From Variovorax terrae (GTDB taxonomy: Bacteria; Pseudomonadota; Gammaproteobacteria; Burkholderiales; Burkholderiaceae_C): a DNA stretch of 64,000 nucleotides. The stretch's first letter is position 1. Each line of letters begins with the position of its first letter. Of this stretch, positions 1 to 64,000 are shown one piece after another. Where the stretch lies: assembly GCF_022809125.1 (NCBI RefSeq), contig NZ_JALGBI010000001.1, positions 930,001 through 994,000 of the forward strand, written 5' to 3'. The position numbers were made by a program, and so were the translations under genes. Under the pieces are notes generated by a model. It worked only from the letters and a program-made list of their open reading frames with translations, was not told the DNA's origin and did no database searches.

Positions 1-811
1 CATCGAGGCCACCGGCTACGGCCTCACGCTGGGCCTGCACACGCGCATCGACGAAACCATTGCGCATGTGGTCGGCCGCGCGCACGCGGGCAATGTCTAT
101 GTGAACCGCAACATGGTGGGCGCCGTGGTCGGTGTGCAGCCGTTCGGCGGCGAGGGCCTGTCAGGCACCGGCCCCAAGGCCGGCGGGCCGCTCTACCTGG
201 TCCGCCTGCTGTCGGCGGGCCCGCACGGTGCGATGCGGCGTGCCCTCGCAGCGGCGGCGCCCGAGGCACCGCCCCACCAGGCGCTGGCGGCCCTGCAGCA
301 GTGGGCCCAGGCCAGCGGGCGGACGGCGCTGGCCGGCGTCTGCGCGGGCTTCGCCGCCGAAGCGTGCGTTCATGGCGTTCGCGTACTGGCCGGCCCCACG
401 GGCGAGCGCAACACCTATGGCCTGCGGCCGCGCTCGGCCGTGCTGTGCGTGGCCGAGCGCGACGAAGACCGCCTGGTGCAACTGGCGGCGGTGCTGGCCG
501 TGGGCGCGCGCGCGCTGTGGCCGGCCCCGGTGCCGGCCGGCCTGCCCAGCGAGGTGCTGGCCGCCATCACGGCGGCGCAGGACGGGGACGCGGCCGCGCT
601 GCCGTTCGAGGCGGTGCTGCACCATGGCAGCGCCGAAGCGCTGCAGGCGCTGTGCGCCCGCATCGCGCAGCGGCCCGGGCCCCTCGTGGGCGTGCAGGGG
701 CTGCGCCCCGGCGAGCGCGGCATCGCGCTGGAACGCCTGGTGACCGAACGCTCGCTCAGCGTCAACACCGCCGCGGCCGGCGGCAATGCCAGCCTGATGA
801 CGATCGGGTAG
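1..811 (+). CDS. putA: PutA C-terminal part (proline dehydrogenase / P5C dehydrogenase), partial
   Basis: The 5' end lies outside the window; about 269 residues are visible from base 2. They cover the end of the aldehyde-dehydrogenase (P5C dehydrogenase) domain, with the typical NVYVNRNMVGAVVGVQPFGG and GEGLSGTGPKAGGP stretches, followed by the C-terminal region found in long PutA proteins. The P5C dehydrogenase half oxidises glutamate semialdehyde to glutamate in proline breakdown. The NRN...QPFGG...GTGPKAGGP pattern separates PutA from other aldehyde dehydrogenases. Trifunctional PutA proteins also bind DNA at their N-terminus, which cannot be checked here. A stem-loop with a T-tract follows at 859-885. 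Confidence 0.93.
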   Translation, partial: IEATGYGLTLGLHTRIDETIAHVVGRAHAGNVYVNRNMVGAVVGVQPFGGEGLSGTGPKAGGPLYLVRLLSAGPHGAMRRALAAAAPEAPPHQALAALQQWAQASGRTALAGVCAGFAAEACVHGVRVLAGPTGERNTYGLRPRSAVLCVAERDEDRLVQLAAVLAVGARALWPAPVPAGLPSEVLAAITAAQDGDAAALPFEAVLHHGSAEALQALCARIAQRPGPLVGVQGLRPGERGIALERLVTERSLSVNTAAAGGNASLMTIG

Positions 812-858
812 GCATGCCGGGCACCGCCTCTGCGTTGCTTAAATGGTGGGCACGGTCT

Positions 859-885
859 GCCAGCCCAATGCTGGCGCGGTTTTTT
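859..885 (+). terminator. Rho-independent terminator after putA
   Basis: GCCAGC (859-864), a five-base loop and GCTGGC (870-875) form a hairpin followed by GCGG and six T residues (880-885). It sits 48 bases after the putA stop, on the same strand. Confidence 0.6.
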
Positions 886-901
886 GCACTTGTTCCATGG
901 G

Positions 902-938
902 TTGTCCACAGCTCGGTTCACAGTCTGCGGGCATAACT
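902..938 (+). repeat. DnaA-box-like dispersed repeat, copy 1
   Basis: TTGTCCACAG, then CACAG, then GGGCATAA in fixed register. The same three blocks at the same spacing recur at 6213-6249, where the first block is the perfect DnaA-box word TTATCCACA. No replication gene lies nearby. The function is unknown. Confidence 0.6.
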
Positions 939-970
939 TTGGCGCGCCTGGATCGGGTTTGACGGAGATT

Positions 971-982
971 CCAATATATTGG
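971..982. promoter_or_regulatory. Perfect palindrome CCAATATATTGG upstream of the XRE gene
   Basis: A 12-bp perfect palindrome, AT-rich within G+C-rich DNA, lies 15 bases before the ATG of the XRE/cupin regulator. Position and symmetry fit an autoregulatory operator, possibly overlapping the -10 region. This is inferred from sequence only. Confidence 0.45.
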
Positions 983-997
983 AAAATTCATCCAATC

Positions 998-1582
998 ATG
1001 AATGACACCACCGGCACCGACCTGAACCAGCGCATCGCGCAGCGCGTGGGCGGGCTGCGCGCCGCGCGGGGCCTCTCGCTCGATGCGCTGGCGGCGCAGT
1101 GCGGCGTCAGCCGCTCCATGATCTCGCTGATCGAGCGCGGCGAAAGCAGCCCCACCGCCGTGATGCTCGACAAGCTGGCCACCGGCCTCGGTGTGCCGCT
1201 GGCCTCGCTGTTCGACGCGCCAGAGCCGGCCGCGAACCCCGTGGCCCGCCTGGCCGACCAGCCGCCCTGGCGCGACCCGCATTCCGGCTATGTGCGGCGC
1301 AACGTCTCGCCCAGCGGGGTGGGCTCGCCCCTGCAGATCGTGGAGGTGTCGTTCCCGCCGCAGGCGCGCGTGGCCTACGAGACCGGCGCCCGCGAGCCCC
1401 TGGTCCATCAGCAGATCTGGGTGCTTGACGGCCGCATCGAGGTCACGCTGGGCGACGACCGCCATCGCCTGGAGGCTGGCGACTGCCTGGCGCACCGGCT
1501 GGACCGCCCCGTGACCTACCACAACCCCACGCGCAGGACGGCCCGCTACGCCGTGGTGATTGCCGCCGTCCCGTGGAAATGA
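998..1582 (+). CDS. XRE-family transcriptional regulator with C-terminal cupin domain
   Basis: 194 residues from the ATG at 998. An upstream start in the same frame exists (884), but it would read through the palindrome and the repeat. Residues about 10-65 are an XRE/Cro helix-turn-helix (LAAQCGVSRSMISLIERGES, with SPT after it). Residues about 105-190 form a small cupin (QQIWVLDGRIEVTLGDD, EAGDCLAHRLDRPVTYHN). Proteins of this HTH-cupin type usually sense a small ligand in the cupin pocket and control a neighbouring gene; the downstream GNAT acetyltransferase is the obvious candidate partner. The palindrome at 971-982 may be its operator. The ligand is unknown. Confidence 0.88.
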   Translation: MNDTTGTDLNQRIAQRVGGLRAARGLSLDALAAQCGVSRSMISLIERGESSPTAVMLDKLATGLGVPLASLFDAPEPAANPVARLADQPPWRDPHSGYVRRNVSPSGVGSPLQIVEVSFPPQARVAYETGAREPLVHQQIWVLDGRIEVTLGDDRHRLEAGDCLAHRLDRPVTYHNPTRRTARYAVVIAAVPWK

Positions 1583-1616
1583 AGTGAAGCACCCCCGAAG
1601 CGTCTGCGGCGTGGTG

Positions 1617-1741
1617 CCATGGCCAGAGGCCATGGCTCTTCGAGGCCGTCCAGACCTGCGCAGGCAGGTCTGGAGCCGCGGCCTCTCAGCCCCCTCAAGA
1701 GGGCGCCACCAGCGGCCCGGCAGAGCCGGTTCCGCGGTGGC
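1617..1741. repeat. Nested inverted repeats (REP-like intergenic element)
   Basis: Four hairpins stand in a row between the XRE and GNAT genes: CCATGGCC/GGCCATGG (1617-1635), CCAGACCTG/CAGGTCTGG (1650-1673), CCCTC/GAGGG around 1692-1703, and a larger stem GCCACCAGCGG/CCGCGGTGGC (1705-1741) enclosing CCGGC-AGA-GCCGG. No T-tract follows, so it is not a classical terminator. It could be a REP/BIME-like repeat, an attenuator, or mRNA-stabilising structure between two co-transcribed genes. Confidence 0.55.
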
Positions 1742-1805
1742 CTTGGCCTGGGGCGCGCCGGTTTTCATGTACCGCGGATGGCGCGCAGCGCCATGGAGAA
1801 CTGAC

Positions 1806-2366
1806 ATGCCGCACGAAGAAACCGCTTCCTTCCGCCCCGTCCAGGTACGCCGCATCCAGGCCGTGTCCGAGGCGCAGCTGTCGGCGCTGGCCGAGGTGTT
1901 GATCGACTGCGTGGAGGGCGGCGCCTCGGTGAGCTTCATGCTGCCCCTGCCGGGGCCAACGGCCCTGGCCTTCTGGCGCGGGGTGGCCGAGGGCGTGGCG
2001 CGCGGCGAGCGCGCGCTGCTGGTGGCCGAGGACGGCGCCGGCATCGTGGGCACCGTGCAGCTGGTGCTGGCGCAGCCCGACAACCAGCCGCACCGCGCCG
2101 ATGTGTCCAAGCTGCTGGTGCACCGCCGCGCGCGGCGCCACGGCGTGGGCGAGGCCCTGATGCAGGCCGTGGAGCCGCTGGCGCGCGAATGCGGCAAGTC
2201 GCTGCTGGTGCTGGACACGGCCAGCGGCGACGCCGAGCGGCTCTACGAGCGCCTGGGCTGGCAGCGCTGCGGCGTCATTCCCGGCTTTGCGCTGTGGCCG
2301 CAGGGCGGGTTGTGCGACACCACGTACTTCTATCGCGCGCTGGGCGCCGCCACCGCGCCGGCCTGA
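1806..2366 (+). CDS. GNAT-family N-acetyltransferase
   Basis: 186 residues from ATG 1806; another in-frame ATG at 1767 would add 13 residues, and the frame stays open back to 1560 through the hairpin region. Residues about 80-150 show the GNAT fold: LLVAEDGAGIVGTVQLV (beta strands), then VSKLLVHRRARRHGVGEALM, where R-R-x-G-V-G is the acetyl-CoA pyrophosphate loop, and later LDTASGDAERLYERLGW, the usual C-terminal motif. It transfers an acetyl group from acetyl-CoA to an amine; the substrate cannot be read. It lies directly downstream of the XRE/cupin regulator on the same strand, separated by the hairpin cluster. Confidence 0.85.
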   Translation: MPHEETASFRPVQVRRIQAVSEAQLSALAEVLIDCVEGGASVSFMLPLPGPTALAFWRGVAEGVARGERALLVAEDGAGIVGTVQLVLAQPDNQPHRADVSKLLVHRRARRHGVGEALMQAVEPLARECGKSLLVLDTASGDAERLYERLGWQRCGVIPGFALWPQGGLCDTTYFYRALGAATAPA

Positions 2367-2405
2367 GGCCTCCGATCGAACGGGCGAGGGCGTGCCTTGT
2401 GGGCT

Positions 2406-3299
2406 TCACCCGTCGACTGCCGCTGCATCCAGCAGCCACCGCCTGAACTCGCGCATCGCCGCCGAGACCGGCCGCGACTTCAGGCGCGTGAGCCAGTAGC
2501 GACCGGTGACCACCTCGATGGCGAAGGGCTGCACCAGGCGTTCGTGTCGCAGGTCGCCGGCGATCATGGCCGGCGGCAGCAGCGCGACGCCGATGCCCTG
2601 CACCGCGGCGGCGGCCATGGTCAGCGACGAATCGAACACGGGCCCGCGCAGCAGCGGCGTCTCGACGCCGGCGGCGGCGAACCAGCGACCCCACTCGTCG
2701 GCACGGTAGGAGCGCAGCAGCGTCTCGCGCGCCAGATCGGCCGCTGCGCCCAGGCGCCGCGCCACCTCGGGGGCGCACACCGGCGACAGCGGCGCGTCGA
2801 GCAGCGCATCGGCCTCGGTGCCATGCCAGGCGCCGTCGCCGAAGCGGATGGCGTAGTCCAGGCCTTCGCCGGCCAGGTCGACGCGGTTGTTGTTCGTCAT
2901 CAGCCGCAGGTCGACGAACGGATGGCTGCGATGGAAGGCCGCGAGCCGCGGCATCAGCCAGCCGACGGCGAAGGTGCCCACGGCGGCCACCGTCAGCACC
3001 TCGCGCAGGCGGCCGCCCTGGAACTGGCCCAGCACCTCGCCCATGCGCCCGAAGCTGTCGGACAGCACCGGCAGCAGCGCCTGGCCTTCGTCGGTGAGCG
3101 CCAGGCCGCGCGGCAGGCGGCGAAACAGCGGCGCGCCCAGCCGCTCTTCCAGGTTCCTGACCTGGGCGCTGACGGCCGTCTGCGTCACGCCGAGCTCAAG
3201 GGCCGCGCGTGTGAAACTGAGGTGGCGGGCCGATACCTCGAAGGCGCGCAGGGCATTGAGTGGCAGGTTCATGCCCCAGATTTTCTGTGGTTTCTCCAT
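2406..3299 (-). CDS. LysR-family regulator, AmpR-like
   Basis: 297 residues from the ATG at 3299, preceded by GGTGA six bases upstream; starts at 3308 or 3272 are also possible. The N-terminal helix-turn-helix (NLPLNALRAFEVSARHLSFT, then TQTAVSAQVRNLEERLG) and PLFRRLPRGLALTDEG closely resemble AmpR, the LysR regulator that induces beta-lactamase in response to muropeptides. The rest is the usual LysR effector domain. It is divergent from a class A beta-lactamase, the classic AmpR arrangement. A 13-base TTGC-N5-GCAA dyad at 3312-3324 fits a LysR T-N11-A box. The AmpR-like role is inferred from similarity and context. Confidence 0.88.
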   Translation of the reverse strand: MEKPQKIWGMNLPLNALRAFEVSARHLSFTRAALELGVTQTAVSAQVRNLEERLGAPLFRRLPRGLALTDEGQALLPVLSDSFGRMGEVLGQFQGGRLREVLTVAAVGTFAVGWLMPRLAAFHRSHPFVDLRLMTNNNRVDLAGEGLDYAIRFGDGAWHGTEADALLDAPLSPVCAPEVARRLGAAADLARETLLRSYRADEWGRWFAAAGVETPLLRGPVFDSSLTMAAAAVQGIGVALLPPAMIAGDLRHERLVQPFAIEVVTGRYWLTRLKSRPVSAAMREFRRWLLDAAAVDG

Positions 3300-3311
3300 C
3301 GAAATCACCGT

Positions 3312-3324
3312 TTGCGCAGTGCAA
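3312..3324. promoter_or_regulatory. Candidate LysR (AmpR) box between regulator and beta-lactamase
   Basis: TTGCGCAGTGCAA is a TTGC/GCAA dyad matching T-N11-A. It lies 12 bases before the regulator ATG and 45 bases before the beta-lactamase ATG. It suits a shared divergent operator; no binding data are available. Confidence 0.5.
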
Positions 3325-3369
3325 GGGCGGCCGCTATCGTTGGCCGGCTTTCAAAGGAGACCGATCACG

Positions 3370-4266
3370 ATGGACAGACGCCGTTTCAACCGCCAGCTGG
3401 CCTGGGCTGTCGCCGCCAGCAGCCCGCTGCTGGCCCGGGCCCAACAGAAAAACACGGATCAGATGCCGGCCAACCAGCTGCCAACCAACAGCCGCTGGCA
3501 GGCCATCGAGGCCGGCGCGGCCGGCCGGCTGGGCGTGGCGGTGCTGGACACCGCCAGCGGCCGCCTGGAGGGCCATCGGCTCGACGAGCGCTTTCCGATG
3601 TGCAGCACCTTCAAGTGGCTGGCCGCGGCGTGCGTGCTGCAGCGCGTGGACGCCGGGCAGGAGCGGCTGGACCGCCGCATCCGCTATGGGCGCGAAGTGC
3701 TGCTGTCGCACTCGCCCGTCACCGCGCAGCACACGGGCCAGGGCATGACGCTGGGCGAACTGTGCGAGGCCGCCGTCACGGTGAGCGACAACGCGGCGGC
3801 CAATCTGCTGCTGGCGAGCTTCGGCGGCCCCGCGGCGCTGACGCGCTATGCGCGCACGCTGGGCGACCCGATGACGCGGCTCGACCGCCGCGAGCCCGCA
3901 CTCAATGAAGCCCGGCCGGGCGACCCGCGCGACACCACCACGCCGCGCGCCATGGCCACCGCGCTGCGCGCGGCGGTGCTGGGCGAGGCGCTGTCGCCCG
4001 CCAGCCGCGCGCAGCTGGTGCGCTGGCTCGAAGCCACGAGCACCAACGGCCAGCGCCTGCGCGCCGATCTGCCCGCCGGCTGGCGCATGGGCAGCAAGAC
4101 CGGCAGTGGCGCGCGCGGCACCACCAACGACGTGGGCGTGTTCTGGCCGCCCGGCGGGCGTGCGCCTCTCGTGGTGGCGGTCTACCTCACCGAAAGCGCC
4201 GCCGCCGAGTCCGTGCGCAACGCCGCCGTGGCGCAGGTGGCAGGAGTTGTCCGCAGAGGTGGCTAG
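3370..4266 (+). CDS. Class A beta-lactamase
   Basis: 298 residues from ATG 3370, with AAAGGAG seven or more bases upstream. The N-terminus MDRRRF followed by a hydrophobic stretch ending ARA-Q looks like a Tat-type export signal. All class A motifs are present: S79-T-F-K82, S139-D-N141, E175 within REPALNE, and K243-T-G245. It would hydrolyse beta-lactam rings in the periplasm. The residue before the catalytic Ser is Cys (CSTFK), as in disulfide-bearing carbapenemases, but the partner position after KTG is not Cys (KTGSGA), so that disulfide is absent. It is probably inducible through the divergent AmpR-like gene. Substrate range cannot be predicted. Confidence 0.93.
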   Translation: MDRRRFNRQLAWAVAASSPLLARAQQKNTDQMPANQLPTNSRWQAIEAGAAGRLGVAVLDTASGRLEGHRLDERFPMCSTFKWLAAACVLQRVDAGQERLDRRIRYGREVLLSHSPVTAQHTGQGMTLGELCEAAVTVSDNAAANLLLASFGGPAALTRYARTLGDPMTRLDRREPALNEARPGDPRDTTTPRAMATALRAAVLGEALSPASRAQLVRWLEATSTNGQRLRADLPAGWRMGSKTGSGARGTTNDVGVFWPPGGRAPLVVAVYLTESAAAESVRNAAVAQVAGVVRRGG

Positions 4267-4308
4267 GGCGGCCACGCGCCGGCGCGAAATCGGGTATCGT
4301 GCGCCCAC

Positions 4309-5246
<938 letters not shown>

Positions 5247-5250
<4 letters not shown>

Positions 5251-6008
5251 ACCTGCACGCGATCCGCGCCATCTACCTGTTCGAGATGGCGCGCACCTTC
5301 CGCACGCTGCTGCAAAGCATCGTCTCGCCCGTGGTCTCCACCTCGCTGTACTTCGTGGTGTTCGGCTCGGCCATCGGCTCGCGCATTCCCGAGGTCGGCG
5401 GCGTGAGCTACGGCGCCTTCATCGTGCCGGGGCTGGTGATGCTCTCGCTGCTGACGCAAAGCATCTCCAACGCCTCGTTCGGCATCTACTTTCCCAGGTT
5501 CACCGGCACCATCTACGAGCTGCTGTCGGCGCCGGTGTCCACGCTGGAGATCGTCATCAGCTATGTGGGCGCGGCGGCCACCAAGTCGATCGCGCTGGGG
5601 CTCATCATCATGGCCACGGCCGCGCTGTTCGTGCCGCTGCAGATCATGCATCCGGGCTTCATGCTGCTGTTCCTGGTGCTCACCTCGGTCACGTTCAGCC
5701 TGCTGGGCTTCATCATCGGCATCTGGGCCGACGGCTTCGAGAAGCTGCAGTTCATTCCCACGCTGATCATCACGCCGCTGACCTTCCTGGGCGGCAGCTT
5801 CTACAGCATCGACATGCTGCCGGCGTTCTGGCAGAAGGTGACGCTGTTCAACCCGGTGGTGTACCTGGTGAGCGGCTTTCGCTGGAGCTTCTATGGCCAC
5901 TCCGACGTCGGCGTCGAGGTCAGCCTGGGCATGACGCTGCTGTTCATGGCGATCTGCCTGGGCGTGGTGGCGTGGATCTTCAGGACGGGCTACCGGCTCA
6001 AGAGCTGA
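5247..6008 (+). CDS. ABC-2 type permease (YadH/NodJ type)
   Basis: 253 residues with about six hydrophobic segments. The family motifs [20 protein letters not shown] and [36 protein letters not shown] are present. It is the membrane partner of the preceding ATPase, with a four-base overlap, forming an ABC-2 exporter (two ATPase plus two permease chains). E. coli YadGH is the nearest well-known relative by pattern. The exported compound is unknown. No further gene follows in the operon; the next 480 bases hold only repeats. Confidence 0.92.
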
Positions 6009-6051
6009 CAGCGGCCGCCCGCCGCGCGCCGCTGGCGCCGGAAAATGAATG

Positions 6052-6105
6052 AAATCGGGTGGATGTCCTTGTCCCCTGGTTATTTCATGCTATCGAAATA
6101 GGAGC
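6052..6105 (+). repeat. 54-bp spaced repeat, copy 1
   Basis: Blocks AAAT-N9-GTCC-N7-CTGGT-N8-GCTA-N9-GAGC at the spacing common to all eight copies. Intergenic. One of the more degenerate copies. Confidence 0.75.
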
Positions 6106-6212
6106 GGCATGCGCCGCCGCGCCGATCACCGTGCCGCCGCTCCCTCTGCCCAGGAAAGCAGCAGGCCCCGCCAGCCCAGCACCGGCGCGGGATGGCCGAC
6201 TTATCCGAGGAC

Positions 6213-6249
6213 TTATCCACAGAGTGCCCCACAGCCGCTGGGCATAAGT
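6213..6249 (+). repeat. DnaA-box-like dispersed repeat, copy 2
   Basis: TTATCCACAG (perfect DnaA-box core TTATCCACA at 6213-6221), CACAG and GGGCATAA in the same register as copy 1 at 902. An extra TTATCC lies 12 bases upstream (6201). Confidence 0.65.
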
Positions 6250-6281
6250 GCGCGAGCGTCTGCCTGCGGAAAATTGGGATG

Positions 6282-6335
6282 AAAAGGGCTCCAGGTCCTT
6301 GTCGGGCGGTTCTATCGTGCTATTGAAATGAGAGT
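6282..6335 (+). repeat. 54-bp spaced repeat, copy 2
   Basis: AAAA-N9-GTCC-N7-GCGGT-N8-GCTA-N9-GAGT. Intergenic, 47 bases after the DnaA-box-like repeat and same orientation as copy 1. Confidence 0.82.
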
Positions 6336-6414
6336 GAGCCGTGGTCAGCGGCGGCTGTGCCGGGCGCTCCCCGGGGGGCTTCTTTTCAACATCTGGATTC
6401 AAATAGGGCAACTC

Positions 6415-6459
6415 ATTGGTTGCATTTATTGAGGGATTGACGCACAATAAGCAACCAAT
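6415..6459. promoter_or_regulatory. Long dyad ATTGGTTGC/GCAACCAAT upstream of the SRPBCC-ArsR operon
   Basis: Nine-base perfect arms (6415-6423 and 6451-6459) frame 27 bases that include TTGACG. The dyad ends 31 bases before the SRPBCC start. ArsR proteins bind dyads in their own promoters, so this is a candidate operator for the ArsR encoded at 7416. Confidence 0.45.
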
Positions 6460-6490
6460 CAATTGCATTTCAACGCGACAAGGAGCCTCC

Positions 6491-7435
6491 ATGGAACACT
6501 ATCGTCAACGGCTGCTGCTATCGGCTTCCCCCGAAGCGGTCTACCAGGCCTTGGCCACACAGCAGGGCCTGCGCCGCTGGTGGACCGAAGACTGCGAGGC
6601 GGGCACCCAGGTCGGCGAGCGCGCGACCTTCCGCTTTGGCCGCCACCGCAAGGTGATGCAGATCGAGCGCCTGGTGCCCGGGCGCGAGGTGCGCTGGCAT
6701 TGCGTGGAAGCGCACCTGGAGGTGCCGGGGCTGGCGCGGCCCGATGAATGGGTGGGCACGCACATCGTGTTCAGCCTGTCGCCGCACGGCGCGGCGGGCA
6801 CGGCGCTGGACTTCGAGCACATCGGCCTCACGCCCGAACTCGGCTGCTACGGCCTGTGCCAAGAGGGATGGCAGCAATTCCTGGCCAGCCTGCAAGCCCT
6901 GATGGACACGGGGCGGGGCACGCCCTTCGTGCCGGCCGAAACCGCCTGCGGCGCCAGCAACGCCGCGGCGGCCTCCGCCGTGACCGACCGCATCGAGCGC
7001 CAGGTGCACATCCGGGCGCCGCGCTCGCGCGTGTGGCACGCGATCTCCAATGCCGAGGAGTACGGCCGCTGGTTCGGCGCCAATCTCCAGGGCCAGGTGT
7101 TCGCGCCCGGCCAGCGCGCGCGCGGGCCGATCACCATCGCCGGCTACGAGCATGTGGTGTTCGACGTGATCATCGAGCGCGTGGAGCCCGAGCAGCTCAT
7201 GGCGTTCCGCTGGCACCCTTACGCGGTGGACGCCGCCATCGACTACTCGAAGGAAGAGCGCACCCTGGTGACCTTCACCCTGCAGGACGTGGGCGAGGGC
7301 ACCTTGCTCAAGGTCGTCGAATCGGGCTTCGACAAGGTGCCGCCCGGCCGGCGCATGGAGGCCTTCCGCATGAACAGCGGCGGCTGGGAGGGGCAACTGC
7401 GCAACATCGACCGCCATGTCAGCACTGCCTCCTAG
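6491..7435 (+). CDS. SRPBCC protein with two AHSA1-like domains
   Basis: 314 residues from ATG 6491, with AGGAG five bases upstream. Two tandem START-like/AHSA1 units are visible: residues about 1-145 (RLLLSASPEAVYQAL, GLRRWWTED) and about 165-310 (QVHIRAPRSRVWHAISNAEE, YGRWFGANL, ending in VESGFDKVPPGRR). Single-domain relatives bind hydrophobic ligands or contact Hsp90; in bacteria they are very often paired with an ArsR gene, as here (20-base overlap with the next gene). The ligand is unknown. The fused tandem arrangement is less usual than a single domain. Confidence 0.85.
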   Translation: MEHYRQRLLLSASPEAVYQALATQQGLRRWWTEDCEAGTQVGERATFRFGRHRKVMQIERLVPGREVRWHCVEAHLEVPGLARPDEWVGTHIVFSLSPHGAAGTALDFEHIGLTPELGCYGLCQEGWQQFLASLQALMDTGRGTPFVPAETACGASNAAAASAVTDRIERQVHIRAPRSRVWHAISNAEEYGRWFGANLQGQVFAPGQRARGPITIAGYEHVVFDVIIERVEPEQLMAFRWHPYAVDAAIDYSKEERTLVTFTLQDVGEGTLLKVVESGFDKVPPGRRMEAFRMNSGGWEGQLRNIDRHVSTAS

Positions 7436-7781
7436 CGCGGCCAGTGCGCCGCCGCCGGGGCCGCTGGCGCCCGGCATCGCCCACGTGTTCTTCGCGCTGG
7501 GCGATCCGACGCGGCTGCGCCTGATCGCCCTGCTGTGCGCGGGCGGCGCATTCTCGATCGCGCAGCTCACCGCCACCACGCAGATCACGCGGCAGGCCGT
7601 CACCAAGCACCTTCAGGTGCTGGCCGGCGCCGGGCTGGTGCAGGACCTGAAGCTGGGGCGCGAGCGGCTGTGGCAGTTCGATCCCACGCAGCTCGACGAG
7701 GCCCGGCGTTCGCTGGAAGTCATCGGCCAGCAGTGGGAGCAGGCGCTGGGCAGGCTGAAGGCGGGGCTGGAGGAAGGGTAG
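7416..7781 (+). CDS. ArsR-family transcriptional regulator
   Basis: 121 residues. Winged helix from about residue 20: VFFALGDPTRLRLIALL, FSIAQLTATTQITRQAVTKH (recognition helix), LQVLAGAGLVQDLKLGRERL. No metal-binding cysteine pair is visible, so this belongs to the non-metal ArsR group that accompanies SRPBCC/AHSA1 proteins. It overlaps the SRPBCC gene by 20 bases and should be co-transcribed. The dyad at 6415-6459 is the likely operator. The inducer is unknown. Confidence 0.9.
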   Translation: MSALPPSAASAPPPGPLAPGIAHVFFALGDPTRLRLIALLCAGGAFSIAQLTATTQITRQAVTKHLQVLAGAGLVQDLKLGRERLWQFDPTQLDEARRSLEVIGQQWEQALGRLKAGLEEG

Positions 7782-7823
7782 CGGCCCAATATCAGGCCGA
7801 TGCATGAGGCGGCGCGGCGAGGC

Positions 7824-8147
7824 TCAGAGCGGCCCGGGCAGCGCCTTCAAGCCCAGCCAGGCCGCGCCGATGACCGCGTTGACCGGCACGCTGAGCGCGC
7901 TGGGCACGTAGAACAGCGCGGAAAGCCCGGGCGCGTTCAGCATCAGCTCGACAAAGCTGCCCAGGCCGTAGAGCAGCAGGCCGCAACCCAGCCAGCGCCG
8001 CATGTAGGTGAGCAGCCAGCGCGCCTGGCCCTGGTTGAAGCGCCAGGCCGCCGACCGTTCGAACATGTTGCCCCGGCTGGCGTCCCGGAACAGCCAGCCG
8101 AAAAAGAAATAGCGGTACAAAAGGGTGCTGAAGTCGAGGTCTTGCAC
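7824..8147 (-). CDS. Small membrane protein of unknown function
   Basis: 107 residues if the GTG at 8147 is used (VQDLDFSTLLYRYFFFGWLF); the frame remains open to a GTG at 8249, which would add 34 non-hydrophobic residues. Two membrane segments are likely: RRWLGCGLLLYGLGSFVELM and a C-terminal SVPVNAVIGAAWLGL. Between them and the N-terminus is the charged stretch RDASRGNMFERSAAWRFNQG. I recognise no family. It is convergent with the ArsR gene. Codon use matches its neighbours, so it is probably a real gene. Confidence 0.6.
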   Translation of the reverse strand: MQDLDFSTLLYRYFFFGWLFRDASRGNMFERSAAWRFNQGQARWLLTYMRRWLGCGLLLYGLGSFVELMLNAPGLSALFYVPSALSVPVNAVIGAAWLGLKALPGPL

Positions 8148-8293
8148 GATGGCGCACTGGGGAAGGCCGAACGTGCACAGTGTCTCCCAATTCCCCGCGG
8201 GGCGTGCGCCGGTTCGCCGCAGACCCTGAGTCGCGAAGCGGCTTCGCACAGGCGCGCCTCAAGCCCCGGGGCTGGGCCAAAGTGGTTTACGCT

Positions 8294-8929
8294 TTACCGA
8301 TGGGACGCCGGCGTCTCACCGGGCCAGGGATCGGCCCAGGCCGGAATCTGCATCAGCCCGTCGAGCCAGCGCACGATCTGGGGGAACTCCTTCAGCGGCA
8401 TCTCCGATTCGCGCCAGTAGCAGGCCATCGAGGCAAGCTGGAAGTCGGCGATGGTGAGCCTGCCGCAGGCCACGTGCTCGCGGCCCGCCAGATGGCCGTC
8501 CAGCACTTTGGCGTAGCGCACGACATCCGCCACCTTCGGCGGCAGCGAGGCGCTGTCGGGCGGCCCCAGCCCGAAGGTCGGCTTGACGACATGCTGGAAA
8601 TAGAAGGGCGAGACCGCGGGCCCCCAGTGGCAGTCGTTCCAGGACAGCCAGCGCAGCACCTCGACCTGCTCGGCCGGATGGTGCGCCGGCCACATGTCCG
8701 AGCCTGCCTGGATGCACAGATGGGCCATGATGGCCGAGGACTCCCACAGCACCAGGTCGCCATCCACCAGCGTGGGCGCCTTCATGTTGGGGTTGAGCGC
8801 CACGTAGTCCGGCGTCTTGAGCCCGCCGGCCATCAGGTCGGGCTGCACGAACTCGGCCTGCAGGCCGAGATGCTTCACCAGTGCCAGCACCCGCCGCGGC
8901 GCCTGCGCCTTGATCCAGTAGATCTTCAT
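8294..8929 (-). CDS. Glutathione S-transferase family protein
   Basis: 211 residues. N-terminal thioredoxin-like domain (MKIYWIKAQAPRRVLALVKH, NPNMKAPTLVDGDLVLWESS, the ES pair contacting glutathione) and an all-helical C-terminal domain (VACGRLTIADFQLAS, the N-capping/hydrophobic-staple motif). It would conjugate or reduce substrates with glutathione in the cytoplasm. The active-site position near residue 8 carries no Cys. The substrate is unknown. The gene stands alone between two minus-strand genes. Confidence 0.88.
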   Translation of the reverse strand: MKIYWIKAQAPRRVLALVKHLGLQAEFVQPDLMAGGLKTPDYVALNPNMKAPTLVDGDLVLWESSAIMAHLCIQAGSDMWPAHHPAEQVEVLRWLSWNDCHWGPAVSPFYFQHVVKPTFGLGPPDSASLPPKVADVVRYAKVLDGHLAGREHVACGRLTIADFQLASMACYWRESEMPLKEFPQIVRWLDGLMQIPAWADPWPGETPASHR

Positions 8930-9021
8930 ATCGATTCTCCTGAGAGGTGGTTGTCACATGGATATGACGAACGAAAGGGCGGGAAATCGACAAACGGGCA
9001 TCCTGTTTTGCGCCCCGCCGC

Positions 9022-9825
9022 TCATGACGGCGCGCGGCTGGTCTCCACCACCATGTCGAGCACGTAGGCGTAGGCCGACGCATCGGCCGGCACCTGGCTG
9101 CGCTTGTAGCGCTGGATGCGCAGCACGTTGCGCACACCCGGCTGGTGCGTGTAGCCCTGGATCTCGTCGTAGAAGTTCTCCCAGGGGCCGACCGCCGTCT
9201 TCAGGCCCTGCTCGCTGTAGGTGATGGAGCGCACCTGCAGGCAGCGGTAGTCGCGCATCAGCGGGTGCGGGCAGGCCACGCGCTCGGGCGCCACCTCGAG
9301 GAAGATGCGCTCGCCGGCGCTGCCATAGCGGGTTTCGTCGGTGGGCGAGCCCTCCAGCCGCCAGCGTACGCCGTCACGGAAGCTCAGGGTCAGCTGCGGC
9401 GCGGCGCCAGAAGCCGCGGCCGGCCGCACGGCCCAGCCTTGCACCTGGGGCAACTGCTGGCCGACGCGGGATTCGAGCGCCATCAGCGCCGGGTCGGGGC
9501 AGGCCATCATCGTGCCCACCACCGGGCCGACCTCCATCTGCCCACCCTGCAGCCGGTAGCTGGCCGACAGCCCGTTGCACAGCCGCGCCACGGCCAGCCG
9601 CCCCTCGGCAAAGCGTAGTTGCACCGGCTTGGCGCCGGTGTCTGTCCACCCAGGCTGCGCCGCGCCTTTCGCATCGAGCGCCTCGCGCAGCTGCCAGTGG
9701 TAGGCACCGAGCGCGGCCGTGTCCGCCGTGCCATCCTGCGGCGCGGCCGCCGGCATCGGGCTGCAGGCCGACAGGCCCTGCAAGGCCAGCAGCGGCAGCG
9801 CCCACGTCCATGTTGACTGTTTCAT
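9022..9825 (-). CDS. Lipoprotein with META and DUF4377 domains
   Basis: 267 residues. Signal peptide with lipobox LSAC (Cys21) makes this a probable outer-membrane lipoprotein. Residues about 40-150 resemble the META/HslJ domain (YHWQLREALDAKG, VQLRFAEGRLAVARLCNGLS, VVGTMMACPD). Residues about 185-262 match DUF4377 (LEVAPERVACPHPLMRDYRC, VRSITYSEQG, NVLRIQRYKR). META proteins such as HslJ are linked to envelope stress and novobiocin tolerance, but the exact function is unknown. The combination of the two domains is known in proteobacterial lipoproteins. Confidence 0.8.
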   Translation of the reverse strand: MKQSTWTWALPLLALQGLSACSPMPAAAPQDGTADTAALGAYHWQLREALDAKGAAQPGWTDTGAKPVQLRFAEGRLAVARLCNGLSASYRLQGGQMEVGPVVGTMMACPDPALMALESRVGQQLPQVQGWAVRPAAASGAAPQLTLSFRDGVRWRLEGSPTDETRYGSAGERIFLEVAPERVACPHPLMRDYRCLQVRSITYSEQGLKTAVGPWENFYDEIQGYTHQPGVRNVLRIQRYKRSQVPADASAYAYVLDMVVETSRAPS

Positions 9826-9909
9826 GGGACCCCCTGATCGTTGAGAAGCACCAAGAATAGCGCAGGCGGTCCGTTTTGCCAGGGTCGGGCGCCCCCCCGC
9901 ACGGGCGCC

Positions 9910-11691
<1,782 letters not shown>

Positions 11692-11827
11692 CCTCCGATT
11701 CTAGAGGGCGGGGCCGGGATGTTACGTCTGGCAACGGCTTTCACTGTGCATGCGGTATTCGAACCGGCGGCTGGCGCGTTTAATGGACACAAGGGCGCTG
11801 CTGGCGCCTTCCCAACAGGAGCATTCC

Positions 11828-12205
11828 ATGAAATTCAACCGTTCCGTCTACATCTCTGCCGCCGCTGCGGTGCTGGCCGTGGCCGGCCTCGCCACCGCCG
11901 GGGCCGCCCGGGCCGGAGGGGTGTCGTGGTCCGTGGGCGTGTCGTCGCCCGGCGTGGTGGTGGGGGTGTCGAATGCGCCGCCGGTCTATTACGCGCCGCA
12001 GCCGGTCTATGTGCAGCCGCAGCCCGTGTACGTGCAACCGGCCCCGGTGTACGTGCAGCCGCGCACGGTCTACTACGCGCCGCAGCCGGTCTATGTGCAG
12101 CCGGCCCCGGTGTATGTGCGCCCCATGCCCGTGTACCGTGTGGGCTGGGTGGCGCCGGGCTGGCGTTATCGCCATGAAGGCCGCCATGGCGGGGGCCGCT
12201 GGTAA
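11828..12205 (+). CDS. Exported PVYVQP-repeat protein, function unknown
   Basis: 125 residues from ATG 11828, with CAGGAG upstream. A signal peptide (cleavage near ARA-GG) is followed by WSVGVSSPGVVVGVSNAP and then a proline/tyrosine-rich tract of PVYVQP, PVYYAP and PVYVRP units, ending in WRYRHEGRHGGGRW. The DNA shows an 84-base internal duplication: 11984-12019 and 12068-12103 are identical but for one base. Similar small Tyr/Pro-rich periplasmic or surface proteins are common in Burkholderiales; I know no assigned function. The low-complexity tail may be structural or may bind metal through its His residues (inference). Confidence 0.7.
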   Translation: MKFNRSVYISAAAAVLAVAGLATAGAARAGGVSWSVGVSSPGVVVGVSNAPPVYYAPQPVYVQPQPVYVQPAPVYVQPRTVYYAPQPVYVQPAPVYVRPMPVYRVGWVAPGWRYRHEGRHGGGRW

Positions 12206-12255
12206 GGGCTTGCCCTCCCCTGCCTGACCGGGGCGGCGCAGTCGTTGCCGCTCAT

Positions 12256-12450
12256 TCAGCCAAAAATGGTTTCTGAAAAAACAGCCCGCAGGCGTGAGCC
12301 TGCGGGCTGAAGCCACTGGTCGCGGGCGGAGGCCGGAACCAGCGTCACTCCCGGCGAAGGAGGGGTCCGCGGGAAAGTGAGCGGGGGTTGGCAGCCGCCG
12401 AGGCTGCCTGGAATCTGCATCTGCTGGGGGTTTTGCGCTGCCGGCGCCAT
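12256..12450 (-). CDS. Possible small protein, 64 residues, doubtful
   Basis: An ATG at 12450 is preceded by a near-perfect Shine-Dalgarno sequence (GAGGAGGAG, six bases away). The product is Pro/Gln-rich (MAPAAQNPQQMQIPGSLGG...) with no recognised domain. The last third of the frame runs through the terminator hairpin at 12283-12308, and the stop lies beyond it, so a terminated mRNA would lack the stop codon. It may therefore be a small RNA, an untranslated leader, or an unusual small gene. Confidence 0.3.
   Translation of the reverse strand: MAPAAQNPQQMQIPGSLGGCQPPLTFPRTPPSPGVTLVPASARDQWLQPAGSRLRAVFSETIFG
12276..12308 (-). terminator. Rho-independent terminator (minus strand)
   Basis: AGCCCGCAGGC, four-base loop, GCCTGCGGGCT (12283-12308), followed on the minus strand by six T residues (12277-12282). 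This is an 11-base-pair perfect stem. Confidence 0.75.
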
Positions 12451-12582
12451 TTCTTGCTCCTCCTCGTTGTTCCCCCGTGTGCATCGGGGTGTCTGCTGGA
12501 CTCCAGTACAACCCGCCGCGGCGCCGCCGCGTGTAGGACGGAATGCCCATGGCATGAAGGAATCGGCCGGAAAGCGGCCAGG

Positions 12583-12624
12583 CGAAAAAAAGCCTGCGGA
12601 CCCGGAACAGGCATCCGCAGGCTT
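12583..12624 (-). terminator. Rho-independent terminator after the DUF3455 gene
   Basis: AAGCCTGCGGA/TCCGCAGGCTT (12590-12600 with 12614-12624) and, on the minus strand, a run of T residues (12585-12591). It lies 127 bases after the DUF3455 stop. Confidence 0.75.
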
Positions 12625-12750
12625 GAACCGGCCAGGGCGTGGATCAGAGGCTCGCCCGGGCCGGATTCCTACCCTGGAGACACGGGGTAGGCGGGCGGGA
12701 GCGGCGTCGCAGCCCGGCGGGGCGCGCCTGCCTGCTCCCGGTGCGCGCCG

Positions 12751-13296
12751 TCAGGCGGCGCGCCAGAAGATGTAGTCGGCCTGGTACTTCACCACCTGTT
12801 TCTGCCCCAGGCTGGCGGCATCGCAGGCCGAGGCCGGGGCTACGCCGCCTTGCGTGGCCACGCGCTGGATGTAGCTCACGCCCTGCATCGCGCCGGCGCC
12901 CGTCGCGGGGCTGCCCTTGACGAGCTGCAGCGGGATGCTGCCCGCGCCGGCCGGCGCCACGGCCACTTGCGCGCCGGTGAGCCGGGAGCCGTCCAGGTTC
13001 TCCCAGGTGGCGGGCGGGCCGTAGTAGCGGCCGACATGCCGGCCGCTGCGGTCCAGGAGCCTGGCGTCGGGGCCGACGAAGAACCATTCGTACTGGCCGG
13101 CCATGCCCGTCTTGACGCGGCATTCGTAGGTGATCTCGCCCACGCCCACGGTTTCCATGGCGACCTGGTGGCCGGCCGGCACCTTCACGGCGTCGGGCAG
13201 GTCGTTCTGCGAGTATTTCATCGGTGCTGGGCCGCTGGCGCAGGCGGCGGCGAGCAAGGCAACGGCCGGGGTGGCGAAGAAGGTGCGAGGCAGCAT
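12751..13296 (-). CDS. DUF3455 domain protein, probable lipoprotein
   Basis: 181 residues. The N-terminus has a hydrophobic signal ending LLAAACAS (lipobox-like). The DUF3455 pattern is clear: ITYECRVK, WFFVGPDARLLDRSGRHVG, YYGPPATWENLDGS, SIPLQLVKGSPATGAGAM, GVSYIQRVATQGG and KYQADYIFW. The family is exported and of unknown function, common in soil and plant-associated bacteria and fungi. A strong terminator follows at 12583-12624. The gene is alone; the two-component operon ends 143 bases upstream. Confidence 0.85.
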   Translation of the reverse strand: MLPRTFFATPAVALLAAACASGPAPMKYSQNDLPDAVKVPAGHQVAMETVGVGEITYECRVKTGMAGQYEWFFVGPDARLLDRSGRHVGRYYGPPATWENLDGSRLTGAQVAVAPAGAGSIPLQLVKGSPATGAGAMQGVSYIQRVATQGGVAPASACDAASLGQKQVVKYQADYIFWRAA

Positions 13297-13439
13297 GCGG
13301 GACTCCTGGGTTGGGGTGGGACCGAAACGGCGACGCGATGGCGGCGCTGTGTTCGGTTACGCAACGGAATCCGCGCCGGATTCAGGCGGTGCCGAAAAAG
13401 AAGGAGAAGGCGAGCGCCGCGGCGGTGCCGCCGCCCCGG

Positions 13440-14255
13440 CTACATCGGCCGGAACAGGTGGGCGTAGAGCCGGCTCACGGCCAGCTTCTCGGGGCGGCCG
13501 TGCAGCGTGAGGCTGAGCTTGCCCTGGTCGTCGCGCAGCACGCTGTCGATGGCGCTGGTGCGCACCACGGTGCCGCGGTGGACCTGCCAGAAGGCGTTGG
13601 GGTCGAGCTGGGGCAGCAATTCCTTGAGGGGCGTGCGGATCAGGTACTCGTGGCCGGCGGTGAGCACGCGCACGTATTTGTCGGCGGCCTCGAAGAACAC
13701 CACCTCGTCCACCGGCACCATGCGGATGCTGCTGCCCACGCTGACTTGCACCATGCGCAGCGGCCCGCCGGTCGGCGCGGCGGGCTGCCCGGCCTCCAGC
13801 AGATGCCGCAACTGCTTCATGGTGTGGCCCAGGGTTGCTTCCATATCGATAGCATCCGGAGACCGCCGGGCCAGGACTTCCCGCACTTTTGACACGGTTT
13901 TTTGGAGACGGGCGGCCTGCACGGGCTTGAGCACGTAGTCCACGGCCTGGGCCTCGAAGGCCTGCACGGCGTACTGGTCGTAGGCGGTCACGAACACCAG
14001 GGCCGGGAAGGGCGTGCCGGGCGCCCAGGCGTCGGCCAGCTCGGCGGCGGCCTCCAGCCCGCTCAGGCCGGGCATGCGGATGTCGAAGAACAGCACGTCG
14101 GGCTTGAGCGCCAGGCTTTGCGCCACGGCCGAGGCGCCGTCGCCCACGGTGGCGGCGATGGCCAGCTCGGGCCAGGCGCGCGCCAGTTCGGCGCGCAGGG
14201 CCTGCGCCAGCAGCGGTTCGTCTTCGGCCAGCAGGGCGGTCGGGGTCGGGTTCAT
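13440..14255 (-). CDS. LytTR-type response regulator
   Basis: 271 residues. Receiver domain 1-125 with acidic pair E11-D12, phosphoacceptor D58 (DVLFFDIRMPGLSGLEAA), T90 and K110 (VDYVLKP). LytTR DNA-binding domain about 165-268 (VDEVVFFEAADKYVRVLTAG, YLIRTPLKELLPQL, FWQVHRGTVV). The linker, residues about 122-139, is encoded by a sense copy of the 54-bp repeat (13837-13890). It overlaps its sensor kinase gene by four bases, the last pair of a nine-gene minus-strand operon. Targets are unknown; by family it would activate genes through a direct-repeat site. Confidence 0.93.
   Translation of the reverse strand: MNPTPTALLAEDEPLLAQALRAELARAWPELAIAATVGDGASAVAQSLALKPDVLFFDIRMPGLSGLEAAAELADAWAPGTPFPALVFVTAYDQYAVQAFEAQAVDYVLKPVQAARLQKTVSKVREVLARRSPDAIDMEATLGHTMKQLRHLLEAGQPAAPTGGPLRMVQVSVGSSIRMVPVDEVVFFEAADKYVRVLTAGHEYLIRTPLKELLPQLDPNAFWQVHRGTVVRTSAIDSVLRDDQGKLSLTLHGRPEKLAVSRLYAHLFRPM
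13837..13890 (-). repeat. 54-bp spaced repeat, copy 3 (inside response regulator)
   Basis: AAAA-N9-GTCC-N7-GCGGT-N8-GCTA-N9-AAGC on the minus strand, in sense orientation within the linker between the receiver and LytTR domains. Confidence 0.82.
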
Positions 14256-15325
14256 GTTTTGGCAGGAAAAGTGAGGAGGGTCCGCGTCCCGCCGTCATCG
14301 GGTGCTATGAATTCCATAGTGGCCGAGGGGCCGTAGGCGGCGGCCAGGCGTTCGCGCACCTGGGTCTGGCCGAAGCCGCTGCCGCCGGACGGCCGCTCGC
14401 CGCCGGGGCCGACGCCGGTGTCGGCCACTTCGAGCTGCAGCCAGGCGCCCTGGCGCCGCGCGCGCACCGTGACGCTGCCGCCTTCCACCTTGGGCTCCAG
14501 CCCGTGCTTGATGCTGTTTTCCACCAGCGGCTGCAACAGCAGCGTGGGCACGGGCTGCGCGGCCAGCTCGGGCGGCAGATCCAGCGTGTAGCGCAGGCGC
14601 GGGCCCATGCGCACCGAGATCAGTTCCAGGTAGTCGCGCAGCCGCTCGAACTCGGCGGCCAGTGGGTGCTCGGCGGTGCGCGAGGCGCCGAGCGTGGCGC
14701 GCAGGTAGGCGATCATGCGGTCCAGCATGTCCAGGGCGGCGGCCGGGTCGGTGGCGATCAGGGCGCGCAGGTTGGCCAGGGTGTTGAACAGCATGTGCGG
14801 TTCGAGCTGGGTTTCCAGCAGCTTGAGCCGCGCCTCGGTGGCCTGGCGCTCGGCCTCCTGCATCTTGCCGTGCAGGTAGCTGCTGCGGCCCTGGGTGTAG
14901 AAGTAGTAGCAGACGGCCACGCCGGCCAGCAGCGAGAAGACCCAGGTGGTGCGCAGCTGGGCCGGCGACTGGTCCCAGGACGACCAGCCGAACCAGGCGT
15001 CGGCCGCCGCCGTGCCGGCCAGGAAGCCGCCCACGATGCCGAAGGCGGTGAGCACCATGCCGGACAGGCCGCTGGGCCAGCCGCTTTCGGCGCTGGGGGC
15101 GATCAGGTGGCGGCCGAAGTCGATGATGGCCCAGGAGACCGTGCCGATGCACAGCGAATAGACCATCGGCACCTCGTAGGGCTTGTCGGGCGAGGAGGTG
15201 AAGTACAGCACGGCCGAGATCGCCAGGCTGAAGGCCAGCGTCTGCAGGTAGTGCCTGAACATGTCCAGGCTGTCGAGGCGGATGGCCCGCAGGGCGGCGG
15301 GCAGGGGCGTGATGGCGTTGCGCAT
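14252..15325 (-). CDS. LytS-family sensor histidine kinase
   Basis: 357 residues. About four membrane segments up to residue 145 (FSLAISAVLYF, YSLCIGTVSWAIIDF, GMVLTAFGIVGGFLAGTAA, WVFSLLAGVAVCYYFY), then a coiled stretch and the His_kinase domain with phospho-acceptor H177 in ETQLEPHMLFNTLANLRAL. ATPase N-box LVENSIKHGLEPK and G-box DTGVGPGGERPSGGSGFGQT follow. It lacks an obvious periplasmic ligand domain, so the signal may be sensed in the membrane. The C-terminal residues about 336-353 are encoded by an antisense copy of the 54-bp repeat. Partner of the LytTR regulator downstream. Confidence 0.93.
   Translation of the reverse strand: MRNAITPLPAALRAIRLDSLDMFRHYLQTLAFSLAISAVLYFTSSPDKPYEVPMVYSLCIGTVSWAIIDFGRHLIAPSAESGWPSGLSGMVLTAFGIVGGFLAGTAAADAWFGWSSWDQSPAQLRTTWVFSLLAGVAVCYYFYTQGRSSYLHGKMQEAERQATEARLKLLETQLEPHMLFNTLANLRALIATDPAAALDMLDRMIAYLRATLGASRTAEHPLAAEFERLRDYLELISVRMGPRLRYTLDLPPELAAQPVPTLLLQPLVENSIKHGLEPKVEGGSVTVRARRQGAWLQLEVADTGVGPGGERPSGGSGFGQTQVRERLAAAYGPSATMEFIAPDDGGTRTLLTFPAKT
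14267..14320 (+). repeat. 54-bp spaced repeat, copy 4 (end of kinase gene)
   Basis: AAAA-N9-GTCC-N7-GCCGT-N8-GCTA-N9-TAGT on the plus strand, antisense to the kinase gene and spanning its last codons. Confidence 0.8.
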
Positions 15326-15345
15326 GGGCCCGGGGGGTGGGAGGG

Positions 15346-15651
15346 TCAGGGCGTGCCGCCGTCGCCGTGCTGGCGCCGCAGGCGCTCGCGCTCCTTTTGC
15401 ACCAGGTGCTCGCGCAGGCCGCTGCCCGTGCCGAGCAGGAAGACCGAGATGCCGTGCAGCGCCAGGCCCAGGCCCCAGCCCAGCAGCGGGAACACCGACC
15501 AGGGGCGGCGCCCGAAGCCGTACTGCGAGATCGCGAAGATGAACAGGTTGACCAGCACGTAGACCGACGCATGGATGTACCAGCCCAGCTTGGCTCCGGC
15601 GCGCTTGCGTGCGAGCCGTTCGATCTCTTCAGGGGACATGGAGGTGCTCAT
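15346..15651 (-). CDS. 2TM domain protein (first paralogue)
   Basis: 101 residues: an N-terminal charged helix (SPEEIERLARKRAGAKLGWY), two membrane helices (YIHASVYVLVNLFIFAISQ and VFPLLGWGLGLALHGISVFL) and a basic C-terminal tail (LREHLVQKERERLRRQ). This is the 2TM domain, often encoded beside LytS/LytTR two-component genes. It lies 20 bases upstream of the kinase gene. Its role is unknown; a membrane partner or signal modulator of the kinase is plausible. A paralogue lies at 18739-19038 in the same operon. Confidence 0.88.
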   Translation of the reverse strand: MSTSMSPEEIERLARKRAGAKLGWYIHASVYVLVNLFIFAISQYGFGRRPWSVFPLLGWGLGLALHGISVFLLGTGSGLREHLVQKERERLRRQHGDGGTP

Positions 15652-15685
15652 GGTGGGGAAGACCGATTCTAGGGGGAGCCCCGCG

Positions 15686-16717
15686 TCACGGCAGCAGGTG
15701 CCGGCTGAAGAACTGCACGATCTGCCGGTGCGCCATCGGCACCTGGGCGCGGTCGAAGCCGGGCGGGTCGCCGAGCAGCGTGGCCGCCAGGCCGCCCAGG
15801 CCCATGGGCGGGGGCGACAGCAGCGAGCCGTGGCCGGCGCTCGGCAGGTCGGCCACGATTTCGCAGGACGCGCAGGCCGCCATCACCGCGTCGATGTGAA
15901 AGCGCGGCACCAGCCAGGCGTCCTGGCCGGCGCGCAGCAGGCCCAGCGGCACGCGCGGCGCAGCCAGCGAGGCCATGTCGAAATCCGCGGCGAACGGCAC
16001 CTCGGCCGCCAAGGCGCGGATGCGCGGGTCGTCGTGGCTGTACCAGGCCGTGTCGTCCAGCTTGCGGCGCAGCACGAACAGGGCAATGGCCTTCTTGAGG
16101 CCGTCGAAGACGTTGCCGCGCAGCTGCGTGGTGAGGCCGACGCAGCTCTGGAAGTCTTCGGCCAGGTGCGCCTCGCAGTGCTTGAGCAGCAGCGAAGGCG
16201 ACCAGCGCCCGCCCGCCAGCGTGAGCGCCGTGTGGCCGCCGGCCGACATGCCGTACACGCCCACGCGATCGGCCGCCACCAGCGGCGCAAAGCGCGCATC
16301 GCGCAGCACCGCGTCGATGGCGTGCGATACCTCGGTGGGCCGCCGCTTCCAGCTGTCAGGTCCGGCTTGGCTCATGTCGTGCCAGTTGTCGCCCTGATGC
16401 TCAGGCAGCGCCACCACGAAGCCGGCCTCGACCAGGTCGCGCGCCAGGTCGCTCCGCTCCCAGGCCGCGCCGCCCGAGCCGTGCGACATCACCACCAGCC
16501 GGCCATTGCCGCGCACGGGCTGGCCCTGCCAGGCGACGTCGAGGGTGACCGCGCCGCGCTTGACGGGCGCCGCTGCGCTGTCGGAGGGGTAGAACAGGGT
16601 GATCGGCCCGTCGTCGCCGGTGGCGGGTAACTGGGTCAGGCCCACGCTGGCAGCGGCCAGCGTGCTGCACAGCGCCAGGGCCAGCGCGAGCAGGGTGGAG
16701 CGTTTGAAGTGCGTCAT
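15686..16717 (-). CDS. Exported alpha/beta hydrolase (dienelactone-hydrolase-like), paralogue 1
   Basis: 343 residues from ATG 16717; longer upstream reading is a shadow of the next gene. An N-terminal signal peptide is followed by LVVMSHGSGGAAWERSDLA (oxyanion region), VVALPEHQGDNWHDMS, and nucleophile S158 in RVGVYGMSAGGHTALTLAGG. A late PSAGHGSLLSP may supply the catalytic His. Related proteins are annotated as predicted dienelactone hydrolases or PAF-acetylhydrolase-like esterases; the substrate is unknown. It is clearly paralogous to the product of 17667-18719: both share GNGRLVV, the PEH-GDNW block and SWKRRP. The two genes flank the fatty acid hydroxylase-like gene. Confidence 0.85.
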   Translation of the reverse strand: MTHFKRSTLLALALALCSTLAAASVGLTQLPATGDDGPITLFYPSDSAAAPVKRGAVTLDVAWQGQPVRGNGRLVVMSHGSGGAAWERSDLARDLVEAGFVVALPEHQGDNWHDMSQAGPDSWKRRPTEVSHAIDAVLRDARFAPLVAADRVGVYGMSAGGHTALTLAGGRWSPSLLLKHCEAHLAEDFQSCVGLTTQLRGNVFDGLKKAIALFVLRRKLDDTAWYSHDDPRIRALAAEVPFAADFDMASLAAPRVPLGLLRAGQDAWLVPRFHIDAVMAACASCEIVADLPSAGHGSLLSPPPMGLGGLAATLLGDPPGFDRAQVPMAHRQIVQFFSRHLLP

Positions 16718-16722
16718 GGGTG

Positions 16723-17670
16723 TCACGAAGGATCGGGTGTCGGCAACGCCTGCGGCCATTCGGCCTGGGCATCTGTGGCGGCGCGGGCGCGCAGCGCCTC
16801 GGTGGTCTCGCCCGGCCCATGGGGCTGCCAGCCCGGCGGCTTGAACAGGTAGCCCCAGACGGCGCGCGCCGAGTCGGCCGAGCGCAGGTCGCGCCACAGC
16901 GCCTGCCAATGGCTGAACTCGATGTGCAGCAGGTTGTAGCCGGTGACCGGGCGCACCAGGCCGTAGCGGCAGGGCAGGTCGGCGCGCTCGGGGATGTAGG
17001 TGCCGAACAGGCGGTCGAACACGATCAGCACGCCGCCGTAGTTGCCGTCCAGGTATTCGAGGTTGGAGGCGTGGTGCACGCGGTGGGCCGAGGGCGTGTT
17101 GAGGACCCATTCGAGCGGGCCCAGTTTCGGAATCCAGGTGGCATGGATCCAGAACTGGTACAGCAGGTTGAGCGAGAGCAGCATCAGCACCACGCGCGGC
17201 GGCAGGCCGAACAGCGGCGCCAGCATGAAGAACAGCAGCGTGCCGGTGAGCTGGCCGGTCCAGCCGAAGCGGTAGGCCGCCGACAGGTTGAGCTGATTCG
17301 GCGAGTGGTGGATGGCATGGGTGCACCAGAACCAGCGCACGCGGTGCGCGGCGCGGTGGTACCAGTAGTAGCAGAACTCCTGGCCGAGGAAGCAGGCGGC
17401 CCAGCCAGTCCAGTGGTTCATCGGCAGCGTCCAGAGCCGGTGCTGCCAGAACCAGTCCATGCCGCCGAGCCAGAAGGCGCCGATCGGCAGCAGCCAGCGC
17501 AGCGGGTATTCGCGCACCAGGAAGTCGACCAGCGAAATGCCGGTGGCTTTCCAGTCATAGGCGGGCGCGCCGTGCCGCGCATGCCGCCACGACAGCACTA
17601 GCGCCTCGGCCAGCGAGGCGACCAGCACCACGGCCACCGCGACCTTCAGGATCAGGATGAGCACGCTCAT
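16723..17670 (-). CDS. Sterol desaturase / fatty acid hydroxylase family protein
   Basis: 315 residues, integral membrane. The eight-histidine di-iron signature is present: H105-RAA-H109, H118-AIHH (121-122) and H196-RVHH (199-200), plus H176 in FWIHATW. Such enzymes use O2 to hydroxylate or desaturate lipids. Only four bases overlap the upstream hydrolase gene and five separate it from the downstream one, so it is translationally coupled to two secreted esterase-like proteins. Lipid modification in the envelope is a reasonable inference. The C-terminal 40 residues are Ala/Pro-rich and variable. Confidence 0.9.
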   Translation of the reverse strand: MSVLILILKVAVAVVLVASLAEALVLSWRHARHGAPAYDWKATGISLVDFLVREYPLRWLLPIGAFWLGGMDWFWQHRLWTLPMNHWTGWAACFLGQEFCYYWYHRAAHRVRWFWCTHAIHHSPNQLNLSAAYRFGWTGQLTGTLLFFMLAPLFGLPPRVVLMLLSLNLLYQFWIHATWIPKLGPLEWVLNTPSAHRVHHASNLEYLDGNYGGVLIVFDRLFGTYIPERADLPCRYGLVRPVTGYNLLHIEFSHWQALWRDLRSADSARAVWGYLFKPPGWQPHGPGETTEALRARAATDAQAEWPQALPTPDPS

Positions 17671-18719
17671 GGCCGCAGTTTCTCACGGAAGAAAGCCGCG
17701 ATGCGGTCGTAGCCTTGCTGGCGCCGCGCGTCGTCCACCACTGGGTTGCGCTGCCCGCCGGGCATGCGGGCCATGGACTGGGCGATGCTGTCGGGCCAGG
17801 GCGAGAGGGTGTCGAAATGCCCCGCGCCGGCCATCGAGTCCAGCCGCTGGCAGGCGCCGCACTGCGCCAGCACGTAGCCCGAGTGGTACTGCGGGTTCAG
17901 GATGCGGTCGGCTTGCGCCTCCACCAGGCCCACCGGGATGCGGATGGCGGCCAGGCTCCCGGGCGTGAAGATCGCGCCCACCGGCACCTCCAGCGCCACG
18001 GCGGCCACGCGCGCGTCGTGCACGCGCATGCCAGCCAGCGGCGCTTCAGCACCGGGCGGCAGCGGGCGGCTGTAGGCCTGGGCCCGCGTGGCGGCTTCTT
18101 CGGCCGAGCGCGCGCCGTACAGGCAGAAGCCCGCGTCGTCGCGCACATGGGCGGCGCAGTGCTGCAGCATGGTGGCCAGGCTCCAGTCGCCGCCGGCCAG
18201 CGCCAGGCCGGTCACGCCGCCGGCGGACATGCCGAATACGCCGACGCGGTCGAGCTGGAGTAGGCCGGCAAAGCGCGTGTCCTGCGCGATGGCGTTGATG
18301 GCTTCGCTGATTTCACTCGGCCGGCGCTTCCACGATTCGGGGCCGGCGGCGCTCTGGTCGCGCCAGTTGTCGCCGCGGTGCTCGGGCTGGGCCACCACGA
18401 AGCCGGCGCGCGCCAGGGTGCTGGCCAGCGTGTTCAGCGAGAACGCGTCGCCGCCCGTGCCATGCGACAGCACCACCAGCCGGCCGTTGCCGCGCGCCGG
18501 TGCGGCGTTCAGGGCTGCCTGCAGCTCGAACGGGCCGAACGACTGGCGCGTGGCCGGCGCGTCGGTGGGGTACACCACGGTGACGGGCAGCTCGCCGGCC
18601 TGGAGCTGCGCCATGCCGACCTGGGCCAGCGCCGGGCCGGCCAGCAGGGGCAGGGCCAGGCCGAGCGCCGCGAGGCGGGTGAGCGCGGGGCCGAGGGTGC
18701 GTTGGAGGAGGTGGGGCAT
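17667..18719 (-). CDS. Exported alpha/beta hydrolase (dienelactone-hydrolase-like), paralogue 2
   Basis: 350 residues from ATG 18719. Signal peptide to about residue 32 (PLLAGPALAQ). LVVLSHGTGGDAFSLNTLAS, VVAQPEHRGDNWRDQ and nucleophile S166 in RVGVFGMSAGGVTGLALAGG match paralogue 1 in order and spacing. The C-terminal half is more divergent but retains cysteines near CGAC and a candidate His (GAGHFDTLSP). It ends inside the start of the desaturase gene (four-base overlap). The substrate is unknown; an ester or lactone outside the cytoplasm is likely. Confidence 0.85.
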   Translation of the reverse strand: MPHLLQRTLGPALTRLAALGLALPLLAGPALAQVGMAQLQAGELPVTVVYPTDAPATRQSFGPFELQAALNAAPARGNGRLVVLSHGTGGDAFSLNTLASTLARAGFVVAQPEHRGDNWRDQSAAGPESWKRRPSEISEAINAIAQDTRFAGLLQLDRVGVFGMSAGGVTGLALAGGDWSLATMLQHCAAHVRDDAGFCLYGARSAEEAATRAQAYSRPLPPGAEAPLAGMRVHDARVAAVALEVPVGAIFTPGSLAAIRIPVGLVEAQADRILNPQYHSGYVLAQCGACQRLDSMAGAGHFDTLSPWPDSIAQSMARMPGGQRNPVVDDARRQQGYDRIAAFFREKLRP

Positions 18720-18738
18720 GGCGTCTGTCCTTCGTGGG

Positions 18739-19038
18739 TTACCAGGGATCGCGCTGGTGGGCCAGGCGCGCGCGTTCCTGCTGCAGCAGCCGCTCGTGCA
18801 GGCCGCCGCCGGGCAGGGCCAGGAACACGACGACCCCATGGATCAGCAGGCCCAGGCCCCAGCCCAGGGCCGGGAAGATCGCCCAGTGGCGCCCGCTGGC
18901 GAGCGAGAGCGCGGTGAGCAGCGTGTTGACTGCTATGAAAACAAGAGCATGGATGTACCAGCCCATGCGGACCCCGGCACGTTTTCGGGCCAAACGCTCG
19001 ATCTCGTCGGCGTTCAGGCGGGCAGTGGTGGACATCAT
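18739..19038 (-). CDS. 2TM domain protein (second paralogue)
   Basis: 99 residues from ATG 19038 (or the next codon). Same architecture as the 15346-15651 product: NADEIERLARKRAGVRMGWY, helices YIHALVFIAVNTLLTALSLA and FPALGWGLGLLIHGVVVFL, and a basic tail LHERLLQQERARLAHQRD. The codons for VFIAVN contain the right half of the 54-bp repeat (GCTA-N9-GAGC at 18932-18948). It lies 19 bases before the second hydrolase gene. Two 2TM genes in one operon with duplicated hydrolases suggest an old segmental duplication. Confidence 0.85.
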   Translation of the reverse strand: MMSTTARLNADEIERLARKRAGVRMGWYIHALVFIAVNTLLTALSLASGRHWAIFPALGWGLGLLIHGVVVFLALPGGGLHERLLQQERARLAHQRDPW

Positions 19039-19060
19039 GGCGGCTCCTGGGCAAAAAGGG

Positions 19061-19582
19061 TCAGGCGGCGCGGGGCAGCGAGGGGGCACGGTCGCTTTCC
19101 TGCGCGGCCAGCTTCCACAGGCGCAGGGCGCGGCCGGTGAAGATGCCGCTGAAGGCGCCGTACAGGGTGCACACCAGCAGCGCGAAGGCGGTGTCCTGGC
19201 CCAGGGCGGGGTGGGTGGCCAGGGCCACGTTCACCGCGTACTTGGTGAGGAAGATGCCCATCATCAGCGCCAGCGGCACATAGCTGCCGGGCAGGTGGAA
19301 GCGGCGGCTGTCGGCGTCGTAGCGGGTCTGGTCGTGCAGCGGGATGCGCGACACCACGAAGGCGGCCAGCGCGCCGGTGGCCAGCCAGCTCAGCACGTCC
19401 GGCAGCGAGGCGCCGAAGGCCGACAGCACGCCGTAGCCCGAGAAGCCCAGCATGGCCAGCGGCAGCAGGGTGGTGCGCTTGAGCGAGGCGGTGCGCGCCA
19501 GCCGCTGCGACAGGCCGTACCACAGCAGCACGGCGAACAGGCCGAACACCCAGGCCGGGGTATGGGTCAGGATTTGCATCAT
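19061..19582 (-). CDS. Multi-pass membrane protein, DUF6622-like
   Basis: 173 residues with five or so hydrophobic segments, starting MMQILTHTPAWVFGLFAVLL. The text resembles small membrane proteins annotated as DUF6622. No catalytic motif is visible. It is the second gene of the nine-gene operon, 22 bases before the second 2TM gene. Function unknown; the context suggests an envelope or lipid-linked role, but that is only guilt by association. Confidence 0.72.
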   Translation of the reverse strand: MMQILTHTPAWVFGLFAVLLWYGLSQRLARTASLKRTTLLPLAMLGFSGYGVLSAFGASLPDVLSWLATGALAAFVVSRIPLHDQTRYDADSRRFHLPGSYVPLALMMGIFLTKYAVNVALATHPALGQDTAFALLVCTLYGAFSGIFTGRALRLWKLAAQESDRAPSLPRAA

Positions 19583-19611
19583 GGTGATTTCTCCAGTGAA
19601 AGGGAAGGAAC

Positions 19612-20025
19612 TCAGATCAGGCCCAGCCAGCTATGCCAGACGAGCTGGCCGAGGTAGCGGCTGGGCAGCAGGGTGAAGGCGCCGGCCACGAGGCAGGCGC
19701 CGACGTAGGTGCTCTGCATCGCCAGGCGGTGGTGCCGGATGTCGCCATGGGCCAGCGCCCAGAAGGCGCCGAACAGGCCCAGGTAGGTCACCGGCACGAG
19801 CAGGTGGATCGGGGTGTAGCCGGCGATGTTGGGCAGGCTGTGGTCGCGGATGAAGATGGCCGAGGTGGCGGCGATGAGCATCAGCGTGACCCAGGCATAG
19901 CCGAAGGCGCGGTGCAGCCGCGGGCGCTGCACCGCACCCTTGCGGGCCCACAGCGCCACCGGGCCCACGGCGACGGCGCTCAGCGCGGCGCTCAGGTGGA
20001 TGGCGATGGTGTGGGTCATTTGCAT
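19612..20025 (-). CDS. DUF2306-like membrane protein
   Basis: 137 residues from ATG 20025 (a second ATG follows two codons later). Four membrane segments with HRAFGYAWVTLMLIAATSAI, IRDHSLPNIAGYTPIHLLVP, DIRHHRLAMQSTYVGACLVA and a C-terminal LPSRYLG. These histidine-bearing helices match the DUF2306 family of predicted membrane proteins of unknown function. It is the first gene of the operon running to 13440; 29 bases separate it from the next. The promoter must lie between 20026 and 20298, where I see no consensus I would trust. Confidence 0.75.
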   Translation of the reverse strand: MQMTHTIAIHLSAALSAVAVGPVALWARKGAVQRPRLHRAFGYAWVTLMLIAATSAIFIRDHSLPNIAGYTPIHLLVPVTYLGLFGAFWALAHGDIRHHRLAMQSTYVGACLVAGAFTLLPSRYLGQLVWHSWLGLI

Positions 20026-20298
20026 GGCGTGTTCCGGCGGGTTCTGTTCTCGATGGGTGAACTGTGCCGGGCCGGCCCGCCGGCGGCCAGGCGGATGCGA
20101 TGAAATGCGCGAAACGGGGAGTGAAACGCCGCCCATGGCGGCGCGAAATGCACCGTGGGCGGTGCGGGATGCCGGAAAGCGGGGCAGGAAAGGGGCAGGA
20201 AAGGAAGGGCGCTGCCCCGTGCCATGCCACCCCTTTTCGCCCTGGGCTCGGCGGCGATGCGCCTCTCGTTGAACAGGAATCCGGGTGCGGCGGCGTGT

Positions 20299-22683
20299 TC
20301 AGCGGAAGCCCCGCGCCTCCATCTTCTTGACGTTCTCGATGGCATTCACCTGCCCCAGCGCCGCCGCCTTGCGGAACCATTCCATCGCCTTTTGCGGGTC
20401 GTTCGGCAGGCCGCCCCCGCCGCGCTGGTAGAGCGTGCCGAGGTCGTTCATCGCGTGAGCGATGCCTCCTTCGGCGGCCTTCGCAAATTCGGCCGCGGCC
20501 TTTTCCTCGTCCTGCGCGACGCCCAGGCCCTTGAAGTAGGACCATCCCAGCATGTACTGCCCCGCAGGGAACTCCTGCCCGGCCGACCGGCGGAACATCT
20601 CGAACGACTTGGGCAGGTCCTTCTCCACGCCCTGGCCTTCGCGCAGCCGCAGGCCCATGCGGTAGAGCGCGCGCGCGTCACCCGTGGCCGCGGCCTTGCC
20701 GAGCCATTCGAGCGAGAGCGCCGCGTCCTGCGGCATCCCGCCCTCGCCGGTCTCGTAGAGCAGGGCCAGCCCCGCCATGCTGCGCCCGTCGCCTGCCTGC
20801 GCGCCTTTGTTCCACCACGGCTGCGCCTGGGCCGCGTCTTTCGCGCCGATCTGCCCGTTGTAGTACATGGCGCCCAGCCCGCCCATGCCTGCCGGGCTGC
20901 CGCCCTGCGCCGACTTGCGGTACCAGGCCACGGCCTGGGCCATGTCCACCGCCATGCCTTTGCCCTCCTCGAAGCGCCGGGCCACGTCGGCCATTGCACC
21001 TGCGTCGCCCGCCTGCGCGCGGGCCAGCAGCTGCGTCCAGGCCTGGCGCTGGTTCTCGCGGGCCTGCGCGTCACGTCTCGCCTGCTCCTGCGAGACGCGC
21101 ATCACGTCGGCGCTCTCGGCCGCGCGCGTGTAGCGCACGAGTTCGCGCGAGGTGCGGGTGGTCTTGAACAGGCCCTCGGATACGACGTTCTCGGCCTTCA
21201 CCGGCTCGGGCAGGTCCGGCACCACCCAGCGCGTGGCGCTGATCTTCAGGTTCAGGTTCTTGCTGACGCTGGTGGACTCGGACTCGATGCGAAAGGCATC
21301 GAACGTCCCCGCCGGCACGGTGACCTGCTCGCGCGCGACCACGCGGTCCTGGCCCACCGAGGTGGTCTTGCCGAGGGAGTCGGCCAGCGCCTTGTTCTGG
21401 TACGCCTGCTCGGAACCCGTCTTCCAGCTCTGGCCGACCTGCAGCAGCCCCGACGGCGCGAGGTAGGCCGGCGGCGTGTGCGTGAAGCTGTCGGGCATGC
21501 CGATGAAGCCGCCCTGCGTGTCGTAGAGCATCTTCATCGGCTGGGCGCCGGTGGCCGGCGAGGACAGCTCCACCAGCACCTTGCCGTCCCTGGCGCTCGT
21601 GACCCGGCCGGTCTGGTTGAACGACGAAGAGAAGCCCGACACGATGCGCACCTCGAACTCGTCGCCCAGGCGGTAGCGCGCGATGCTGTAGGGCAGGTCC
21701 TTGCGGTCGGCGCCCGCGCCCTGCACGACCAGGTGGCTGGCCACCAGCTCGTCCAGCTTCGCGTTGGCCGCCTCGGCGATGGTGCCGCTCGGATGCCGCG
21801 CGAGGAAGGCGTAGAAGTCGTCGGCGTTGCGGCTGTCCTTGATGCGGCTCCAGTCCTGCTGCTCCTGCGTGAACGCGGCCAGGAGGATCTCGGCCGAAGG
21901 CTTGGCCACGGCCACCACGCGGCCGTCGTTGAACTGGAAATCCTCCTCCAGGCTGGTGCTTTCCCAGGGAATCTGCCGGCCGTTGCTGGCCTTGCGCACG
22001 GCAAAGCGCACGCGTTTGAACACGTCCTCGATGCGGGCCTGCGGCTTCTTCAGCTCCTGCAGCAGGAACTGGGTGTACAGGCCGTTGCCGCTCTTGACGT
22101 CGCCGTCTTCGGCCACGTTGCCGGGCGCGGTGGCGTAGGCCAGGAAGGTGCCGCTGGGGGCATCCAGCGGCGCCAGGCCCCGGCCGGTGGTGATGCCGCC
22201 GAACGGGTTGTCGCGGCAGGCGTCGAGCACGAGGATGTTCATGCGGTTGCCGGCCGCCTTGAAGGCCTCGATCACGGAGCTCACGTCCACCGTCTGCTGG
22301 GGCACGTCGGCGGTCCTGGCCATCCGGGCGTCCACCGGCACCATGTAGTTGCGCGCGTCCATCTGCAGGCCGTGGCCCGCGTAGTAGAGCATCCCGATGC
22401 CCTGCCTGCCCTTGAGTGCATCGCGCACCTTCGCGATGCTCTCGGCCATCTGGGCTTTGCTGCCGTCACGCAGCTCCACGACGGTGAAGCCCAGGCCGCG
22501 CAGTGTCTCGCCCATGGCCCGGGCGTCGTTGGCCGGATTGGCCAGCGCCGGTGCGCTGGCATAGGCGGAGTTGCCGATGACCAGGGCCACGCGCGCGTCG
22601 CCGGGGGCCTGGGCGGTGGCGCTGGCGGCGAGCAGGGCGACGGCGAGGGCCAGGCCGCGCAGGAGGGCCGGGGAGTGTTTCAT
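20299..22683 (-). CDS. Exported caspase-domain protein with Sel1 repeats
   Basis: 794 residues from ATG 22683 (a TTG nine codons earlier is less likely). Signal peptide to about residue 25 (ASATAQAP). Caspase (C14) domain about 30-260: VALVIGNSAYASAPAL, the catalytic His in MLYYAGHGLQMDARN, and the catalytic Cys in ILVLDACRDNPFGG. A middle region (about 270-560) has no family I recognise. Residues about 560-790 are six Sel1-type TPR repeats (VAWYRKSAQGGSPAGM, SLEWLGKAAATGDARA, AMEWFRKAAALGQVNA). Proteobacterial orthocaspase-like proteins of this type are often periplasmic. The substrate is unknown. Confidence 0.88.
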   Translation of the reverse strand: MKHSPALLRGLALAVALLAASATAQAPGDARVALVIGNSAYASAPALANPANDARAMGETLRGLGFTVVELRDGSKAQMAESIAKVRDALKGRQGIGMLYYAGHGLQMDARNYMVPVDARMARTADVPQQTVDVSSVIEAFKAAGNRMNILVLDACRDNPFGGITTGRGLAPLDAPSGTFLAYATAPGNVAEDGDVKSGNGLYTQFLLQELKKPQARIEDVFKRVRFAVRKASNGRQIPWESTSLEEDFQFNDGRVVAVAKPSAEILLAAFTQEQQDWSRIKDSRNADDFYAFLARHPSGTIAEAANAKLDELVASHLVVQGAGADRKDLPYSIARYRLGDEFEVRIVSGFSSSFNQTGRVTSARDGKVLVELSSPATGAQPMKMLYDTQGGFIGMPDSFTHTPPAYLAPSGLLQVGQSWKTGSEQAYQNKALADSLGKTTSVGQDRVVAREQVTVPAGTFDAFRIESESTSVSKNLNLKISATRWVVPDLPEPVKAENVVSEGLFKTTRTSRELVRYTRAAESADVMRVSQEQARRDAQARENQRQAWTQLLARAQAGDAGAMADVARRFEEGKGMAVDMAQAVAWYRKSAQGGSPAGMGGLGAMYYNGQIGAKDAAQAQPWWNKGAQAGDGRSMAGLALLYETGEGGMPQDAALSLEWLGKAAATGDARALYRMGLRLREGQGVEKDLPKSFEMFRRSAGQEFPAGQYMLGWSYFKGLGVAQDEEKAAAEFAKAAEGGIAHAMNDLGTLYQRGGGGLPNDPQKAMEWFRKAAALGQVNAIENVKKMEARGFR

Positions 22684-22812
22684 GTCGGGGGGGCTTTCAT
22701 GCCGTGGCAACGCAATGGGGGCGTTCTAACACCAAGTGACCGGGCCGGCCATCCCATGGACGTGGGGCGCCTGCCTCGGGGGGCATAATCCTGCGAGTTT
22801 CAAGGAGCGTTT

Positions 22813-23637
22813 GTGGACGTCGTGCTGTTGATCAAGGCCGCCATCATGGGTGTGGTGGAAGGCCTGACCGAATTTCTTCCCATTTCCTCGACCGGCCACC
22901 TGATCCTGGCCGGCGCGCTGCTGGGCTTCGACGACGAGAAGGCCAAGGTGTTCGACATCGCGATCCAGACCGGCGCGATCCTGGCGGTGATCATCGTCTA
23001 CTGGCAGAAGATCCGCGGGACGCTGGTGGCGCTGCCCACCGAGCGGCAGGCCCAGCGGTTTTCGCTCAACGTACTGATCGGCTTCCTGCCAGCGGCCGTG
23101 ATCGGCGTGCTGGCGGCCAAGGCGATCAAGGCGCACCTGTTCACGCCGGTGGTGGTGGCCAGCACCTTCATCATCGGCGGCTTCATCATCCTGTGGGCCG
23201 AGAAGCGGCCGCAGGCCCAGGCCCGCATCCACGACGTGGACGCGATGAGCCCGCTGGATGCGCTCAAGGTGGGCCTGGTGCAGTGCCTGGCCATGATCCC
23301 GGGCACCAGCCGCAGCGGCGCCACCATCATCGGCGGCATGCTGCTGGGCCTGTCGCGCAAGGCGGCCACCGATTTCTCGTTCTTCCTGGCCATTCCCACG
23401 CTGATCGGCGCCGGCGTCTACAGCCTGTACAAGGAGCGTGCGCTGCTGTCGATGGCGGACATTCCGCTGTTCGCGGTCGGCCTGCTGTTCTCGTTCCTCA
23501 GCGCCTGGGTCTGCGTGCGCTGGCTGCTGCGCTACATCTCCAGCCACAGCTTCGTGCCGTTCGCCTGGTACCGCATCGCCTTCGGCATCGTGGTGCTGGC
23601 CACGGCCTGGAGCGGCCTGGTGACCTGGGCGGGCTGA
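22813..23637 (+). CDS. uppP: Undecaprenyl-diphosphatase
   Basis: 274 residues from GTG 22813, with AAGGAG six bases upstream. Eight or so membrane segments. Family motifs [17 protein letters not shown] (about 16-32) and [16 protein letters not shown] (about 165-180) hold the catalytic Glu/Ser/His and Arg. It recycles undecaprenyl pyrophosphate to the monophosphate for peptidoglycan and other envelope polymers, and its loss or gain alters bacitracin tolerance. It is followed after one base by a DUF4136 lipoprotein gene. Confidence 0.96.
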
Positions 23638-23638
23638 G

Positions 23639-24319
23639 ATGAGCGGGTTTTCGGCAGGCCTGCGTGCCGCGCGGGTGGCCCTGGCCGCCGCCGCGCTGGC
23701 CCTGCTGGCCGCCTGCGCCGGCCCGATCACGGCCAAGGTGACGAACTTCAACGTCTGGCCCGCCGATGCCGCCGGCAGCACTTTCAGCTACCAGCCGCAT
23801 CCGGAGGGCGCGCTCAGCGAGCTGGAGCAGTCCACCTACGAAGGCTATGTGCGTATCGAGCTGGAGCGGCTGGGCCTGAAGCCGGCCGCGCCGGGGCAGG
23901 TGGGCCGCTTCCTGGTGGACCTGACGGCCACCGGCACCAGCCGCGAGAAGAAAGTGCTGGAGCCGGTCTACGGCAACCCCGGGCTGTTCGTGCCGCCGTA
24001 CCGCGACACCTATGGCAACGTGATCCCGGGCTACTGGCGGCCCGACCGCTTCGGCACCCGCTACCTGGGTGATCGCGAGGTCTCGCGCACCGTGCAGGTC
24101 AACCGCGTGAACCTGCGCCTGCTCGACGCGCAGGCCGGCAGCCCCGGCAAGCCGCGCGCGGTGTTCGAGTCCACGGCCGTCTACGAGGGCGACAACGAGG
24201 ACCTGCCCGACCTGGTGCCCTATCTCGTGCGCGCCGTGTTCGACGGCTTCCCCGGGCCGAGCGGCCGGGTGCGTGTGCTCAAGTTCGACGCCCGCACCGG
24301 CGCGCTGGTGAGCCGCTAG
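23639..24319 (+). CDS. DUF4136 domain lipoprotein
   Basis: 226 residues. Signal peptide with lipobox LLAAC (Cys26). The mature part fits DUF4136: VTNFNVWPADAAGSTFSYQP, YEGYVRIELERLGLKPAAPG, FLVDLTATGTSREKKVL, then an arginine-poor VNLRLLDAQAGSPGKPRAVF and YLVRAVFDGFPGPSGRVRVL. It is a periplasm-facing lipoprotein family of unknown function. It starts one base after the uppP stop, so co-expression is likely. Convergent with the alpha/beta hydrolase gene. Confidence 0.85.
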   Translation: MSGFSAGLRAARVALAAAALALLAACAGPITAKVTNFNVWPADAAGSTFSYQPHPEGALSELEQSTYEGYVRIELERLGLKPAAPGQVGRFLVDLTATGTSREKKVLEPVYGNPGLFVPPYRDTYGNVIPGYWRPDRFGTRYLGDREVSRTVQVNRVNLRLLDAQAGSPGKPRAVFESTAVYEGDNEDLPDLVPYLVRAVFDGFPGPSGRVRVLKFDARTGALVSR

Positions 24320-24328
24320 GACGGCGGC

Positions 24329-25132
24329 TCAGGCGCCCAGGCTGCGCAGCGCGGCCTCGATCGCCGCGGCCGTGGCGATCGGCTTTTCCATCGGGAACAG
24401 GTGGCTGCCGTCCAGCATCATGATGCGGCCGCGCGTGACCTGCTCGGTCATCGCCATGCCGACCTGCTTCATCTCCTGCGACTGGCGCCCGCCGATGAAG
24501 GCCACCGGGCATTTGAGCGGATGGCGGCGGATCAGCCGGTCCAGGTTGTCGGGCAGGGTGTTGTAGATCGCGGTTTCGACGTCGCGGTCGAAGCCGAGCA
24601 CGCGCTGGCCGTCCTGGTCGCGCGTGCAGTGCGCGATGTAGTCGCGCAGCACCTGCGGGTCCCACTGGGCGAAGGCCTTCTTGTGGCGAAAGTGCTCGAG
24701 CGCCGCGTCGGCATCGGGCCAGCTGTTCTTGCGCCGCCGGCTGACCTTGCCCGGCGAGACCGAGCCCACCAACTGCGTGCGCTTGATCACGCCCAGCGTG
24801 GTGGCGCGCCAGCCGCCGAGGATGGGCGAGTCGATCAGCAGCACGGCGCGGGCCAGCTCAGGATGGCGCGCGGCGCACATCAGGCTCAGGAAGCCGCCCA
24901 GCGAATGGCCCACCAAGAAGGCCGGCTCGCCGGCCTTGTCGACCTCGCGCTGCGCGAAGTCGGCGAGCTGCTGCACCAGGTGCGGCCAGTTGTTGGTGAC
25001 GGGGTATTTCGGGTCGTGGCCGAACGAATCGACCGCCTTGACGGTGAAGCCGCGCGCCCGCAGGCTCTTGAACAGGACGCCGTAGGTGCCGGCGGGAAAG
25101 CTGTTGGCGTGGGAGAAGACGATGAGCGGCAC
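24329..25132 (-). CDS. Alpha/beta hydrolase
   Basis: 267 residues from GTG 25132, which overlaps the stop of the upstream Anbu gene by one base (TAGTG); longer reading is a shadow of that gene. IVFSHANSFPAGTYGVLFKS, nucleophile S77 in FLVGHSLGGFLSLMCAARHP, and a late MMLDGSHLFPMEKP with the candidate catalytic His. Similar to esterase/lipase-type hydrolases. No signal peptide, so cytoplasmic. Tight coupling to Anbu suggests a shared function, but the substrate is unknown. Confidence 0.85.
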   Translation of the reverse strand: MPLIVFSHANSFPAGTYGVLFKSLRARGFTVKAVDSFGHDPKYPVTNNWPHLVQQLADFAQREVDKAGEPAFLVGHSLGGFLSLMCAARHPELARAVLLIDSPILGGWRATTLGVIKRTQLVGSVSPGKVSRRRKNSWPDADAALEHFRHKKAFAQWDPQVLRDYIAHCTRDQDGQRVLGFDRDVETAIYNTLPDNLDRLIRRHPLKCPVAFIGGRQSQEMKQVGMAMTEQVTRGRIMMLDGSHLFPMEKPIATAAAIEAALRSLGA

Positions 25133-25959
25133 TAAATGAGCTTTTCCTGCGGGTTGCTGATCTTCTTGAGCGGCTGGTGCCGGCTCTGCGGCATCTTGAG
25201 CGGCACGTCGGTGTGGCCGCCGTTCCACAGCGGGTCCTCGATGCTGTCGAACACCTGGCGCAGCTTCTGGCCCCAGCTGTCGTGCAGCATCTTGAAGTAG
25301 GGGTTGTCGTTGTCGATGCAGACCACCTTGTCGGTCTGGAACTGGTCGACGTCGTAGACCACCAGGTCCAGTGGCAGGCCGACCGAGAGGTTGGACTTGA
25401 GCGTGGAATCCATCGACACCAGCGCGCACTTGGCGGCCTCGTCCAGCGGGGTGAGGGGCGTCAGCACGCGGTCGAGCACCGGCTTGCCGTACTTGGACTC
25501 GCCGATCTGGAAATAGGGCGTTTCGGGCGTGGCCTCGATGAAGTTGCCGGCCGAATAGACCTGGAACAGCCGCATGGCCTCGCCCTGGATCTGGCCGCCG
25601 AAGATCAGCGACACGTTGAACTCCACGCCCGAGGCCTTGAGCGAATCGGCATCACGCTCGTACACATGGCGCACGGCCGCGCCCAGCACGCGCGCGGCGT
25701 CGAACATGCTCTGCGCGTTCCAGATGGTGATGGGTTCGCTGTCCTCGTGCTCCTTGAGCTGCTCGACCTGCAGCATCTCGCGCACCGACTGCGAGATCGA
25801 CAGGTTGCCGGCCGACAGCAGCACCATGAAGCGGTCGCCCGGCTTCTCGTAGACGATCATCTTGCGGAAGGTGCTGATCTGGTCCAGGCCCGCGTTGGTG
25901 CGCGAGTCGGAGAGGAACACCAGGCCGGCGTTGAGTTTGATGCCGACGCAGTAGGTCAT
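25132..25959 (-). CDS. Anbu-type proteasome-related peptidase
   Basis: 275 residues. Begins MTYCVGIKLNAGLVFLSDSR: Met is followed directly by the candidate N-terminal nucleophile Thr, and the D-S-R-T-N-A-G block and later FMVLLSAGNLSISQSVREML match the Ntn-hydrolase Anbu (ancestral beta subunit), a relative of HslV and proteasome beta subunits that assembles as an open ring or helix. The usual Anbu partners (alpha-E protein, circularly permuted ATP-grasp, transglutaminase-like protein) are not adjacent. Instead an alpha/beta hydrolase follows with a one-base overlap. Substrate and role are unresolved. Confidence 0.88.
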   Translation of the reverse strand: MTYCVGIKLNAGLVFLSDSRTNAGLDQISTFRKMIVYEKPGDRFMVLLSAGNLSISQSVREMLQVEQLKEHEDSEPITIWNAQSMFDAARVLGAAVRHVYERDADSLKASGVEFNVSLIFGGQIQGEAMRLFQVYSAGNFIEATPETPYFQIGESKYGKPVLDRVLTPLTPLDEAAKCALVSMDSTLKSNLSVGLPLDLVVYDVDQFQTDKVVCIDNDNPYFKMLHDSWGQKLRQVFDSIEDPLWNGGHTDVPLKMPQSRHQPLKKISNPQEKLI

Positions 25960-26035
25960 GTCGTCTCCTGCCGGGCCGCCCCAAGGGAGGCGAGCCCGCT
26001 TTGGGCGGGCAGCGAATGCGGGTGAGCGTGGGGGG

Positions 26036-28639
26036 TCATTTTCTTGCCAGTTTCTTCAAGGCGTACAGCGCGTCGAGGGCCTCGCGGGGGCTCAGCGCAT
26101 CGGGGTCCACGGCTGCCAGTGCCGATTCTACGGCGCTGGGGGCCTGGGCCTCTGCCGCCGGGGGCGGGGCGAACAGGTCGACCTGGGCACGTGCCTCGGT
26201 CTGCTGGGTTTCCAGCGCCTCCAGCGCATGGCGCGCGTGGTTGACCACGGCCGCGGGCATGCCCGCGAGCCGGGCCACCTGGATGCCGTAGCTGCGGCTG
26301 GCGGGGCCGGCCTGGATCTCGTGCAGGAACACGATGTCGGCGCCCGATTCGGCGGCGCTCACGTGCACGTTCATGGCGGCGCGATGTTTGGCCGGAAACT
26401 CGGTGAGCTCGAAGTAGTGGGTCGCGAACAGCGTGAAGGCCTGCGTGCGGTCGTGCAACTGGGCGGCGATGCCGCTGGCCAGCGCCAGGCCGTCGAAGGT
26501 GGAGGTGCCGCGGCCGATCTCGTCCATCAGCACCAGGCTTTGCGGCGTGGCGCTGTGCAGGATCTGCGCGGCCTCGGTCATCTCCAGCATGAAGGTGGAC
26601 TGGGCGTTGGCCAGGTCGTCGGCCGCGCCGATGCGGGTGTGGATGGCGTCGATGGGCCCGAGCCGGCAGGCGCTGGCCGGCACCCAGGAGCCGATGCTGG
26701 CCAGCAGCACGATGATGGCCACCTGGCGCATGTAGGTGGACTTGCCGCCCATGTTGGGGCCGGTGATGACCTGCATGCGCTGGCGCGCGCCCAGCGTGGT
26801 GTCGTTGGCGATGAAGCTGCCGCCCGAGGTCTCGGCCAGCCGCGCCTCCACCACCGGGTGGCGGCCGCGCACGATCTCGATGCAGGGCTCGCGCGTGAAC
26901 TGCGGCGCGCACCACTGGAGCGTGAGCGAGCGCTCGGCCAGCGCGCACAGCACGTCCAGCGCGGCCAGCGCCTGCGCCAGCCGCGTGAGCGCGGGCACGA
27001 AGGGCTGGAGCTGGTCCAGCACCTGCTCGTAGAGCCATTTCTCGCGCGCCAGCGCGCGCTCCTGCGCGCTCAGGGCCTTGTCCTCGAAGGCCTTGAGCTC
27101 GGGCGTGATGTAGCGCTCGGCGTTCTTGAGGGTCTGGCGGCGGCGGTAGTCGTCGGGCACGCGGTCCACCGCGCCATGGGTGACCTCGATGTAGAAGCCG
27201 TGCACCTTGTTGTACTGCACGCGCAGGTTGGGGATGCCGGTGCGTGCACGCTCGCGCGTCTCCAGCGCCAGCAGGAAGCCGTCGCAGTTGTCCTGGATGG
27301 CGCGCAGCTCGTCGAGCTCGGCGTCGAAGCCGGTGGCGATCACGCCGCCGTCGCGCACCAGCGCGGCGGGCTCCTCGAGGATCGCGCGGCTCAGCAGGCC
27401 GGCGCAGCCCGCGGGCGGCTGCAATTCCTGGAAAATCTGGCTCAAAAGTGCCGAAGGTCCGCATGGGGTGGACCTCAGTTGCTCTGATTTTTGTAGCGTG
27501 AGCTGCAGCGCCACGAGTTCGCGCGGGCGCACCTGGCGCAGCGCGATGCGCGCGGTGATGCGCTCCACGTCGCTCACGCCCTTGAGCTGCTCGCGCAGCT
27601 TCTGCCAGCCGCTGTCGCGCAGCGCGGCGATGGCGTCGAGCCGCTGCAGCGCCTGGGCGCGCTCGCGCCGGGGCTCCAGCAGCCAGCGCTTGAGCAGGCG
27701 GCTGCCCATGCCGGTCATGCAGGTGTCGAGCAGCGAGAACAGGGTGGGCGCGTCCTCGCCGCGCAGCGTCTGCGTGAGCTCGAGGTTGCGCCGGGTGGTG
27801 AGCGGCAGGTCGATCAGCTCGTCGTCGCGCTGCACCCGGATGCCCTGCAGGTGCGACAGCGCGCGGCCCTGCGTGTGCTCGGCGTAGCCCAGCAGCGCGG
27901 CGGCGGCGGCCTGCGCGTGGGGCAATGCCTCGGCGTTCCAGGCGGCGAGGCTGGCGGCCTGGAGCTGCTCCAGCAGCTTGCGCTGGCCCAGTGCGGCATC
28001 GAACTGCCACTCGGGGCGCAGCGTGAGCGACAGCGCGGCGCCGCCGCCTGCGCCGCGCACGGCCTTGAGGCGCTGCTCGAAGGCCGGCGTCACGCCCGCG
28101 CCGTACAGCAGCTCGCTCGGGGCGATGCGCGCGATCCAGGTCTCGACCTCGTCGGCCGCGCATTCGGCCAGGTGCAGCTCGCTTTGCGTCACGCTGAGCC
28201 AGGCCAGGCCGCAGGCGTTGCGCGGCCCCTGGTGCACGGCCAGCAGGATGGCCTCGGCCTTGTCGCTGAGCAGCTCGCTGTCGGTCAGGGTGCCGGGCGT
28301 GACCACGCGCACCACCTTGCGCTCCACCGGGCCCTTGGCGGTGGCCACGTCGCCCACCTGCTCGCAGATCGCGGCCGATTCGCCGAGCCGGATCAGCCGC
28401 GCCAGGTAGTTTTCCAGCGCATGGAAGGGCACGCCCGCCATCACCACCGGCTCGCCGGCCGACTGGCCGCGCCGCGTGAGCGTGATGTCGAGCAGGCGCG
28501 CGGCCTTCTCGGCGTCGGCGAAGAACACCTCGTAGAAATCGCCCATGCGGTAGAACACCAGCGTCTCGGGGTACTCCGCCTTGATGGCGAGGTACTGCTG
28601 CATCATCGGCGTATGGGGCGGCGTGTCGTTGTGGTTCAT
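26036..28639 (-). CDS. mutS: DNA mismatch repair protein MutS
   Basis: 867 residues. Begins with the mismatch-binding domain ([40 protein letters not shown] with the Phe-x-Glu wedge) and ends with the ABC-type ATPase: Walker [18 protein letters not shown] near residue 626, Walker [17 protein letters not shown]. It detects mismatches and recruits MutL. Residues about 381-398 ([18 protein letters not shown]), in the core/lever region, are encoded by an antisense copy of the 54-bp repeat, an apparent in-frame insert. The gene heads a run of three (mutS last in transcription after FUSC and MscS genes). Confidence 0.97.
27444..27497 (+). repeat. 54-bp spaced repeat, copy 5 (inside mutS)
   Basis: AAAA-N9-GTCC-N7-GTGGA-N8-GCTC-N9-TAGC on the plus strand, antisense to mutS and read through in frame. 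Confidence 0.78.
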
Positions 28640-28666
28640 GGGAGCAAAGGGGCCACGGAGGAAGGG

Positions 28667-29737
28667 TTACGCCGAGGGTGGCAGGCCGGGGGCCGGCGCG
28701 CCGGCCTCCTGCACGCGCAGTTGCGGCAGGTGCTGCGGGTACTCGCGCTGCATGAAATCGATCAGGGCCTCGCGCACCTTGCAGCGCAGGTCGAAGGCCA
28801 GGCCCGAGGACTGCGCCGTGACCAGGATGCGCAGCTGCATGGTGCGCTCGGTGGTGTCGGTCACCTGCAGCTTGACCACGCGGCGGTCCCACTCGGGCAT
28901 GTCCTGCACCAGGCGTTCGAGCTCGGCGCGCAGCGGCGCCAGCGGCATGCCGAAATCGACGTTGAGGAACACCGTGCCGAGCAGTTGCGCGCTGGAGCGC
29001 GTCCAGTTCTGGAACGGGTTTTCGATGAACCATTGCAGCGGGATGATGAGCCGGCGCTCGTCCCAGATCTTGAGCACCACGTAGGTGCCGGTGATCTCCT
29101 CGACGCGGCCCCATTCGCCCTGCACGATCAGCACGTCGTCGATGCGGATCGGCTGGGTCAGCGCGATCTGCAGCCCGGCGATCAGGTTGCTGAACACCGG
29201 CTTGGCCGCCAAGCCCGCCACGATGCCCACCACGCCGGCCGAGGCCAGCAGGCTGGCGCCGACCTGGCGCGCGCCGGGAAAGGTCATCAGCGCCAGCGCG
29301 ATGCCGGCCAGCAGCACCATCGACATGGCGGTGCGCGAGAGCACGCGCGCCTGGGTGTGGATGCGCCGGGCTTCCAGGTTGTCGGCCATGTCGGCCGGGT
29401 GTTTGGCCATCACGCCGGCGGCCAGCCCGGCGATGGCGCTCATGGCCAGCCAGGTGACGGCCGCGATCAGCAGCAGGCCATTGAGGTGGCGCACGCCGCC
29501 GATGAAGCGCAGCCCATCGTCCGCGGCCTGCCAGACGGCCTGCAGCGCGAACAGCGGCAGCACCACGCCGGCGGCCGGCCGGCCGGCCCGCAGCACGTGG
29601 TGCAGCACGGGCGTGGACTGCGTGGCGCGCAGCAGCAGCAGGCTGCCCAGCCGGTGGACGGCCAGCGCGGCCAGCACCGCCAAAGCGGCGGCGAGTGCCG
29701 TGCCGAGCCAGGGGGAAGACAGCAGGAAGTCAGTCAT
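28667..29737 (-). CDS. MscS-family mechanosensitive channel
   Basis: 356 residues. Four or more N-terminal membrane segments, then the pore helix and beta domain: GVVGIVAGLAAKPVFSNLIA, IALTQPIRIDDVLIVQGEWG, VEEITGTYVVLKIWDERRLI, IPLQWFIENPFQNW. The C-terminus is the alpha/beta cage domain. It opens under membrane tension during osmotic downshock. It overlaps the FUSC gene by eight bases and precedes mutS by 27 bases. Most like the YnaI/YbdG-type larger MscS homologues by length and the NPFQNW motif. Confidence 0.92.
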   Translation of the reverse strand: MTDFLLSSPWLGTALAAALAVLAALAVHRLGSLLLLRATQSTPVLHHVLRAGRPAAGVVLPLFALQAVWQAADDGLRFIGGVRHLNGLLLIAAVTWLAMSAIAGLAAGVMAKHPADMADNLEARRIHTQARVLSRTAMSMVLLAGIALALMTFPGARQVGASLLASAGVVGIVAGLAAKPVFSNLIAGLQIALTQPIRIDDVLIVQGEWGRVEEITGTYVVLKIWDERRLIIPLQWFIENPFQNWTRSSAQLLGTVFLNVDFGMPLAPLRAELERLVQDMPEWDRRVVKLQVTDTTERTMQLRILVTAQSSGLAFDLRCKVREALIDFMQREYPQHLPQLRVQEAGAPAPGLPPSA

Positions 29738-31961
29738 GCAGGGGGCCTGTGGGCGTTTGCACCCGAGCGGCGGCCAGCCGCAGCTCGCCGGCCATGTCGC
29801 AGGCCAGTCCGAGCCGGCGCAGCAGGGCCGGGGTGAGGTTGTCGGGCAACTGCTCGGGCGCGGGCATCAGCGCGCTGTCGACGGCCTGCGCCGGGCCGGC
29901 GGCCGGAGGTGCCGCGCCGGCCGCTGGCAGCCCGGGCGAAATCAGCGCGTGGTCGATGCGCTGCGCGGCCAGCGCCAGGGCCGGCTGCGCCTCGTCCATG
30001 TCGAGCTGGCCGCGGCGCAGCATGAGCAGCGACTTGATCGCGGTGAGCTGGGCCAACAGCTGGTAGCTGCGCGCCTGCAGCGCTTCCAGCGGCTCCAGCG
30101 GCGGGCGCACCGAGCGCGGCTCGGCCAGCACGCGGCCGGTGGCCTGCACCAGCGCGGAGAGGCTGTCGTAGGCTTCGCGCCGGGCCAGCCGCCAGTCGAG
30201 GTCGGGCTGGCGCGCCTGTCCCAGCGCCAGCGCGAGCCGGGCATGGCGCGCCTGGGCCGCCAGCGTGCGCTGCACCAGCCCCGGGATCTGGCGCCGCTCC
30301 CAGGACGGCAGCACGTAGCTCAGGGCCCAGGCCAGCACCGCGCCCAGCAGCGTGTCGGCCAGCCGCTCGGCCAGCGCGAAGCCCGGGCTGATGCCGCCCA
30401 TCAGCAGATGGGCCTGCAGCATGCCCGAGACCGTGGCGGCGATGGCGGTGAACAGGTAGCGCTTGATGGCGAAGGCGTGGGAGATCGCCGTGCCCAGCGC
30501 CACGAACAGCAGCAGGGCCATCGGCTCGGGGTGGGCGGACAGGATCAGCATCACCAGCACGCAGCCCAGCAGCGTGCCGCCGACGCGCGCGTTGCGCCGC
30601 TCCACCGTCTGCGCCAGGTTGGCGCGCAGCACCACGGCGATGGTGATCAGGATCCAATATTTGTGGGAAGCCCAGGGCAGGTGCAGCGACACGGTGTAGC
30701 CGACCCCGATGGCGAGCGCGGCGCGCAGCGCGTGGCGCAGCGTGGGCGCGTACCAGCTGAGCTGGCCCAGCAGCGGCTTCCAGGACCAGAGGGTGGGGCT
30801 CACGAACAGCTGCCAGCTCGAGCGCACATTGGCCAGCTCGGGCCGCACGTCGCCGCGCGCGAGGGCGGCCATCTTCACGGTTTCGTCGTTGATGTGGCCG
30901 ATGCGGTCGGTCAGGCTGCCCAGCAGCGCGCCGGTGCCGGGCTGCTCGCTCGCGGCCGCGCCGGCGGCCTGCAGGCGGGCCAGCGCGGGGCGCAGGTCGG
31001 CAACGGGCTGCGGCGTGCGGCCCAGCAGCAGGCTGGTGGCCAGTGCTTCCAGGCTGGCGGCCAGCGCGAGCAGGCTCTGCTCCAGCGCCGGCAGCCACTG
31101 GCCGTCGTCGTGGCGGCTCAAAGCGTCCAGGTCGAGCTCGCAGGCCAGCAGGTGGTCGCGCGCCTCCAGCACCGCCAGCAGCATGCCGGCCAGCCGTTGC
31201 CGGTGCGGCTTGGTGGGCGATTCCAGCACCACGTCGCGCGTGCTCTGCAGCAGGTCGGCCAGCGCGGCCTGCTGGCGCAGGACGTCGGCCAGCAGGGCCT
31301 GCTGCGCGGCGGGGCTGTCGGTCTGCGGGTCGAAGCGCCGGGCCTGGGTGCGCAGCAGGCTGGCCAGGCCGAGCAGGCAGTCGGCCAGCAGCTGCACGCG
31401 GTAGCGCGTGTTGAGCAGGTGGGCGGTGAGGACGGCATAGACCAGGTAGAGCGCGCCGCCGGCCAGGAACCAGCCAGTGCGCATCAGCGCCTGGTCGGGG
31501 TGGCCCGGCGGTGTGGCCATGGAAAACAGCATGGAGAACATCAGCGAGAAGCTGATCGGGCCGCCGCGCTTGCCCCAGGCCATGCCCATGAAGGCGAGGA
31601 AGGTGCCGGGCACCAGCACCAGGCCGAGCTCCAGCGGCTGCTGCTGCACCAGCTGGACCGCGAGGAACAGCGGCGCGCCGAGCGCCGGGGCCGGCAGCAT
31701 CTGCATGAACTTGCGCCGCTTGGGCGAGGGCACGTCGGGCAGGCTGGCGACCAGCACGCCGACCGAGGCAGCGGAGGCGGCCGACAGCCCGTCCAGCGCG
31801 TAGACGCCCAGCACGATGAGCACCAGGCCCACCGCCACCGAGAGGCCGTTGGTCACGTACTGGCTGAGGGCAAGGCGCAGCCAGTCGAGCAGGGGAGCGT
31901 GCAGCCGGAGGCGCCCGCCAGCGGGGCTCGCCGGGTTCGAGGTGGGGCTCCTGTCGGCCAA
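29730..31961 (-). CDS. FUSC-family inner-membrane protein (YccS/YhfK-like)
   Basis: 743 residues with two blocks of about five to six membrane segments (residues about 30-180 and 410-560) separated and followed by long helical cytoplasmic regions, the FUSC layout. The second block begins LRHALRAALAIGVGYTVSLH and contains ASHKYWILITIAVVLRANLA and RVGGTLLGCVLVMLIL, typical of the family. FUSC proteins are linked to efflux of aromatic acids, but YccS-like members are uncharacterised. It starts 20 bases after the suhB stop and overlaps the MscS gene. Confidence 0.88.
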   Translation of the reverse strand: MADRSPTSNPASPAGGRLRLHAPLLDWLRLALSQYVTNGLSVAVGLVLIVLGVYALDGLSAASAASVGVLVASLPDVPSPKRRKFMQMLPAPALGAPLFLAVQLVQQQPLELGLVLVPGTFLAFMGMAWGKRGGPISFSLMFSMLFSMATPPGHPDQALMRTGWFLAGGALYLVYAVLTAHLLNTRYRVQLLADCLLGLASLLRTQARRFDPQTDSPAAQQALLADVLRQQAALADLLQSTRDVVLESPTKPHRQRLAGMLLAVLEARDHLLACELDLDALSRHDDGQWLPALEQSLLALAASLEALATSLLLGRTPQPVADLRPALARLQAAGAAASEQPGTGALLGSLTDRIGHINDETVKMAALARGDVRPELANVRSSWQLFVSPTLWSWKPLLGQLSWYAPTLRHALRAALAIGVGYTVSLHLPWASHKYWILITIAVVLRANLAQTVERRNARVGGTLLGCVLVMLILSAHPEPMALLLFVALGTAISHAFAIKRYLFTAIAATVSGMLQAHLLMGGISPGFALAERLADTLLGAVLAWALSYVLPSWERRQIPGLVQRTLAAQARHARLALALGQARQPDLDWRLARREAYDSLSALVQATGRVLAEPRSVRPPLEPLEALQARSYQLLAQLTAIKSLLMLRRGQLDMDEAQPALALAAQRIDHALISPGLPAAGAAPPAAGPAQAVDSALMPAPEQLPDNLTPALLRRLGLACDMAGELRLAAARVQTPTGPLHD

Positions 31962-31981
31962 TGGCGCCTCGCCGCCGGGGG

Positions 31982-32956
31982 TCAGGCCTGCGGGGCGTCG
32001 CCGGCGGCCTTGCTGCGCACGCGTGTGAGTTTGCGCACGGGCGCGGCGGCCGGCGTTTCAGTGGGCTCGGAGCCGTCGGCGGCCGGCGCCTCGGCGGCGT
32101 GCGCGCGTGCGGCGGCCTCGGCCACCTGCATCTTGTCGGCCACGCCGGCGAAGCGCGAGTGCTTGGCCAGCAGCGGCACCAGCTGCCCGTAGATGCGGGG
32201 GTTGCCGGCCAGGCATTCCTTCTGTTCGAGGAAGTTGGACTCGCCGGTGAAGTTGCCGACCAGGCCGCCGGCCTCGGTCACCAGCAGCGAGCCGGCGGCC
32301 ACGTCCCACGGCGACAGGCCGGTCTCGAAGAAGCCGTCGGTGAAGCCGGCGGCCACGTAGGCGAGGTCGAGCGCGGCGGCGCCGGGGCGGCGCAGGCCGG
32401 CGGTGCGCTGCATCACGTCGGACATCATCTGCAGGTAGTTCTGGAAGTTGTCGCCCGGGCGGAACGGAAAGCCGGTGGAGATCAGGCATTCCTTGAGCTG
32501 GGTGCGCTTGCTCACGCGGATGCGGCGCTCGTTGAGGTAGGCGCCGCGGCCCTTGGTGGCGGTGAACAGGTCGTTGCGCGTCGGGTCGTAGATGACGGCC
32601 TGCTCGACCTTGCCCTGCACCGCGAGCGCGATGCTCACGCAGTAGACCGGAAAGCCGTGGATGAAGTTGGTGGTGCCGTCCAGCGGGTCGATGATCCAGA
32701 CGAATTCGGAGTCGCGCGCGCCATGCTCGCGGCCCGATTCCTCGGCCCAGATGCCGTGGCCGGGGTAGGCCGTGAGCAGGGTCTCGATGATGGTCTGCTC
32801 GCTGGCCTGGTCGATTTCGGTGACGAAGTCGTTGACCTGCTTTTGCGAGATGCGCACCGCCTCGACGTCGAGCGCTGCGCGGTTGATGATGGCGCCGGCG
32901 GCGCGGGCGGCCTTGATGGCCACGTTGAGCATGGGGTGCAGGTTGGCGGACGACAT
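31982..32956 (-). CDS. suhB: Inositol monophosphatase family protein SuhB
   Basis: 324 residues. Metal and substrate motifs: AEESGREHG (about 71-79), [17 protein letters not shown] (about 88-104) and [17 protein letters not shown]. Hydrolyses inositol-1-phosphate; SuhB in E. coli also takes part in rRNA transcription antitermination. Compared with the 267-residue E. coli protein this one has an extra C-terminal tail of roughly 55 residues, rich in Ala, Glu and basic residues ([20 protein letters not shown]). Divergent from trmJ, a common arrangement in Burkholderiales. Confidence 0.93.
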
Positions 32957-33094
32957 GAATTGTGAAGGGGTTGCGGAGGCGGCTTCGGGCGCTGCCTCCC
33001 ACGGACCAGGAGCGGGGAGGGCCGGTCCGGCGATGCGGGCGGCGACAATACCCCGATTTTAACTCCGGCCCCGCTGGGCCCGCCCTTCTCCCCG

Positions 33095-33820
33095 ATGAAG
33101 ACCCGTTTTATCCTGATCAACACCAGCCATGCCGGCAATGTCGGCGCCGCCGCGCGGGCCATGAAGGTCATGGGTTTCGACGACCTGGTGCTGGTGGCGC
33201 CGCGCTGGCCCAACGTGCTGCGGCGCGAGGAGACCATCCAGCGCGCCAGCGGCGCGCTGGACGTGCTGGAGCGCGCGCGCATCGTGGACACGCTGGATGA
33301 GGCGCTGGACGGCGTGACGCACCTGTGCGCCACCGCCATGACGCCGCGCGACTTCGGCCCGCCCACGCGCACGCCGCGCGAGCATTTCGAGACGCTCGGC
33401 GGCACGGGGCATTCGGTGGCCTTTTTGTTCGGCTCCGAGCGCTTCGGCATGAACAACGACGACGTGTACCGCTGCCACGTGGCCCTGAGCATCCCGACCA
33501 ATCCGGACTTCGGTTCGCTCAACCTGGGCGCGGCGATCCAGGTGATCGCCTACGAATGGCGCCTGGCGCTGGGCGGCTTCGCGGTGCGCGAGGCCACGCC
33601 GCCCGCGCTCCATGCCGATGCCGCCCAGGTGGCCGGCATGCTGGCGCACTGGGAGCAGTCGCTGGTGGACATCGGCTTTCTCGACCCGGCCTCGCCCAAG
33701 AAGCTGATGCCGCGCCTGAACCAGCTCGCCAACCGCGCGCAGCTGACCCAGGAGGAAATCCATATCCTGCGTGGTGTCGCCAAGGCCATGTCGCAAGCGG
33801 CGGCAAAGACAAAGCTATAG
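33095..33820 (+). CDS. trmJ: tRNA (cytidine/uridine-2'-O-)-methyltransferase TrmJ
   Basis: 241 residues. SPOUT-family methyltransferase: [20 protein letters not shown] at the start, [20 protein letters not shown] and [20 protein letters not shown] forming the knotted SAM site. TrmJ methylates the 2'-OH of residue 32 in the anticodon loop of several tRNAs. The C-terminal 70 residues fit the TrmJ extension. It is followed by cysE after 31 bases, the same order as in many proteobacteria where trmJ precedes cysE or the isc genes. Confidence 0.93.
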
Positions 33821-33851
33821 ACTGCGCCTCATATCGTCATCACCCAAAGTC

Positions 33852-34625
33852 ATGTTCTCCCGTCTCCGCTCCGACATCGCCTGCATCCTCGAACGCGATC
33901 CTGCCGCGCGCAGCACGTGGGAGGTGCTGACCTGCTACCCGGGCCTGCACGCGATCATGCTGCACCGGCCGGCGCACTGGTGCTGGCACCACGGGTTCAA
34001 GTGGCTGGGGCGCTTCATCTCCCATGTCTCGCGCTGGCTCACGGGCATCGAGATCCACCCCGGCGCCACGATCGGCGAGCGCGTGTTCTTCGACCATGCC
34101 ATGGGCGTGGTGGTGGGCGAGACCGCCGAGATCGGCGACGGCTGCACCATCTACCAGGGCGTGACGCTGGGCGGCACCTCGCTCTACAAGGGCGCCAAGC
34201 GCCATCCCACGCTGGGCAGGAATGTGGTGGTGAGCGCCGGCGCCAAGGTGCTGGGCGGCTTCGTGGTGGGCGACGGCGCCAAGATCGGCAGCAATGCCGT
34301 GGTGATCAAGCCGGTGCCCGCCGGCGCCACCGCGGTGGGCATCCCGGCGCGCATCATCCCGTCCAAGACCGGCGAGAGCGCCGACGTGACGCCGGCGCAG
34401 ACCAAGTTCTCGGCCTACGGCATCACGCTGGAGGACGACCCGCTGTCGCAGGCGATGAAGGGGCTGATCGACAACGCCTCGTCGCAGGAGCACCAGATCG
34501 CGCTGCTGTGGCGGGCGATCGAGGCGCTGTCGGCCAGCCGGGCCGGCACCGACTGCGTGCCCGACGATGCGGCGCGCCGCGAGACCTTCGAGGCCGACAA
34601 GCTCACGCAGCTCGTCGGCAAATAA
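33852..34625 (+). CDS. cysE: Serine O-acetyltransferase
   Basis: 257 residues from ATG 33852. N-terminal helical part ([40 protein letters not shown]) and left-handed beta-helix with hexapeptide repeats ([56 protein letters not shown]). The His and Asp residues in HPGATIG and [12 protein letters not shown] are the catalytic ones. It acetylates serine, the first step of cysteine synthesis. The C-terminal tail is longer than in E. coli CysE and lacks its final Ile, so inhibition by cysteine and complex formation with CysK may differ (inference). Confidence 0.95.
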
Positions 34626-34633
34626 CCAAAAAA

Positions 34634-34687
34634 GCTATTATTTTTGTAGCATCAAACGACCGCGGGGCCTGGACCTCGCGGTGTTTT
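34634..34687 (-). repeat. 54-bp spaced repeat, copy 6 (between cysE and fecR-like gene)
   Basis: AAAA-N9-GTCC-N7-GCGGT-N8-GCTA-N9-TAGC on the minus strand. This is the copy closest to consensus. It fills nearly all of the 67-base gap between the two convergent genes. Confidence 0.85.
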
Positions 34688-34692
34688 GAGGC

Positions 34693-36105
34693 TCAATTGA
34701 GGCGCTGCAGCGGGCTTGCGACATCGAACACCGTGGTGCCCCAGTTGCCCGGCAGCTGGAAGCGGTAGGTTTCGCTGGGCCGGCTCTGGCCGCTGGCGTT
34801 GACCAGCCGGAACCGCACGTAGTACACGGTCGAAGCGTCCAGCGTGCCCAGGTTCCACAGCGGCGTGGTCAGCGTGTCCTGGCGCACCCTGCGCGTGAAC
34901 GCCGCGTCCAGAGCCAGTTCGGCCTCGATTTTGGTGAACACGGCGTCCGGCGCCACGCCGAAGTTCAGCAGCGTGTCGCCGTTGAGGGCCCGGATGCCGG
35001 TGTTGCCGACCGGCCAGCGGCCGTCCCGGACTGCGATCAGCTTGACGGCGTCGAAGCCTTCCAGGCCCTGGCCGTCGATGCCGCGCACGCGCGCATACCA
35101 GTCGCCAGGCGTCAGGCCGGCGAGTTCCACGCCGGGGCCGGCGGCCTTGAGGTCGCGCACGATCTTGTCGAATTTCGCGTCGCTGGCCACCTGCACGCGA
35201 AAGGACGAAGCGCCTTCCAGGCTCGGCAGCGGCCACAGTCCCTGCGGCAGCTGTACCTCGGCCGGCACGCCGGCGAGGTCGGGCGCCCGCAGCAGCTGCA
35301 CCACGTTCACGGCCTTCTGCGCGGGGTTGATCACGGCGCCGGTGCCCTGCGGCAGGTCGGCGCCGCTTTGCTGGGCCGGGTTGTCGGCGCGCACCAGGCC
35401 TTCGGTCACCTCGGTGCGGGCCAGGCGCTCGGCGGAGTTGTCGTAGGCCACGCGGAATTCGGTGCCGCGCACGCCCACCAGCGAGGTCGGCGTCTCGACC
35501 TGCAGCGGCGCGGCGCGGCGGGCGACCTTGGACGCCAGGGTCTCGATGGCGCCCTGCGACAGGCGGATCAGCCCCGAAAACCAGTTGCTGGAGCCGCTGG
35601 CCGACGCATCGCGCAGCGCGTAGTCGCGGCTGGTCACCACCTCGGCCAGCGTGTTGGGCAGCAGTTTCACGCGCGAGCCGTCGTGCAGTTCGACCACGGC
35701 CGAGCTGTTGGCGCCGACCTGCAGGCGGCTGCCTTCGCCGATCGCGCTGCCGGTGGCGGCTGCGCTGCCCCCGAGCTGCACGTCGCCCTCGGCGCTGACC
35801 AGCGTGCCGGCGGCCGGAGCCGAGCGCAGCAGGCGCAGCGGAATCTCCAGGCGCTGGCCCGGCTTGATGAAGTTGGGGTCCTTCATCTTGTTGAAGCGGG
35901 CCACCTCGTTCCAGTCGCTGGGCCGGTGGAGCATTTCGCGCGCCAGCACGATGAGCTTGTCGGAAGGCCGGACGGTGTAGGGCAGGCTCGGTTCGGCGGC
36001 CCAGGCGGCGCTGCCGGATGCTATCAAAATTGCAGCTAACAATGACCGTGGGATGCGGACTCCGGGTCGGTTGATCTCTGAATTGAGGGGGCTCCAGCAG
36101 TTCAT
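34693..36105 (-). CDS. Exported LysM-FecR domain protein
   Basis: 470 residues from ATG 36105. The signal peptide (RSLLAAILIASGSAAWA) is largely encoded by a sense copy of the 54-bp repeat. LysM domain about 44-95 (YTVRPSDKLIVLAREML, WNEVARFNKMKDPNFIKPGQ). FecR domain about 100-235 (SRLQVGANSSAVVELHDGSR, VETPTSLVGVRGTEFRVAYD). The C-terminal half has fibronectin-like repeats (FRVQVASDAKFDKIV, GDWYARVRGIDGQGLEGFD). It probably binds peptidoglycan in the periplasm. In Burkholderiales such proteins often sit next to CHASE2 or kinase genes; here it follows mogA by 16 bases. Confidence 0.88.
   Translation of the reverse strand: MNCWSPLNSEINRPGVRIPRSLLAAILIASGSAAWAAEPSLPYTVRPSDKLIVLAREMLHRPSDWNEVARFNKMKDPNFIKPGQRLEIPLRLLRSAPAAGTLVSAEGDVQLGGSAAATGSAIGEGSRLQVGANSSAVVELHDGSRVKLLPNTLAEVVTSRDYALRDASASGSSNWFSGLIRLSQGAIETLASKVARRAAPLQVETPTSLVGVRGTEFRVAYDNSAERLARTEVTEGLVRADNPAQQSGADLPQGTGAVINPAQKAVNVVQLLRAPDLAGVPAEVQLPQGLWPLPSLEGASSFRVQVASDAKFDKIVRDLKAAGPGVELAGLTPGDWYARVRGIDGQGLEGFDAVKLIAVRDGRWPVGNTGIRALNGDTLLNFGVAPDAVFTKIEAELALDAAFTRRVRQDTLTTPLWNLGTLDASTVYYVRFRLVNASGQSRPSETYRFQLPGNWGTTVFDVASPLQRLN
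36020..36073 (-). repeat. 54-bp spaced repeat, copy 7 (in signal peptide of FecR-like gene)
   Basis: CAAC-N9-GTCC-N7-ACGGT-N8-GCTG-N9-TAGC on the minus strand, sense to the gene, covering residues about 11-28. Confidence 0.75.
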
Positions 36106-36121
36106 GTGGTGTTCCTGGGGG

Positions 36122-36712
36122 TCAGGGGGGAGGGCGAAGGGCGGATTTGGGTCGGAAGGCCTTGCACACCGCCGGATGGGTTTCCATGTAGGGGCCACCG
36201 ATCAGGTCGATGCAATAGGGCACGGCTGCGAAAATGCCGGCCACGAGGACGTCTCCCTGATCGCTTTTTAAGCCCTCCAGGGTCTCCTGGATCGATTTGG
36301 GCTGGCCGGGGAGGTTGATGATGAGACTTCTGTCACGGATGACGGCGCATTGGCGCGACAGAATCGCCGTCGGCACGAAGCGCAGGCTGATTTGCCGCAT
36401 CTGCTCGCCGAAGCCCGGCATCTCCTTGTGCGCCACGGCCAGCGTGGCCTCGGGCGTGACGTCGCGCAGCGCCGGGCCGGTGCCGCCGGTGGTCAGCACC
36501 AGCGAGCAGCCGGCGTCCACCAGCTCGACCAGGGTGGCGCTGATGACGGCCTGCTCGTCGGGGATCAGCCGCGCCTCGAAGCTGAGCGGGTTCTGCAGGG
36601 CGCGCGCGAGCCAGTCCTGCAGCGCGGGCAGGCCCTTGTCCTCGTAGACGCCGCTGGAGGCGCGGTCGCTCACCGAGACGATGCCGATCTTTACCGGGTC
36701 GAAGCCGCTCAT
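36122..36712 (-). CDS. mogA: Molybdopterin adenylyltransferase
   Basis: 196 residues from ATG 36712. MoCF-type fold: VKIGIVSVSDRASSGVYEDK, CSLVLTTGGTGPALRDVTPE (the TTGGTG motif) and SLIINLPGQPKSIQETL. It adenylylates molybdopterin before molybdenum insertion. It overlaps the yjgA gene by four bases and precedes the FecR-like gene by 16, so it belongs to a yjgA-mogA-fecR-like transcription unit. Length matches E. coli MogA. Confidence 0.95.
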   Translation of the reverse strand: MSGFDPVKIGIVSVSDRASSGVYEDKGLPALQDWLARALQNPLSFEARLIPDEQAVISATLVELVDAGCSLVLTTGGTGPALRDVTPEATLAVAHKEMPGFGEQMRQISLRFVPTAILSRQCAVIRDRSLIINLPGQPKSIQETLEGLKSDQGDVLVAGIFAAVPYCIDLIGGPYMETHPAVCKAFRPKSALRPPP

Positions 36713-37320
36713 GGGGCGGCCTCGCCGCCGAGCTGCCCGCGCACCAGCTGGAAGATCTCGCGGTAGGCGCGGCCGTGGCGCGGCGCCTCGCCCGGCCGGG
36801 CCGGCTTGGCGTCCTTGCGCGCCTGGCGGATCAGGGCGCGCAGCTGCTGGGTGTCGGTATCGGGGTGCGCGTTGAGCCACAGGCCCAGCGCCTCCTCGCT
36901 GTCGATCAGGTTGTCACGCCATTGCTCGGCCTGGTGCAGCGCCAGGGTTTCGCTGGCCGAGCCCCGGTGCTGCTCGTCGAGCGCGGCGCGCACGGTGTCT
37001 AGGGTCTCGGGCTCGAGCTTGCGCATGAGCTTGCCGATGAACTGCATCTGGCGCCGCTTGCCCTCGAAATTGGTGATGCGGCGGGCCTCGGCCAGGGCGT
37101 CAACGAGTTTCTCGGGCAGGGCGAGCCGGGCCATCAGGTCGGCGCGCAGCGTGAGCAGGTCTTCGCCCAGCGACTGCAGCTCCGTGCTTTCGCGCTTGAG
37201 GTCGGTCTTGCTGAGCTCGTCCGTGCCCTTGAGCTCGCGCTTGAGCTCCAGGTCCAGCTCGCTGCCTTCGGCGACGAACTGGCCTCTCACAAAATAGCCT
37301 TTTTTCGGTTTACGTGACAT
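36709..37320 (-). CDS. yjgA: Ribosome-associated protein YjgA (DarP)
   Basis: 203 residues from ATG 37320 (MSRKPKKGYF); an upstream in-frame start would add 16 residues lacking similarity. The family text is RREST-type: LELKRELKGTDELSKTDLKR, ALPEKLVDALAEARRITNFE, GKRRQMQFIGKLMRKLEPE. DarP binds pre-50S particles and helps late assembly of the large ribosomal subunit. Divergent from pmbA, as in many proteobacteria, with 58 bases between the two starts. Confidence 0.93.
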   Translation of the reverse strand: MSRKPKKGYFVRGQFVAEGSELDLELKRELKGTDELSKTDLKRESTELQSLGEDLLTLRADLMARLALPEKLVDALAEARRITNFEGKRRQMQFIGKLMRKLEPETLDTVRAALDEQHRGSASETLALHQAEQWRDNLIDSEEALGLWLNAHPDTDTQQLRALIRQARKDAKPARPGEAPRHGRAYREIFQLVRGQLGGEAAP

Positions 37321-37378
37321 GGGGTAAGGGGTACATGGCGGCGGCGGCGCCGCACCGGCAAGTATCATAGCCGTCGAT

Positions 37379-38749
37379 ATGAAAAAACCCGTTCCCAGCG
37401 CCGCCAGCGGCTTCAGCTACAGCCGCCCGTTTTTTGAAGAGCTCGTCGACACCGCCCTGGCCCACGCCAGGAAGCTGGGGGCGACCGATGCCGGCGCCGA
37501 GGCGTCCGAGGGCTGCGGCCTGAGCGTGAGCGTGCGCAAGGGCGAGCTCGAAACCGTGGAGCGCAACCGCGACAAGTCGCTCGGCGTCACCGTCTACCTG
37601 GACGGCCGCCGCGGCAACGCCAGCACCTCCGATTTTTCCCATGCCGCCATCGAGCAGACGGTGCAGGCGGCCTACGACATCGCCCGCTTCACCGCTGTCG
37701 ACCCGGCCGCCGGCCTGCCCGACGAGGCCGACATCGCCCGCACCCAGACCGAGCTCGACCTGTTCCACCCCTGGGCCATCACCAGCGAGGAGGCCGCGCA
37801 GCTCGCGCTGGCCTGCGAAGAGGCCGCGCTGCGCACCGACCGCCGCATCACCAACAGCGAAGGCGCGGGCGTGTCGGCCCAGCAAAGCCATTTCTTCAGC
37901 GCCCACACGCACGGCTTTCGCGGCGGCTACGCCAGCTCGCGCCACTCGATCTCGGTGGCGCCGATCGCCGGCAAGGGCAACGACATGCAGCGCGACGCCT
38001 GGTACAGCTCGATGCGCTCGCCCGACGAGCTGGCCTCGCCCGAGGCCGTGGGCCGCTATGCGGCCGAGCGCGCCCTGAGCCGCCTGAAATCGCGCAAGAT
38101 CGCCACCACCGAATGCCCGGTGCTGTTCGAGTCGCCGCTGGCGGCCGGCCTGCTGGGCGGCTTCGTGCAGGCGGTGAGCGGCGGCGCGCTGTACCGCAAG
38201 AGCAGCTTTTTGCTCGACTCGCTGGGCAAGCAGGTGTTCCCCAAGCACATCGACATCGACGAAGACCCCTTCATCCGGCGCGGCAAGGGCAGCTCGCCCT
38301 TCGACGAGGAGGGCGTGCAGGTGCGCCCGCGCCAGGTGGTGGCCGGCGGCCGCGTGGAAGGCTACTTCCTGAGCAGCTATTCCGCGCGCAAGCTCGGCAT
38401 GAAGACCACCGGCAACGCCGGCGGCTCGCACAACCTCACGCTGCGCTCGCGCCACACGAAACCGGGCGACGACCTGGAACACATGCTCCAGAAGCTCGGC
38501 ACCGGCCTGTTCGTGATCGAACTCATGGGCCAGGGCGTGAACTACGTGACCGGCGACTACTCGCGTGGCGCCAGCGGCTTCTGGGTGGAAAACGGCGAGA
38601 TCGCCTTCCCGGTGCAGGAAATCACCATCGCGGGCAACCTCAAGGACATGCTCAAGGGCATCGAGGCGGTGGGGGCCGATGCCTACAACTACGGGGCCAA
38701 GACCGTGGGGTCGATCCTGGTGAACCGGATGAAGGTGGCGGGCAGCTGA
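37379..38749 (+). CDS. pmbA: Metalloprotease PmbA/TldE
   Basis: 456 residues. TldD/PmbA family: GAEASEGCGLSVSVRKGELE, NRDKSLGVTVYLDGRRGNAS, and the C-terminal beta-rich domain with NAGGSHNLTLRSRH and GQGVNYVTGDYSRGASGFWV. TldE pairs with TldD (which carries the zinc site) to degrade unfolded peptides, process microcin-type precursors and act on CcdA. tldD is not in the window. Length agrees with E. coli PmbA (450). Confidence 0.95.
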   Translation: MKKPVPSAASGFSYSRPFFEELVDTALAHARKLGATDAGAEASEGCGLSVSVRKGELETVERNRDKSLGVTVYLDGRRGNASTSDFSHAAIEQTVQAAYDIARFTAVDPAAGLPDEADIARTQTELDLFHPWAITSEEAAQLALACEEAALRTDRRITNSEGAGVSAQQSHFFSAHTHGFRGGYASSRHSISVAPIAGKGNDMQRDAWYSSMRSPDELASPEAVGRYAAERALSRLKSRKIATTECPVLFESPLAAGLLGGFVQAVSGGALYRKSSFLLDSLGKQVFPKHIDIDEDPFIRRGKGSSPFDEEGVQVRPRQVVAGGRVEGYFLSSYSARKLGMKTTGNAGGSHNLTLRSRHTKPGDDLEHMLQKLGTGLFVIELMGQGVNYVTGDYSRGASGFWVENGEIAFPVQEITIAGNLKDMLKGIEAVGADAYNYGAKTVGSILVNRMKVAGS

Positions 38750-38813
38750 AGCCAGCTTGCGGGGCCATGAGGAGGACCTGCTTTCATCCCTTGAAGACAA
38801 AAGAGGGCGAGCC

Positions 38814-39635
38814 ATGAGCAAGACGAGAACCATCCTGTCCATCCTGGCGTGGGGCCTGGCCGCATCGGCCGCGCAGGCGCAGGCGCCGGCGCCCGCCGCT
38901 GCGGCCGCGTCCGCGCCGCGGCATCCCTGGCAGGCGGCCCTGCCTGGCCTGACGGCCGAGGCCTACTTCACCAACATGGAGCCGGGCATGAAGATCGAGA
39001 CGCCATTCGTCGCGAAGTTCGGCCTCTCGGGCGGCTGGGGGCTGGCGCCCATCACCCAGCCGGTGCAGGGCAAGGGCGGCCACCACCACCTGCTGGTCAA
39101 CCGCGAGCTGCCGCTGGACTTCAAGCAGCCGCTGCCGTTCAACGACCAGTACATCCACTTCGGCAAGGGCCAGATGGAAACCGTGCTCACGCTGCCGCCC
39201 GGCAGCTACAAGCTGCGCCTGCTGCTGGCTGACGACAAGCACCTGCCGTACTTCGTCTACAGCAAGCCGCTGAACGTGACGGTGACGAAGAAGAACGCGG
39301 GCATCGACCCGCAAAGCCTCACGAAGAAGGGCATCAGCCTGCTCAACCTGGCCGACAACGCCAAGCTCAAGCCGCCGTTTCGCGTGCAGTTCCACGCCTC
39401 GGGCCTGAATGTGGCCCATGTGTCGCAGCAGGAAAAGGAGACCGGGCATTTCCGCCTGAGCCTGCATCCCAAGGGGGCGGCCAAGCCGGTGGAGCTGGAT
39501 TTCACCGAAGGCCAGACCGAAGTCTGGCTGGCACCGCCGCGCGGCGACTATACGCTGCGGCTTGAATTGCTGGACAACGTGAATCCGGGCAAGGCCCTGG
39601 CCGAGGCGGTGTCGGTGCCGATCCTGGTGGAGTAG
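38814..39635 (+). CDS. Exported protein with two DUF4399 domains
   Basis: 273 residues from ATG 38814. Signal peptide (AASAAQAQAPAP, Ala/Pro-rich). First DUF4399 unit about 45-150: MKIETPFVAKFGLSGGWGLA, GKGGHHHLLVNRELPLDF, YIHFGKGQMETVLTLPPGSY, KLRLLLADDKHLPY. A second, more diverged unit covers about 160-270 (PPFRVQFHASGLNVAHVSQQ, FRLSLHPKGAAKPVELDF, PPRGDYTLRLELLDN). The GHHH and HFGKGQ motifs are typical and might bind metal. Function unknown. It follows pmbA by 64 bases on the same strand and is convergent with the Bug receptor gene. Confidence 0.82.
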   Translation: MSKTRTILSILAWGLAASAAQAQAPAPAAAAASAPRHPWQAALPGLTAEAYFTNMEPGMKIETPFVAKFGLSGGWGLAPITQPVQGKGGHHHLLVNRELPLDFKQPLPFNDQYIHFGKGQMETVLTLPPGSYKLRLLLADDKHLPYFVYSKPLNVTVTKKNAGIDPQSLTKKGISLLNLADNAKLKPPFRVQFHASGLNVAHVSQQEKETGHFRLSLHPKGAAKPVELDFTEGQTEVWLAPPRGDYTLRLELLDNVNPGKALAEAVSVPILVE

Positions 39636-39687
39636 GGCGGGTTTCGCGCGAGCCGGTGCGTTGCCAGGCCTCGGGGGGGGATGGGAG

Positions 39688-40653
39688 TCAATCGATCTTG
39701 ATCGACGCGTCCTTGATCAGCCGGGCCCAGGTGTCCGACTGTGCGTCCAGCCACTTCTGGTAGTCGGCGGCGCTGCCCGGCTGGAACTCGGCTTTCAACT
39801 GCACCAGGCGCTTGCCCATCTCGGGCGAACTCAGGAGCTGGTTCACCGCGGCGTTGATCCGGGTGACCGTTTCCGCGGGCGTGCCGGCGGGGGCGAACAG
39901 GCCCTGCGAGATGAAGGACTCGAATCCGGCGAGGCCGGCCTCGGCCATGGTCGGCACCTCGGGCGCGAACGGCGAACGCCTGGCCGATGCGATCGCCACG
40001 GCCTTGAGCTTGTTGCCCTTGATGTATTCGGACACCGCCGGCAGGCCGCTGAACATCATGTCCACCTGGCCGCCCAGGAGGTCGGTGAACGCCGGGCCGC
40101 TGCCCTTGTAGGGCACGTGCGTGAGCGAGAAGCGGCCCAGGCGCTGCATCATCACCGCGGTCAGATGAGTGCTGCTGCCGTTGCCCGATGAGGCGATCGT
40201 GAGCTTGTCGGGCGACTGCTTCGCGGCGCGCACGATGTCGGCCATGCTGGCGTAGGGCGAGTGGGCCGGCACGACCAGCACGTTGGCAAAGCGCGCGACA
40301 TCGATCACCGGCTGGAGCTGGCTGCTCTTGTAGGGCAGGCTGGGGTACAGGTGCGGGTTGATGGCGTAGGCCGACGCATCCGACAGCAGCAGCGTGTTGC
40401 CGTCGGGTTTGGACTTGGCCACATAGTCCGCGCCGATCACGCCGCCCGCGCCCGCGCGGTTTTCCACGATCACCGTGGCCTTGAGCGTCTCGGACAGGCC
40501 GGGCGCGATCAGCCGGGCGAACAGGTCCGATCCGCCGCCCGGGTTGAACGGCACCACGATTTTCATGACGGTCTTGGACTCCTGTGCCGCGATGGGCAGC
40601 ACGGCGGCGCCCATGCACAGGGCGGCCAATCCTTTGAACAACAGTTTTTTCAT
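39688..40653 (-). CDS. Bug-family (TctC-type) periplasmic receptor
   Basis: 321 residues with a cleavable signal (LPIAAQES). Bug fold: MKIVVPFNPGGGSDLFARLI, VENRAGAGGVIGADYVAKSK, HVPYKGSGPAFTDLLGGQVD, MFSGLPAVSEYIKGNKLKAV. These proteins bind small carboxylates or related molecules for tripartite tricarboxylate transporters, though most Bug genes lie without tctAB, as here. It is the last gene of the sugar-acid operon, 55 bases after the aldolase gene, so its ligand may be the pathway substrate (inference). Confidence 0.92.
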   Translation of the reverse strand: MKKLLFKGLAALCMGAAVLPIAAQESKTVMKIVVPFNPGGGSDLFARLIAPGLSETLKATVIVENRAGAGGVIGADYVAKSKPDGNTLLLSDASAYAINPHLYPSLPYKSSQLQPVIDVARFANVLVVPAHSPYASMADIVRAAKQSPDKLTIASSGNGSSTHLTAVMMQRLGRFSLTHVPYKGSGPAFTDLLGGQVDMMFSGLPAVSEYIKGNKLKAVAIASARRSPFAPEVPTMAEAGLAGFESFISQGLFAPAGTPAETVTRINAAVNQLLSSPEMGKRLVQLKAEFQPGSAADYQKWLDAQSDTWARLIKDASIKID

Positions 40654-40708
40654 AGCGTTGAAGTCTCCTTTTTGGTAAATCGCATCGGGGAAGGGGGCGT
40701 GCAGGCAC

Positions 40709-41512
40709 TCAGTACGCGGCGCTGGGGCGGCCTGTGTCGGCCACGGGCTGGCCGCCGAAATCGGTACGCAGCTTGCGCGCCGCGCTGGCGAACAGCAGCA
40801 CGTCCACGCCCACGGCCACGAAGGTGCAGCCCAGCTCGAGGTAGCGCCGCGCCAGAGCCGGGTCGGAAGTCAGCGTGCCGGCGGCCTTGCCGCTGGCGAT
40901 GATGGTCTTCATGGCGCCCTCGATGGCCGCCTGCACCTCGGGGTGGCCGGGGTTGCCGCGATGGCCCATCGAGGCGGCGAGGTCGGCCGGGCCGATGAAC
41001 ACGCCATGCACGCCGTCCACGGCGCAGATGGCTTCGAGGTTCGAGAGCGCCGTGGTGGTTTCGGCCTGCACCAGCAGGCAGATTTCGTCGTCGGCCACGG
41101 CCAGGTAGTCGCTGCGGCTGCTCCATTGCGAGGCGCGGGCCACGGCGCTGCCCACGCCGCGCACGCCCCGGGGCGGGTACTGCGTGGCGGCCACAATGGC
41201 GCGGGCTTGGCTTGCCGTGTCCACCATCGGCACCAACAGCGACTTGGCGCCGATGTCCAGCATCTGCTTGATGAGGGCGGTGCGGCCTTCCACCACGCGC
41301 ACCACGGGCTGGCTGGGGTAGGGGGCTACGGCCTGCAGCGCGGCCAAGGTGCCGCGCAAGTCATTGGGGGCGTGCTCGCCGTCAATCAGTAGCCAGTCGT
41401 AGCGCGCGGTGGCGGCGGCTTCGGCCAGATACGGGTCGGCCATCGACAGCCACAGGCCGATCTGGGGCTGGCGCGCGGCCAGGGCGGATTTGAAGGGGTT
41501 GTGTGCGGGCAT
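40709..41512 (-). CDS. HpcH/HpaI-family class II aldolase
   Basis: 267 residues. Active-site text [20 protein letters not shown] (E46-H47), [65 protein letters not shown] and [14 protein letters not shown]. These divalent-metal aldolases cleave 2-keto-3-deoxy acids to pyruvate and an aldehyde; members include 2-dehydro-3-deoxyglucarate aldolase (GarL) and HpaI. In this operon, downstream of an altronate/galactarate-type dehydratase, a 2-keto-3-deoxy sugar acid is the likely substrate. Confidence 0.9.
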
Positions 41513-41524
41513 GATTTTTGGGAT

Positions 41525-42481
41525 TCAGAGCAGGTGGCCGGCAGGCAGGGGCCGGCCAGCCAGGTGGTCCACGAGGTTGTGGGCGGTGATGGTTGCCACG
41601 CGCAGCGCGGCCTGGCGCGTCACGCCGGCCACGTGCGGGGTCAGCAGCACCTGCGGCAACAGGGTGAGCGCATGGCCGGGCGGCAGCGGTTCGGTGTCGA
41701 AGGTGTCGAGCCCGGCACCGGCCAGGTGGCCGCTCTGCAGCGCGGCGACGAGCGCGGCCTCATCGACGACAGGGCCGCGCGCGGTGTTGACCAGCAGGCT
41801 GCCCGGGCGCAGCAGCGCCAGCTCGCGCGCACCGATCAGGCCGCGCGTGCGCTCGGTCAGCGGGCAGTGCAGGCTCAGGATGTCCAGCTGCGGCAGCAGG
41901 CGGTGCAGATCGGGCTCGCAGGCCAAGCCATCGGCCTGCCCTGGCGGGCGCAGCACCAGCACCTGCGCGCCCAGGGCCGTGGCCAACTGCGCTGTGGCGC
42001 GGCCGATGGCGCCGTAGCCGATGATGCCGACCGTCGAGCCGCGGAAGTCCCGCCCCTGCCAGCTGCTGCCGGCCCAGTGGCCGGTGCGCACCTGGCGGTC
42101 GAGCTGCGGCAACTGGCGCACGAGGGCCAGCATCAGCGCCAGCGCATGTTCGGCCACGGCCGGGGCATTGGCGGCCAGCGCCACAGCCACGGCCACGCCT
42201 TGCGCGCGGGCGGCCTCCAGGTCCACGCTGTCCACGCCCGCGCCGTTCTTGGCGACGATGCGCAGCGCCGGCGCGGCGCGCAGCACCTGTGCCGTCACGG
42301 GCTTGGAGCCGCGCAGCACCAGGGCCTGGGCGCTGGTTTGCGCCAGCCGCGTGGCCAGGCTGTCTTCAGTGATCGGCTCGGCCATGAAGTGGAGCTGCCC
42401 GCCGGCGGCCTGGACCAGCGCCTGGGCTTCGGGCGCCCAGTGCTCGGCGGTGACGAGAACGTGAAAAACGGGAGTGGTCAT
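41525..42481 (-). CDS. D-2-hydroxyacid dehydrogenase, NAD(P)-dependent
   Basis: 318 residues. Rossmann motif STVGIIGYGAIGRATAQLAT (about 149-168), LVLRGSKPVTAQVL, NGAGVDSVDLEAARAQGV, catalytic Arg in LLVNTARGPVVDEAAL and His in LLTPHVAGVTRQA. Related enzymes reduce glyoxylate, hydroxypyruvate or tartronate-type 2-keto acids. It lies eight bases after the aldehyde dehydrogenase gene and 12 before the aldolase gene. The exact substrate is open; it may interconvert a product of the aldolase step. Confidence 0.9.
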   Translation of the reverse strand: MTTPVFHVLVTAEHWAPEAQALVQAAGGQLHFMAEPITEDSLATRLAQTSAQALVLRGSKPVTAQVLRAAPALRIVAKNGAGVDSVDLEAARAQGVAVAVALAANAPAVAEHALALMLALVRQLPQLDRQVRTGHWAGSSWQGRDFRGSTVGIIGYGAIGRATAQLATALGAQVLVLRPPGQADGLACEPDLHRLLPQLDILSLHCPLTERTRGLIGARELALLRPGSLLVNTARGPVVDEAALVAALQSGHLAGAGLDTFDTEPLPPGHALTLLPQVLLTPHVAGVTRQAALRVATITAHNLVDHLAGRPLPAGHLL

Positions 42482-42489
42482 GGCGTGCC

Positions 42490-43959
42490 TCAGTCCAGCT
42501 GCCCCTGGCAGACGTACTTGGTGTGCAGGTAGTCGTCGAGCCCATGGGTGGAGCCTTCGCGGCCGTAGCCCGATTCCTTCACGCCGCCAAAGGGCGCGGC
42601 CTCGGCGGCCAGCGCGCCTTCGTTGATGCCGACAATGCCGCTCTCAAGGGCATCGGCCACGCGCCAGATGCGGCGCGCGTTCTGGCTGTAGAAGTAGGCG
42701 GCGAGACCGAAGGGCGTGTCGTTGGCGGCGGCGATCACTTCGTCTTCGCTGTCGAACACGGTGAGCGGCGCCACGGGGCCGAAGGTTTCCTCGCAGGCGC
42801 AGGCCATGGTGGCGTCGGCGCCCGTGAGCACCGTGGGCGCGTAATAGGTGGGGCCCAGCTGCGTGAGGCGCTGGCCGCCCGTGAGCACTTTCGCGCCCCT
42901 GGCCACGGCGTCGTTGACGTGGTGCTCGATCTTCTCCACGGCGCGGTCGTTGATCATGGGGCCGATCTGCGAGGCCGGGTCGCTGGCCGGCCCCACTTTC
43001 AGCGCTGCCACGCGCGCAGCAAGCTTGCCGGCGAAGGCGTCGAACACGCCGCGCTGCACGAACACGCGGTTGGGGCACACGCAGGTCTGGCCGCCGTTGC
43101 GGAACTTGGCAGCCATGAAGCCGTCTACGGCCGCGTCGATATCCGCATCCTCGAACACGATGAAGGGCGCGTTACCGCCGAGTTCGAGCGAGAGTTTCTT
43201 GAGCGTGTCGGCACTGCGGCGCGCCAGGTGCTTGCCCACGGGCGTGGAGCCGGTGAAGGTGATCTTGCGCACGCGCGGGTCGTCGAGCCACACATCCACC
43301 ACCTCGGGCGTCTTCCCGCGCGAGGCGGTGACGATGTTGAGCACACCCGGCGGCACGCCCGCCTCGTGCGCCAGCAGCACCAGCGCGAGCGAGGTGAGGG
43401 GCGTGTCCTCGGCGGGCTTGCAGACCACGGTGCAGCCGGCGGCCAGCGCCGGTGCGATCTTGCGCGCGATCATCGCGGCCGGGAAGTTCCACGGCGTGAT
43501 GGCGGCCACCACGCCCACGGGCTCGCGCAGCGCGAACATGCGCCGGCCCGGCACGGGCGCGGGAATCACCTCGCCGTTCATGCGCGTGGCCTCTTCGCCG
43601 AACCACTCGATGTAGCTGGCGGCATAGGCCACCTCGCCCTTGCCTTCGGCCAGGGGCTTGCCCTGCTCCAGCGAGATCAGCGCGCCCAGGTCGTCCTGGT
43701 GGGCCAGCACGAGGTCGTTCCAGCGCTTGATGAGTGCGGCGCGCTGCTTGGCCGACAGCTTGCGCCAGGCGGGAAAGGCCGCGTGCGCGGCGTCCAGCGC
43801 GGCGCGCGCCTCGGCGGCGCCCGAGTCGGGGACGCAGGTGATGGCGGCGCCGGTGGCCGGGTCGGTGACGGGGAGCACGGCGTCCGCCGCAGGCTGCCAC
43901 TGGCCGCCGATGAAGTTGGCGCTGCGGATCAGCTCGGGGCGGGTGAGGGTCAAGGGCAT
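42490..43959 (-). CDS. NAD(P)-dependent succinate-/glutarate-semialdehyde dehydrogenase type
   Basis: 489 residues from ATG 43959. Aldehyde dehydrogenase with cofactor and catalytic motifs: VVAAITPWNFPAAMIARKIA, KITFTGSTPVGKHLARRSAD, KLSLELGGNAPFIVFEDADI (general-base Glu) and NGGQTCVCPNRVFVQ (catalytic Cys). Close in pattern to GabD and to 2-ketoglutarate semialdehyde dehydrogenases, the latter being common in sugar-acid pathways. In this operon oxidation of 2-ketoglutarate semialdehyde would fit, but an HpcH/HpaI aldolase rather than a KdgD dehydratase is next door, so the pathway is not certain. Confidence 0.9.
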   Translation of the reverse strand: MPLTLTRPELIRSANFIGGQWQPAADAVLPVTDPATGAAITCVPDSGAAEARAALDAAHAAFPAWRKLSAKQRAALIKRWNDLVLAHQDDLGALISLEQGKPLAEGKGEVAYAASYIEWFGEEATRMNGEVIPAPVPGRRMFALREPVGVVAAITPWNFPAAMIARKIAPALAAGCTVVCKPAEDTPLTSLALVLLAHEAGVPPGVLNIVTASRGKTPEVVDVWLDDPRVRKITFTGSTPVGKHLARRSADTLKKLSLELGGNAPFIVFEDADIDAAVDGFMAAKFRNGGQTCVCPNRVFVQRGVFDAFAGKLAARVAALKVGPASDPASQIGPMINDRAVEKIEHHVNDAVARGAKVLTGGQRLTQLGPTYYAPTVLTGADATMACACEETFGPVAPLTVFDSEDEVIAAANDTPFGLAAYFYSQNARRIWRVADALESGIVGINEGALAAEAAPFGGVKESGYGREGSTHGLDDYLHTKYVCQGQLD

Positions 43960-44026
43960 GGATTTCAGGGAAAGAGGCCGGCAGCGCTGATGCATCAAGC
44001 GCTGACTGCTATGTTTTCAGGAGTTG

Positions 44027-45553
44027 TCAACTGACGATGCCCAGGTGCCAGGGCACGAATTCGTGGTCGCCCAGGCCCAGGGCCTCGCTCTTGGTGGCCT
44101 CGCCGCTGGCATGGCGCAGGATCTGCTCGAAGATGCGCTGTCCCATTTCGGGCACGCTGCATTCGCCGTCCACGATCAGGCCGCAGTTGATGTCCATGTC
44201 TTCCTCCAGGCGCTGGTACATGGGTGTGTTGCTGGCCAGCTTGATCGTGGGTGCGGGCTTGCTGCCGAACATGGAGCCGCGCCCGGTGGTGAAGCAGATC
44301 AGGTTGGCGCCGCTGGCGATCTGGCCCGTGGAGGCCACCGGGTCGTAGCCCGGCGAGTCCATGAAGACGAAGCCGTGCTCGGTGATGGGCTCGGCGTATT
44401 CGTACACTGCGCGCAGCGGCGTGGTGCCGCCCTTCATGGCCGAGCCCAGCGATTTCTCGAAGATGTTGGCCAGGCCGCCGGCCTGGTTGCCGTGGCCCAC
44501 CACGCCGTTGAACTGGGCGTTATGCCCCGCAGTGTATTTTCCCCACCAGGCCAGGCGGTCCAGCAGCTTTTGCCCGACCTCGGGGCTGATGGCGCGGCGC
44601 GTGAGCATGAATTCCACGCCGTGGATCTCGGGCGTTTCCGACAGGATGGCCGTGCCGCCATGGCGCACCAGGATGTCCATGGCCGCGCCCAGCGCCGGGT
44701 TGGCCGTGATGCCCGAGAAGCCGTCGGAGCCACCGCACTCCAGGCCGATCTTGAGGTGGCTCGCGCTCACCGGGCTGCGCTGCGCCGCGTTGGCTGTGGG
44801 CAGCATCTCCTCGATGGCCGCGATGCCCGCCGCGATGGTGGCGCGCGTGCCGCCCACGTCCTGCATCACCATCGTGCGCATCAGGTTGCCTTTGGCCAGA
44901 CCCTGCGAATCCACAAGCGAATCCACCTGGTTGCGCTCGCAGCCCAGGCCCACGATGAGCACGCCCGCCAGGTTGGGGTGGCGCGCATAGCCGGCCAGTG
45001 TGCGGCGCAGCACGTCGAAATGTTCGCTGGGCGAGGACATGCCGCAGCCGCTGGTCTGTGCGAAGGCGGCCACGCCATCCACATTCGGGAAGGCCGCCAG
45101 CCGCTCGGGCGTGAAATGCGCGGCGATGTTCTTGATGACCGTGGCCGAGCAGTTCACCGACGACAGGATGCCGATGAAGTTGCGCGTGCCCACGCGGCCG
45201 TCCGCGCGTACGAAGCCCTGGAAGTTGGCACGCTCGCCCTCGGGCACATACTGGACGGGCCGCACGTCTGCGCCGAAGGCCGGGTCGCGATAGTGGTCCA
45301 CCAGCTGGAGGTTGTGGCTGTGCACGTAATCGCCGGGCTCCAAGTCGCGCGTGGCGACGCCGATCACGGTGTCGTACTTCTTCACCTGCTCGCCTGCGGC
45401 GATGCGGCGCGCGGCGATCTTGTGGCCCGCGGGCACCTGGGCGCGCGTGCGCACGCCGAGTTCGGGAATCTCCTGGCCCAGCGCCAGCGACGTCTTGGCG
45501 ACGTAGACGTTGTCGTGGGGGTGCAGGTGCAGCAGGGAGGCAGAGGCGGTCAT
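44027..45553 (-). CDS. UxaA/GarD-family sugar-acid dehydratase
   Basis: 508 residues. N-terminal SAF domain about 8-85 (LHLHPHDNVYVAKTSLALGQ, PAGHKIAARRIAAGEQVKKY) fused to the large dehydratase domain: GFVRADGRVGTRNFIGILSS, SSVNCSATVI, TSGCGMSS, VLIVGLGCERNQVDSL, KIGLECGGSDGFSGITANPA, ICFTTGRGSMFGSKPAPTIK, MDINCGLIVDG. Altronate (UxaA) and galactarate (GarD) dehydratases share this layout and remove water to give 2-keto-3-deoxy acids, using iron. Which substrate applies is not readable from sequence. It is the second gene of the operon, 28 bases after the Bug receptor gene. Confidence 0.9.
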   Translation of the reverse strand: MTASASLLHLHPHDNVYVAKTSLALGQEIPELGVRTRAQVPAGHKIAARRIAAGEQVKKYDTVIGVATRDLEPGDYVHSHNLQLVDHYRDPAFGADVRPVQYVPEGERANFQGFVRADGRVGTRNFIGILSSVNCSATVIKNIAAHFTPERLAAFPNVDGVAAFAQTSGCGMSSPSEHFDVLRRTLAGYARHPNLAGVLIVGLGCERNQVDSLVDSQGLAKGNLMRTMVMQDVGGTRATIAAGIAAIEEMLPTANAAQRSPVSASHLKIGLECGGSDGFSGITANPALGAAMDILVRHGGTAILSETPEIHGVEFMLTRRAISPEVGQKLLDRLAWWGKYTAGHNAQFNGVVGHGNQAGGLANIFEKSLGSAMKGGTTPLRAVYEYAEPITEHGFVFMDSPGYDPVASTGQIASGANLICFTTGRGSMFGSKPAPTIKLASNTPMYQRLEEDMDINCGLIVDGECSVPEMGQRIFEQILRHASGEATKSEALGLGDHEFVPWHLGIVS

Positions 45554-45581
45554 GGTGGGCAGATGGCTTTGGGGTCGGTTC

Positions 45582-46568
45582 TCAGCCCTTGGTCAGCAGT
45601 TCCTTGAGCTTCAGGCGCTGGATCAGCAGGGTTTCCTTGTCGTACGTGGCCTTCACGTACTTCTGGTAGTCGGGGCCGTCCAGGTACATGAGGGGCGCGT
45701 CGATCCTCTCGGCGACGGCTTTGAACTCGTCGCTGTTCACGGCGAAGTGGAAGGCGTCGCGCAGCTTCTTCTCCACGTCCGGCGGCAAGCCCCTGGGCGC
45801 GCCGATGCCGTTGGGGGCGTCCACCACCACGTTGAAGCCCAGTTCCTTGAGCGTGGGCGTGTCCTTGAAGCGCGGCGTGCGTTGCTCGCCCCAGGTGGCC
45901 AGCAGGCGCAGCTTGCCGCTCTCGACATGCGGCGCCCAGCTGCTGGAGTCTGCCAGCATGTCGACCTGGCCGCCCAGGGTGTCCTGCAGCGCAGCTGCGC
46001 CGCCCTTGTAGGCGATGGCGTTGAGCTGGATGCCCGCGGCCAGCGCGAATTCTTCCATGCCGACATGCGTGGCACCGCCGATGCCGGCATGCGCATAGGT
46101 CACCCGGCCGGGCTGGGCCTTGGCATGGGCCACCATGTCCTTGAGCGTCTTGAAGGGCGAGCTCGGCAGCACGGCGATGCCGAAGGTCTGGCCCGAGGTG
46201 CGGGCGAGGTAGGTGAAGTCCTTGCGCGGGTCGGCGGCGAGTGTGCCGAGCTGCGAGAAGCGCGTGACCGAGATCGGGATCTGGCCGATGGTGTAGCCGT
46301 CGGGCTTGGCGCTGGCGATGGCCTTCGCACCCACCATGCCGGCTGCGCCGGCCCGGTTGTCCACGGCAATCGGCTGCCTGAGCACACGCGCGGCTACCTG
46401 GCAGATGGTGCGCATCGACTGGTCGGCCGTGCCGCCCGCAGGCCAGGGGCAGATGAAGGTGATGGGGCGCCCGGGGTAGTCGGCGGCGGCGGCCGGGCGG
46501 ACGCCGGCGGCGGCCAGGGCCAGGGAACTCAGGGAGCCGGTTACGAACCTGCGGCGGGATGCTTGCAT
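45582..46568 (-). CDS. Bug-family receptor with Tat-type signal
   Basis: 328 residues from ATG 46568; a longer start at 46640 would precede the signal peptide. The N-terminus QASRRRFVTGSLSSLALAAA looks like a twin-arginine signal, unlike the Sec-type signals of the other Bug proteins in the window. The mature part shows GRPITFICPWPAGGTADQSM, VDNRAGAAGMVGAKAIASAK, AIAYKGGAAALQDTLGGQVD. It heads the sugar-acid operon and is divergent from a LysR gene that probably controls it. Confidence 0.9.
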   Translation of the reverse strand: MQASRRRFVTGSLSSLALAAAGVRPAAAADYPGRPITFICPWPAGGTADQSMRTICQVAARVLRQPIAVDNRAGAAGMVGAKAIASAKPDGYTIGQIPISVTRFSQLGTLAADPRKDFTYLARTSGQTFGIAVLPSSPFKTLKDMVAHAKAQPGRVTYAHAGIGGATHVGMEEFALAAGIQLNAIAYKGGAAALQDTLGGQVDMLADSSSWAPHVESGKLRLLATWGEQRTPRFKDTPTLKELGFNVVVDAPNGIGAPRGLPPDVEKKLRDAFHFAVNSDEFKAVAERIDAPLMYLDGPDYQKYVKATYDKETLLIQRLKLKELLTKG

Positions 46569-46656
46569 GGGGATAGTCTCCGTGGTCTTGGTATCGTGTG
46601 AAAACGTCGCATGGTGGCTGAAAGCATCTTTCCAATCCAATGAAATAGAAGACTGG

Positions 46657-46666
46657 CTTCATGAAG
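46657..46666. promoter_or_regulatory. Palindrome CTTCATGAAG between Bug receptor and LysR genes
   Basis: A 10-bp perfect palindrome in the 117-base divergent gap, 20 bases before the LysR ATG. A candidate part of the operator for the LysR regulator; short palindromes arise by chance, so support is modest. Confidence 0.3.
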
Positions 46667-46685
46667 AGTTGGTTATGCTTCCGGC

Positions 46686-47696
46686 ATGACTGACATCGAC
46701 CGGGTCCTGCGCTCCAACCTCAAGCTGCGCCACCTGCAACTGCTGGTGGCGCTCGATGAATTCCGCCATCTGGGCCGTGCGGCCGAGTTCCTGTCCGTCA
46801 CCCAGCCGGCCGTGTCCAAGATGCTGGTGGAGATCGAGCGCATGTTCGGGCTGGACCTGTTCCATCGCTCCACCCGCGGCACGGAACCGACGGCCTACGG
46901 CGCCACGGTGGTCCGGTTCGCCCGCTCCGTGCTGGCCGACTACCGGCGCACGCGCGACGAGATCGACGCGGTGGCCAGTGGCGGCATGGGGCGCGTCAGC
47001 GTGGGCGCGATGGTCGTGGCCACCCCCGGCCTGCTGATGCCGGCCATCGACGAGCTCAAGCGGCGCAGCGCGCTGACCACCGTCATGGTGGAGGAGGGGG
47101 ATCTCACGCGGCTTTTGCCCCGGCTGCGCGTGGGCGAGATCGATCTGATCGTCGGCCGCCTGGAGCCCGGCTATGCCTCGCCCGACCTGGAAGCCGAAGC
47201 CCTGTACGCCGAACCCATGTGCATCGTCGTCAGCCCAGGGCACCCGCTGGCGGCCGAGCCCAGGCCCGACTGGGCCATGCTCGCGCAGCAGCCCTGGGTC
47301 GTGCCGCCGCCCTGGGCGTCGTCACGGGTCAAGCTGGGCCAGATGTTCTACAAGCACCGCCTGGTCCCGCCGGCCGACATCGTGGAGACGGCTTCGTTCC
47401 TGATGACGCTGTCGGTCGTGCGCCAGCGGCCGGCCGTGGGCTTCCTGGCGCTGAGCGTGGCCAGGCACTTCGCGCGCGAAGGATTGCTGGCCATCCTGAA
47501 GGTGAAGGTGCCGATTGAACTGCCGCCGGTCGGCATCATGACGCTGCGCGGACGACCGCCGACGCCTGCGAGCGAGCTCATGCTCGACTGCCTGCGAAGC
47601 GCGGCGGCGTCGCGCGAGGCCCAGCGCAAGACGCCGCCCGTCAGGGCGCCGGGTGGCTCCAGTGGCGCTGGCGCACGTCCTCGAAGTGCCCGGTGA
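46686..47696 (+). CDS. LysR-family regulator (GbpR-like) of the sugar-acid operon
   Basis: 336 residues. N-terminal helix-turn-helix LRHLQLLVALDEFRHLGRAA, FLSVTQPAVSKMLVEIERMF, GLDLFHRSTRGTEPTAYG, then the effector domain (VSVGAMVVATPGLLMPAIDE, PMCIVVSPGHPLAAEP). The pattern resembles GbpR-type regulators of sugar and sugar-acid genes. Divergent from the Bug-dehydratase operon, which it most likely controls in response to the substrate. Its last 56 bases overlap the 3' end of the amidohydrolase gene on the other strand; the C-terminal tail (RAPGGSSGAGARPRSAR) is low-complexity. Confidence 0.9.
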   Translation: MTDIDRVLRSNLKLRHLQLLVALDEFRHLGRAAEFLSVTQPAVSKMLVEIERMFGLDLFHRSTRGTEPTAYGATVVRFARSVLADYRRTRDEIDAVASGGMGRVSVGAMVVATPGLLMPAIDELKRRSALTTVMVEEGDLTRLLPRLRVGEIDLIVGRLEPGYASPDLEAEALYAEPMCIVVSPGHPLAAEPRPDWAMLAQQPWVVPPPWASSRVKLGQMFYKHRLVPPADIVETASFLMTLSVVRQRPAVGFLALSVARHFAREGLLAILKVKVPIELPPVGIMTLRGRPPTPASELMLDCLRSAAASREAQRKTPPVRAPGGSSGAGARPRSAR

Positions 47697-48774
47697 GCGC
47701 CGCGACCAGCTGGCGCTGATGGTCCTGCAGGGCCTGGCCCGGGATCAGCGCGTGGTGCGCGGTGAACGGGCAGGTGGCCTCGGTCGCGATCCCTGACAAC
47801 TGCTCCAGCACCGCCAGGCCAAAGAACGGCACGGACACCGGGCAATAGCCGCCCTCGTGCGTCATCACCAGGCGGCCCTGCGCGTGGCGCCGGGCCATGT
47901 CCTGCATGGCCGCCGTCATCCAGCGGAACGCATGGCCGTCCAGCATCATGCGCCCCAGCGGGTCGAGCCGGCCCGCATCGTAGCCGCAGGCGACGATGAT
48001 GAGTTCGGGCCGGTAGGCCTCCAGCGCGGGCAGGACGATCTGCTCGAACGCGTGCCGGTAGGCACCGAAGCCGCAGCCGGGCGGCAGCGGAACGTTCAGG
48101 TTGTAGCCCAGGCCATCGCCCGTGCCGAGTTCGTCCGCTTCTCCCTTGACCAGCGGAAATCCCGCCTGCTGGTGGACCGAGATCGTGAGCACGTCGCGGC
48201 GCGCCTCGAAGCATTTCTGCGTGCCGTTGCCGAAGTGCACATCCCAGTCGACGATGGCGACGCGCTGCACGCCGTACTGGCGGATCGCATGCTCTGCCGC
48301 CAGCGCCGCGTTGGCGAAGATGCAAAAGCCCATGCCCTGCTCCGGCTCGGCGTGGTGGCCGGGCGGGCGCGTGAGCGCATAGGCCGTGTCGACGCGCTGC
48401 TGCATCACGGCATCGACCGCGCTCAGCGCGCAACCCGCGGAGCGGCGCGCCGCGCTCCACCCGTTGGAGGAGATCGGCGCGCCCATGCCGGTGTCGCCGC
48501 CGCCGCCCTCCGCGAGCTGGCGCACGCGCGCGACGTAGTCGGGCGAATGCAGGCGCGTGAGTTCGGCCGGTTCGGCATCGCGCGCGGCGATCGCGGTCAT
48601 CTGCCCGAGCAGGCCGGACACATCGAGCAGGTTGAGCAGGCGCCGCTTCGGGTCGGCGTTCTCGATGTGGCGGTTGTAGGGCTCGATGAAGCCGCCGGGT
48701 TTGAGCATCAGGGCGTAGTTGCCCGGGTCGTGCCAGAAGCACAGTTCGTCGGTGACGAAGCCAGTGGTGGTCAT
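47641..48774 (-). CDS. Histone-deacetylase-family amidohydrolase (acetylpolyamine amidohydrolase-like)
   Basis: 377 residues from ATG 48774. Zinc deacetylase motifs: RPPGHHAEPEQGMGFCIFAN (H140-H141), IVDWDVHFGNGTQ (zinc ligands D178 and H180), IIVACGYDAGRLDPLGRMML (ligand D267, Y265). The family removes acetyl groups from acetylpolyamines, acetyl-lysine or similar amides with a five-carbon-like spacer. The final 56 bases overlap the convergent LysR gene. Its start overlaps the tctA gene by four bases, so deacetylation is tied to uptake by the TctABC system (inference). Confidence 0.9.
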   Translation of the reverse strand: MTTTGFVTDELCFWHDPGNYALMLKPGGFIEPYNRHIENADPKRRLLNLLDVSGLLGQMTAIAARDAEPAELTRLHSPDYVARVRQLAEGGGGDTGMGAPISSNGWSAARRSAGCALSAVDAVMQQRVDTAYALTRPPGHHAEPEQGMGFCIFANAALAAEHAIRQYGVQRVAIVDWDVHFGNGTQKCFEARRDVLTISVHQQAGFPLVKGEADELGTGDGLGYNLNVPLPPGCGFGAYRHAFEQIVLPALEAYRPELIIVACGYDAGRLDPLGRMMLDGHAFRWMTAAMQDMARRHAQGRLVMTHEGGYCPVSVPFFGLAVLEQLSGIATEATCPFTAHHALIPGQALQDHQRQLVAALTGHFEDVRQRHWSHPAP

Positions 48775-50294
48775 GAGGGATGGCGTTGGGTGGAGGAAGG
48801 GCGCACGAAGATCTGGCGTGCGAGCCGCTCGATCAGCGGCCAGGCGAGCAGCAGCACCGCGCCGGCGGCCATGCAGGCCGACATGGGCCGCGTGAGGAAG
48901 ACCAGCAGCGAACCTTCGCTGACGCTCAGGGCCTGGCGCAGCGAGGCTTCCAGCGTGTCGCCCATCACCATGCCGAGGATCAGCGGAATGGTCGGGATGT
49001 TCAGCCGCGCGCACAGCCAGCCGAAGGCGCCGAAGCCCGTGGCAACCCAGACATAGTAGGTCGAGTTGGCCGCGGCAAAGGCGCCCACGAAGCTCAGCGC
49101 CAGGATGCCGACGCCCAGGATCCGTGCGTCGACATAGGCCAGCCGCGCCAGCGGCCGGATGGTCAGCACCAGCAGCGCGAGGATGACGATGTTCAGCACC
49201 AGCAGCCCGGCGAACACGCCGTTGACGATCTCGGGGCGCTCGATGAACAGCGTGGGGCCGGGGACGATGCCGTGGACGACGAACACGCCCATGATGATCG
49301 CGGTGATGGCATCGCCCGGAATGCCGAGCGTGAGCACCGTGATCATCGCGCCGCCCGAATTGGAGTTGTTGGCCGATTCGGCGGCGACGATGCCCTCCGG
49401 GTTGCCGCTGCCGAACGGCGTCGGATCGGTGGCCCCGCGCTTGGCCCAGAAGTAGGCGAGCGAGGTGGACAGGACCGAGCCCACGGCCGGCAGAACGCCG
49501 ATGGCGGCGCCGAGCAGCAGGCCCTTGCCCATGGTCTTCGGATAGCGCAGGGGTTCGAGGAACGCGCGCCAGGAAAGCCCGGCGCTCGACAGCAGCGTCG
49601 CATCGAACGTGGGGCGGGGCGAGGAAATCATGACCAGCGCCTGCGCCATGCCGAACAGGCCGACCGCCACAGGCACCAGCGGCAGGCCGTTGAGCAGCTC
49701 GCCGGTGCCCAGCGTGTAGCGCAGCTCGTTGGAGTTCGGATCGATACCCACGGTGGCGATGAAGAAGCCCAGCCCCGTCATCATCAGCGCCGGAAAGAAC
49801 TGGCGGCGATAGGCCTTGGCCACGCACAGGGCCGCCAGCACGATGGCCATCACGCTTTCGGCGGCGCCGAAGCGGCCCGCGACGACGGACAGCGGGCGCG
49901 CCGCCAGCCCCAGCAGCAGGGCGCTCACGATGCCGCCCACGAAGGCCGACATGAAGGCCAGGGACAGGGCGCGCTGGGCCTCGCCGCGCCGCGCCATGGG
50001 ATAGCCGTCGAGCATGGTCATGATCGACGAGGCCTCGCCCGGCGTGCGGATCAGGATCGAGGTCACGGCGCCGCCATAGAAGGCGCCGCAATAAACGCCC
50101 AGCAGCAGGCAGATGCCCACCAGCGGCGGCATGCCGTAGGTGAAGGGCAGCAGCACCGCGATGGTGACGCCCGGCCCCACGCCCGGCAGGACGCCCACGA
50201 TGATGCCCAGCGCCGCGCCGACCAGGATCGCGAGCGCGACGGGCAGCGAGGCCAGCGCCATCAGGCCGGAGGACAAGTCGCTCAGGAACTCCAT
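48771..50294 (-). CDS. Tripartite tricarboxylate transporter large subunit TctA
   Basis: 507 residues from ATG 50294, with about twelve membrane segments. TctA signatures: GVLPGVGPGVTIAVLLPFTY, CGAFYGGAVTSILIRTPGEA, GIPGDAITAIIMGVFVVHGI, and ESANNSNSGGAMITVLTLGI. It is the main transmembrane channel of a sodium- or proton-driven secondary transporter that depends on a periplasmic TctC receptor. It precedes the deacetylase-like gene (overlap four bases) and follows tctB by ten. Confidence 0.93.
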   Translation of the reverse strand: MEFLSDLSSGLMALASLPVALAILVGAALGIIVGVLPGVGPGVTIAVLLPFTYGMPPLVGICLLLGVYCGAFYGGAVTSILIRTPGEASSIMTMLDGYPMARRGEAQRALSLAFMSAFVGGIVSALLLGLAARPLSVVAGRFGAAESVMAIVLAALCVAKAYRRQFFPALMMTGLGFFIATVGIDPNSNELRYTLGTGELLNGLPLVPVAVGLFGMAQALVMISSPRPTFDATLLSSAGLSWRAFLEPLRYPKTMGKGLLLGAAIGVLPAVGSVLSTSLAYFWAKRGATDPTPFGSGNPEGIVAAESANNSNSGGAMITVLTLGIPGDAITAIIMGVFVVHGIVPGPTLFIERPEIVNGVFAGLLVLNIVILALLVLTIRPLARLAYVDARILGVGILALSFVGAFAAANSTYYVWVATGFGAFGWLCARLNIPTIPLILGMVMGDTLEASLRQALSVSEGSLLVFLTRPMSACMAAGAVLLLAWPLIERLARQIFVRPSSTQRHPS

Positions 50295-50304
50295 GGCAGG
50301 TCCC

Positions 50305-50799
50305 TCACAGCCAGCCGCCAAACGCGATGTTCAGCCCCTTGGCGAACACCAGCCACAGCACCACGGCCAGCGGCACCGCGAGCAGCACCGAGGCGCGCCA
50401 GGGCAGCCGCACGGCCCGTGCCGTGACCAGCGAGAACAGCAGCGTGCTGGTCAGGAAGCCCAGCACCGGCGTGGCCAGCGAGTAGGCGACGAACAGTGCC
50501 ACGGCCACGGCCATCAGGACCGGGCGCGAGGCGCTGGCGTCCATTTCGTCGGAATCGGCATCGCGCTCGGCGTCCTGGCGCGCCAGCAGTTCGGTCAGCG
50601 CGCCGGCGATCACCAGCACCAGCGCGAACCGCGGAAACGCGCCCGGGGATTCGTACCAGGGCGCGTTCTGCGGCCAGGGCGTGATCAGCCAGGGCGTGGC
50701 CACCAGCGCGGCGGCGGCCAGCAGCGCCAGCAGGAACAGCAGGGTGCGCCGCGGGTCGAGGCCGCGCGGCGGGAGGGCGGAGGCGGGCGGGCGGGTCAC
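50305..50799 (-). CDS. Tripartite tricarboxylate transporter small subunit TctB
   Basis: 164 residues, four membrane segments (TLLFLLALLAAAALVATPWL, FALVLVIAGALTELLA, PVLMAVAVALFVAYSLATPV, VLLAVPLAVVLWLVFAKGLN). The VFAKGLNIAF ending is typical of TctB. It overlaps the receptor gene by four bases. Together with the flanking genes it forms a complete tctC-tctB-tctA set, unlike the other Bug receptors in the window, which lack membrane partners. Confidence 0.9.
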   Translation of the reverse strand: MTRPPASALPPRGLDPRRTLLFLLALLAAAALVATPWLITPWPQNAPWYESPGAFPRFALVLVIAGALTELLARQDAERDADSDEMDASASRPVLMAVAVALFVAYSLATPVLGFLTSTLLFSLVTARAVRLPWRASVLLAVPLAVVLWLVFAKGLNIAFGGWL

Positions 50800-51755
50800 T
50801 TCTTTGTCATCCCGAGCTCGGTCATCAGTTCACCCATCCACTGGGTGTCGGACTGGATGCGCTGGGCCATCTGCTCGGGCGTCATGTACAGCGCAGGGAC
50901 GCCGAGCTTGCCGAGCAGGTCGACCATCTCCTTGTCGCCCATGGCTTCGCGCACCGTCTCGCTGAGCTTGTGCGTGATGTCGCGGGGCGTGTTGGCGGGC
51001 GCGATCAGGCCGATCCACGGAAACCGCTCGCCGTAGCCCGCTTCCTTGAGGGTGGCGGTGTCGGGATAGTGCTTGCTGCGTGTGGGCATCCAGGTCGAGA
51101 GGACCTTGATCTGCTTGGCGCGCGCGAACGGCGCGGCCATTTCGGCGCCCGTGGTGGCGAGGTCGGCGTCGCCGGCGGTCAGCTCCTTGGCGCTTGGATT
51201 CGGGAAGGCCACGATCTTGTAGGGCCAGCCGTCCTGGCGCGCGATTTTGGCGGCGATCAGCGCCGGGCTGGAGGCCGCCGCGTAGGAGCCGATGATGATC
51301 GGCTTGCCCTGCGCCTTGGCCCAGACGGCAAACTCCTTCAGGTTGCTGGCCGGGATGTCGCCGCGCGCGGCCAGCACGAAGTCGTTGACGAACACACCCG
51401 CCAGCGGCGCGTAGTCGGCCTGCTTGTAGGGCGTGTTGCCCGCCAGAACCTGCGTGACGCCCGGGCCGGCGGTCCAGGAGCCGATGGTGTAGCCATCGGG
51501 CTTGGCCTTGGTGAGCTCGGCCGTGCCGACCACGCCGCCGCCGCCGGGCTTGTTGATGACCTGCACCGGAACGCCCAGCCGTTTGCTCATGCCCTGCGCC
51601 AACACGCGGAAGACGGCATCGGCATCGTTGCCGGGCGGAAACGTGTAGATGATCTCGATGGCCTTGGCGGGCCACTTTTCCTGTGCGGCGGCGGTCAGGG
51701 GCAGTGACACGAGAGCGGTGGCGATGACGGCGGCAGTGGCGATCCAGCGTGGCAT
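50796..51755 (-). CDS. TctC/Bug-family receptor of the TctABC transporter
   Basis: 319 residues, Sec signal peptide (LPLTAAAQEK). Bug fold with IEIIYTFPPGNDADAVFRVL, VINKPGGGGVVGTAELTKAK, DLATTGAEMAAPFARAKQIK. The usual PYKG glycine loop is replaced by KIVAFPNPSAKELTAG, so the ligand pocket differs from the other three Bug proteins here. Ligand unknown; neighbouring genes suggest an amino-carboxylate or acetylated amine. Confidence 0.9.
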   Translation of the reverse strand: MPRWIATAAVIATALVSLPLTAAAQEKWPAKAIEIIYTFPPGNDADAVFRVLAQGMSKRLGVPVQVINKPGGGGVVGTAELTKAKPDGYTIGSWTAGPGVTQVLAGNTPYKQADYAPLAGVFVNDFVLAARGDIPASNLKEFAVWAKAQGKPIIIGSYAAASSPALIAAKIARQDGWPYKIVAFPNPSAKELTAGDADLATTGAEMAAPFARAKQIKVLSTWMPTRSKHYPDTATLKEAGYGERFPWIGLIAPANTPRDITHKLSETVREAMGDKEMVDLLGKLGVPALYMTPEQMAQRIQSDTQWMGELMTELGMTKK

Positions 51756-51790
51756 GGCAGGTTCCTGGTGGGTGCGTTGAAGCGGAGGGG

Positions 51791-53152
51791 TCAGAGGTTT
51801 TCGGCAACGGCAAATGCACGGTGGAGGATGTGCATCGCCTCATCGACGTGGTCGTACGTGAAGACCAGCGGCGGCGACAGAATCAGCCGGTTGCCCTGGA
51901 CGCGGATGATCGCACCTTCCTGGCGGGCGGCGGCCATCAGGGCTTGCGCATAGGGGCTGTAGGCCATCAGCATCTCGCGGCTCTCGCGGCTCACGACCAG
52001 TTCGACCGCGGCCATCAATCCCTTGCCGCGCACATCGCCCACATGCGGGTAGCGCATCAGCTCGTGCAGGCGTTCCAGCAGGTAGTGGCCGGTGTCGAGC
52101 GAGCGCTCCGGCAGATTCTCGCGCTCCACGATGGCCAGGTTGGCATTGGCGGCTGCGCAGGCCAGCGCGTGGCCCGAGTAGGTGTAGCCGTGCATCAGGG
52201 CCGCCGGGACGCCGGGCCTCTCCCAGGCGCTAGCCACCCGTTCGTTGATCAAGGTGGCGCCCAGCGGCACATAGCCCGAGTTGATGCCCTTGGCCATGGC
52301 CATGATGTCGGGCGCCACGCCCCAGGCGCGGGCGCCGCACATGGCGCCGATGCGGCCGAAGCCGGTCACGATCTCGTCGCTGATCAGCAGGATGCCGTAC
52401 TTGTCGAGGACGGCGCGCACCTGCGGCCAGTAGCTTTCGTGCGGCACGATCACGCCGCCCGCTCCCTGCACCGGCTCGGCCACGAAGGCGGCGATGGTGT
52501 TCGGCCCCTGGTACAGGATCGCGCTTTCGAGTTCCGCGGCGCACAGGCTGGCCAGCCTGGCGGGGTCGGATTCGTTCCAGAGGTTGCGGTAGAGGTAGGG
52601 GCTTTCGATCTGGAAGCAGCCGGGCATCAGCGGTTCGTACGCGGTGCGGAACGCCGGGCTGCCGTTGAGCGAGGCGCCGCCGAAATGCACGCCGTGGTAG
52701 CCCCCCTTGAGCGACAGGAACTTCACGCGTTCGGCCTGGCCTTCCAGCTTCCAGTACTGGCGTGCCAGCTTCAGCGAAGTCTCCACGGCGTCGGAGCCGC
52801 CAGAGGAAAACAGCACCTTGCTCATCTTCTCGGGCGCGAACATGGCCGTGAGCCGCGCCGACAGCTCGATGGCCGGCGGGTTGGACGTGTTGTGGAAGGT
52901 CGAGTAGTAGGCCAGCTTGCCCAATTGCGCCGTGATGGCGTCGATCACCTCGCGGCGGTTGTGCCCGACGTTGACGTTCCACAGCGAGGCGACGGTATCC
53001 AGATAGCGCTTGCCGTCGATGTCGAAGACATGCACGCCTTCGCCGCGTTCCATGATCAGGGGCGGGTGCTGCTGTGCGACCTTGGGGTCGACCATGGGGT
53101 GGTACATGTGCTGCGCATTGGCGCTGCGCACGTCGATGGTGGGGGTGTTCAA
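51791..53152 (-). CDS. Class III (omega-amino acid) aminotransferase
   Basis: 453 residues from a TTG at 53152. AGGAG (53158-53162) lies five bases before it, which supports this start; no ATG occurs before residue 16. PLP enzyme motifs: VASLWNVNVGHNRREVIDAI, SSGGSDAVETSLKLARQYWK, ISDEIVTGFGRIGAMCGARA, and the PLP lysine in MAMAKGINSGYVPLGATLIN. It resembles omega-amino acid:pyruvate and putrescine-type transaminases. Between the TctC gene and an aldehyde dehydrogenase gene, it would convert the freed amine to an aldehyde that the dehydrogenase oxidises. Confidence 0.92.
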   Translation of the reverse strand: MNTPTIDVRSANAQHMYHPMVDPKVAQQHPPLIMERGEGVHVFDIDGKRYLDTVASLWNVNVGHNRREVIDAITAQLGKLAYYSTFHNTSNPPAIELSARLTAMFAPEKMSKVLFSSGGSDAVETSLKLARQYWKLEGQAERVKFLSLKGGYHGVHFGGASLNGSPAFRTAYEPLMPGCFQIESPYLYRNLWNESDPARLASLCAAELESAILYQGPNTIAAFVAEPVQGAGGVIVPHESYWPQVRAVLDKYGILLISDEIVTGFGRIGAMCGARAWGVAPDIMAMAKGINSGYVPLGATLINERVASAWERPGVPAALMHGYTYSGHALACAAANANLAIVERENLPERSLDTGHYLLERLHELMRYPHVGDVRGKGLMAAVELVVSRESREMLMAYSPYAQALMAAARQEGAIIRVQGNRLILSPPLVFTYDHVDEAMHILHRAFAVAENL

Positions 53153-53166
53153 GGGGGTACTCCTGG

Positions 53167-54600
53167 TTAAGCGGTGGCGATGGTGCGTGTGGTGAGGTAG
53201 GGCTCGATGCCCTGCAGGCCGTTTTCGCGGCCGATGCCGCTGTCCAGCACGCCGCCGAACGGGGTTTCGGGCTGCATCAGCGCGACGGTGTTGAGGGCGA
53301 CGGCGCCGGCACGGACTTCTTCGCCGATGCGGCGCGCGCTGTGCAGGTCCTGCGTGAAGCCGAAGGCGGCCAGCCCGACGGGCAGGCTGTTGGCCAGGCC
53401 GATGGCCTCGTCCAGGGTGTCGAACGGCGCCACCGGCACCAGCGGGCCGAAGGGCTCTTCCTGCATGATGCGCGCGTGCGCCGGCACCTCGGCCAGCACG
53501 GTGGGCGCATAGAAGAAGCCCAGGCCCGGCCCCGGCTCGCCGCCGCAGACCAGGCGCGCGCCCTGCGCGCGGGCGTCGTCCACCAGGGCCCGCACGGCGC
53601 GCACGCGGCGCTCGCTGGCCAGCGGCCCCATGGTGGTGGCCGCGTCGCGCCCGTCGCCCATGCGGGTGGCGCGCGCGACGCTGGCGAACGCTGCGACGAA
53701 GGCCTCGTAGCGGCTGCGGTGCACGAAGAAGCGCGACGGGTTGGCGCAGATCTGCCCGGCGTTGCGCAGCTTGATCTGGACCAGCGTCTGGACGGCGGCC
53801 AGCGGGTCGGCATCGGCGCAGACGATCACGGGCGCATGGCCGCCGAGCTCGAGCGTCACCGGCTTGAGGTGCTGGCCCGCCAGTGCGGCGATCTGCCGCC
53901 CCACGGCCTGCGAGCCCGTGAACGAAACCTTGCGGATCGTGGGCGATGCGATCAGTGCGGACGAGACCTCGGCGGGCACGCCCAGCAGCAACTGCACCGC
54001 GTTGGCGGGCACGCCCGCCTCCACCAGGCAGCGCACCAGCCCGGACACCGCCAGCGGCGTTTCCTCGGCCGGCTTGAGCACCACCGAGCAGCCGGCGGCC
54101 AGCGCCGCCCCGAGCTTGCTGGCCGACAGCATGACCGGGAAGTTCCACGGCGTGAAGGCCGCCACCGGTCCGATCGGCTGGCGCAGCGTGTGGAACCGCG
54201 TCGTCGGCCAGCGCGACGGAATGGTGTGCCCGTAGCAGCGGCGCCCTTCTTCGGCAAACCACTCCAGCATCTGGGCGGCCTGTTCGATTTCACGGCCCGA
54301 TTCGGCCAGCGGCTTGCCTTGTTCCAGCGTGAGCTGCAGGCCCAGCAGGGGCGCGCGTTCGCGCAGCAGCGCGGCCGCCTTGCGCAGGCAGGCCGAGCGG
54401 TCCAGGGCCGTCAGCGCGCTCCAGCGCGAGAAACCGTCCTGGGCGGCTGACAGCGCCTCGTCGATATCCTGCGGGTGCGCGGCCGCATAGGTGGCCAGCA
54501 CTTCGCCGTTGGCCGGGTTGGTAACATGCAGCGAAGCCGCACCGCGGCCCTCTCGCCAGCGGCCAGCGATGTACTGCTGGGGGGTGGAATAGCTAGACAT
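53167..54600 (-). CDS. NAD(P)-dependent semialdehyde dehydrogenase
   Basis: 477 residues. VAAFTPWNFPVMLSASKLGA, VSFTGSQAVGRQIAALAGQH, VTLELGGHAPVIVCADADPL (general-base Glu) and NAGQICANPSRFFVH (catalytic Cys). Pattern close to succinate-semialdehyde dehydrogenases. It is the first gene of the amine-catabolic operon (14 bases before the aminotransferase start) and is divergent from the MarR gene. The start codon overlaps the first of two ATGAATCCGA direct repeats. Confidence 0.92.
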   Translation of the reverse strand: MSSYSTPQQYIAGRWREGRGAASLHVTNPANGEVLATYAAAHPQDIDEALSAAQDGFSRWSALTALDRSACLRKAAALLRERAPLLGLQLTLEQGKPLAESGREIEQAAQMLEWFAEEGRRCYGHTIPSRWPTTRFHTLRQPIGPVAAFTPWNFPVMLSASKLGAALAAGCSVVLKPAEETPLAVSGLVRCLVEAGVPANAVQLLLGVPAEVSSALIASPTIRKVSFTGSQAVGRQIAALAGQHLKPVTLELGGHAPVIVCADADPLAAVQTLVQIKLRNAGQICANPSRFFVHRSRYEAFVAAFASVARATRMGDGRDAATTMGPLASERRVRAVRALVDDARAQGARLVCGGEPGPGLGFFYAPTVLAEVPAHARIMQEEPFGPLVPVAPFDTLDEAIGLANSLPVGLAAFGFTQDLHSARRIGEEVRAGAVALNTVALMQPETPFGGVLDSGIGRENGLQGIEPYLTTRTIATA

Positions 54601-54622
54601 GAATCCGAGTGTATGAATCCGA
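54599..54622. promoter_or_regulatory. Direct repeat ATGAATCCGA x2 between ALDH and MarR genes
   Basis: ATGAATCCGA occurs at 54599-54608 and 54613-54622, 14 bases apart. The first copy overlaps the ALDH start codon. A candidate operator for the MarR protein, though MarR sites are usually inverted repeats. Confidence 0.35.
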
Positions 54623-54735
54623 CCCCTAATGGAAAAAATCCACTATCCCGGGGACTTACCCCTAGGCGCGGCGAGGCCGCGGAGGCGCGGCGTCCGCGCC
54701 TGACCACCTGGGCGCACAGGCCGGTCGAGATCTCG

Positions 54736-55290
54736 ATGCCGCCCAATCTGGCGCATCCTTCATCGATCTTTGACTTGCTGAACTTCCGCGTGTCGGAGTT
54801 CTATGGCGTGAGCGGCTCGCTGGTGACGCGCCTGTGCGAAGGCGAGTTCGGCGTGACCCGCGAGGAGTGGGGCTTCATCGCGATGCTGGCGGCCCTCGGC
54901 CCGCTGTCTCCGTCCGACCTCGCGGCCTGGACCTCGGTCGACCGCTCGCAGGGCTCGCGCACGCTGCGGGGCCTGCTGGACAAGAAGCTCATCTTCCGCC
55001 GCCGCGTGGCGGGCGACGGGCGAAGGGTGAAGGTGGTGCTGTCGGCGGCGGGCCGCGAGTTGTACCGGCATGGGTTCCCGCAGGTCGTGAAGATCCACCG
55101 GGCCATGCTCTCGACCCTGAACGAAGAGGAGATCGCCACCCTGGCGCGCTGCCTGCGCAAGATGCAGGAGGCTGCGACCGTGGTCTACGGCTCGGACCTG
55201 GTGGGGGCGCAGGCCGACCGGCGGCATGGCGGCAGCCGCAGCACCTGGGTGGAGGGCCGGTTTGACGCCCGGGACGATCCGGGCGCTTGA
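54736..55290 (+). CDS. MarR-family transcriptional regulator
   Basis: 184 residues from ATG 54736; an in-frame ATG at 54613 would add 41 residues without family similarity. Winged helix: LCEGEFGVTREEWGFIAMLA, GPLSPSDLAAWTSVDRSQGS, RTLRGLLDKKLIFRRRVAGD, GRRVKVVLSAAGRELY. MarR proteins repress or activate catabolic genes and respond to aromatic or carboxylate ligands. It is divergent from the ALDH-aminotransferase-TctABC-deacetylase operon and is its probable regulator. Confidence 0.85.
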   Translation: MPPNLAHPSSIFDLLNFRVSEFYGVSGSLVTRLCEGEFGVTREEWGFIAMLAALGPLSPSDLAAWTSVDRSQGSRTLRGLLDKKLIFRRRVAGDGRRVKVVLSAAGRELYRHGFPQVVKIHRAMLSTLNEEEIATLARCLRKMQEAATVVYGSDLVGAQADRRHGGSRSTWVEGRFDARDDPGA

Positions 55291-55306
55291 ACCGGCGAAG
55301 GCGTGG

Positions 55307-55756
55307 TCAGCCGTTTGCCAAGGCGTGCTTGACGGCGGCCGACACCTGGCCCATGTCGGCCTTGCCGGCTAGGCGCGCCTTGACGGCGCCCATCACCTTG
55401 CCCATGTCGCCCGGGCCCTTGGCGCCGAGCTCGGCCACGATGGCCTGGACTTCGGCCGCCACTTCTTCGGCCGACAGCCGCGCCGGCAGGTAGGCCTGCA
55501 GGACGACGATCTCGGCGGCTTCCTTGTCGGCCAGGTCCTGCCGGGCCGCTTTCTCAAACGCCTCGACGCTGTCCTTGCGCTGCTTGATGAGCTTGTCCAC
55601 GATGGCGATGACCATGGCGTCGTCCAGCGTCACACGCTCGTCGACTTCCTTCTGCTTCATCGCGGCCGTCAGCAGGCGGATGGTGCCCAGGCGCTCCGCG
55701 TCCTTGGCGCGCATGGCGGCTTTCATATCGTCGGTGATCTGGTCTTTGAGGGACAT
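55307..55756 (-). CDS. GatB/YqeY domain protein
   Basis: 149 residues. YqeY fold: SLKDQITDDMKAAMRAKDAE, RLGTIRLLTAAMKQKEVDER, KQRKDSVEAFEKAARQDLAD, LQAYLPARLSAEEVAAEVQA, LGAKGPGDMGKVMGAVKARL. The domain is shared with the tRNA-binding tail of GatB; the stand-alone protein's role is not settled. In many Burkholderiales the order is rpsU, yqeY-like, dnaG, rpoD; here the next gene is the convergent MarR gene, so dnaG and rpoD are not adjacent. Confidence 0.93.
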   Translation of the reverse strand: MSLKDQITDDMKAAMRAKDAERLGTIRLLTAAMKQKEVDERVTLDDAMVIAIVDKLIKQRKDSVEAFEKAARQDLADKEAAEIVVLQAYLPARLSAEEVAAEVQAIVAELGAKGPGDMGKVMGAVKARLAGKADMGQVSAAVKHALANG

Positions 55757-55779
55757 GGCGTTCTCCGCTGAAAAGGCAT

Positions 55780-55820
55780 GGAAAAAAAGAAAACCCGCGC
55801 CTGGCGTCCCGAGCGCGGGT
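55780..55820 (-). terminator. Rho-independent terminator after rpsU
   Basis: ACCCGCGC/GCGCGGGT (55793-55800 with 55813-55820), followed on the minus strand by TTTTCTTTTTTT. It lies between rpsU and the yqeY-like gene and should give partial or full termination. Confidence 0.8.
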
Positions 55821-55844
55821 TCTTGAGGGCCGAGGCCGTCGCGA

Positions 55845-56057
55845 TCAGTACAGCTTCTTGGGCAGCTGCATGCTGCGCACGCGCTTGTAGTGGCGCTTGA
55901 CGGCGGCGGCCTTCTTGCGCTTGCGCTCGGCGGTGGGCTTCTCGTAGAACTCGCGGGCGCGCAGTTCGGTCAGCAGGCCCAGCTTCTCGATGGTGCGCTT
56001 GAAGCGGCGCAGTGCCACGTCAAAGGGCTCGTTCTCTTTTACACGGATGGTGGTCAT
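55845..56057 (-). CDS. rpsU: 30S ribosomal protein S21
   Basis: 70 residues: [60 protein letters not shown]. Needed for base-pairing of the ribosome with mRNA leaders at initiation. The start codon lies inside a perfect palindrome CATTACGTAATG (56055-56066), which may allow regulation or be coincidence. A strong terminator follows the gene, so yqeY may be mostly expressed separately. Confidence 0.97.
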
Positions 56058-56223
56058 TACGTAATGATTTCAATAATGTGCCAGGGGAAGATCGGGCCCC
56101 GGGCGGGGTTCCCCAACAAAATGTTGATCAGGCCGTTGGGGTTTGCCAGCAAAGCCCTAGATTATAGCCCTTTGGCGGTCCTGGGCAAGTACGGGTCCGG
56201 TCGATGCGGGAGGCTGTGGCGGC

Positions 56224-57465
56224 TCAGGACGGCGCGAGCCGGGCCGCCAGCGCCTGCGCGCAGGCGTAGCCGCTGGCCCAGGCCCACTGGAAGTTGTAGC
56301 CGCCAAGCCAGCCGGTCACATCGACCACCTCGCCGATGAAGTACAGGCCGGGCTGTTTGGACTCCATCGTCTGGGATGACAGGTCGCGCGTGTCCACACC
56401 GCCGGCCGTGACCTCGGCCTTCTTGTAGCCCTCGGTGCCGGTGGGCGTGAGCTTCCAGCGCGCGAGCCGTTCGGCCAGCCCGCCCAGCGCCTTGTCGCTG
56501 GCCTCGTTGACGGGGCGCTGCCAGGCGGCGTCCTGCTGCACCCAGGCGTCGGCCAGGCGGCCGGGCACGAGGGCTGCGAGTTCGTTGGCGATCAGCTTGC
56601 GTGAGCTGGCCTTGGCGCGCGCCAGGGTGGCCGGCAGGTCGGCGTCGGGTGCGAGGTTCAGGCGGATCGGCTGGCCGTCGCGCCAGTAGCTCGAGATCTG
56701 CAGCACGGCCGGGCCGCTCAGTCCGCGGTGGGTGAACAGCAGGTCTTCGTGGAAGGCGCCGCGTGCCTTCTTGGCGCCGGTTTCGATCTGCACCGGCAGC
56801 GCCAGGCCGGCCAACTGGGCGTAGGGCGCCCAGGCGGCGCCGTCGAAGGTGAGCGGCACCAGCGCCGGGCGCGGCTCGACCAGCCGCAGGCCGAACTGGC
56901 AGGCGATGCGGTAGCCGAAATCGGTGGCGCCGATCTTGGGAATCGACAGGCCGCCGGTGGCGATGACCACGCTGGAGGCCGTGACGACGCCCTCGCTGCT
57001 ATCGATTTCATAGCTACCAATGACCGCCCCACCTGGACCCTGGGCCGAAAAGCGTATGTTTTTGACGCTACAGGGCTGCCAGCGGACCACGCCGCCGGCC
57101 TCGCACTCGCGCAGCAGCATCTGGATCAGGTCGTCGGCCGAACGGTCGGCGAACAGCTGGCCCTTGTGCTTCTCGTGAAAGGGGATGCCGTGGCGCTGCA
57201 CCAGCGCGATGAAGTCCTGCGGTGTGTAGCGGCTGAGTGCGCTGCGGCAGAAGTGCGGGTTCTCGCCCAGGAAATGCTTGTGCGGCGCGGCGGGGTCGAG
57301 GTCGCGGTTGGTGAAGTTGGCGCGCCCGCCGCCGGAGATGCGGATCTTCTCGGCCACTTTCTCGCTGTGGTCGATCAGCAGCACCTTGAGCCCGAGCTGG
57401 CCGGCCACGCCGGCGCAGAACAGGCCGGCCGCGCCCGCGCCCACGATGGCGACGTCGACTTGCAT
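56224..57465 (-). CDS. HI0933/YhiN-family NAD(P)/FAD-dependent flavoprotein
   Basis: 413 residues from ATG 57465. FAD motif VDVAIVGAGAAGLFCAGVAG (3-22), then SEKVAEKIRISGGGRANFTN, RYTPQDFIALVQRHGIPFHE, VVIATGGLSIPKIGATDFGY and the C-terminal AEVTAGGVDTRDLSSQTMES, LYFIGEVVDVTGWLGGYNFQ, WAWASGYACA. Members may be BaiN-like reductases; the substrate is unknown. Residues about 139-156 (SAQGPGGAVIGSYEIDSS) come from a sense copy of the 54-bp repeat, lying between two conserved segments. Confidence 0.92.
   Translation of the reverse strand: MQVDVAIVGAGAAGLFCAGVAGQLGLKVLLIDHSEKVAEKIRISGGGRANFTNRDLDPAAPHKHFLGENPHFCRSALSRYTPQDFIALVQRHGIPFHEKHKGQLFADRSADDLIQMLLRECEAGGVVRWQPCSVKNIRFSAQGPGGAVIGSYEIDSSEGVVTASSVVIATGGLSIPKIGATDFGYRIACQFGLRLVEPRPALVPLTFDGAAWAPYAQLAGLALPVQIETGAKKARGAFHEDLLFTHRGLSGPAVLQISSYWRDGQPIRLNLAPDADLPATLARAKASSRKLIANELAALVPGRLADAWVQQDAAWQRPVNEASDKALGGLAERLARWKLTPTGTEGYKKAEVTAGGVDTRDLSSQTMESKQPGLYFIGEVVDVTGWLGGYNFQWAWASGYACAQALAARLAPS
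56998..57051 (-). repeat. 54-bp spaced repeat, copy 8 (inside flavoprotein gene)
   Basis: TTTT-N9-GTCC-N7-GCGGT-N8-GCTA-N9-TAGC on the minus strand, sense to the gene, in a different frame from copies 3 and 7. Confidence 0.82.
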
Positions 57466-57688
57466 CAGGCGCTCACCCCTGGAGCCGTCAGAGGGCTGTG
57501 CAGCGCGGGGCCGGGCCGGCGGGCCGCAGCAGGACGGGTGGTGGGCTGGAGGGGCGCGAAGGCCGCGCCCGTGCGCTTGCGCGTTGTCAATGGAAGTCCT
57601 GAGAAAGGCGAGGGGGATGGGAGAAGCCCCCGATGTTAACGGGCCTGCCGGCCCCGGCCGAGGGGCTCGGCCGCACCGCCGCCGTGGT

Positions 57689-57991
57689 TCAGGCGGCCGG
57701 CCGCGCGTCCATGGCGGACTGGATGGCGCGGTGGTCGAGCACGACCTCATCGATGATGCGGCGGAACAGCTGCGCCACCAGGGCCGGATTGAGGCCATGC
57801 CTGCCGGCCAGCGCTTCGTAGCGCAGCGCCTGCTGGCGCTCCCGCTCGGCGTCCACGGCGTTCAGCTGGTGCAAGGCCTTGAGCCGCCCGACCTCGCGGG
57901 TCACGGCGAAGCGCCGGGCGAGCAGCGTCACGATCTGCTCGTCGAGCGCGTCGATTTCTTCCCGGTGGGATTGCAGCGGCGAAGCCTCCAT
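57689..57991 (-). CDS. AroQ-type chorismate mutase domain protein
   Basis: 100 residues from ATG 57991. REEIDALDEQIVTLLARRFA, VTREVGRLKALHQLNAVDAE, LVAQLFRRIIDEVVLDHR align with the AroQ helical domain: Arg, Arg and Lys in HREEI, LLARRF and GRLK match active-site residues of the E. coli P-protein mutase. The late Ser and Gln of that site correspond here to Val and His (EVVLDH). It could be a true mutase, a salicylate-type lyase, or a domain repurposed. It is the last gene of an operon for CoA-linked acid catabolism, five bases after a Bug gene, which is an odd place. Confidence 0.82.
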   Translation of the reverse strand: MEASPLQSHREEIDALDEQIVTLLARRFAVTREVGRLKALHQLNAVDAERERQQALRYEALAGRHGLNPALVAQLFRRIIDEVVLDHRAIQSAMDARPAA

Positions 57992-57996
57992 GGCGC

Positions 57997-58974
57997 TCAC
58001 TCGGGCTGGATGCCGGCTTCGCGGATCTGCTGGCCCCAGGCGTCGTACTGCTCCTTGACGAAGCGCTGGAACGGCTCGCCGTTGAGCAGGTCGGGCTCCA
58101 TGCCCATGTTGCGCAGGCGCTCGATGACCTCGGGCGCGGCCATGGCGGTGCTGATCTGCGTGTTCCACCACTGCACCACCTCCGGCGGCAGCTTGGCGGG
58201 GCCCGCCATGCCGATCCAGCCGGTCAGGTTGAGTTCGCCAAGACCCAGTTCGCGGGCGGTGGGAACGTCGCTCAGGATGGTCGAGCGCTTGTTCGAGACG
58301 ACGGCGACGGCTGTCAGGTTCTTGGCGCGCACCTGCGACAGCACGGCGCCCAGGTCGGCCGCGACGAAGCTGACCTGCCCGCCGATCAGGTCCGTCAAGG
58401 CGGGCGGCTGTCCCTTGTAGGGCACGCCCAGCACCTGGATCTTCGCGGCGCGGCTGAAGGCCGCCGCCACCACCTGGCCAGTGCCCGAGCCGTAGCCGTA
58501 GGAGACGGCCGTGGGGTTGGCCTTGGCGGCGGCGATCAGCTGGCCGGCCGTCTGCAGGCCCTGGGCCGCGCCCGTGACGACCACGACGTCGAAGCGCACC
58601 ACCCGGCCCACATGCGTGAAGCCGTTGACCGCGTCGAAGCGCTGCGCCGCCTTGGACAGGTAGGGGCCCGAGGAATGCGTGGCGCTCGACGCCGGCATCA
58701 TGGTGTAGCCGTCGGGCGGCGCCTTGGCCACCGTCTCGACCCCGAGCACCCCGAGCGCGCCGGGTTTGTTGTCGATGATGATGGTGGCGCCGGTGCGGGT
58801 GCGGATGTTGTCCAGCACCACGCGCGATACGTTGTCGATGGTGCTGCCCGCGGGGAAGCCGATCACGAAGCGGATGGTCTTGCCGGGAGCGGGATAGGCC
58901 TGCGCCGAGGCGCCGGCCGCGGCGAGCAGGGCGGCGGCGGCCAGGGCGGTCTTGAGTGGATGTCTGATGTTCAT
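57997..58974 (-). CDS. Bug-family (TctC-type) receptor
   Basis: 325 residues from ATG 58974. Sec signal (AGASAQAYPAPGK). KTIRFVIGFPAGSTIDNVSR, IIDNKPGALGVLGVETVAKA, GVPYKGQPPALTDLIGGQVS. No tctAB genes adjoin. It follows the CaiB-type transferase gene by 55 bases and ends five bases before the AroQ gene. In context its ligand may be a dicarboxylic acid such as itaconate, mesaconate or citramalate (inference). Confidence 0.92.
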   Translation of the reverse strand: MNIRHPLKTALAAAALLAAAGASAQAYPAPGKTIRFVIGFPAGSTIDNVSRVVLDNIRTRTGATIIIDNKPGALGVLGVETVAKAPPDGYTMMPASSATHSSGPYLSKAAQRFDAVNGFTHVGRVVRFDVVVVTGAAQGLQTAGQLIAAAKANPTAVSYGYGSGTGQVVAAAFSRAAKIQVLGVPYKGQPPALTDLIGGQVSFVAADLGAVLSQVRAKNLTAVAVVSNKRSTILSDVPTARELGLGELNLTGWIGMAGPAKLPPEVVQWWNTQISTAMAAPEVIERLRNMGMEPDLLNGEPFQRFVKEQYDAWGQQIREAGIQPE

Positions 58975-59029
58975 GGACTGTGTCTCTCTGTGGGGGGTGA
59001 TGGCCGCGCGCGGTGGCGGCGGTCGGTGG

Positions 59030-60184
59030 TCAGGGGCGGCGGAGGCCGCCAAGGATTTCATCGGTGTGCTCGCCCAGCGACGGCGCATGGCGCTGCACCT
59101 GGCCGGGCGTGCGGCTGAAGCGGACCGGAAGGCCGGCCTGCACGATGCGGCCTTCGGTCGGGTGCTCGGACTCGTGCCAGAACTGCGTGGCCGCCAGGTG
59201 CGGATCGCGCAGCAGGTCGTCGAACGAGTTGACGGGGGCGAACGGAATGTCGGCATCGGCCAGCGCCTCGGACCAGGCCGCGGTGGTGCGCCCGGCCAGC
59301 GACTCTTCCACGAAGCGGTAGAGCTCCGGGAAATGCCGGCTGCGGCTGTTGAGCGTCTGGTAGCGGGGGTCCTGCGCCATCTCCGGATGGCCCACCAGCG
59401 CGAAGAAGCGCTGCCACTGCGCGTCGGTGTAGGGCACCACGCTCATGTAGCTGTCCTGGGTGCGGAATGGCCGCCGGTAGTCGTTGAGCAGGCGCGCGTA
59501 GCCCGCGTTGCCTTCGGGCGGCACGTAGGTCAGCCCGGCCAGGTGCTCGAGCGCCATGAAGGCCACCATGCATTCGAACATCGGCACCTCGATGGCCTGG
59601 CCGACACCGCTGCGCTCGCGCGCATAGAGCGCGCTGGCCACCGCCTGGGCCACGTAGAGCCCGACCACCTTGTCGGCCACCACCGACTTCACGTACTCCG
59701 GCGCACCCGCACCCGCGCCCGCGCCGCCCTGCAGCCAGGCCAGGCCCGACACGGCCTGGATGGTGTCGTCGATCGCCGGCCGGCCCGCGTAGGGGCCGCT
59801 CTCGGAGTAGCCATAGCAGGCGCAGTAGATCAGCCTCGGAAAGCGCTGCTCCAGCGAGGCGTAGTCCAGCCCGAGCCGGCGCATGGCCGGCGCGCGCATG
59901 TTGGAGACGAGGACGTCGGTGTCCTCCAGCAGCGCCAGCAGCTGCTGGCGGCCCTCGGCGGTCTTCGCGTCGATGACGGCGCTGCGCTTGTTGCGGTTGA
60001 AGTTGAGATGCGCGTGGCTCATCTTCGCGTGGCGCTGCGGCGTGACGTGGCGGAACACGTCCCCGGCGGCGGATTCCACCTTGATCACGTCGGCGCCCAT
60101 GTCGCCCAACATCTGCGTGGCCATCGGCCCCATGCCGACGCCGGTCAGGTCAAGGATCCGCACTTTGTCCAGTGCACCGGCCAT
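59030..60184 (-). CDS. CaiB/BaiF-family CoA-transferase (class III)
   Basis: 384 residues. ILDLTGVGMGPMATQMLGDM, GADVIKVESAAGDVFRHVTP, NFNRNKRSAVIDAKTAEGRQ, SGPYAGRPAIDDTIQAVSGL and the catalytic Asp171 in YVKSVVADKVVGLYVAQA. It transfers CoA between carboxylic acids through an enzyme-aspartyl intermediate. Between a CitE-like lyase and a Bug receptor gene it probably activates an imported acid. Mesaconate, itaconate and citramalate CoA-transferases belong to this family. Confidence 0.92.
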   Translation of the reverse strand: MAGALDKVRILDLTGVGMGPMATQMLGDMGADVIKVESAAGDVFRHVTPQRHAKMSHAHLNFNRNKRSAVIDAKTAEGRQQLLALLEDTDVLVSNMRAPAMRRLGLDYASLEQRFPRLIYCACYGYSESGPYAGRPAIDDTIQAVSGLAWLQGGAGAGAGAPEYVKSVVADKVVGLYVAQAVASALYARERSGVGQAIEVPMFECMVAFMALEHLAGLTYVPPEGNAGYARLLNDYRRPFRTQDSYMSVVPYTDAQWQRFFALVGHPEMAQDPRYQTLNSRSRHFPELYRFVEESLAGRTTAAWSEALADADIPFAPVNSFDDLLRDPHLAATQFWHESEHPTEGRIVQAGLPVRFSRTPGQVQRHAPSLGEHTDEILGGLRRP

Positions 60185-60187
60185 CGC

Positions 60188-61042
60188 TCAGGCCCTCCCC
60201 ATGAGCCGGCGCGCCAGGCGAAGATGGGGCTGGTCGATCATCTTGCCGTCCAGGTTGAAGGTGCCCGCATCCGGATTGCGCTCGAAGGCCTCGAGCACCC
60301 TGGCGGCCCAGGCCAGCTGGCTTTCATCGGGCGTGAAGGCCGCGTTGATGGCCTCGACATGCCGGGGGTGGATCGCGAGCTTGCCGGCGAAGCCGTCGCG
60401 GCAGGCCTCCTGCGCCTCGTCGGCCAGCACCGTGGGCTCGTCCAGCTCGACGCAGACGGTGTCGATGGCCCGCACGCCCGCTGCCGCGGCGGCGTAGAGG
60501 CACAGCGAGCGCGCGAGCCGGTAGGGCTCGGTGTAGCGGCCCTGGTGCCGGTTGCCCAGCGAGCCGACGTCGGCGGCCAGGTCTTCCGCGCCCCAGGAGA
60601 GGCCCCACAGGCGAGGCGTCACATGGGCGTAGCTGCCGAGCCCGAAGATCGATTGCGCGGTTTCCGTGACGATGGCCAGGATGCGCGTGCTGTCCTGGGG
60701 CAGGCCGGCCTGCGCCTCGAAGGCATCGAGGTAGTGCGCGGCCTGGAGCAGGGCCTCGCGCCCCTGGCATTTGGGCAGGACGATGCCGTAGGGCCGCGCC
60801 GGCATCACCGCGGCGAGGTCCTGCAGCAGGTGGCCGCTGTCCAGCGCGTTCACGCGCACCCAGGCCTGCTGGGTGGCGGGCACCTGCGCCAGCATCTGGC
60901 GCACGAGGGGGCGCGCGGCCGGCTTGCGGGCCGGGGCGACAGAGTCTTCAAGATCGAGGATCAGGGCGTCGGCGGCGGTGGTGATCGCGCGCTCGAACTT
61001 GCGCTGCGAGTCGCCGGGCACGAACAGGAAGGTACGGGTCAT
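60188..61042 (-). CDS. CitE-like CoA-ester lyase
   Basis: 284 residues. FLFVPGDSQRKFERAITTAA, ADALILDLEDSVAPARKPAA, AWVRVNALDSGHLLQDLAAV, LAIVTETAQSIFGLGSYAHV, LAIHPRHVEAINAAFTPDES. This is the HpcH/HpaI-CitE TIM-barrel with the metal-binding Glu/Asp in LEDSVAP and the CoA-binding Arg. Stand-alone members are malyl-CoA, citramalyl-CoA or beta-methylmalyl-CoA lyases. The MaoC gene beside it favours citramalyl-CoA cleavage to pyruvate and acetyl-CoA, but this is inferred. Confidence 0.9.
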   Translation of the reverse strand: MTRTFLFVPGDSQRKFERAITTAADALILDLEDSVAPARKPAARPLVRQMLAQVPATQQAWVRVNALDSGHLLQDLAAVMPARPYGIVLPKCQGREALLQAAHYLDAFEAQAGLPQDSTRILAIVTETAQSIFGLGSYAHVTPRLWGLSWGAEDLAADVGSLGNRHQGRYTEPYRLARSLCLYAAAAAGVRAIDTVCVELDEPTVLADEAQEACRDGFAGKLAIHPRHVEAINAAFTPDESQLAWAARVLEAFERNPDAGTFNLDGKMIDQPHLRLARRLMGRA

Positions 61043-61055
61043 GCGGGGCGCTCCC

Positions 61056-61508
61056 TCAGGCCGGGCGCTTGTGCATCAGCGCGGAGCGCTTGCAGCGGGC
61101 CACCACCTCGTCGCGCTGGTTCAGGGCGAAATGCTCGAACTCCACGATGCCGGCGCGCGGGCGCGACTGGCTCTCGCGCACCGAGAGCACGCGGGTCTGC
61201 ACGTGGATGGTGTCGCCGGCGAAGACGGGCTTGGGAAACGCCACATCGGTCATGCCCAGGTTGGCGACGGTGGTTCCGAGCGTGGTGTCGTTGACGGTCA
61301 TGCCGATCATCAGCCCCAGGGTGAACAGGCTGTTGACCAGGGGCTTGCCGAACTCCGTCTTGGCGGCGAAATGCGCGTCCAGGTGCAGCGGCTGCACGTT
61401 CATGGTCAGCGAGCTGAACATCACGTTGTCCATCTCGGTGACCGTGCGGGTCCAGTCGTGGTTGAACTGCTGGCCAGGGGAAAACTCTTCGAAATACAGT
61501 CCCGACAT
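61056..61508 (-). CDS. MaoC-family hydratase
   Basis: 150 residues from ATG 61508, with AAGGAG seven bases upstream. Hot-dog fold hydratase: [40 protein letters not shown] (hydratase motif with H42), [40 protein letters not shown]. Related enzymes hydrate mesaconyl-, itaconyl- or crotonyl-type CoA esters. It lies four bases after the IclR gene and 13 before the CitE-like gene, so all belong to one operon. Confidence 0.92.
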
Positions 61509-61512
61509 CGGG

Positions 61513-62283
61513 CTACTCCTTGGTGGATGGGGTGGTTCTGGGGGGCTCGATGCTCTGGGCCAGGCTGCGGCTCGCGGCCGCGAGCGCCTGGCCGATCTCG
61601 TCGACACGTTCGCCCGACCGGCCCATGGGCGCGCCGACGACGAGCGAGAACGCCATGCCGTGCAGCACCAGGGGCGCCGCGACCGACAGCGTGTCGGCCT
61701 GGTGCTCGGCCAGGTTGGCGTGCCAGCCGCGCCGGTTGCCCTGCTCGATGACTTCGAGCAGCGAGGCCCGGTCGATCACGGTGGTGCCGGTGTAGGCCTC
61801 CAGCCGCAGCCGGTCGACCAGGCGGGTCCGCTCGGGCAGCGGCATCAGGCCCAGGAGCGCCCGCCCTGACGCGGAGGCATGCAGGGGCTTGGTCTGTCCG
61901 ACATGGGCGGCGAAGCGCACGGTCCGGTCGGCCTCGGCCACGTCCAGGTACATGACGCGGTCGCCCGAGCGCTGGGCCAGGATCAGCGTTTCCTGCAGCT
62001 GGGCCCGCAACTGCTCCAGCACGGGCCGGATCCGGGCGGCGACCTGGTCGTGCGCGGCCACCAGCTCGGCCTCGTTGAGCCAGCGCCGGGTGAGGTAGTA
62101 GCGCCCGCTGGCCTGGTAGGCATAGCCCTCGGCTTCGAGCGTGTCCAGCAGGGCCAGGCAGCTCGATTTGGGAAACCCCAGCGCGGCCGAGATCTGCGAC
62201 AGACTGGCCGGCGCCTGGGAGGCCGCGAAGAACTGGAGGATCTCCAGCACCCGTTTGGCGCTCTTGACTTCGTTCATGGACAT
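61513..62283 (-). CDS. IclR-family transcriptional regulator
   Basis: 256 residues from ATG 62283 (a second ATG at 62277 is equally possible). N-terminal winged helix: [60 protein letters not shown]. The effector domain follows ([20 protein letters not shown]). It is the first gene of its operon and probably regulates itself and the downstream CoA genes. A perfect dyad GTTCATG-GA-CATGAAC (62272-62287) covers its start codons. Confidence 0.92.
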
Positions 62284-62287
62284 GAAC
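62272..62287. promoter_or_regulatory. Inverted repeat over the IclR start
   Basis: GTTCATG/CATGAAC, seven-base arms with a two-base spacer, overlaps both candidate ATG codons. The flanking AT-rich stretch up to 62325 is the likely promoter. Candidate autoregulatory site. Confidence 0.4.
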
Positions 62288-62454
62288 AATAGTTTATGAA
62301 TATGTTTTATTTGGCATAAATAGGGAAAACCCTTGGTTGCTGCGGCCGCGCGCGCCGATCCGGGCCGGACGGCATCCGGCTCGGGGGCGTGGTGGGTCAA
62401 GGGGAAAGGGAAGGGCCTGCGCCGTCGCAGGCCCGTCGCTGGGCGTACGGGTGC

Positions 62455-63138
62455 TCAGGGCCTGGCCAGCGGAATCTGCAGGTTGGTGGGGCGGTTGTCT
62501 TCGGTGTCGAAGCCCCGGCCGTCCACGTTGCGCGCGCCCCAGAACAGCAGGCCATGGCTGAAGTAGACGAGGTCGTACTCCATGAAGTGGCGGCCTGCGA
62601 CCAAGCCGAACGGCGCGAAGTTCTTGCCGAAGATGCTCTGCTTCGCCCCGACCTGCCAGGCGTCGTAGCCCGGGCCGGCCACCTTGTTGAGCAGGTCGGC
62701 GAAGCCCTGCAGCAGCGGGGTGACTTCGTAGGCTTCGTCGGCGACGAAATCCACCTTCTGGGCGCCGGCGGCGATCGGGTGCTCGCCGCGCCAGCCCATG
62801 TGGCCGCGCAGGTCGATGCGCGCCAGGGGGACCTTGCCGTAGGGGTCGGCGGAGTTGACGATGGACAGCTCGAAGCGGTCGCCGTCGAGGTAGCGGAAGC
62901 GGCGCTGCAGGTAGAACGGCTTGAGCGTGCCATCCGGGTTCTTGGTGGCGCTCGGGCGGATCTCGGGCGCGATGCTCACCCAGTCGCCCAGCAGGGCCTG
63001 CTTGGTTTGGTCGAGAGTCATGGTGGTGTGCCTTTCTGTGGAGGAGCCTGTCGGGGAAGAAACCGGGGTGGCGCAGCCCGCGGCCAGTGCAAGGGTGGCT
63101 GCGGCTGCCAGGAAACGTAGCGCAAGAAAGCGTTGCAT
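62455..63138 (-). CDS. Lipoprotein of unknown function
   Basis: 227 residues from ATG 63138. Signal peptide with lipobox LAAGC (about Cys21). The mature part begins LGDWVSIAPEIRPSATKNPD, then FYLQRRFRYLDGDRFELSIV, ARIDLRGHMGWRGEHPI, ADEAYEVTPLLQGFADLLNK and ends HGLLFWGARNVDGRGFDTED. The W-V-S and RRF-F pattern reminds me faintly of APCDD1 domains, but I would not assign it. A promoter (TTGACG-17-TATCCT) and a large dyad lie upstream, and a TetR gene precedes it, suggesting it is the regulated target. Confidence 0.78.
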   Translation of the reverse strand: MQRFLALRFLAAAATLALAAGCATPVSSPTGSSTERHTTMTLDQTKQALLGDWVSIAPEIRPSATKNPDGTLKPFYLQRRFRYLDGDRFELSIVNSADPYGKVPLARIDLRGHMGWRGEHPIAAGAQKVDFVADEAYEVTPLLQGFADLLNKVAGPGYDAWQVGAKQSIFGKNFAPFGLVAGRHFMEYDLVYFSHGLLFWGARNVDGRGFDTEDNRPTNLQIPLARP

Positions 63139-63166
63139 GCTCGATGTCCTTTCCGGGAGGGGCGTG

Positions 63167-63194
63167 ATTATGGATGTCAATCAACATCCATAAT
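63167..63194. promoter_or_regulatory. Strong inverted repeat, probable TetR operator
   Basis: ATTATGGATGT and ACATCCATAAT, 11-base perfect arms with a six-base spacer, 29 bases before the lipoprotein ATG. A half-site-like GATTGACATCCAG follows at about 63209-63221. Confidence 0.65.
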
Positions 63195-63200
63195 GGTAAG

Positions 63201-63229
63201 AGGATAGCGATTGACATCCAGATCGTCAA
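63201..63229 (-). promoter_or_regulatory. Sigma-70-type promoter for the lipoprotein gene
   Basis: On the minus strand TTGACG, 17 bases, TATCCT. The start point would fall just before or within the dyad at 63167-63194, a classical place for repression. Confidence 0.55.
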
Positions 63230-63307
63230 CATGGGCGCGCCGGGGCTGGGTGGCGCTCCTGTCGCAGGGGCGCCGGTGGGGTATGGGTGGAGCGCGGGGG
63301 GCCGGGC

Positions 63308-63880
63308 TCAGCCCAGCCGGGCTTTCAGGTCGGCCGCCGCCGCCCGCAGGATTTCCCGGGACAGCTTCTCATCGCTGACGGCGCGGGCCATGGCGGTGGC
63401 GCCCACCAGGGTGGCCAGCGCCGCCAGGGCCGGCGCGCGCTTTTCTTCGGCGGGCAGCGTGGTGATGAGCTTGCCGATGAGCTCGGCATAGCGGTTGACC
63501 TGCGCGGCATAGGCCGAGCGGGCGCGCTCGCCGCTGCGCACCACGTCGCCGGCCAGCGTGGTGACGGCGCAGCTCGCGGCGATGTTGTCGCGGTGCGTGA
63601 GGCTCAGGTAGCCGTCAATCAGCCAGCCAAGGCTCGCCTTCGGGTCGGCCGCGATGCTGTCGGCCACCGCGCTGCCGTCGCGCAGGGCGCGCTCGATGGC
63701 CTCGGCCACCAGTTCGGCGCGCGAGTTGAAGTGCTTGTAGAAGCCGCCGTGGGTCAGGCCGGCCTCCTTCATCAGGTCGGCCATGCCGATGCCATCGACC
63801 CCGCGCTCGCGGAAGCGCTCGGAAGCGACCTTCACGATGCGCTCGTGACTCTCGGCTTTGGCAGTGCGCGAATGACCCAT
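63308..63880 (-). CDS. TetR-family transcriptional regulator
   Basis: 190 residues. N-terminal TetR helix-turn-helix: ESHERIVKVASERFRERGVD, GIGMADLMKEAGLTHGGFYK, HFNSRAELVAEAIERALRDG. The C-terminal ligand domain (SLTHRDNIAASCAVTTLAGD) resembles the group regulating small enzymes and transporters. It lies upstream, on the same strand, of the unknown lipoprotein gene, with the dyad at 63167-63194 between them. The ligand is unknown. Confidence 0.92.
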   Translation of the reverse strand: MGHSRTAKAESHERIVKVASERFRERGVDGIGMADLMKEAGLTHGGFYKHFNSRAELVAEAIERALRDGSAVADSIAADPKASLGWLIDGYLSLTHRDNIAASCAVTTLAGDVVRSGERARSAYAAQVNRYAELIGKLITTLPAEEKRAPALAALATLVGATAMARAVSDEKLSREILRAAAADLKARLG

Positions 63881-63917
63881 GCCGCCGATTATCGGCGCAC
63901 GCCCAGTGGGGTTTGGT

Positions 63918-64000
63918 TCAGGCGGCCCGCTCGAGCGCGGGCAGGCCGGCCGCCTGGGCGCCCCGCACCACGTCGCCCACGACGATGACCGAGGGGCTGG
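63918..64000 (-). CDS. Uroporphyrinogen-III C-methyltransferase, C-terminal end (partial)
   Basis: Only the last 26 codons are inside the window. They read SPSVIVVGDVVRGAQAAG and end LERAA. The P-S-x-I-V-V-G-D/E-V-V motif closes SUMT enzymes (CobA, or the C-terminal part of CysG), which methylate uroporphyrinogen III on the way to sirohaem and cobalamin. The 5' part is cut off by the window edge. Confidence 0.8.
   Translation of the reverse strand, partial: SPSVIVVGDVVRGAQAAGLPALERAA

Follow-up and report, generated by a model that had tools for sequence, protein, structure and literature searches.

A dispersed ~70-bp modular motif that overlies codons in Variovorax terrae, a candidate DNA uptake signal of the Comamonadaceae

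Uptake-sequence systems are described in one account as known only in the Neisseriaceae (DUS) and the Pasteurellaceae (USS) (PMC12616744). Both kinds of signal have dialects and occupy permissive or terminator-linked positions (PMC3630211, PMC12616744). The DUS is a contiguous signal of ~9-13 bp with hundreds to thousands of genic and intergenic copies and dialects built around a constant part, N. meningitidis carrying 1900 copies in 2.2-2.3 Mb (PMC3630211). The USS, of up to 32 bp, combines a core with spaced AT tracts at fixed spacing, and has two dialects and terminator-linked copies (PMC12616744), with ~1300 copies in H. influenzae (PMC5217627). In the Comamonadaceae, selective transformation has been reported without a known signal: Acidovorax temperans gave transformants only with DNA of its own species, and transformation of Verminephrobacter eiseniae, for which pilBC and ptsI served well as donor fragments, resisted excess foreign DNA, a result that the authors read as selective binding (PMC4212676). 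No report of an uptake sequence in this family was found among the open-access papers that the literature searches listed. Tong et al. (2017) list two motif pairs, GCTTAT(N)5AAGCG in Acidovorax ebreus TPSY and ATAGCT(N)22CAAAAG in Polaromonas naphthalenivorans CJ2, as potential novel motifs and propose no function for them (PMC5217627). Fragments of the element described below are thus already in print, as motif pairs without a function.

The window is the whole 64-kb (64,000-nucleotide) stretch of Variovorax terrae DNA analysed here. The original prediction had placed in it eight copies of a 54-bp element made of spaced blocks, and all eight were recovered at the same positions and on the same strands with identical block spacing (Table 1). 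The letters GTCC, GCT and, in the last block, AG are indeed invariant in the eight. The first block, given as AAAA, has these letters in five of eight copies, the others reading AAAT (6052), CAAC (36020) and TTTT (56998); genome-wide, the weight matrix describes this block as an A/T tract of either polarity. The length was an underestimate: in a 72-position weight matrix the conserved information spans ~-24 to +45 around GTCC, and the 54-bp unit forms the core of a motif of ~70 bp. Two supposed right-half remnants came out differently, that at 18932 being a full-length, degenerate ninth copy and that at 44008 having no model match at E 0.01. The copies are also AT-richer than their surroundings, as had been noted (51.4% GC, against 69.7% for the window). 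The overlay on coding sequence, the dialects in relatives and the candidacy as an uptake signal were absent from the original prediction.

Table 1. Copies of the element within the window, with genes as called by our own simple script rather than a standard gene caller.
Copy	Earlier position	Coordinates	Strand	Context	Support
1	6052	6039..6110	+	intergenic by our gene calls	matrix; model R1 E=2e-12
2	6282	6269..6340	+	intergenic, 230 bp from copy 1	matrix, R1
3	13837	13832..13903	-	inside LytTR response-regulator gene 13440-14255 (-)	matrix, R1
4	14267	14254..14325	+	over 3' end of histidine-kinase gene 14252-15325 (-)	matrix, R1
5	27444	27431..27502	+	inside mutS 26036-28639 (-), on MutS domain III	matrix, R1
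6	34634	34629..34700	-	between convergent gene ends	matrix, R1
7	36020	36015..36086	-	5' part of long LysM/FecR ORF 34693-36198 if the upstream start is used; otherwise intergenic	matrix, R1
8	56998	56993..57064	-	inside HI0933-like FAD protein gene 56224-57465 (-)	matrix, R1
9 (degenerate, full length)	18932 (remnant)	18927..18998	-	5' part of 2TM-domain gene 18739-19038 (-)	matrix 40 bits; R1 E=4.9e-5

The element is abundant beyond the window. The genome has 201 matches to the pattern GTCC-N8-CGGT-N8-GCTA, 109 on the plus and 92 on the minus strand (no clear strand bias), against 3 matches for a reversed control. The weight matrix, which was trained on element copies of this same genome, found 109 places above 14 bits in 864 kb, 106 of them above 20 bits; with the same matrix, two order-3 shuffles gave no place above 10 bits. 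The same iterative motif procedure, applied to two non-carrier genomes (200 kb from each) and to three shuffles, yielded nothing. The 106 copies in 864 kb extrapolate to ~600 per genome, at a density of about one per ~8 kb on both strands. The estimate of hundreds per genome, the excess over shuffled sequence and the spread beyond the window all held, as did the view that rigid distances with free spacers point away from recent duplication. The length of ~70 positions lies outside the range of both DUS and USS, and copies are ~7 times sparser than the DUS of N. meningitidis, at the density given for it in the literature (PMC3630211); the USS is likewise denser. We noted no sequence resemblance to the DUS, which moreover belongs to another family. 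The heptamer GCGGTCA is common to the V. terrae dialect and the Apl-type extended USS, by chance or not (PMC12616744), but is absent from the consensus of the other four dialects described below.

Placement was scored with copies below 24-30 bits omitted. Gene 3' ends are hugged by 55 of 79 copies, and copies outside genes score higher than those within them (64.8 against 55.8 bits, p=0.0006). Only 3 of 62 non-genic copies lie between divergent genes, where 15% would be expected for random non-genic positions, and a promoter or operator was rejected on this count. Genes carrying copies include comEC, priA, mutS and a linked pair encoding a UvrD helicase and a PD-(D/E)XK nuclease, a tally that has no enrichment control. 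In the largest element-free stretch encountered, the proteins examined (10 of the 21 longer ones) belong to metabolism and transport and not to phage. In viral contigs a pan-dialect pattern had 0 matches, a count with no host-matched denominator.

Copies inside genes, 41 of 103, run on the same strand as the gene in 22 cases and on the opposite strand in 19. Within them GC3 falls to 0.569, against 0.934 in the remainder of the same genes, and the rare isoleucine codon ATA makes up 20 of 56 Ile codons, against 78 of 10,469 in all called genes. A coding peptide motif was rejected, as copies lie on both strands and in several phases and carry rare codons. Third codon positions showed no better fit to the DNA motif (p=0.32). 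An alignment places the mutS copy over MutS domain III with no insertion. The Dxr alignment is gap-free across the element in 30 of 30 genomes, and GCTMT-N7-RTAGC is kept in the dxr gene of 18 of 25 carriers and of 0 of 5 non-carriers. Comparison with relatives, restricted to pairs with a BLAST hit across the whole element, gave 26 pairs: in-gene copies lie at the same codons, in the dialect of the relative, in 17 of 19 alignable pairs (from 12 V. terrae copies), and 3 of 7 intergenic copies are common to relatives. No long indel was found at the two in-gene positions where a relative lacks a copy. In-gene copies thus overwrite native codons, those of essential genes included, by substitution and not by insertion; an insertion element was rejected for them, since no 70-nt gap opens in the alignments with relatives and non-carriers. 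A test of the host genes as core genes gave no support, as they are not significantly more often conserved in relatives (11 of 38 against 93 of 500, p=0.14; length-matched P=0.11).

Four other genera that were sampled share this architecture but differ in the middle block, which makes dialects in five genera; in some dialects the middle block is palindromic. The exact V. terrae pattern, with its 201 copies here, occurs at most 6 times in any relative searched. Scores of model R1 are alike among the species of genera g48 and g72 and vary within g71 and g155. Of 399 genomes of the family, 144 match a pan-dialect model and 255 have no match, while a class-level search of 229 genomes returned only two pan-dialect matches, both from the same family. 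In these R1 and R2 searches the best 12 candidates per genome (family) or the best 21 (class) were scored, and per-genome counts are minima; densities in the stretches of the four carrier relatives are inflated, as these were chosen for at least one known match (several in G312). The element is restricted to one clade. Of the published pairs, GCTTAT(N)5AAGCG falls in the middle block at 3 of 3 occurrences in 44 named loci inspected by eye, and the CJ2 pair has 0 matches in the same loci. The pairs share with the element a preference for gene ends and convergent gene pairs, but they are fragments from single genomes, described with no mention of dialects, in-gene overlay or a family-wide unit (PMC5217627).

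We put the probability that the element is a self-DNA tag acting like a DNA uptake sequence at about 0.6. Of the two classes originally suggested, a protein-recognised site is the best kind of explanation. The element probably marks the cell's own DNA, such that cells taking up loose DNA recognise kin. Tagged double-stranded DNA would be preferred by a DNA receptor at the cell surface or in the periplasm, for which a type IV minor pilin is the likeliest candidate; tagged DNA from kin would be taken up and then recombined into the chromosome, and alleles matching the receptor better would be over-transmitted. Such biased copying could build and keep tags in permissive sequence, at gene ends and in linkers inside genes, and after a change in receptor specificity tags would be rewritten where they stand, so that genus dialects would arise at sites already tagged. 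The copy number, the architecture, the overlay on codons, the dialects, the shared positions and the clade restriction are results of this analysis; the uptake role, the receptor, the preference and the drive are inferred. A same-species preference in transformation, as known with the DUS, is reported for the Comamonadaceae too (PMC4212676). The genome encodes the transformation proteins comEC, dprA and pilM. ComEC itself is about as frequent in carriers (86 of 89) as in non-carriers (144 of 151; p=0.75), and it had no match in G042, a strong carrier scored 100% complete. Also weighing against an uptake signal are the length and low density of the motif, the host genes' lack of significantly greater conservation, the third codon positions that fit the motif no better, and the large element-free stretch without phage among the proteins examined.

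Among the alternatives, the element may instead be the site of a putative chromosomal architecture protein (a nucleoid-associated protein, gyrase or topoisomerase, SMC loader or partition factor), with sites spread out and dialects tracking changes in the protein. A long double-stranded motif, whose A/T tracts come in either polarity and whose neighbouring columns depend on each other, is as expected for shape readout. Copies are also spread somewhat evenly and without clear strand bias (gap CV 0.91 and 0.74, against 0.97 for random placement, only 0.74 being under its 5% bound of 0.80). However, rewriting of the middle block between genera at fixed in-gene positions would be unusual for a housekeeping protein, and most of the family's genomes lack a match. 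We consider such a protein unlikely to be the reader.

A REP/REPIN mobilised by a Y1 (RAYT) transposase, or a miniature mobile element (MITE) of another kind, is decidedly less probable. The element resembles these repeats in its hundreds of short, partly palindromic copies, often intergenic and close to gene ends, and its right palindrome resembles a REP foot. Three inverted pairs of copies lie ~630 bp apart, and a long inverted repeat sits between the copies of the one pair inspected. The V. terrae genome has one Y1_Tnp gene, and among 120 family genomes, with relatedness ignored, 37 of 43 carriers have a Y1_Tnp match, a higher share than the 51 of 77 non-carriers (p=0.019), so we weighted mobilisation by RAYT slightly up and the architecture protein slightly down. 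Unlike mobile repeats, however, the in-gene copies are overlaid at the same codons in other genera, and the two positions lacking a long indel speak against insertion as well; for these copies the mobile-repeat explanation is contradicted. RAYT mobilisation was also rejected on the locus itself, as the 3.3 kb around the Y1_Tnp gene hold no copy (best matrix score -2.5). Six of 43 carriers have no Y1_Tnp match, and in five of these, all strong carriers, every one of the best 12 candidates matches the element. The BRE, another dispersed repeat reported in Comamonadaceae and sometimes found in genes, is ~90 bp long, GC-rich (69% in Bordetella) and often tandem, with 1-29 copies per genome (PMC3110155); by description, not by sequence, we set it apart from the ~70-bp, 51.4% GC, dispersed element.

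The folded RNA or DNA unit that had been offered beside a protein site found no support, and a folded RNA, whether a transcription terminator or a regulatory RNA element, is highly improbable. The GCTAT/ATAGC arms, the palindromic middle blocks of some dialects and the placement near gene 3' ends would suit it, and 72% of cells pair, against 33-45% with partners slid by 1-3 columns, although the conserved arms alone would give the same. One measure of five slightly exceeds shuffles, with eight pairs in which both partners changed where 6.8 are expected (13 of 500 shuffles reach 8), and columns -12 and -11 have an excess of letters complementary to column +15 (67 against 52 and 71 against 56 expected). 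In the covariation check that had been suggested, however, there was no excess over shuffles: 454 of 500 reached the same share of paired cells and 437 of 500 the covariation score. RNAalifold gave -0.49 kcal/mol with no compensatory pair, the strong dependencies link neighbouring columns, the 64-kb window has no Rfam match, and in-gene copies occur in both orientations. Some intergenic copies may have a secondary terminator role. A recombination or repair signal, Chi-like or a gene-conversion hot spot, is scarcely probable: homologous recombination could likewise drive rewriting in place, and the comEC, priA, mutS and helicase/nuclease copies (again with no enrichment control) would be apt, but known Chi sites are short and strand-biased, and a 70-bp motif without clear strand bias fits them poorly.

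Returning to the self-DNA tag, we propose the element as a third uptake-signal system, an unusually long one with a putative function in uptake. At somewhat better than even odds, the Comamonadaceae may have an independently evolved self-DNA recognition system with a ~70-bp modular tag read largely via DNA shape, in which a genus-specific middle stands between two constant parts, an A-tract arm on the left and a palindrome on the right. Biased uptake and recombination would be strong enough to overwrite essential-gene codons repeatedly, at unchanged sites, as the dialect changes; the system would underlie the selective transformation of Verminephrobacter and Acidovorax, and raise a genetic barrier between genera. 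If true, the two described systems would be joined by a third from a large environmental family, whose tag is several times longer and comes in five dialects or more; it would give insight into the origin of uptake-tag systems and into changes of receptor specificity, and a candidate for the missing signal behind the selective transformation measured in Comamonadaceae. Even if another protein reads it, codon statistics, dN/dS and the annotation of genes and terminators in these bacteria are affected by a 70-bp motif that overwrites codons in many genera at positions which are themselves conserved.

All eight copies of the element in the window were confirmed at their predicted positions, with identical distances between blocks. 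Across the V. terrae genome (4.93 Mb, five contigs) the pattern GTCC-N8-CGGT-N8-GCTA occurs 109 times on the plus and 92 times on the minus strand, against 3 matches for the reversed control pattern. An iterated weight matrix of 72 columns, drawn from 864 kb (C1:1-400000 and C1:1200001-1600000 of the contig C1, plus the window at C1:930001-994000), scored 109 places there above 14 bits and 106 above 20 bits, while no place in two order-3 shuffles exceeded 10 bits; the predicted genome-wide excess is therefore real. The density in this sample, one copy per ~8 kb, extrapolates to about 600 copies per genome, in keeping with the hundreds first suggested. In one of the two 400-kb blocks the copies were spaced more evenly than at random. 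A sequence-only covariance model built on 86 copies (R1) recovered the eight window copies and a ninth, which accounts for the supposed right-half remnant at 18932; the other, at 44008, had no R1 match at E 0.01.

R1 matched 44 of 399 genomes of the family, and a pan-dialect model from 98 copies of five genera (R2) matched 144 of the 399, spread over 65 of the 141 genera in the family as GTDB defines it. Across 229 class-level genomes R2 gave two matches only, both within the same family. A pan-dialect pattern found 44 stretches in 84,980 species genomes: those named to genus are from Acidovorax, Paracidovorax, Polaromonas, Giesbergeria, Curvibacter, Xenophilus, Rhodoferax and Simplicispira, all eight of them genera of Comamonadaceae, and the remainder carry the label Comamonadaceae or Burkholderiales, apart from five stretches out of four bins with vague labels. 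A scan of viral contigs with a pan-dialect pattern, made with no host-matched denominator, gave zero matches.

Seeding a search with the V. terrae matrix in 200-kb samples of four other genera, chosen for known matches, yielded 19, 23, 38 and 28 copies, while two non-carrier genomes and three shuffles, run as controls, yielded none. Across the five genera the element keeps its left arm and its right palindrome, and the middle block is genus-specific, forming dialects (see table). The exact V. terrae pattern has at most 6 matches in any other of the 149 genomes searched, compared with 201 in its own. In aligned orthologous stretches, relatives carry an element of their own dialect at the same place and strand in 17 of 19 in-gene pairs (12 V. 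terrae copies), with an offset of at most 2 in 15, of 7 in one, and unmeasurable at the centre in one; among pairs not in genes the share is 3 of 7.

Features of the element and its surroundings (element positions relative to GTCC = 0; G-numbers denote relatives of other genera)
Feature	Location	Strand	Description
Ninth copy (R1)	window 18928-18994	minus	
A/T tracts	-24 to -20 and -13 to -10		
Left to right after A/T tracts			CGGCC-like stretch, GTCC, partly free middle ending [CT]GGTC, GCTAT-N7-[AG]TAGC
Middle, V. terrae			GTCC..GTC..GCGGTCAT
Middle, G222			AGTCCAGG..GGGCGGCCAC
Middle, G054			AGTCAGCGCCAA..TGG
Middle, G312			AGCCC.TG..TGCGC
Middle, G071			CTGCAGCGCCCG..GCGC
Inverted pair	C1:83565/84192		right ends become AGGAGTTCTTT
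Inverted pair	C1:1239457/1240090		right ends become AGGAGTTCTTT
Inverted pair	C1:1623534/1624165		
Nuclease-helicase locus	C1:1592061-1597900		four copies in the linked genes of a PD-(D/E)XK nuclease and a UvrD-type helicase; one of them is weak (27.8 bits)
Element-free stretch	C1:1-40603		largest seen; GC 0.62

The informative span runs from about -24 to +45. Adjacent columns carry the strongest dependencies: A/T tracts read AA or TT, steps of AT or TA being few in most of them, and GTCC is followed at +4/+5 by AG, GC or TT in 88 of 103 V. terrae copies (mutual information 1.12 bits). Such dependence between neighbours would have the look of shape readout on double-stranded DNA. A few distant column pairs share a little mutual information (0.17-0.18 when +15 is compared with -12 and -11) and show some surplus of complementary letters. 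The folded unit offered as an option in the original prediction is disfavoured, as the paired share and covariation score of three possible arms were no higher than in shuffled columns and the consensus fold contains no compensatory pair; one of five pairing measures slightly exceeded shuffles (8 pairs changed on both sides against 6.8; 13 of 500 shuffles reach 8).

With genes called by a simple purpose-written caller, 41 of the 103 copies are within genes (random positions, 82%), 51 are intergenic (random, 12%) and 11 overlap gene ends. Of the 62 outside genes, 39 have co-oriented neighbours, 20 convergent and 3 divergent ones; among the 79 gene 3' ends that flank them, 55 fall within -30 to +40 bp. 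Ten proteins scanned from the element-free stretch were of metabolic and transport genes, not phage. Three inverted pairs have copies ~630 bp apart, and the only one read (locus L003) flanks long-inverted-repeat DNA with no evident transposase ORF.

In-gene copies are an overlay and not an insertion, with reading frame and protein kept. The alignment of the window MutS with the best-matching solved MutS runs through the element with gaps of merely 2-3 residues, and dxr is gapless across it in 30 of 30 genomes; there GCTMT-N7-RTAGC is kept in 18 of 25 carriers and in none of the 5 non-carriers, seven carriers lacking it at that place. GC3 is 0.569 within elements versus 0.934 in the remainder of the same genes. 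ATA supplies 20 of 56 isoleucine codons in elements versus 78 of 10,469 over all called genes; elements thus hold roughly one in four of the ATA codons. Element and host-gene strands are unrelated (22 same, 19 opposite). Other hosts encode PriA, AnmK, a short-chain dehydrogenase, ComEC, an Asp/Glu racemase, DXP reductoisomerase, a MIP-family channel, and a UvrD-type helicase (three copies) with the adjacent PD-(D/E)XK nuclease. comEC, priA and mutS hold one copy each.

Among the potential novel motifs of Tong et al. 2017 (PMC5217627) are GCTTAT(N)5AAGCG, with 114 copies in Acidovorax ebreus, and ATAGCT(N)22CAAAAG, with 125 copies in Polaromonas naphthalenivorans; the available text gives them no function, dialects or in-gene overlay. 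In 44 named loci, all three occurrences of the former fall in the element's middle, and the latter has none. BRE, as described in PMC3110155, has a different length and GC content and is arranged differently.

Taken together, these features suit a tag of the DNA-uptake-sequence type. DUS of Neisseriaceae likewise have dialects, eight in number, and permissive intragenic and terminator-linked positions (PMC3630211), and USS of Pasteurellaceae have dialects and spaced AT tracts (PMC12616744); the element differs from both in length and density. The V. terrae middle shares GCGGTCA with the Apl-type USS in PMC12616744, perhaps by chance, as the other sampled dialects lack it in their consensus. 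The genome contains comEC, dprA and pilM. ComEC presence did not separate carriers from non-carriers, one carrier (G042) had no ComEC match, and neither a core-gene test of host genes nor a codon-position test supported an uptake signal. The main rival is that a chromosomal DNA-organising protein reads the element. A mobile element tied to the Y1 (RAYT) transposase domain Y1_Tnp would be expected to make this domain commoner in carriers, as it is (37 of 43 versus 51 of 77 non-carriers, p=0.019), but six carriers lack it. One surveyed genome, G015, has twenty such matches, some with identical scores, which suggests a multi-copy IS200-like element.

According to the available text of PMC12616744, such sequence tags are known solely from Neisseriaceae and Pasteurellaceae. 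Within Comamonadaceae, A. temperans gave transformants only with own-species DNA, and the loss of V. eiseniae transformation plateaued at ~tenfold with up to a 1500-fold excess of foreign DNA, from which the authors infer selective binding, naming no sequence in the text available (PMC4212676). For an uptake tag, we infer a receptor, an uptake gain and a drive of the element. That old positions stay fixed and are rewritten in place, that related genera differ in dialect, that both strands are used and that coding sequence is tolerated would jointly suit a tag whose own transmission depends on a changing reader.
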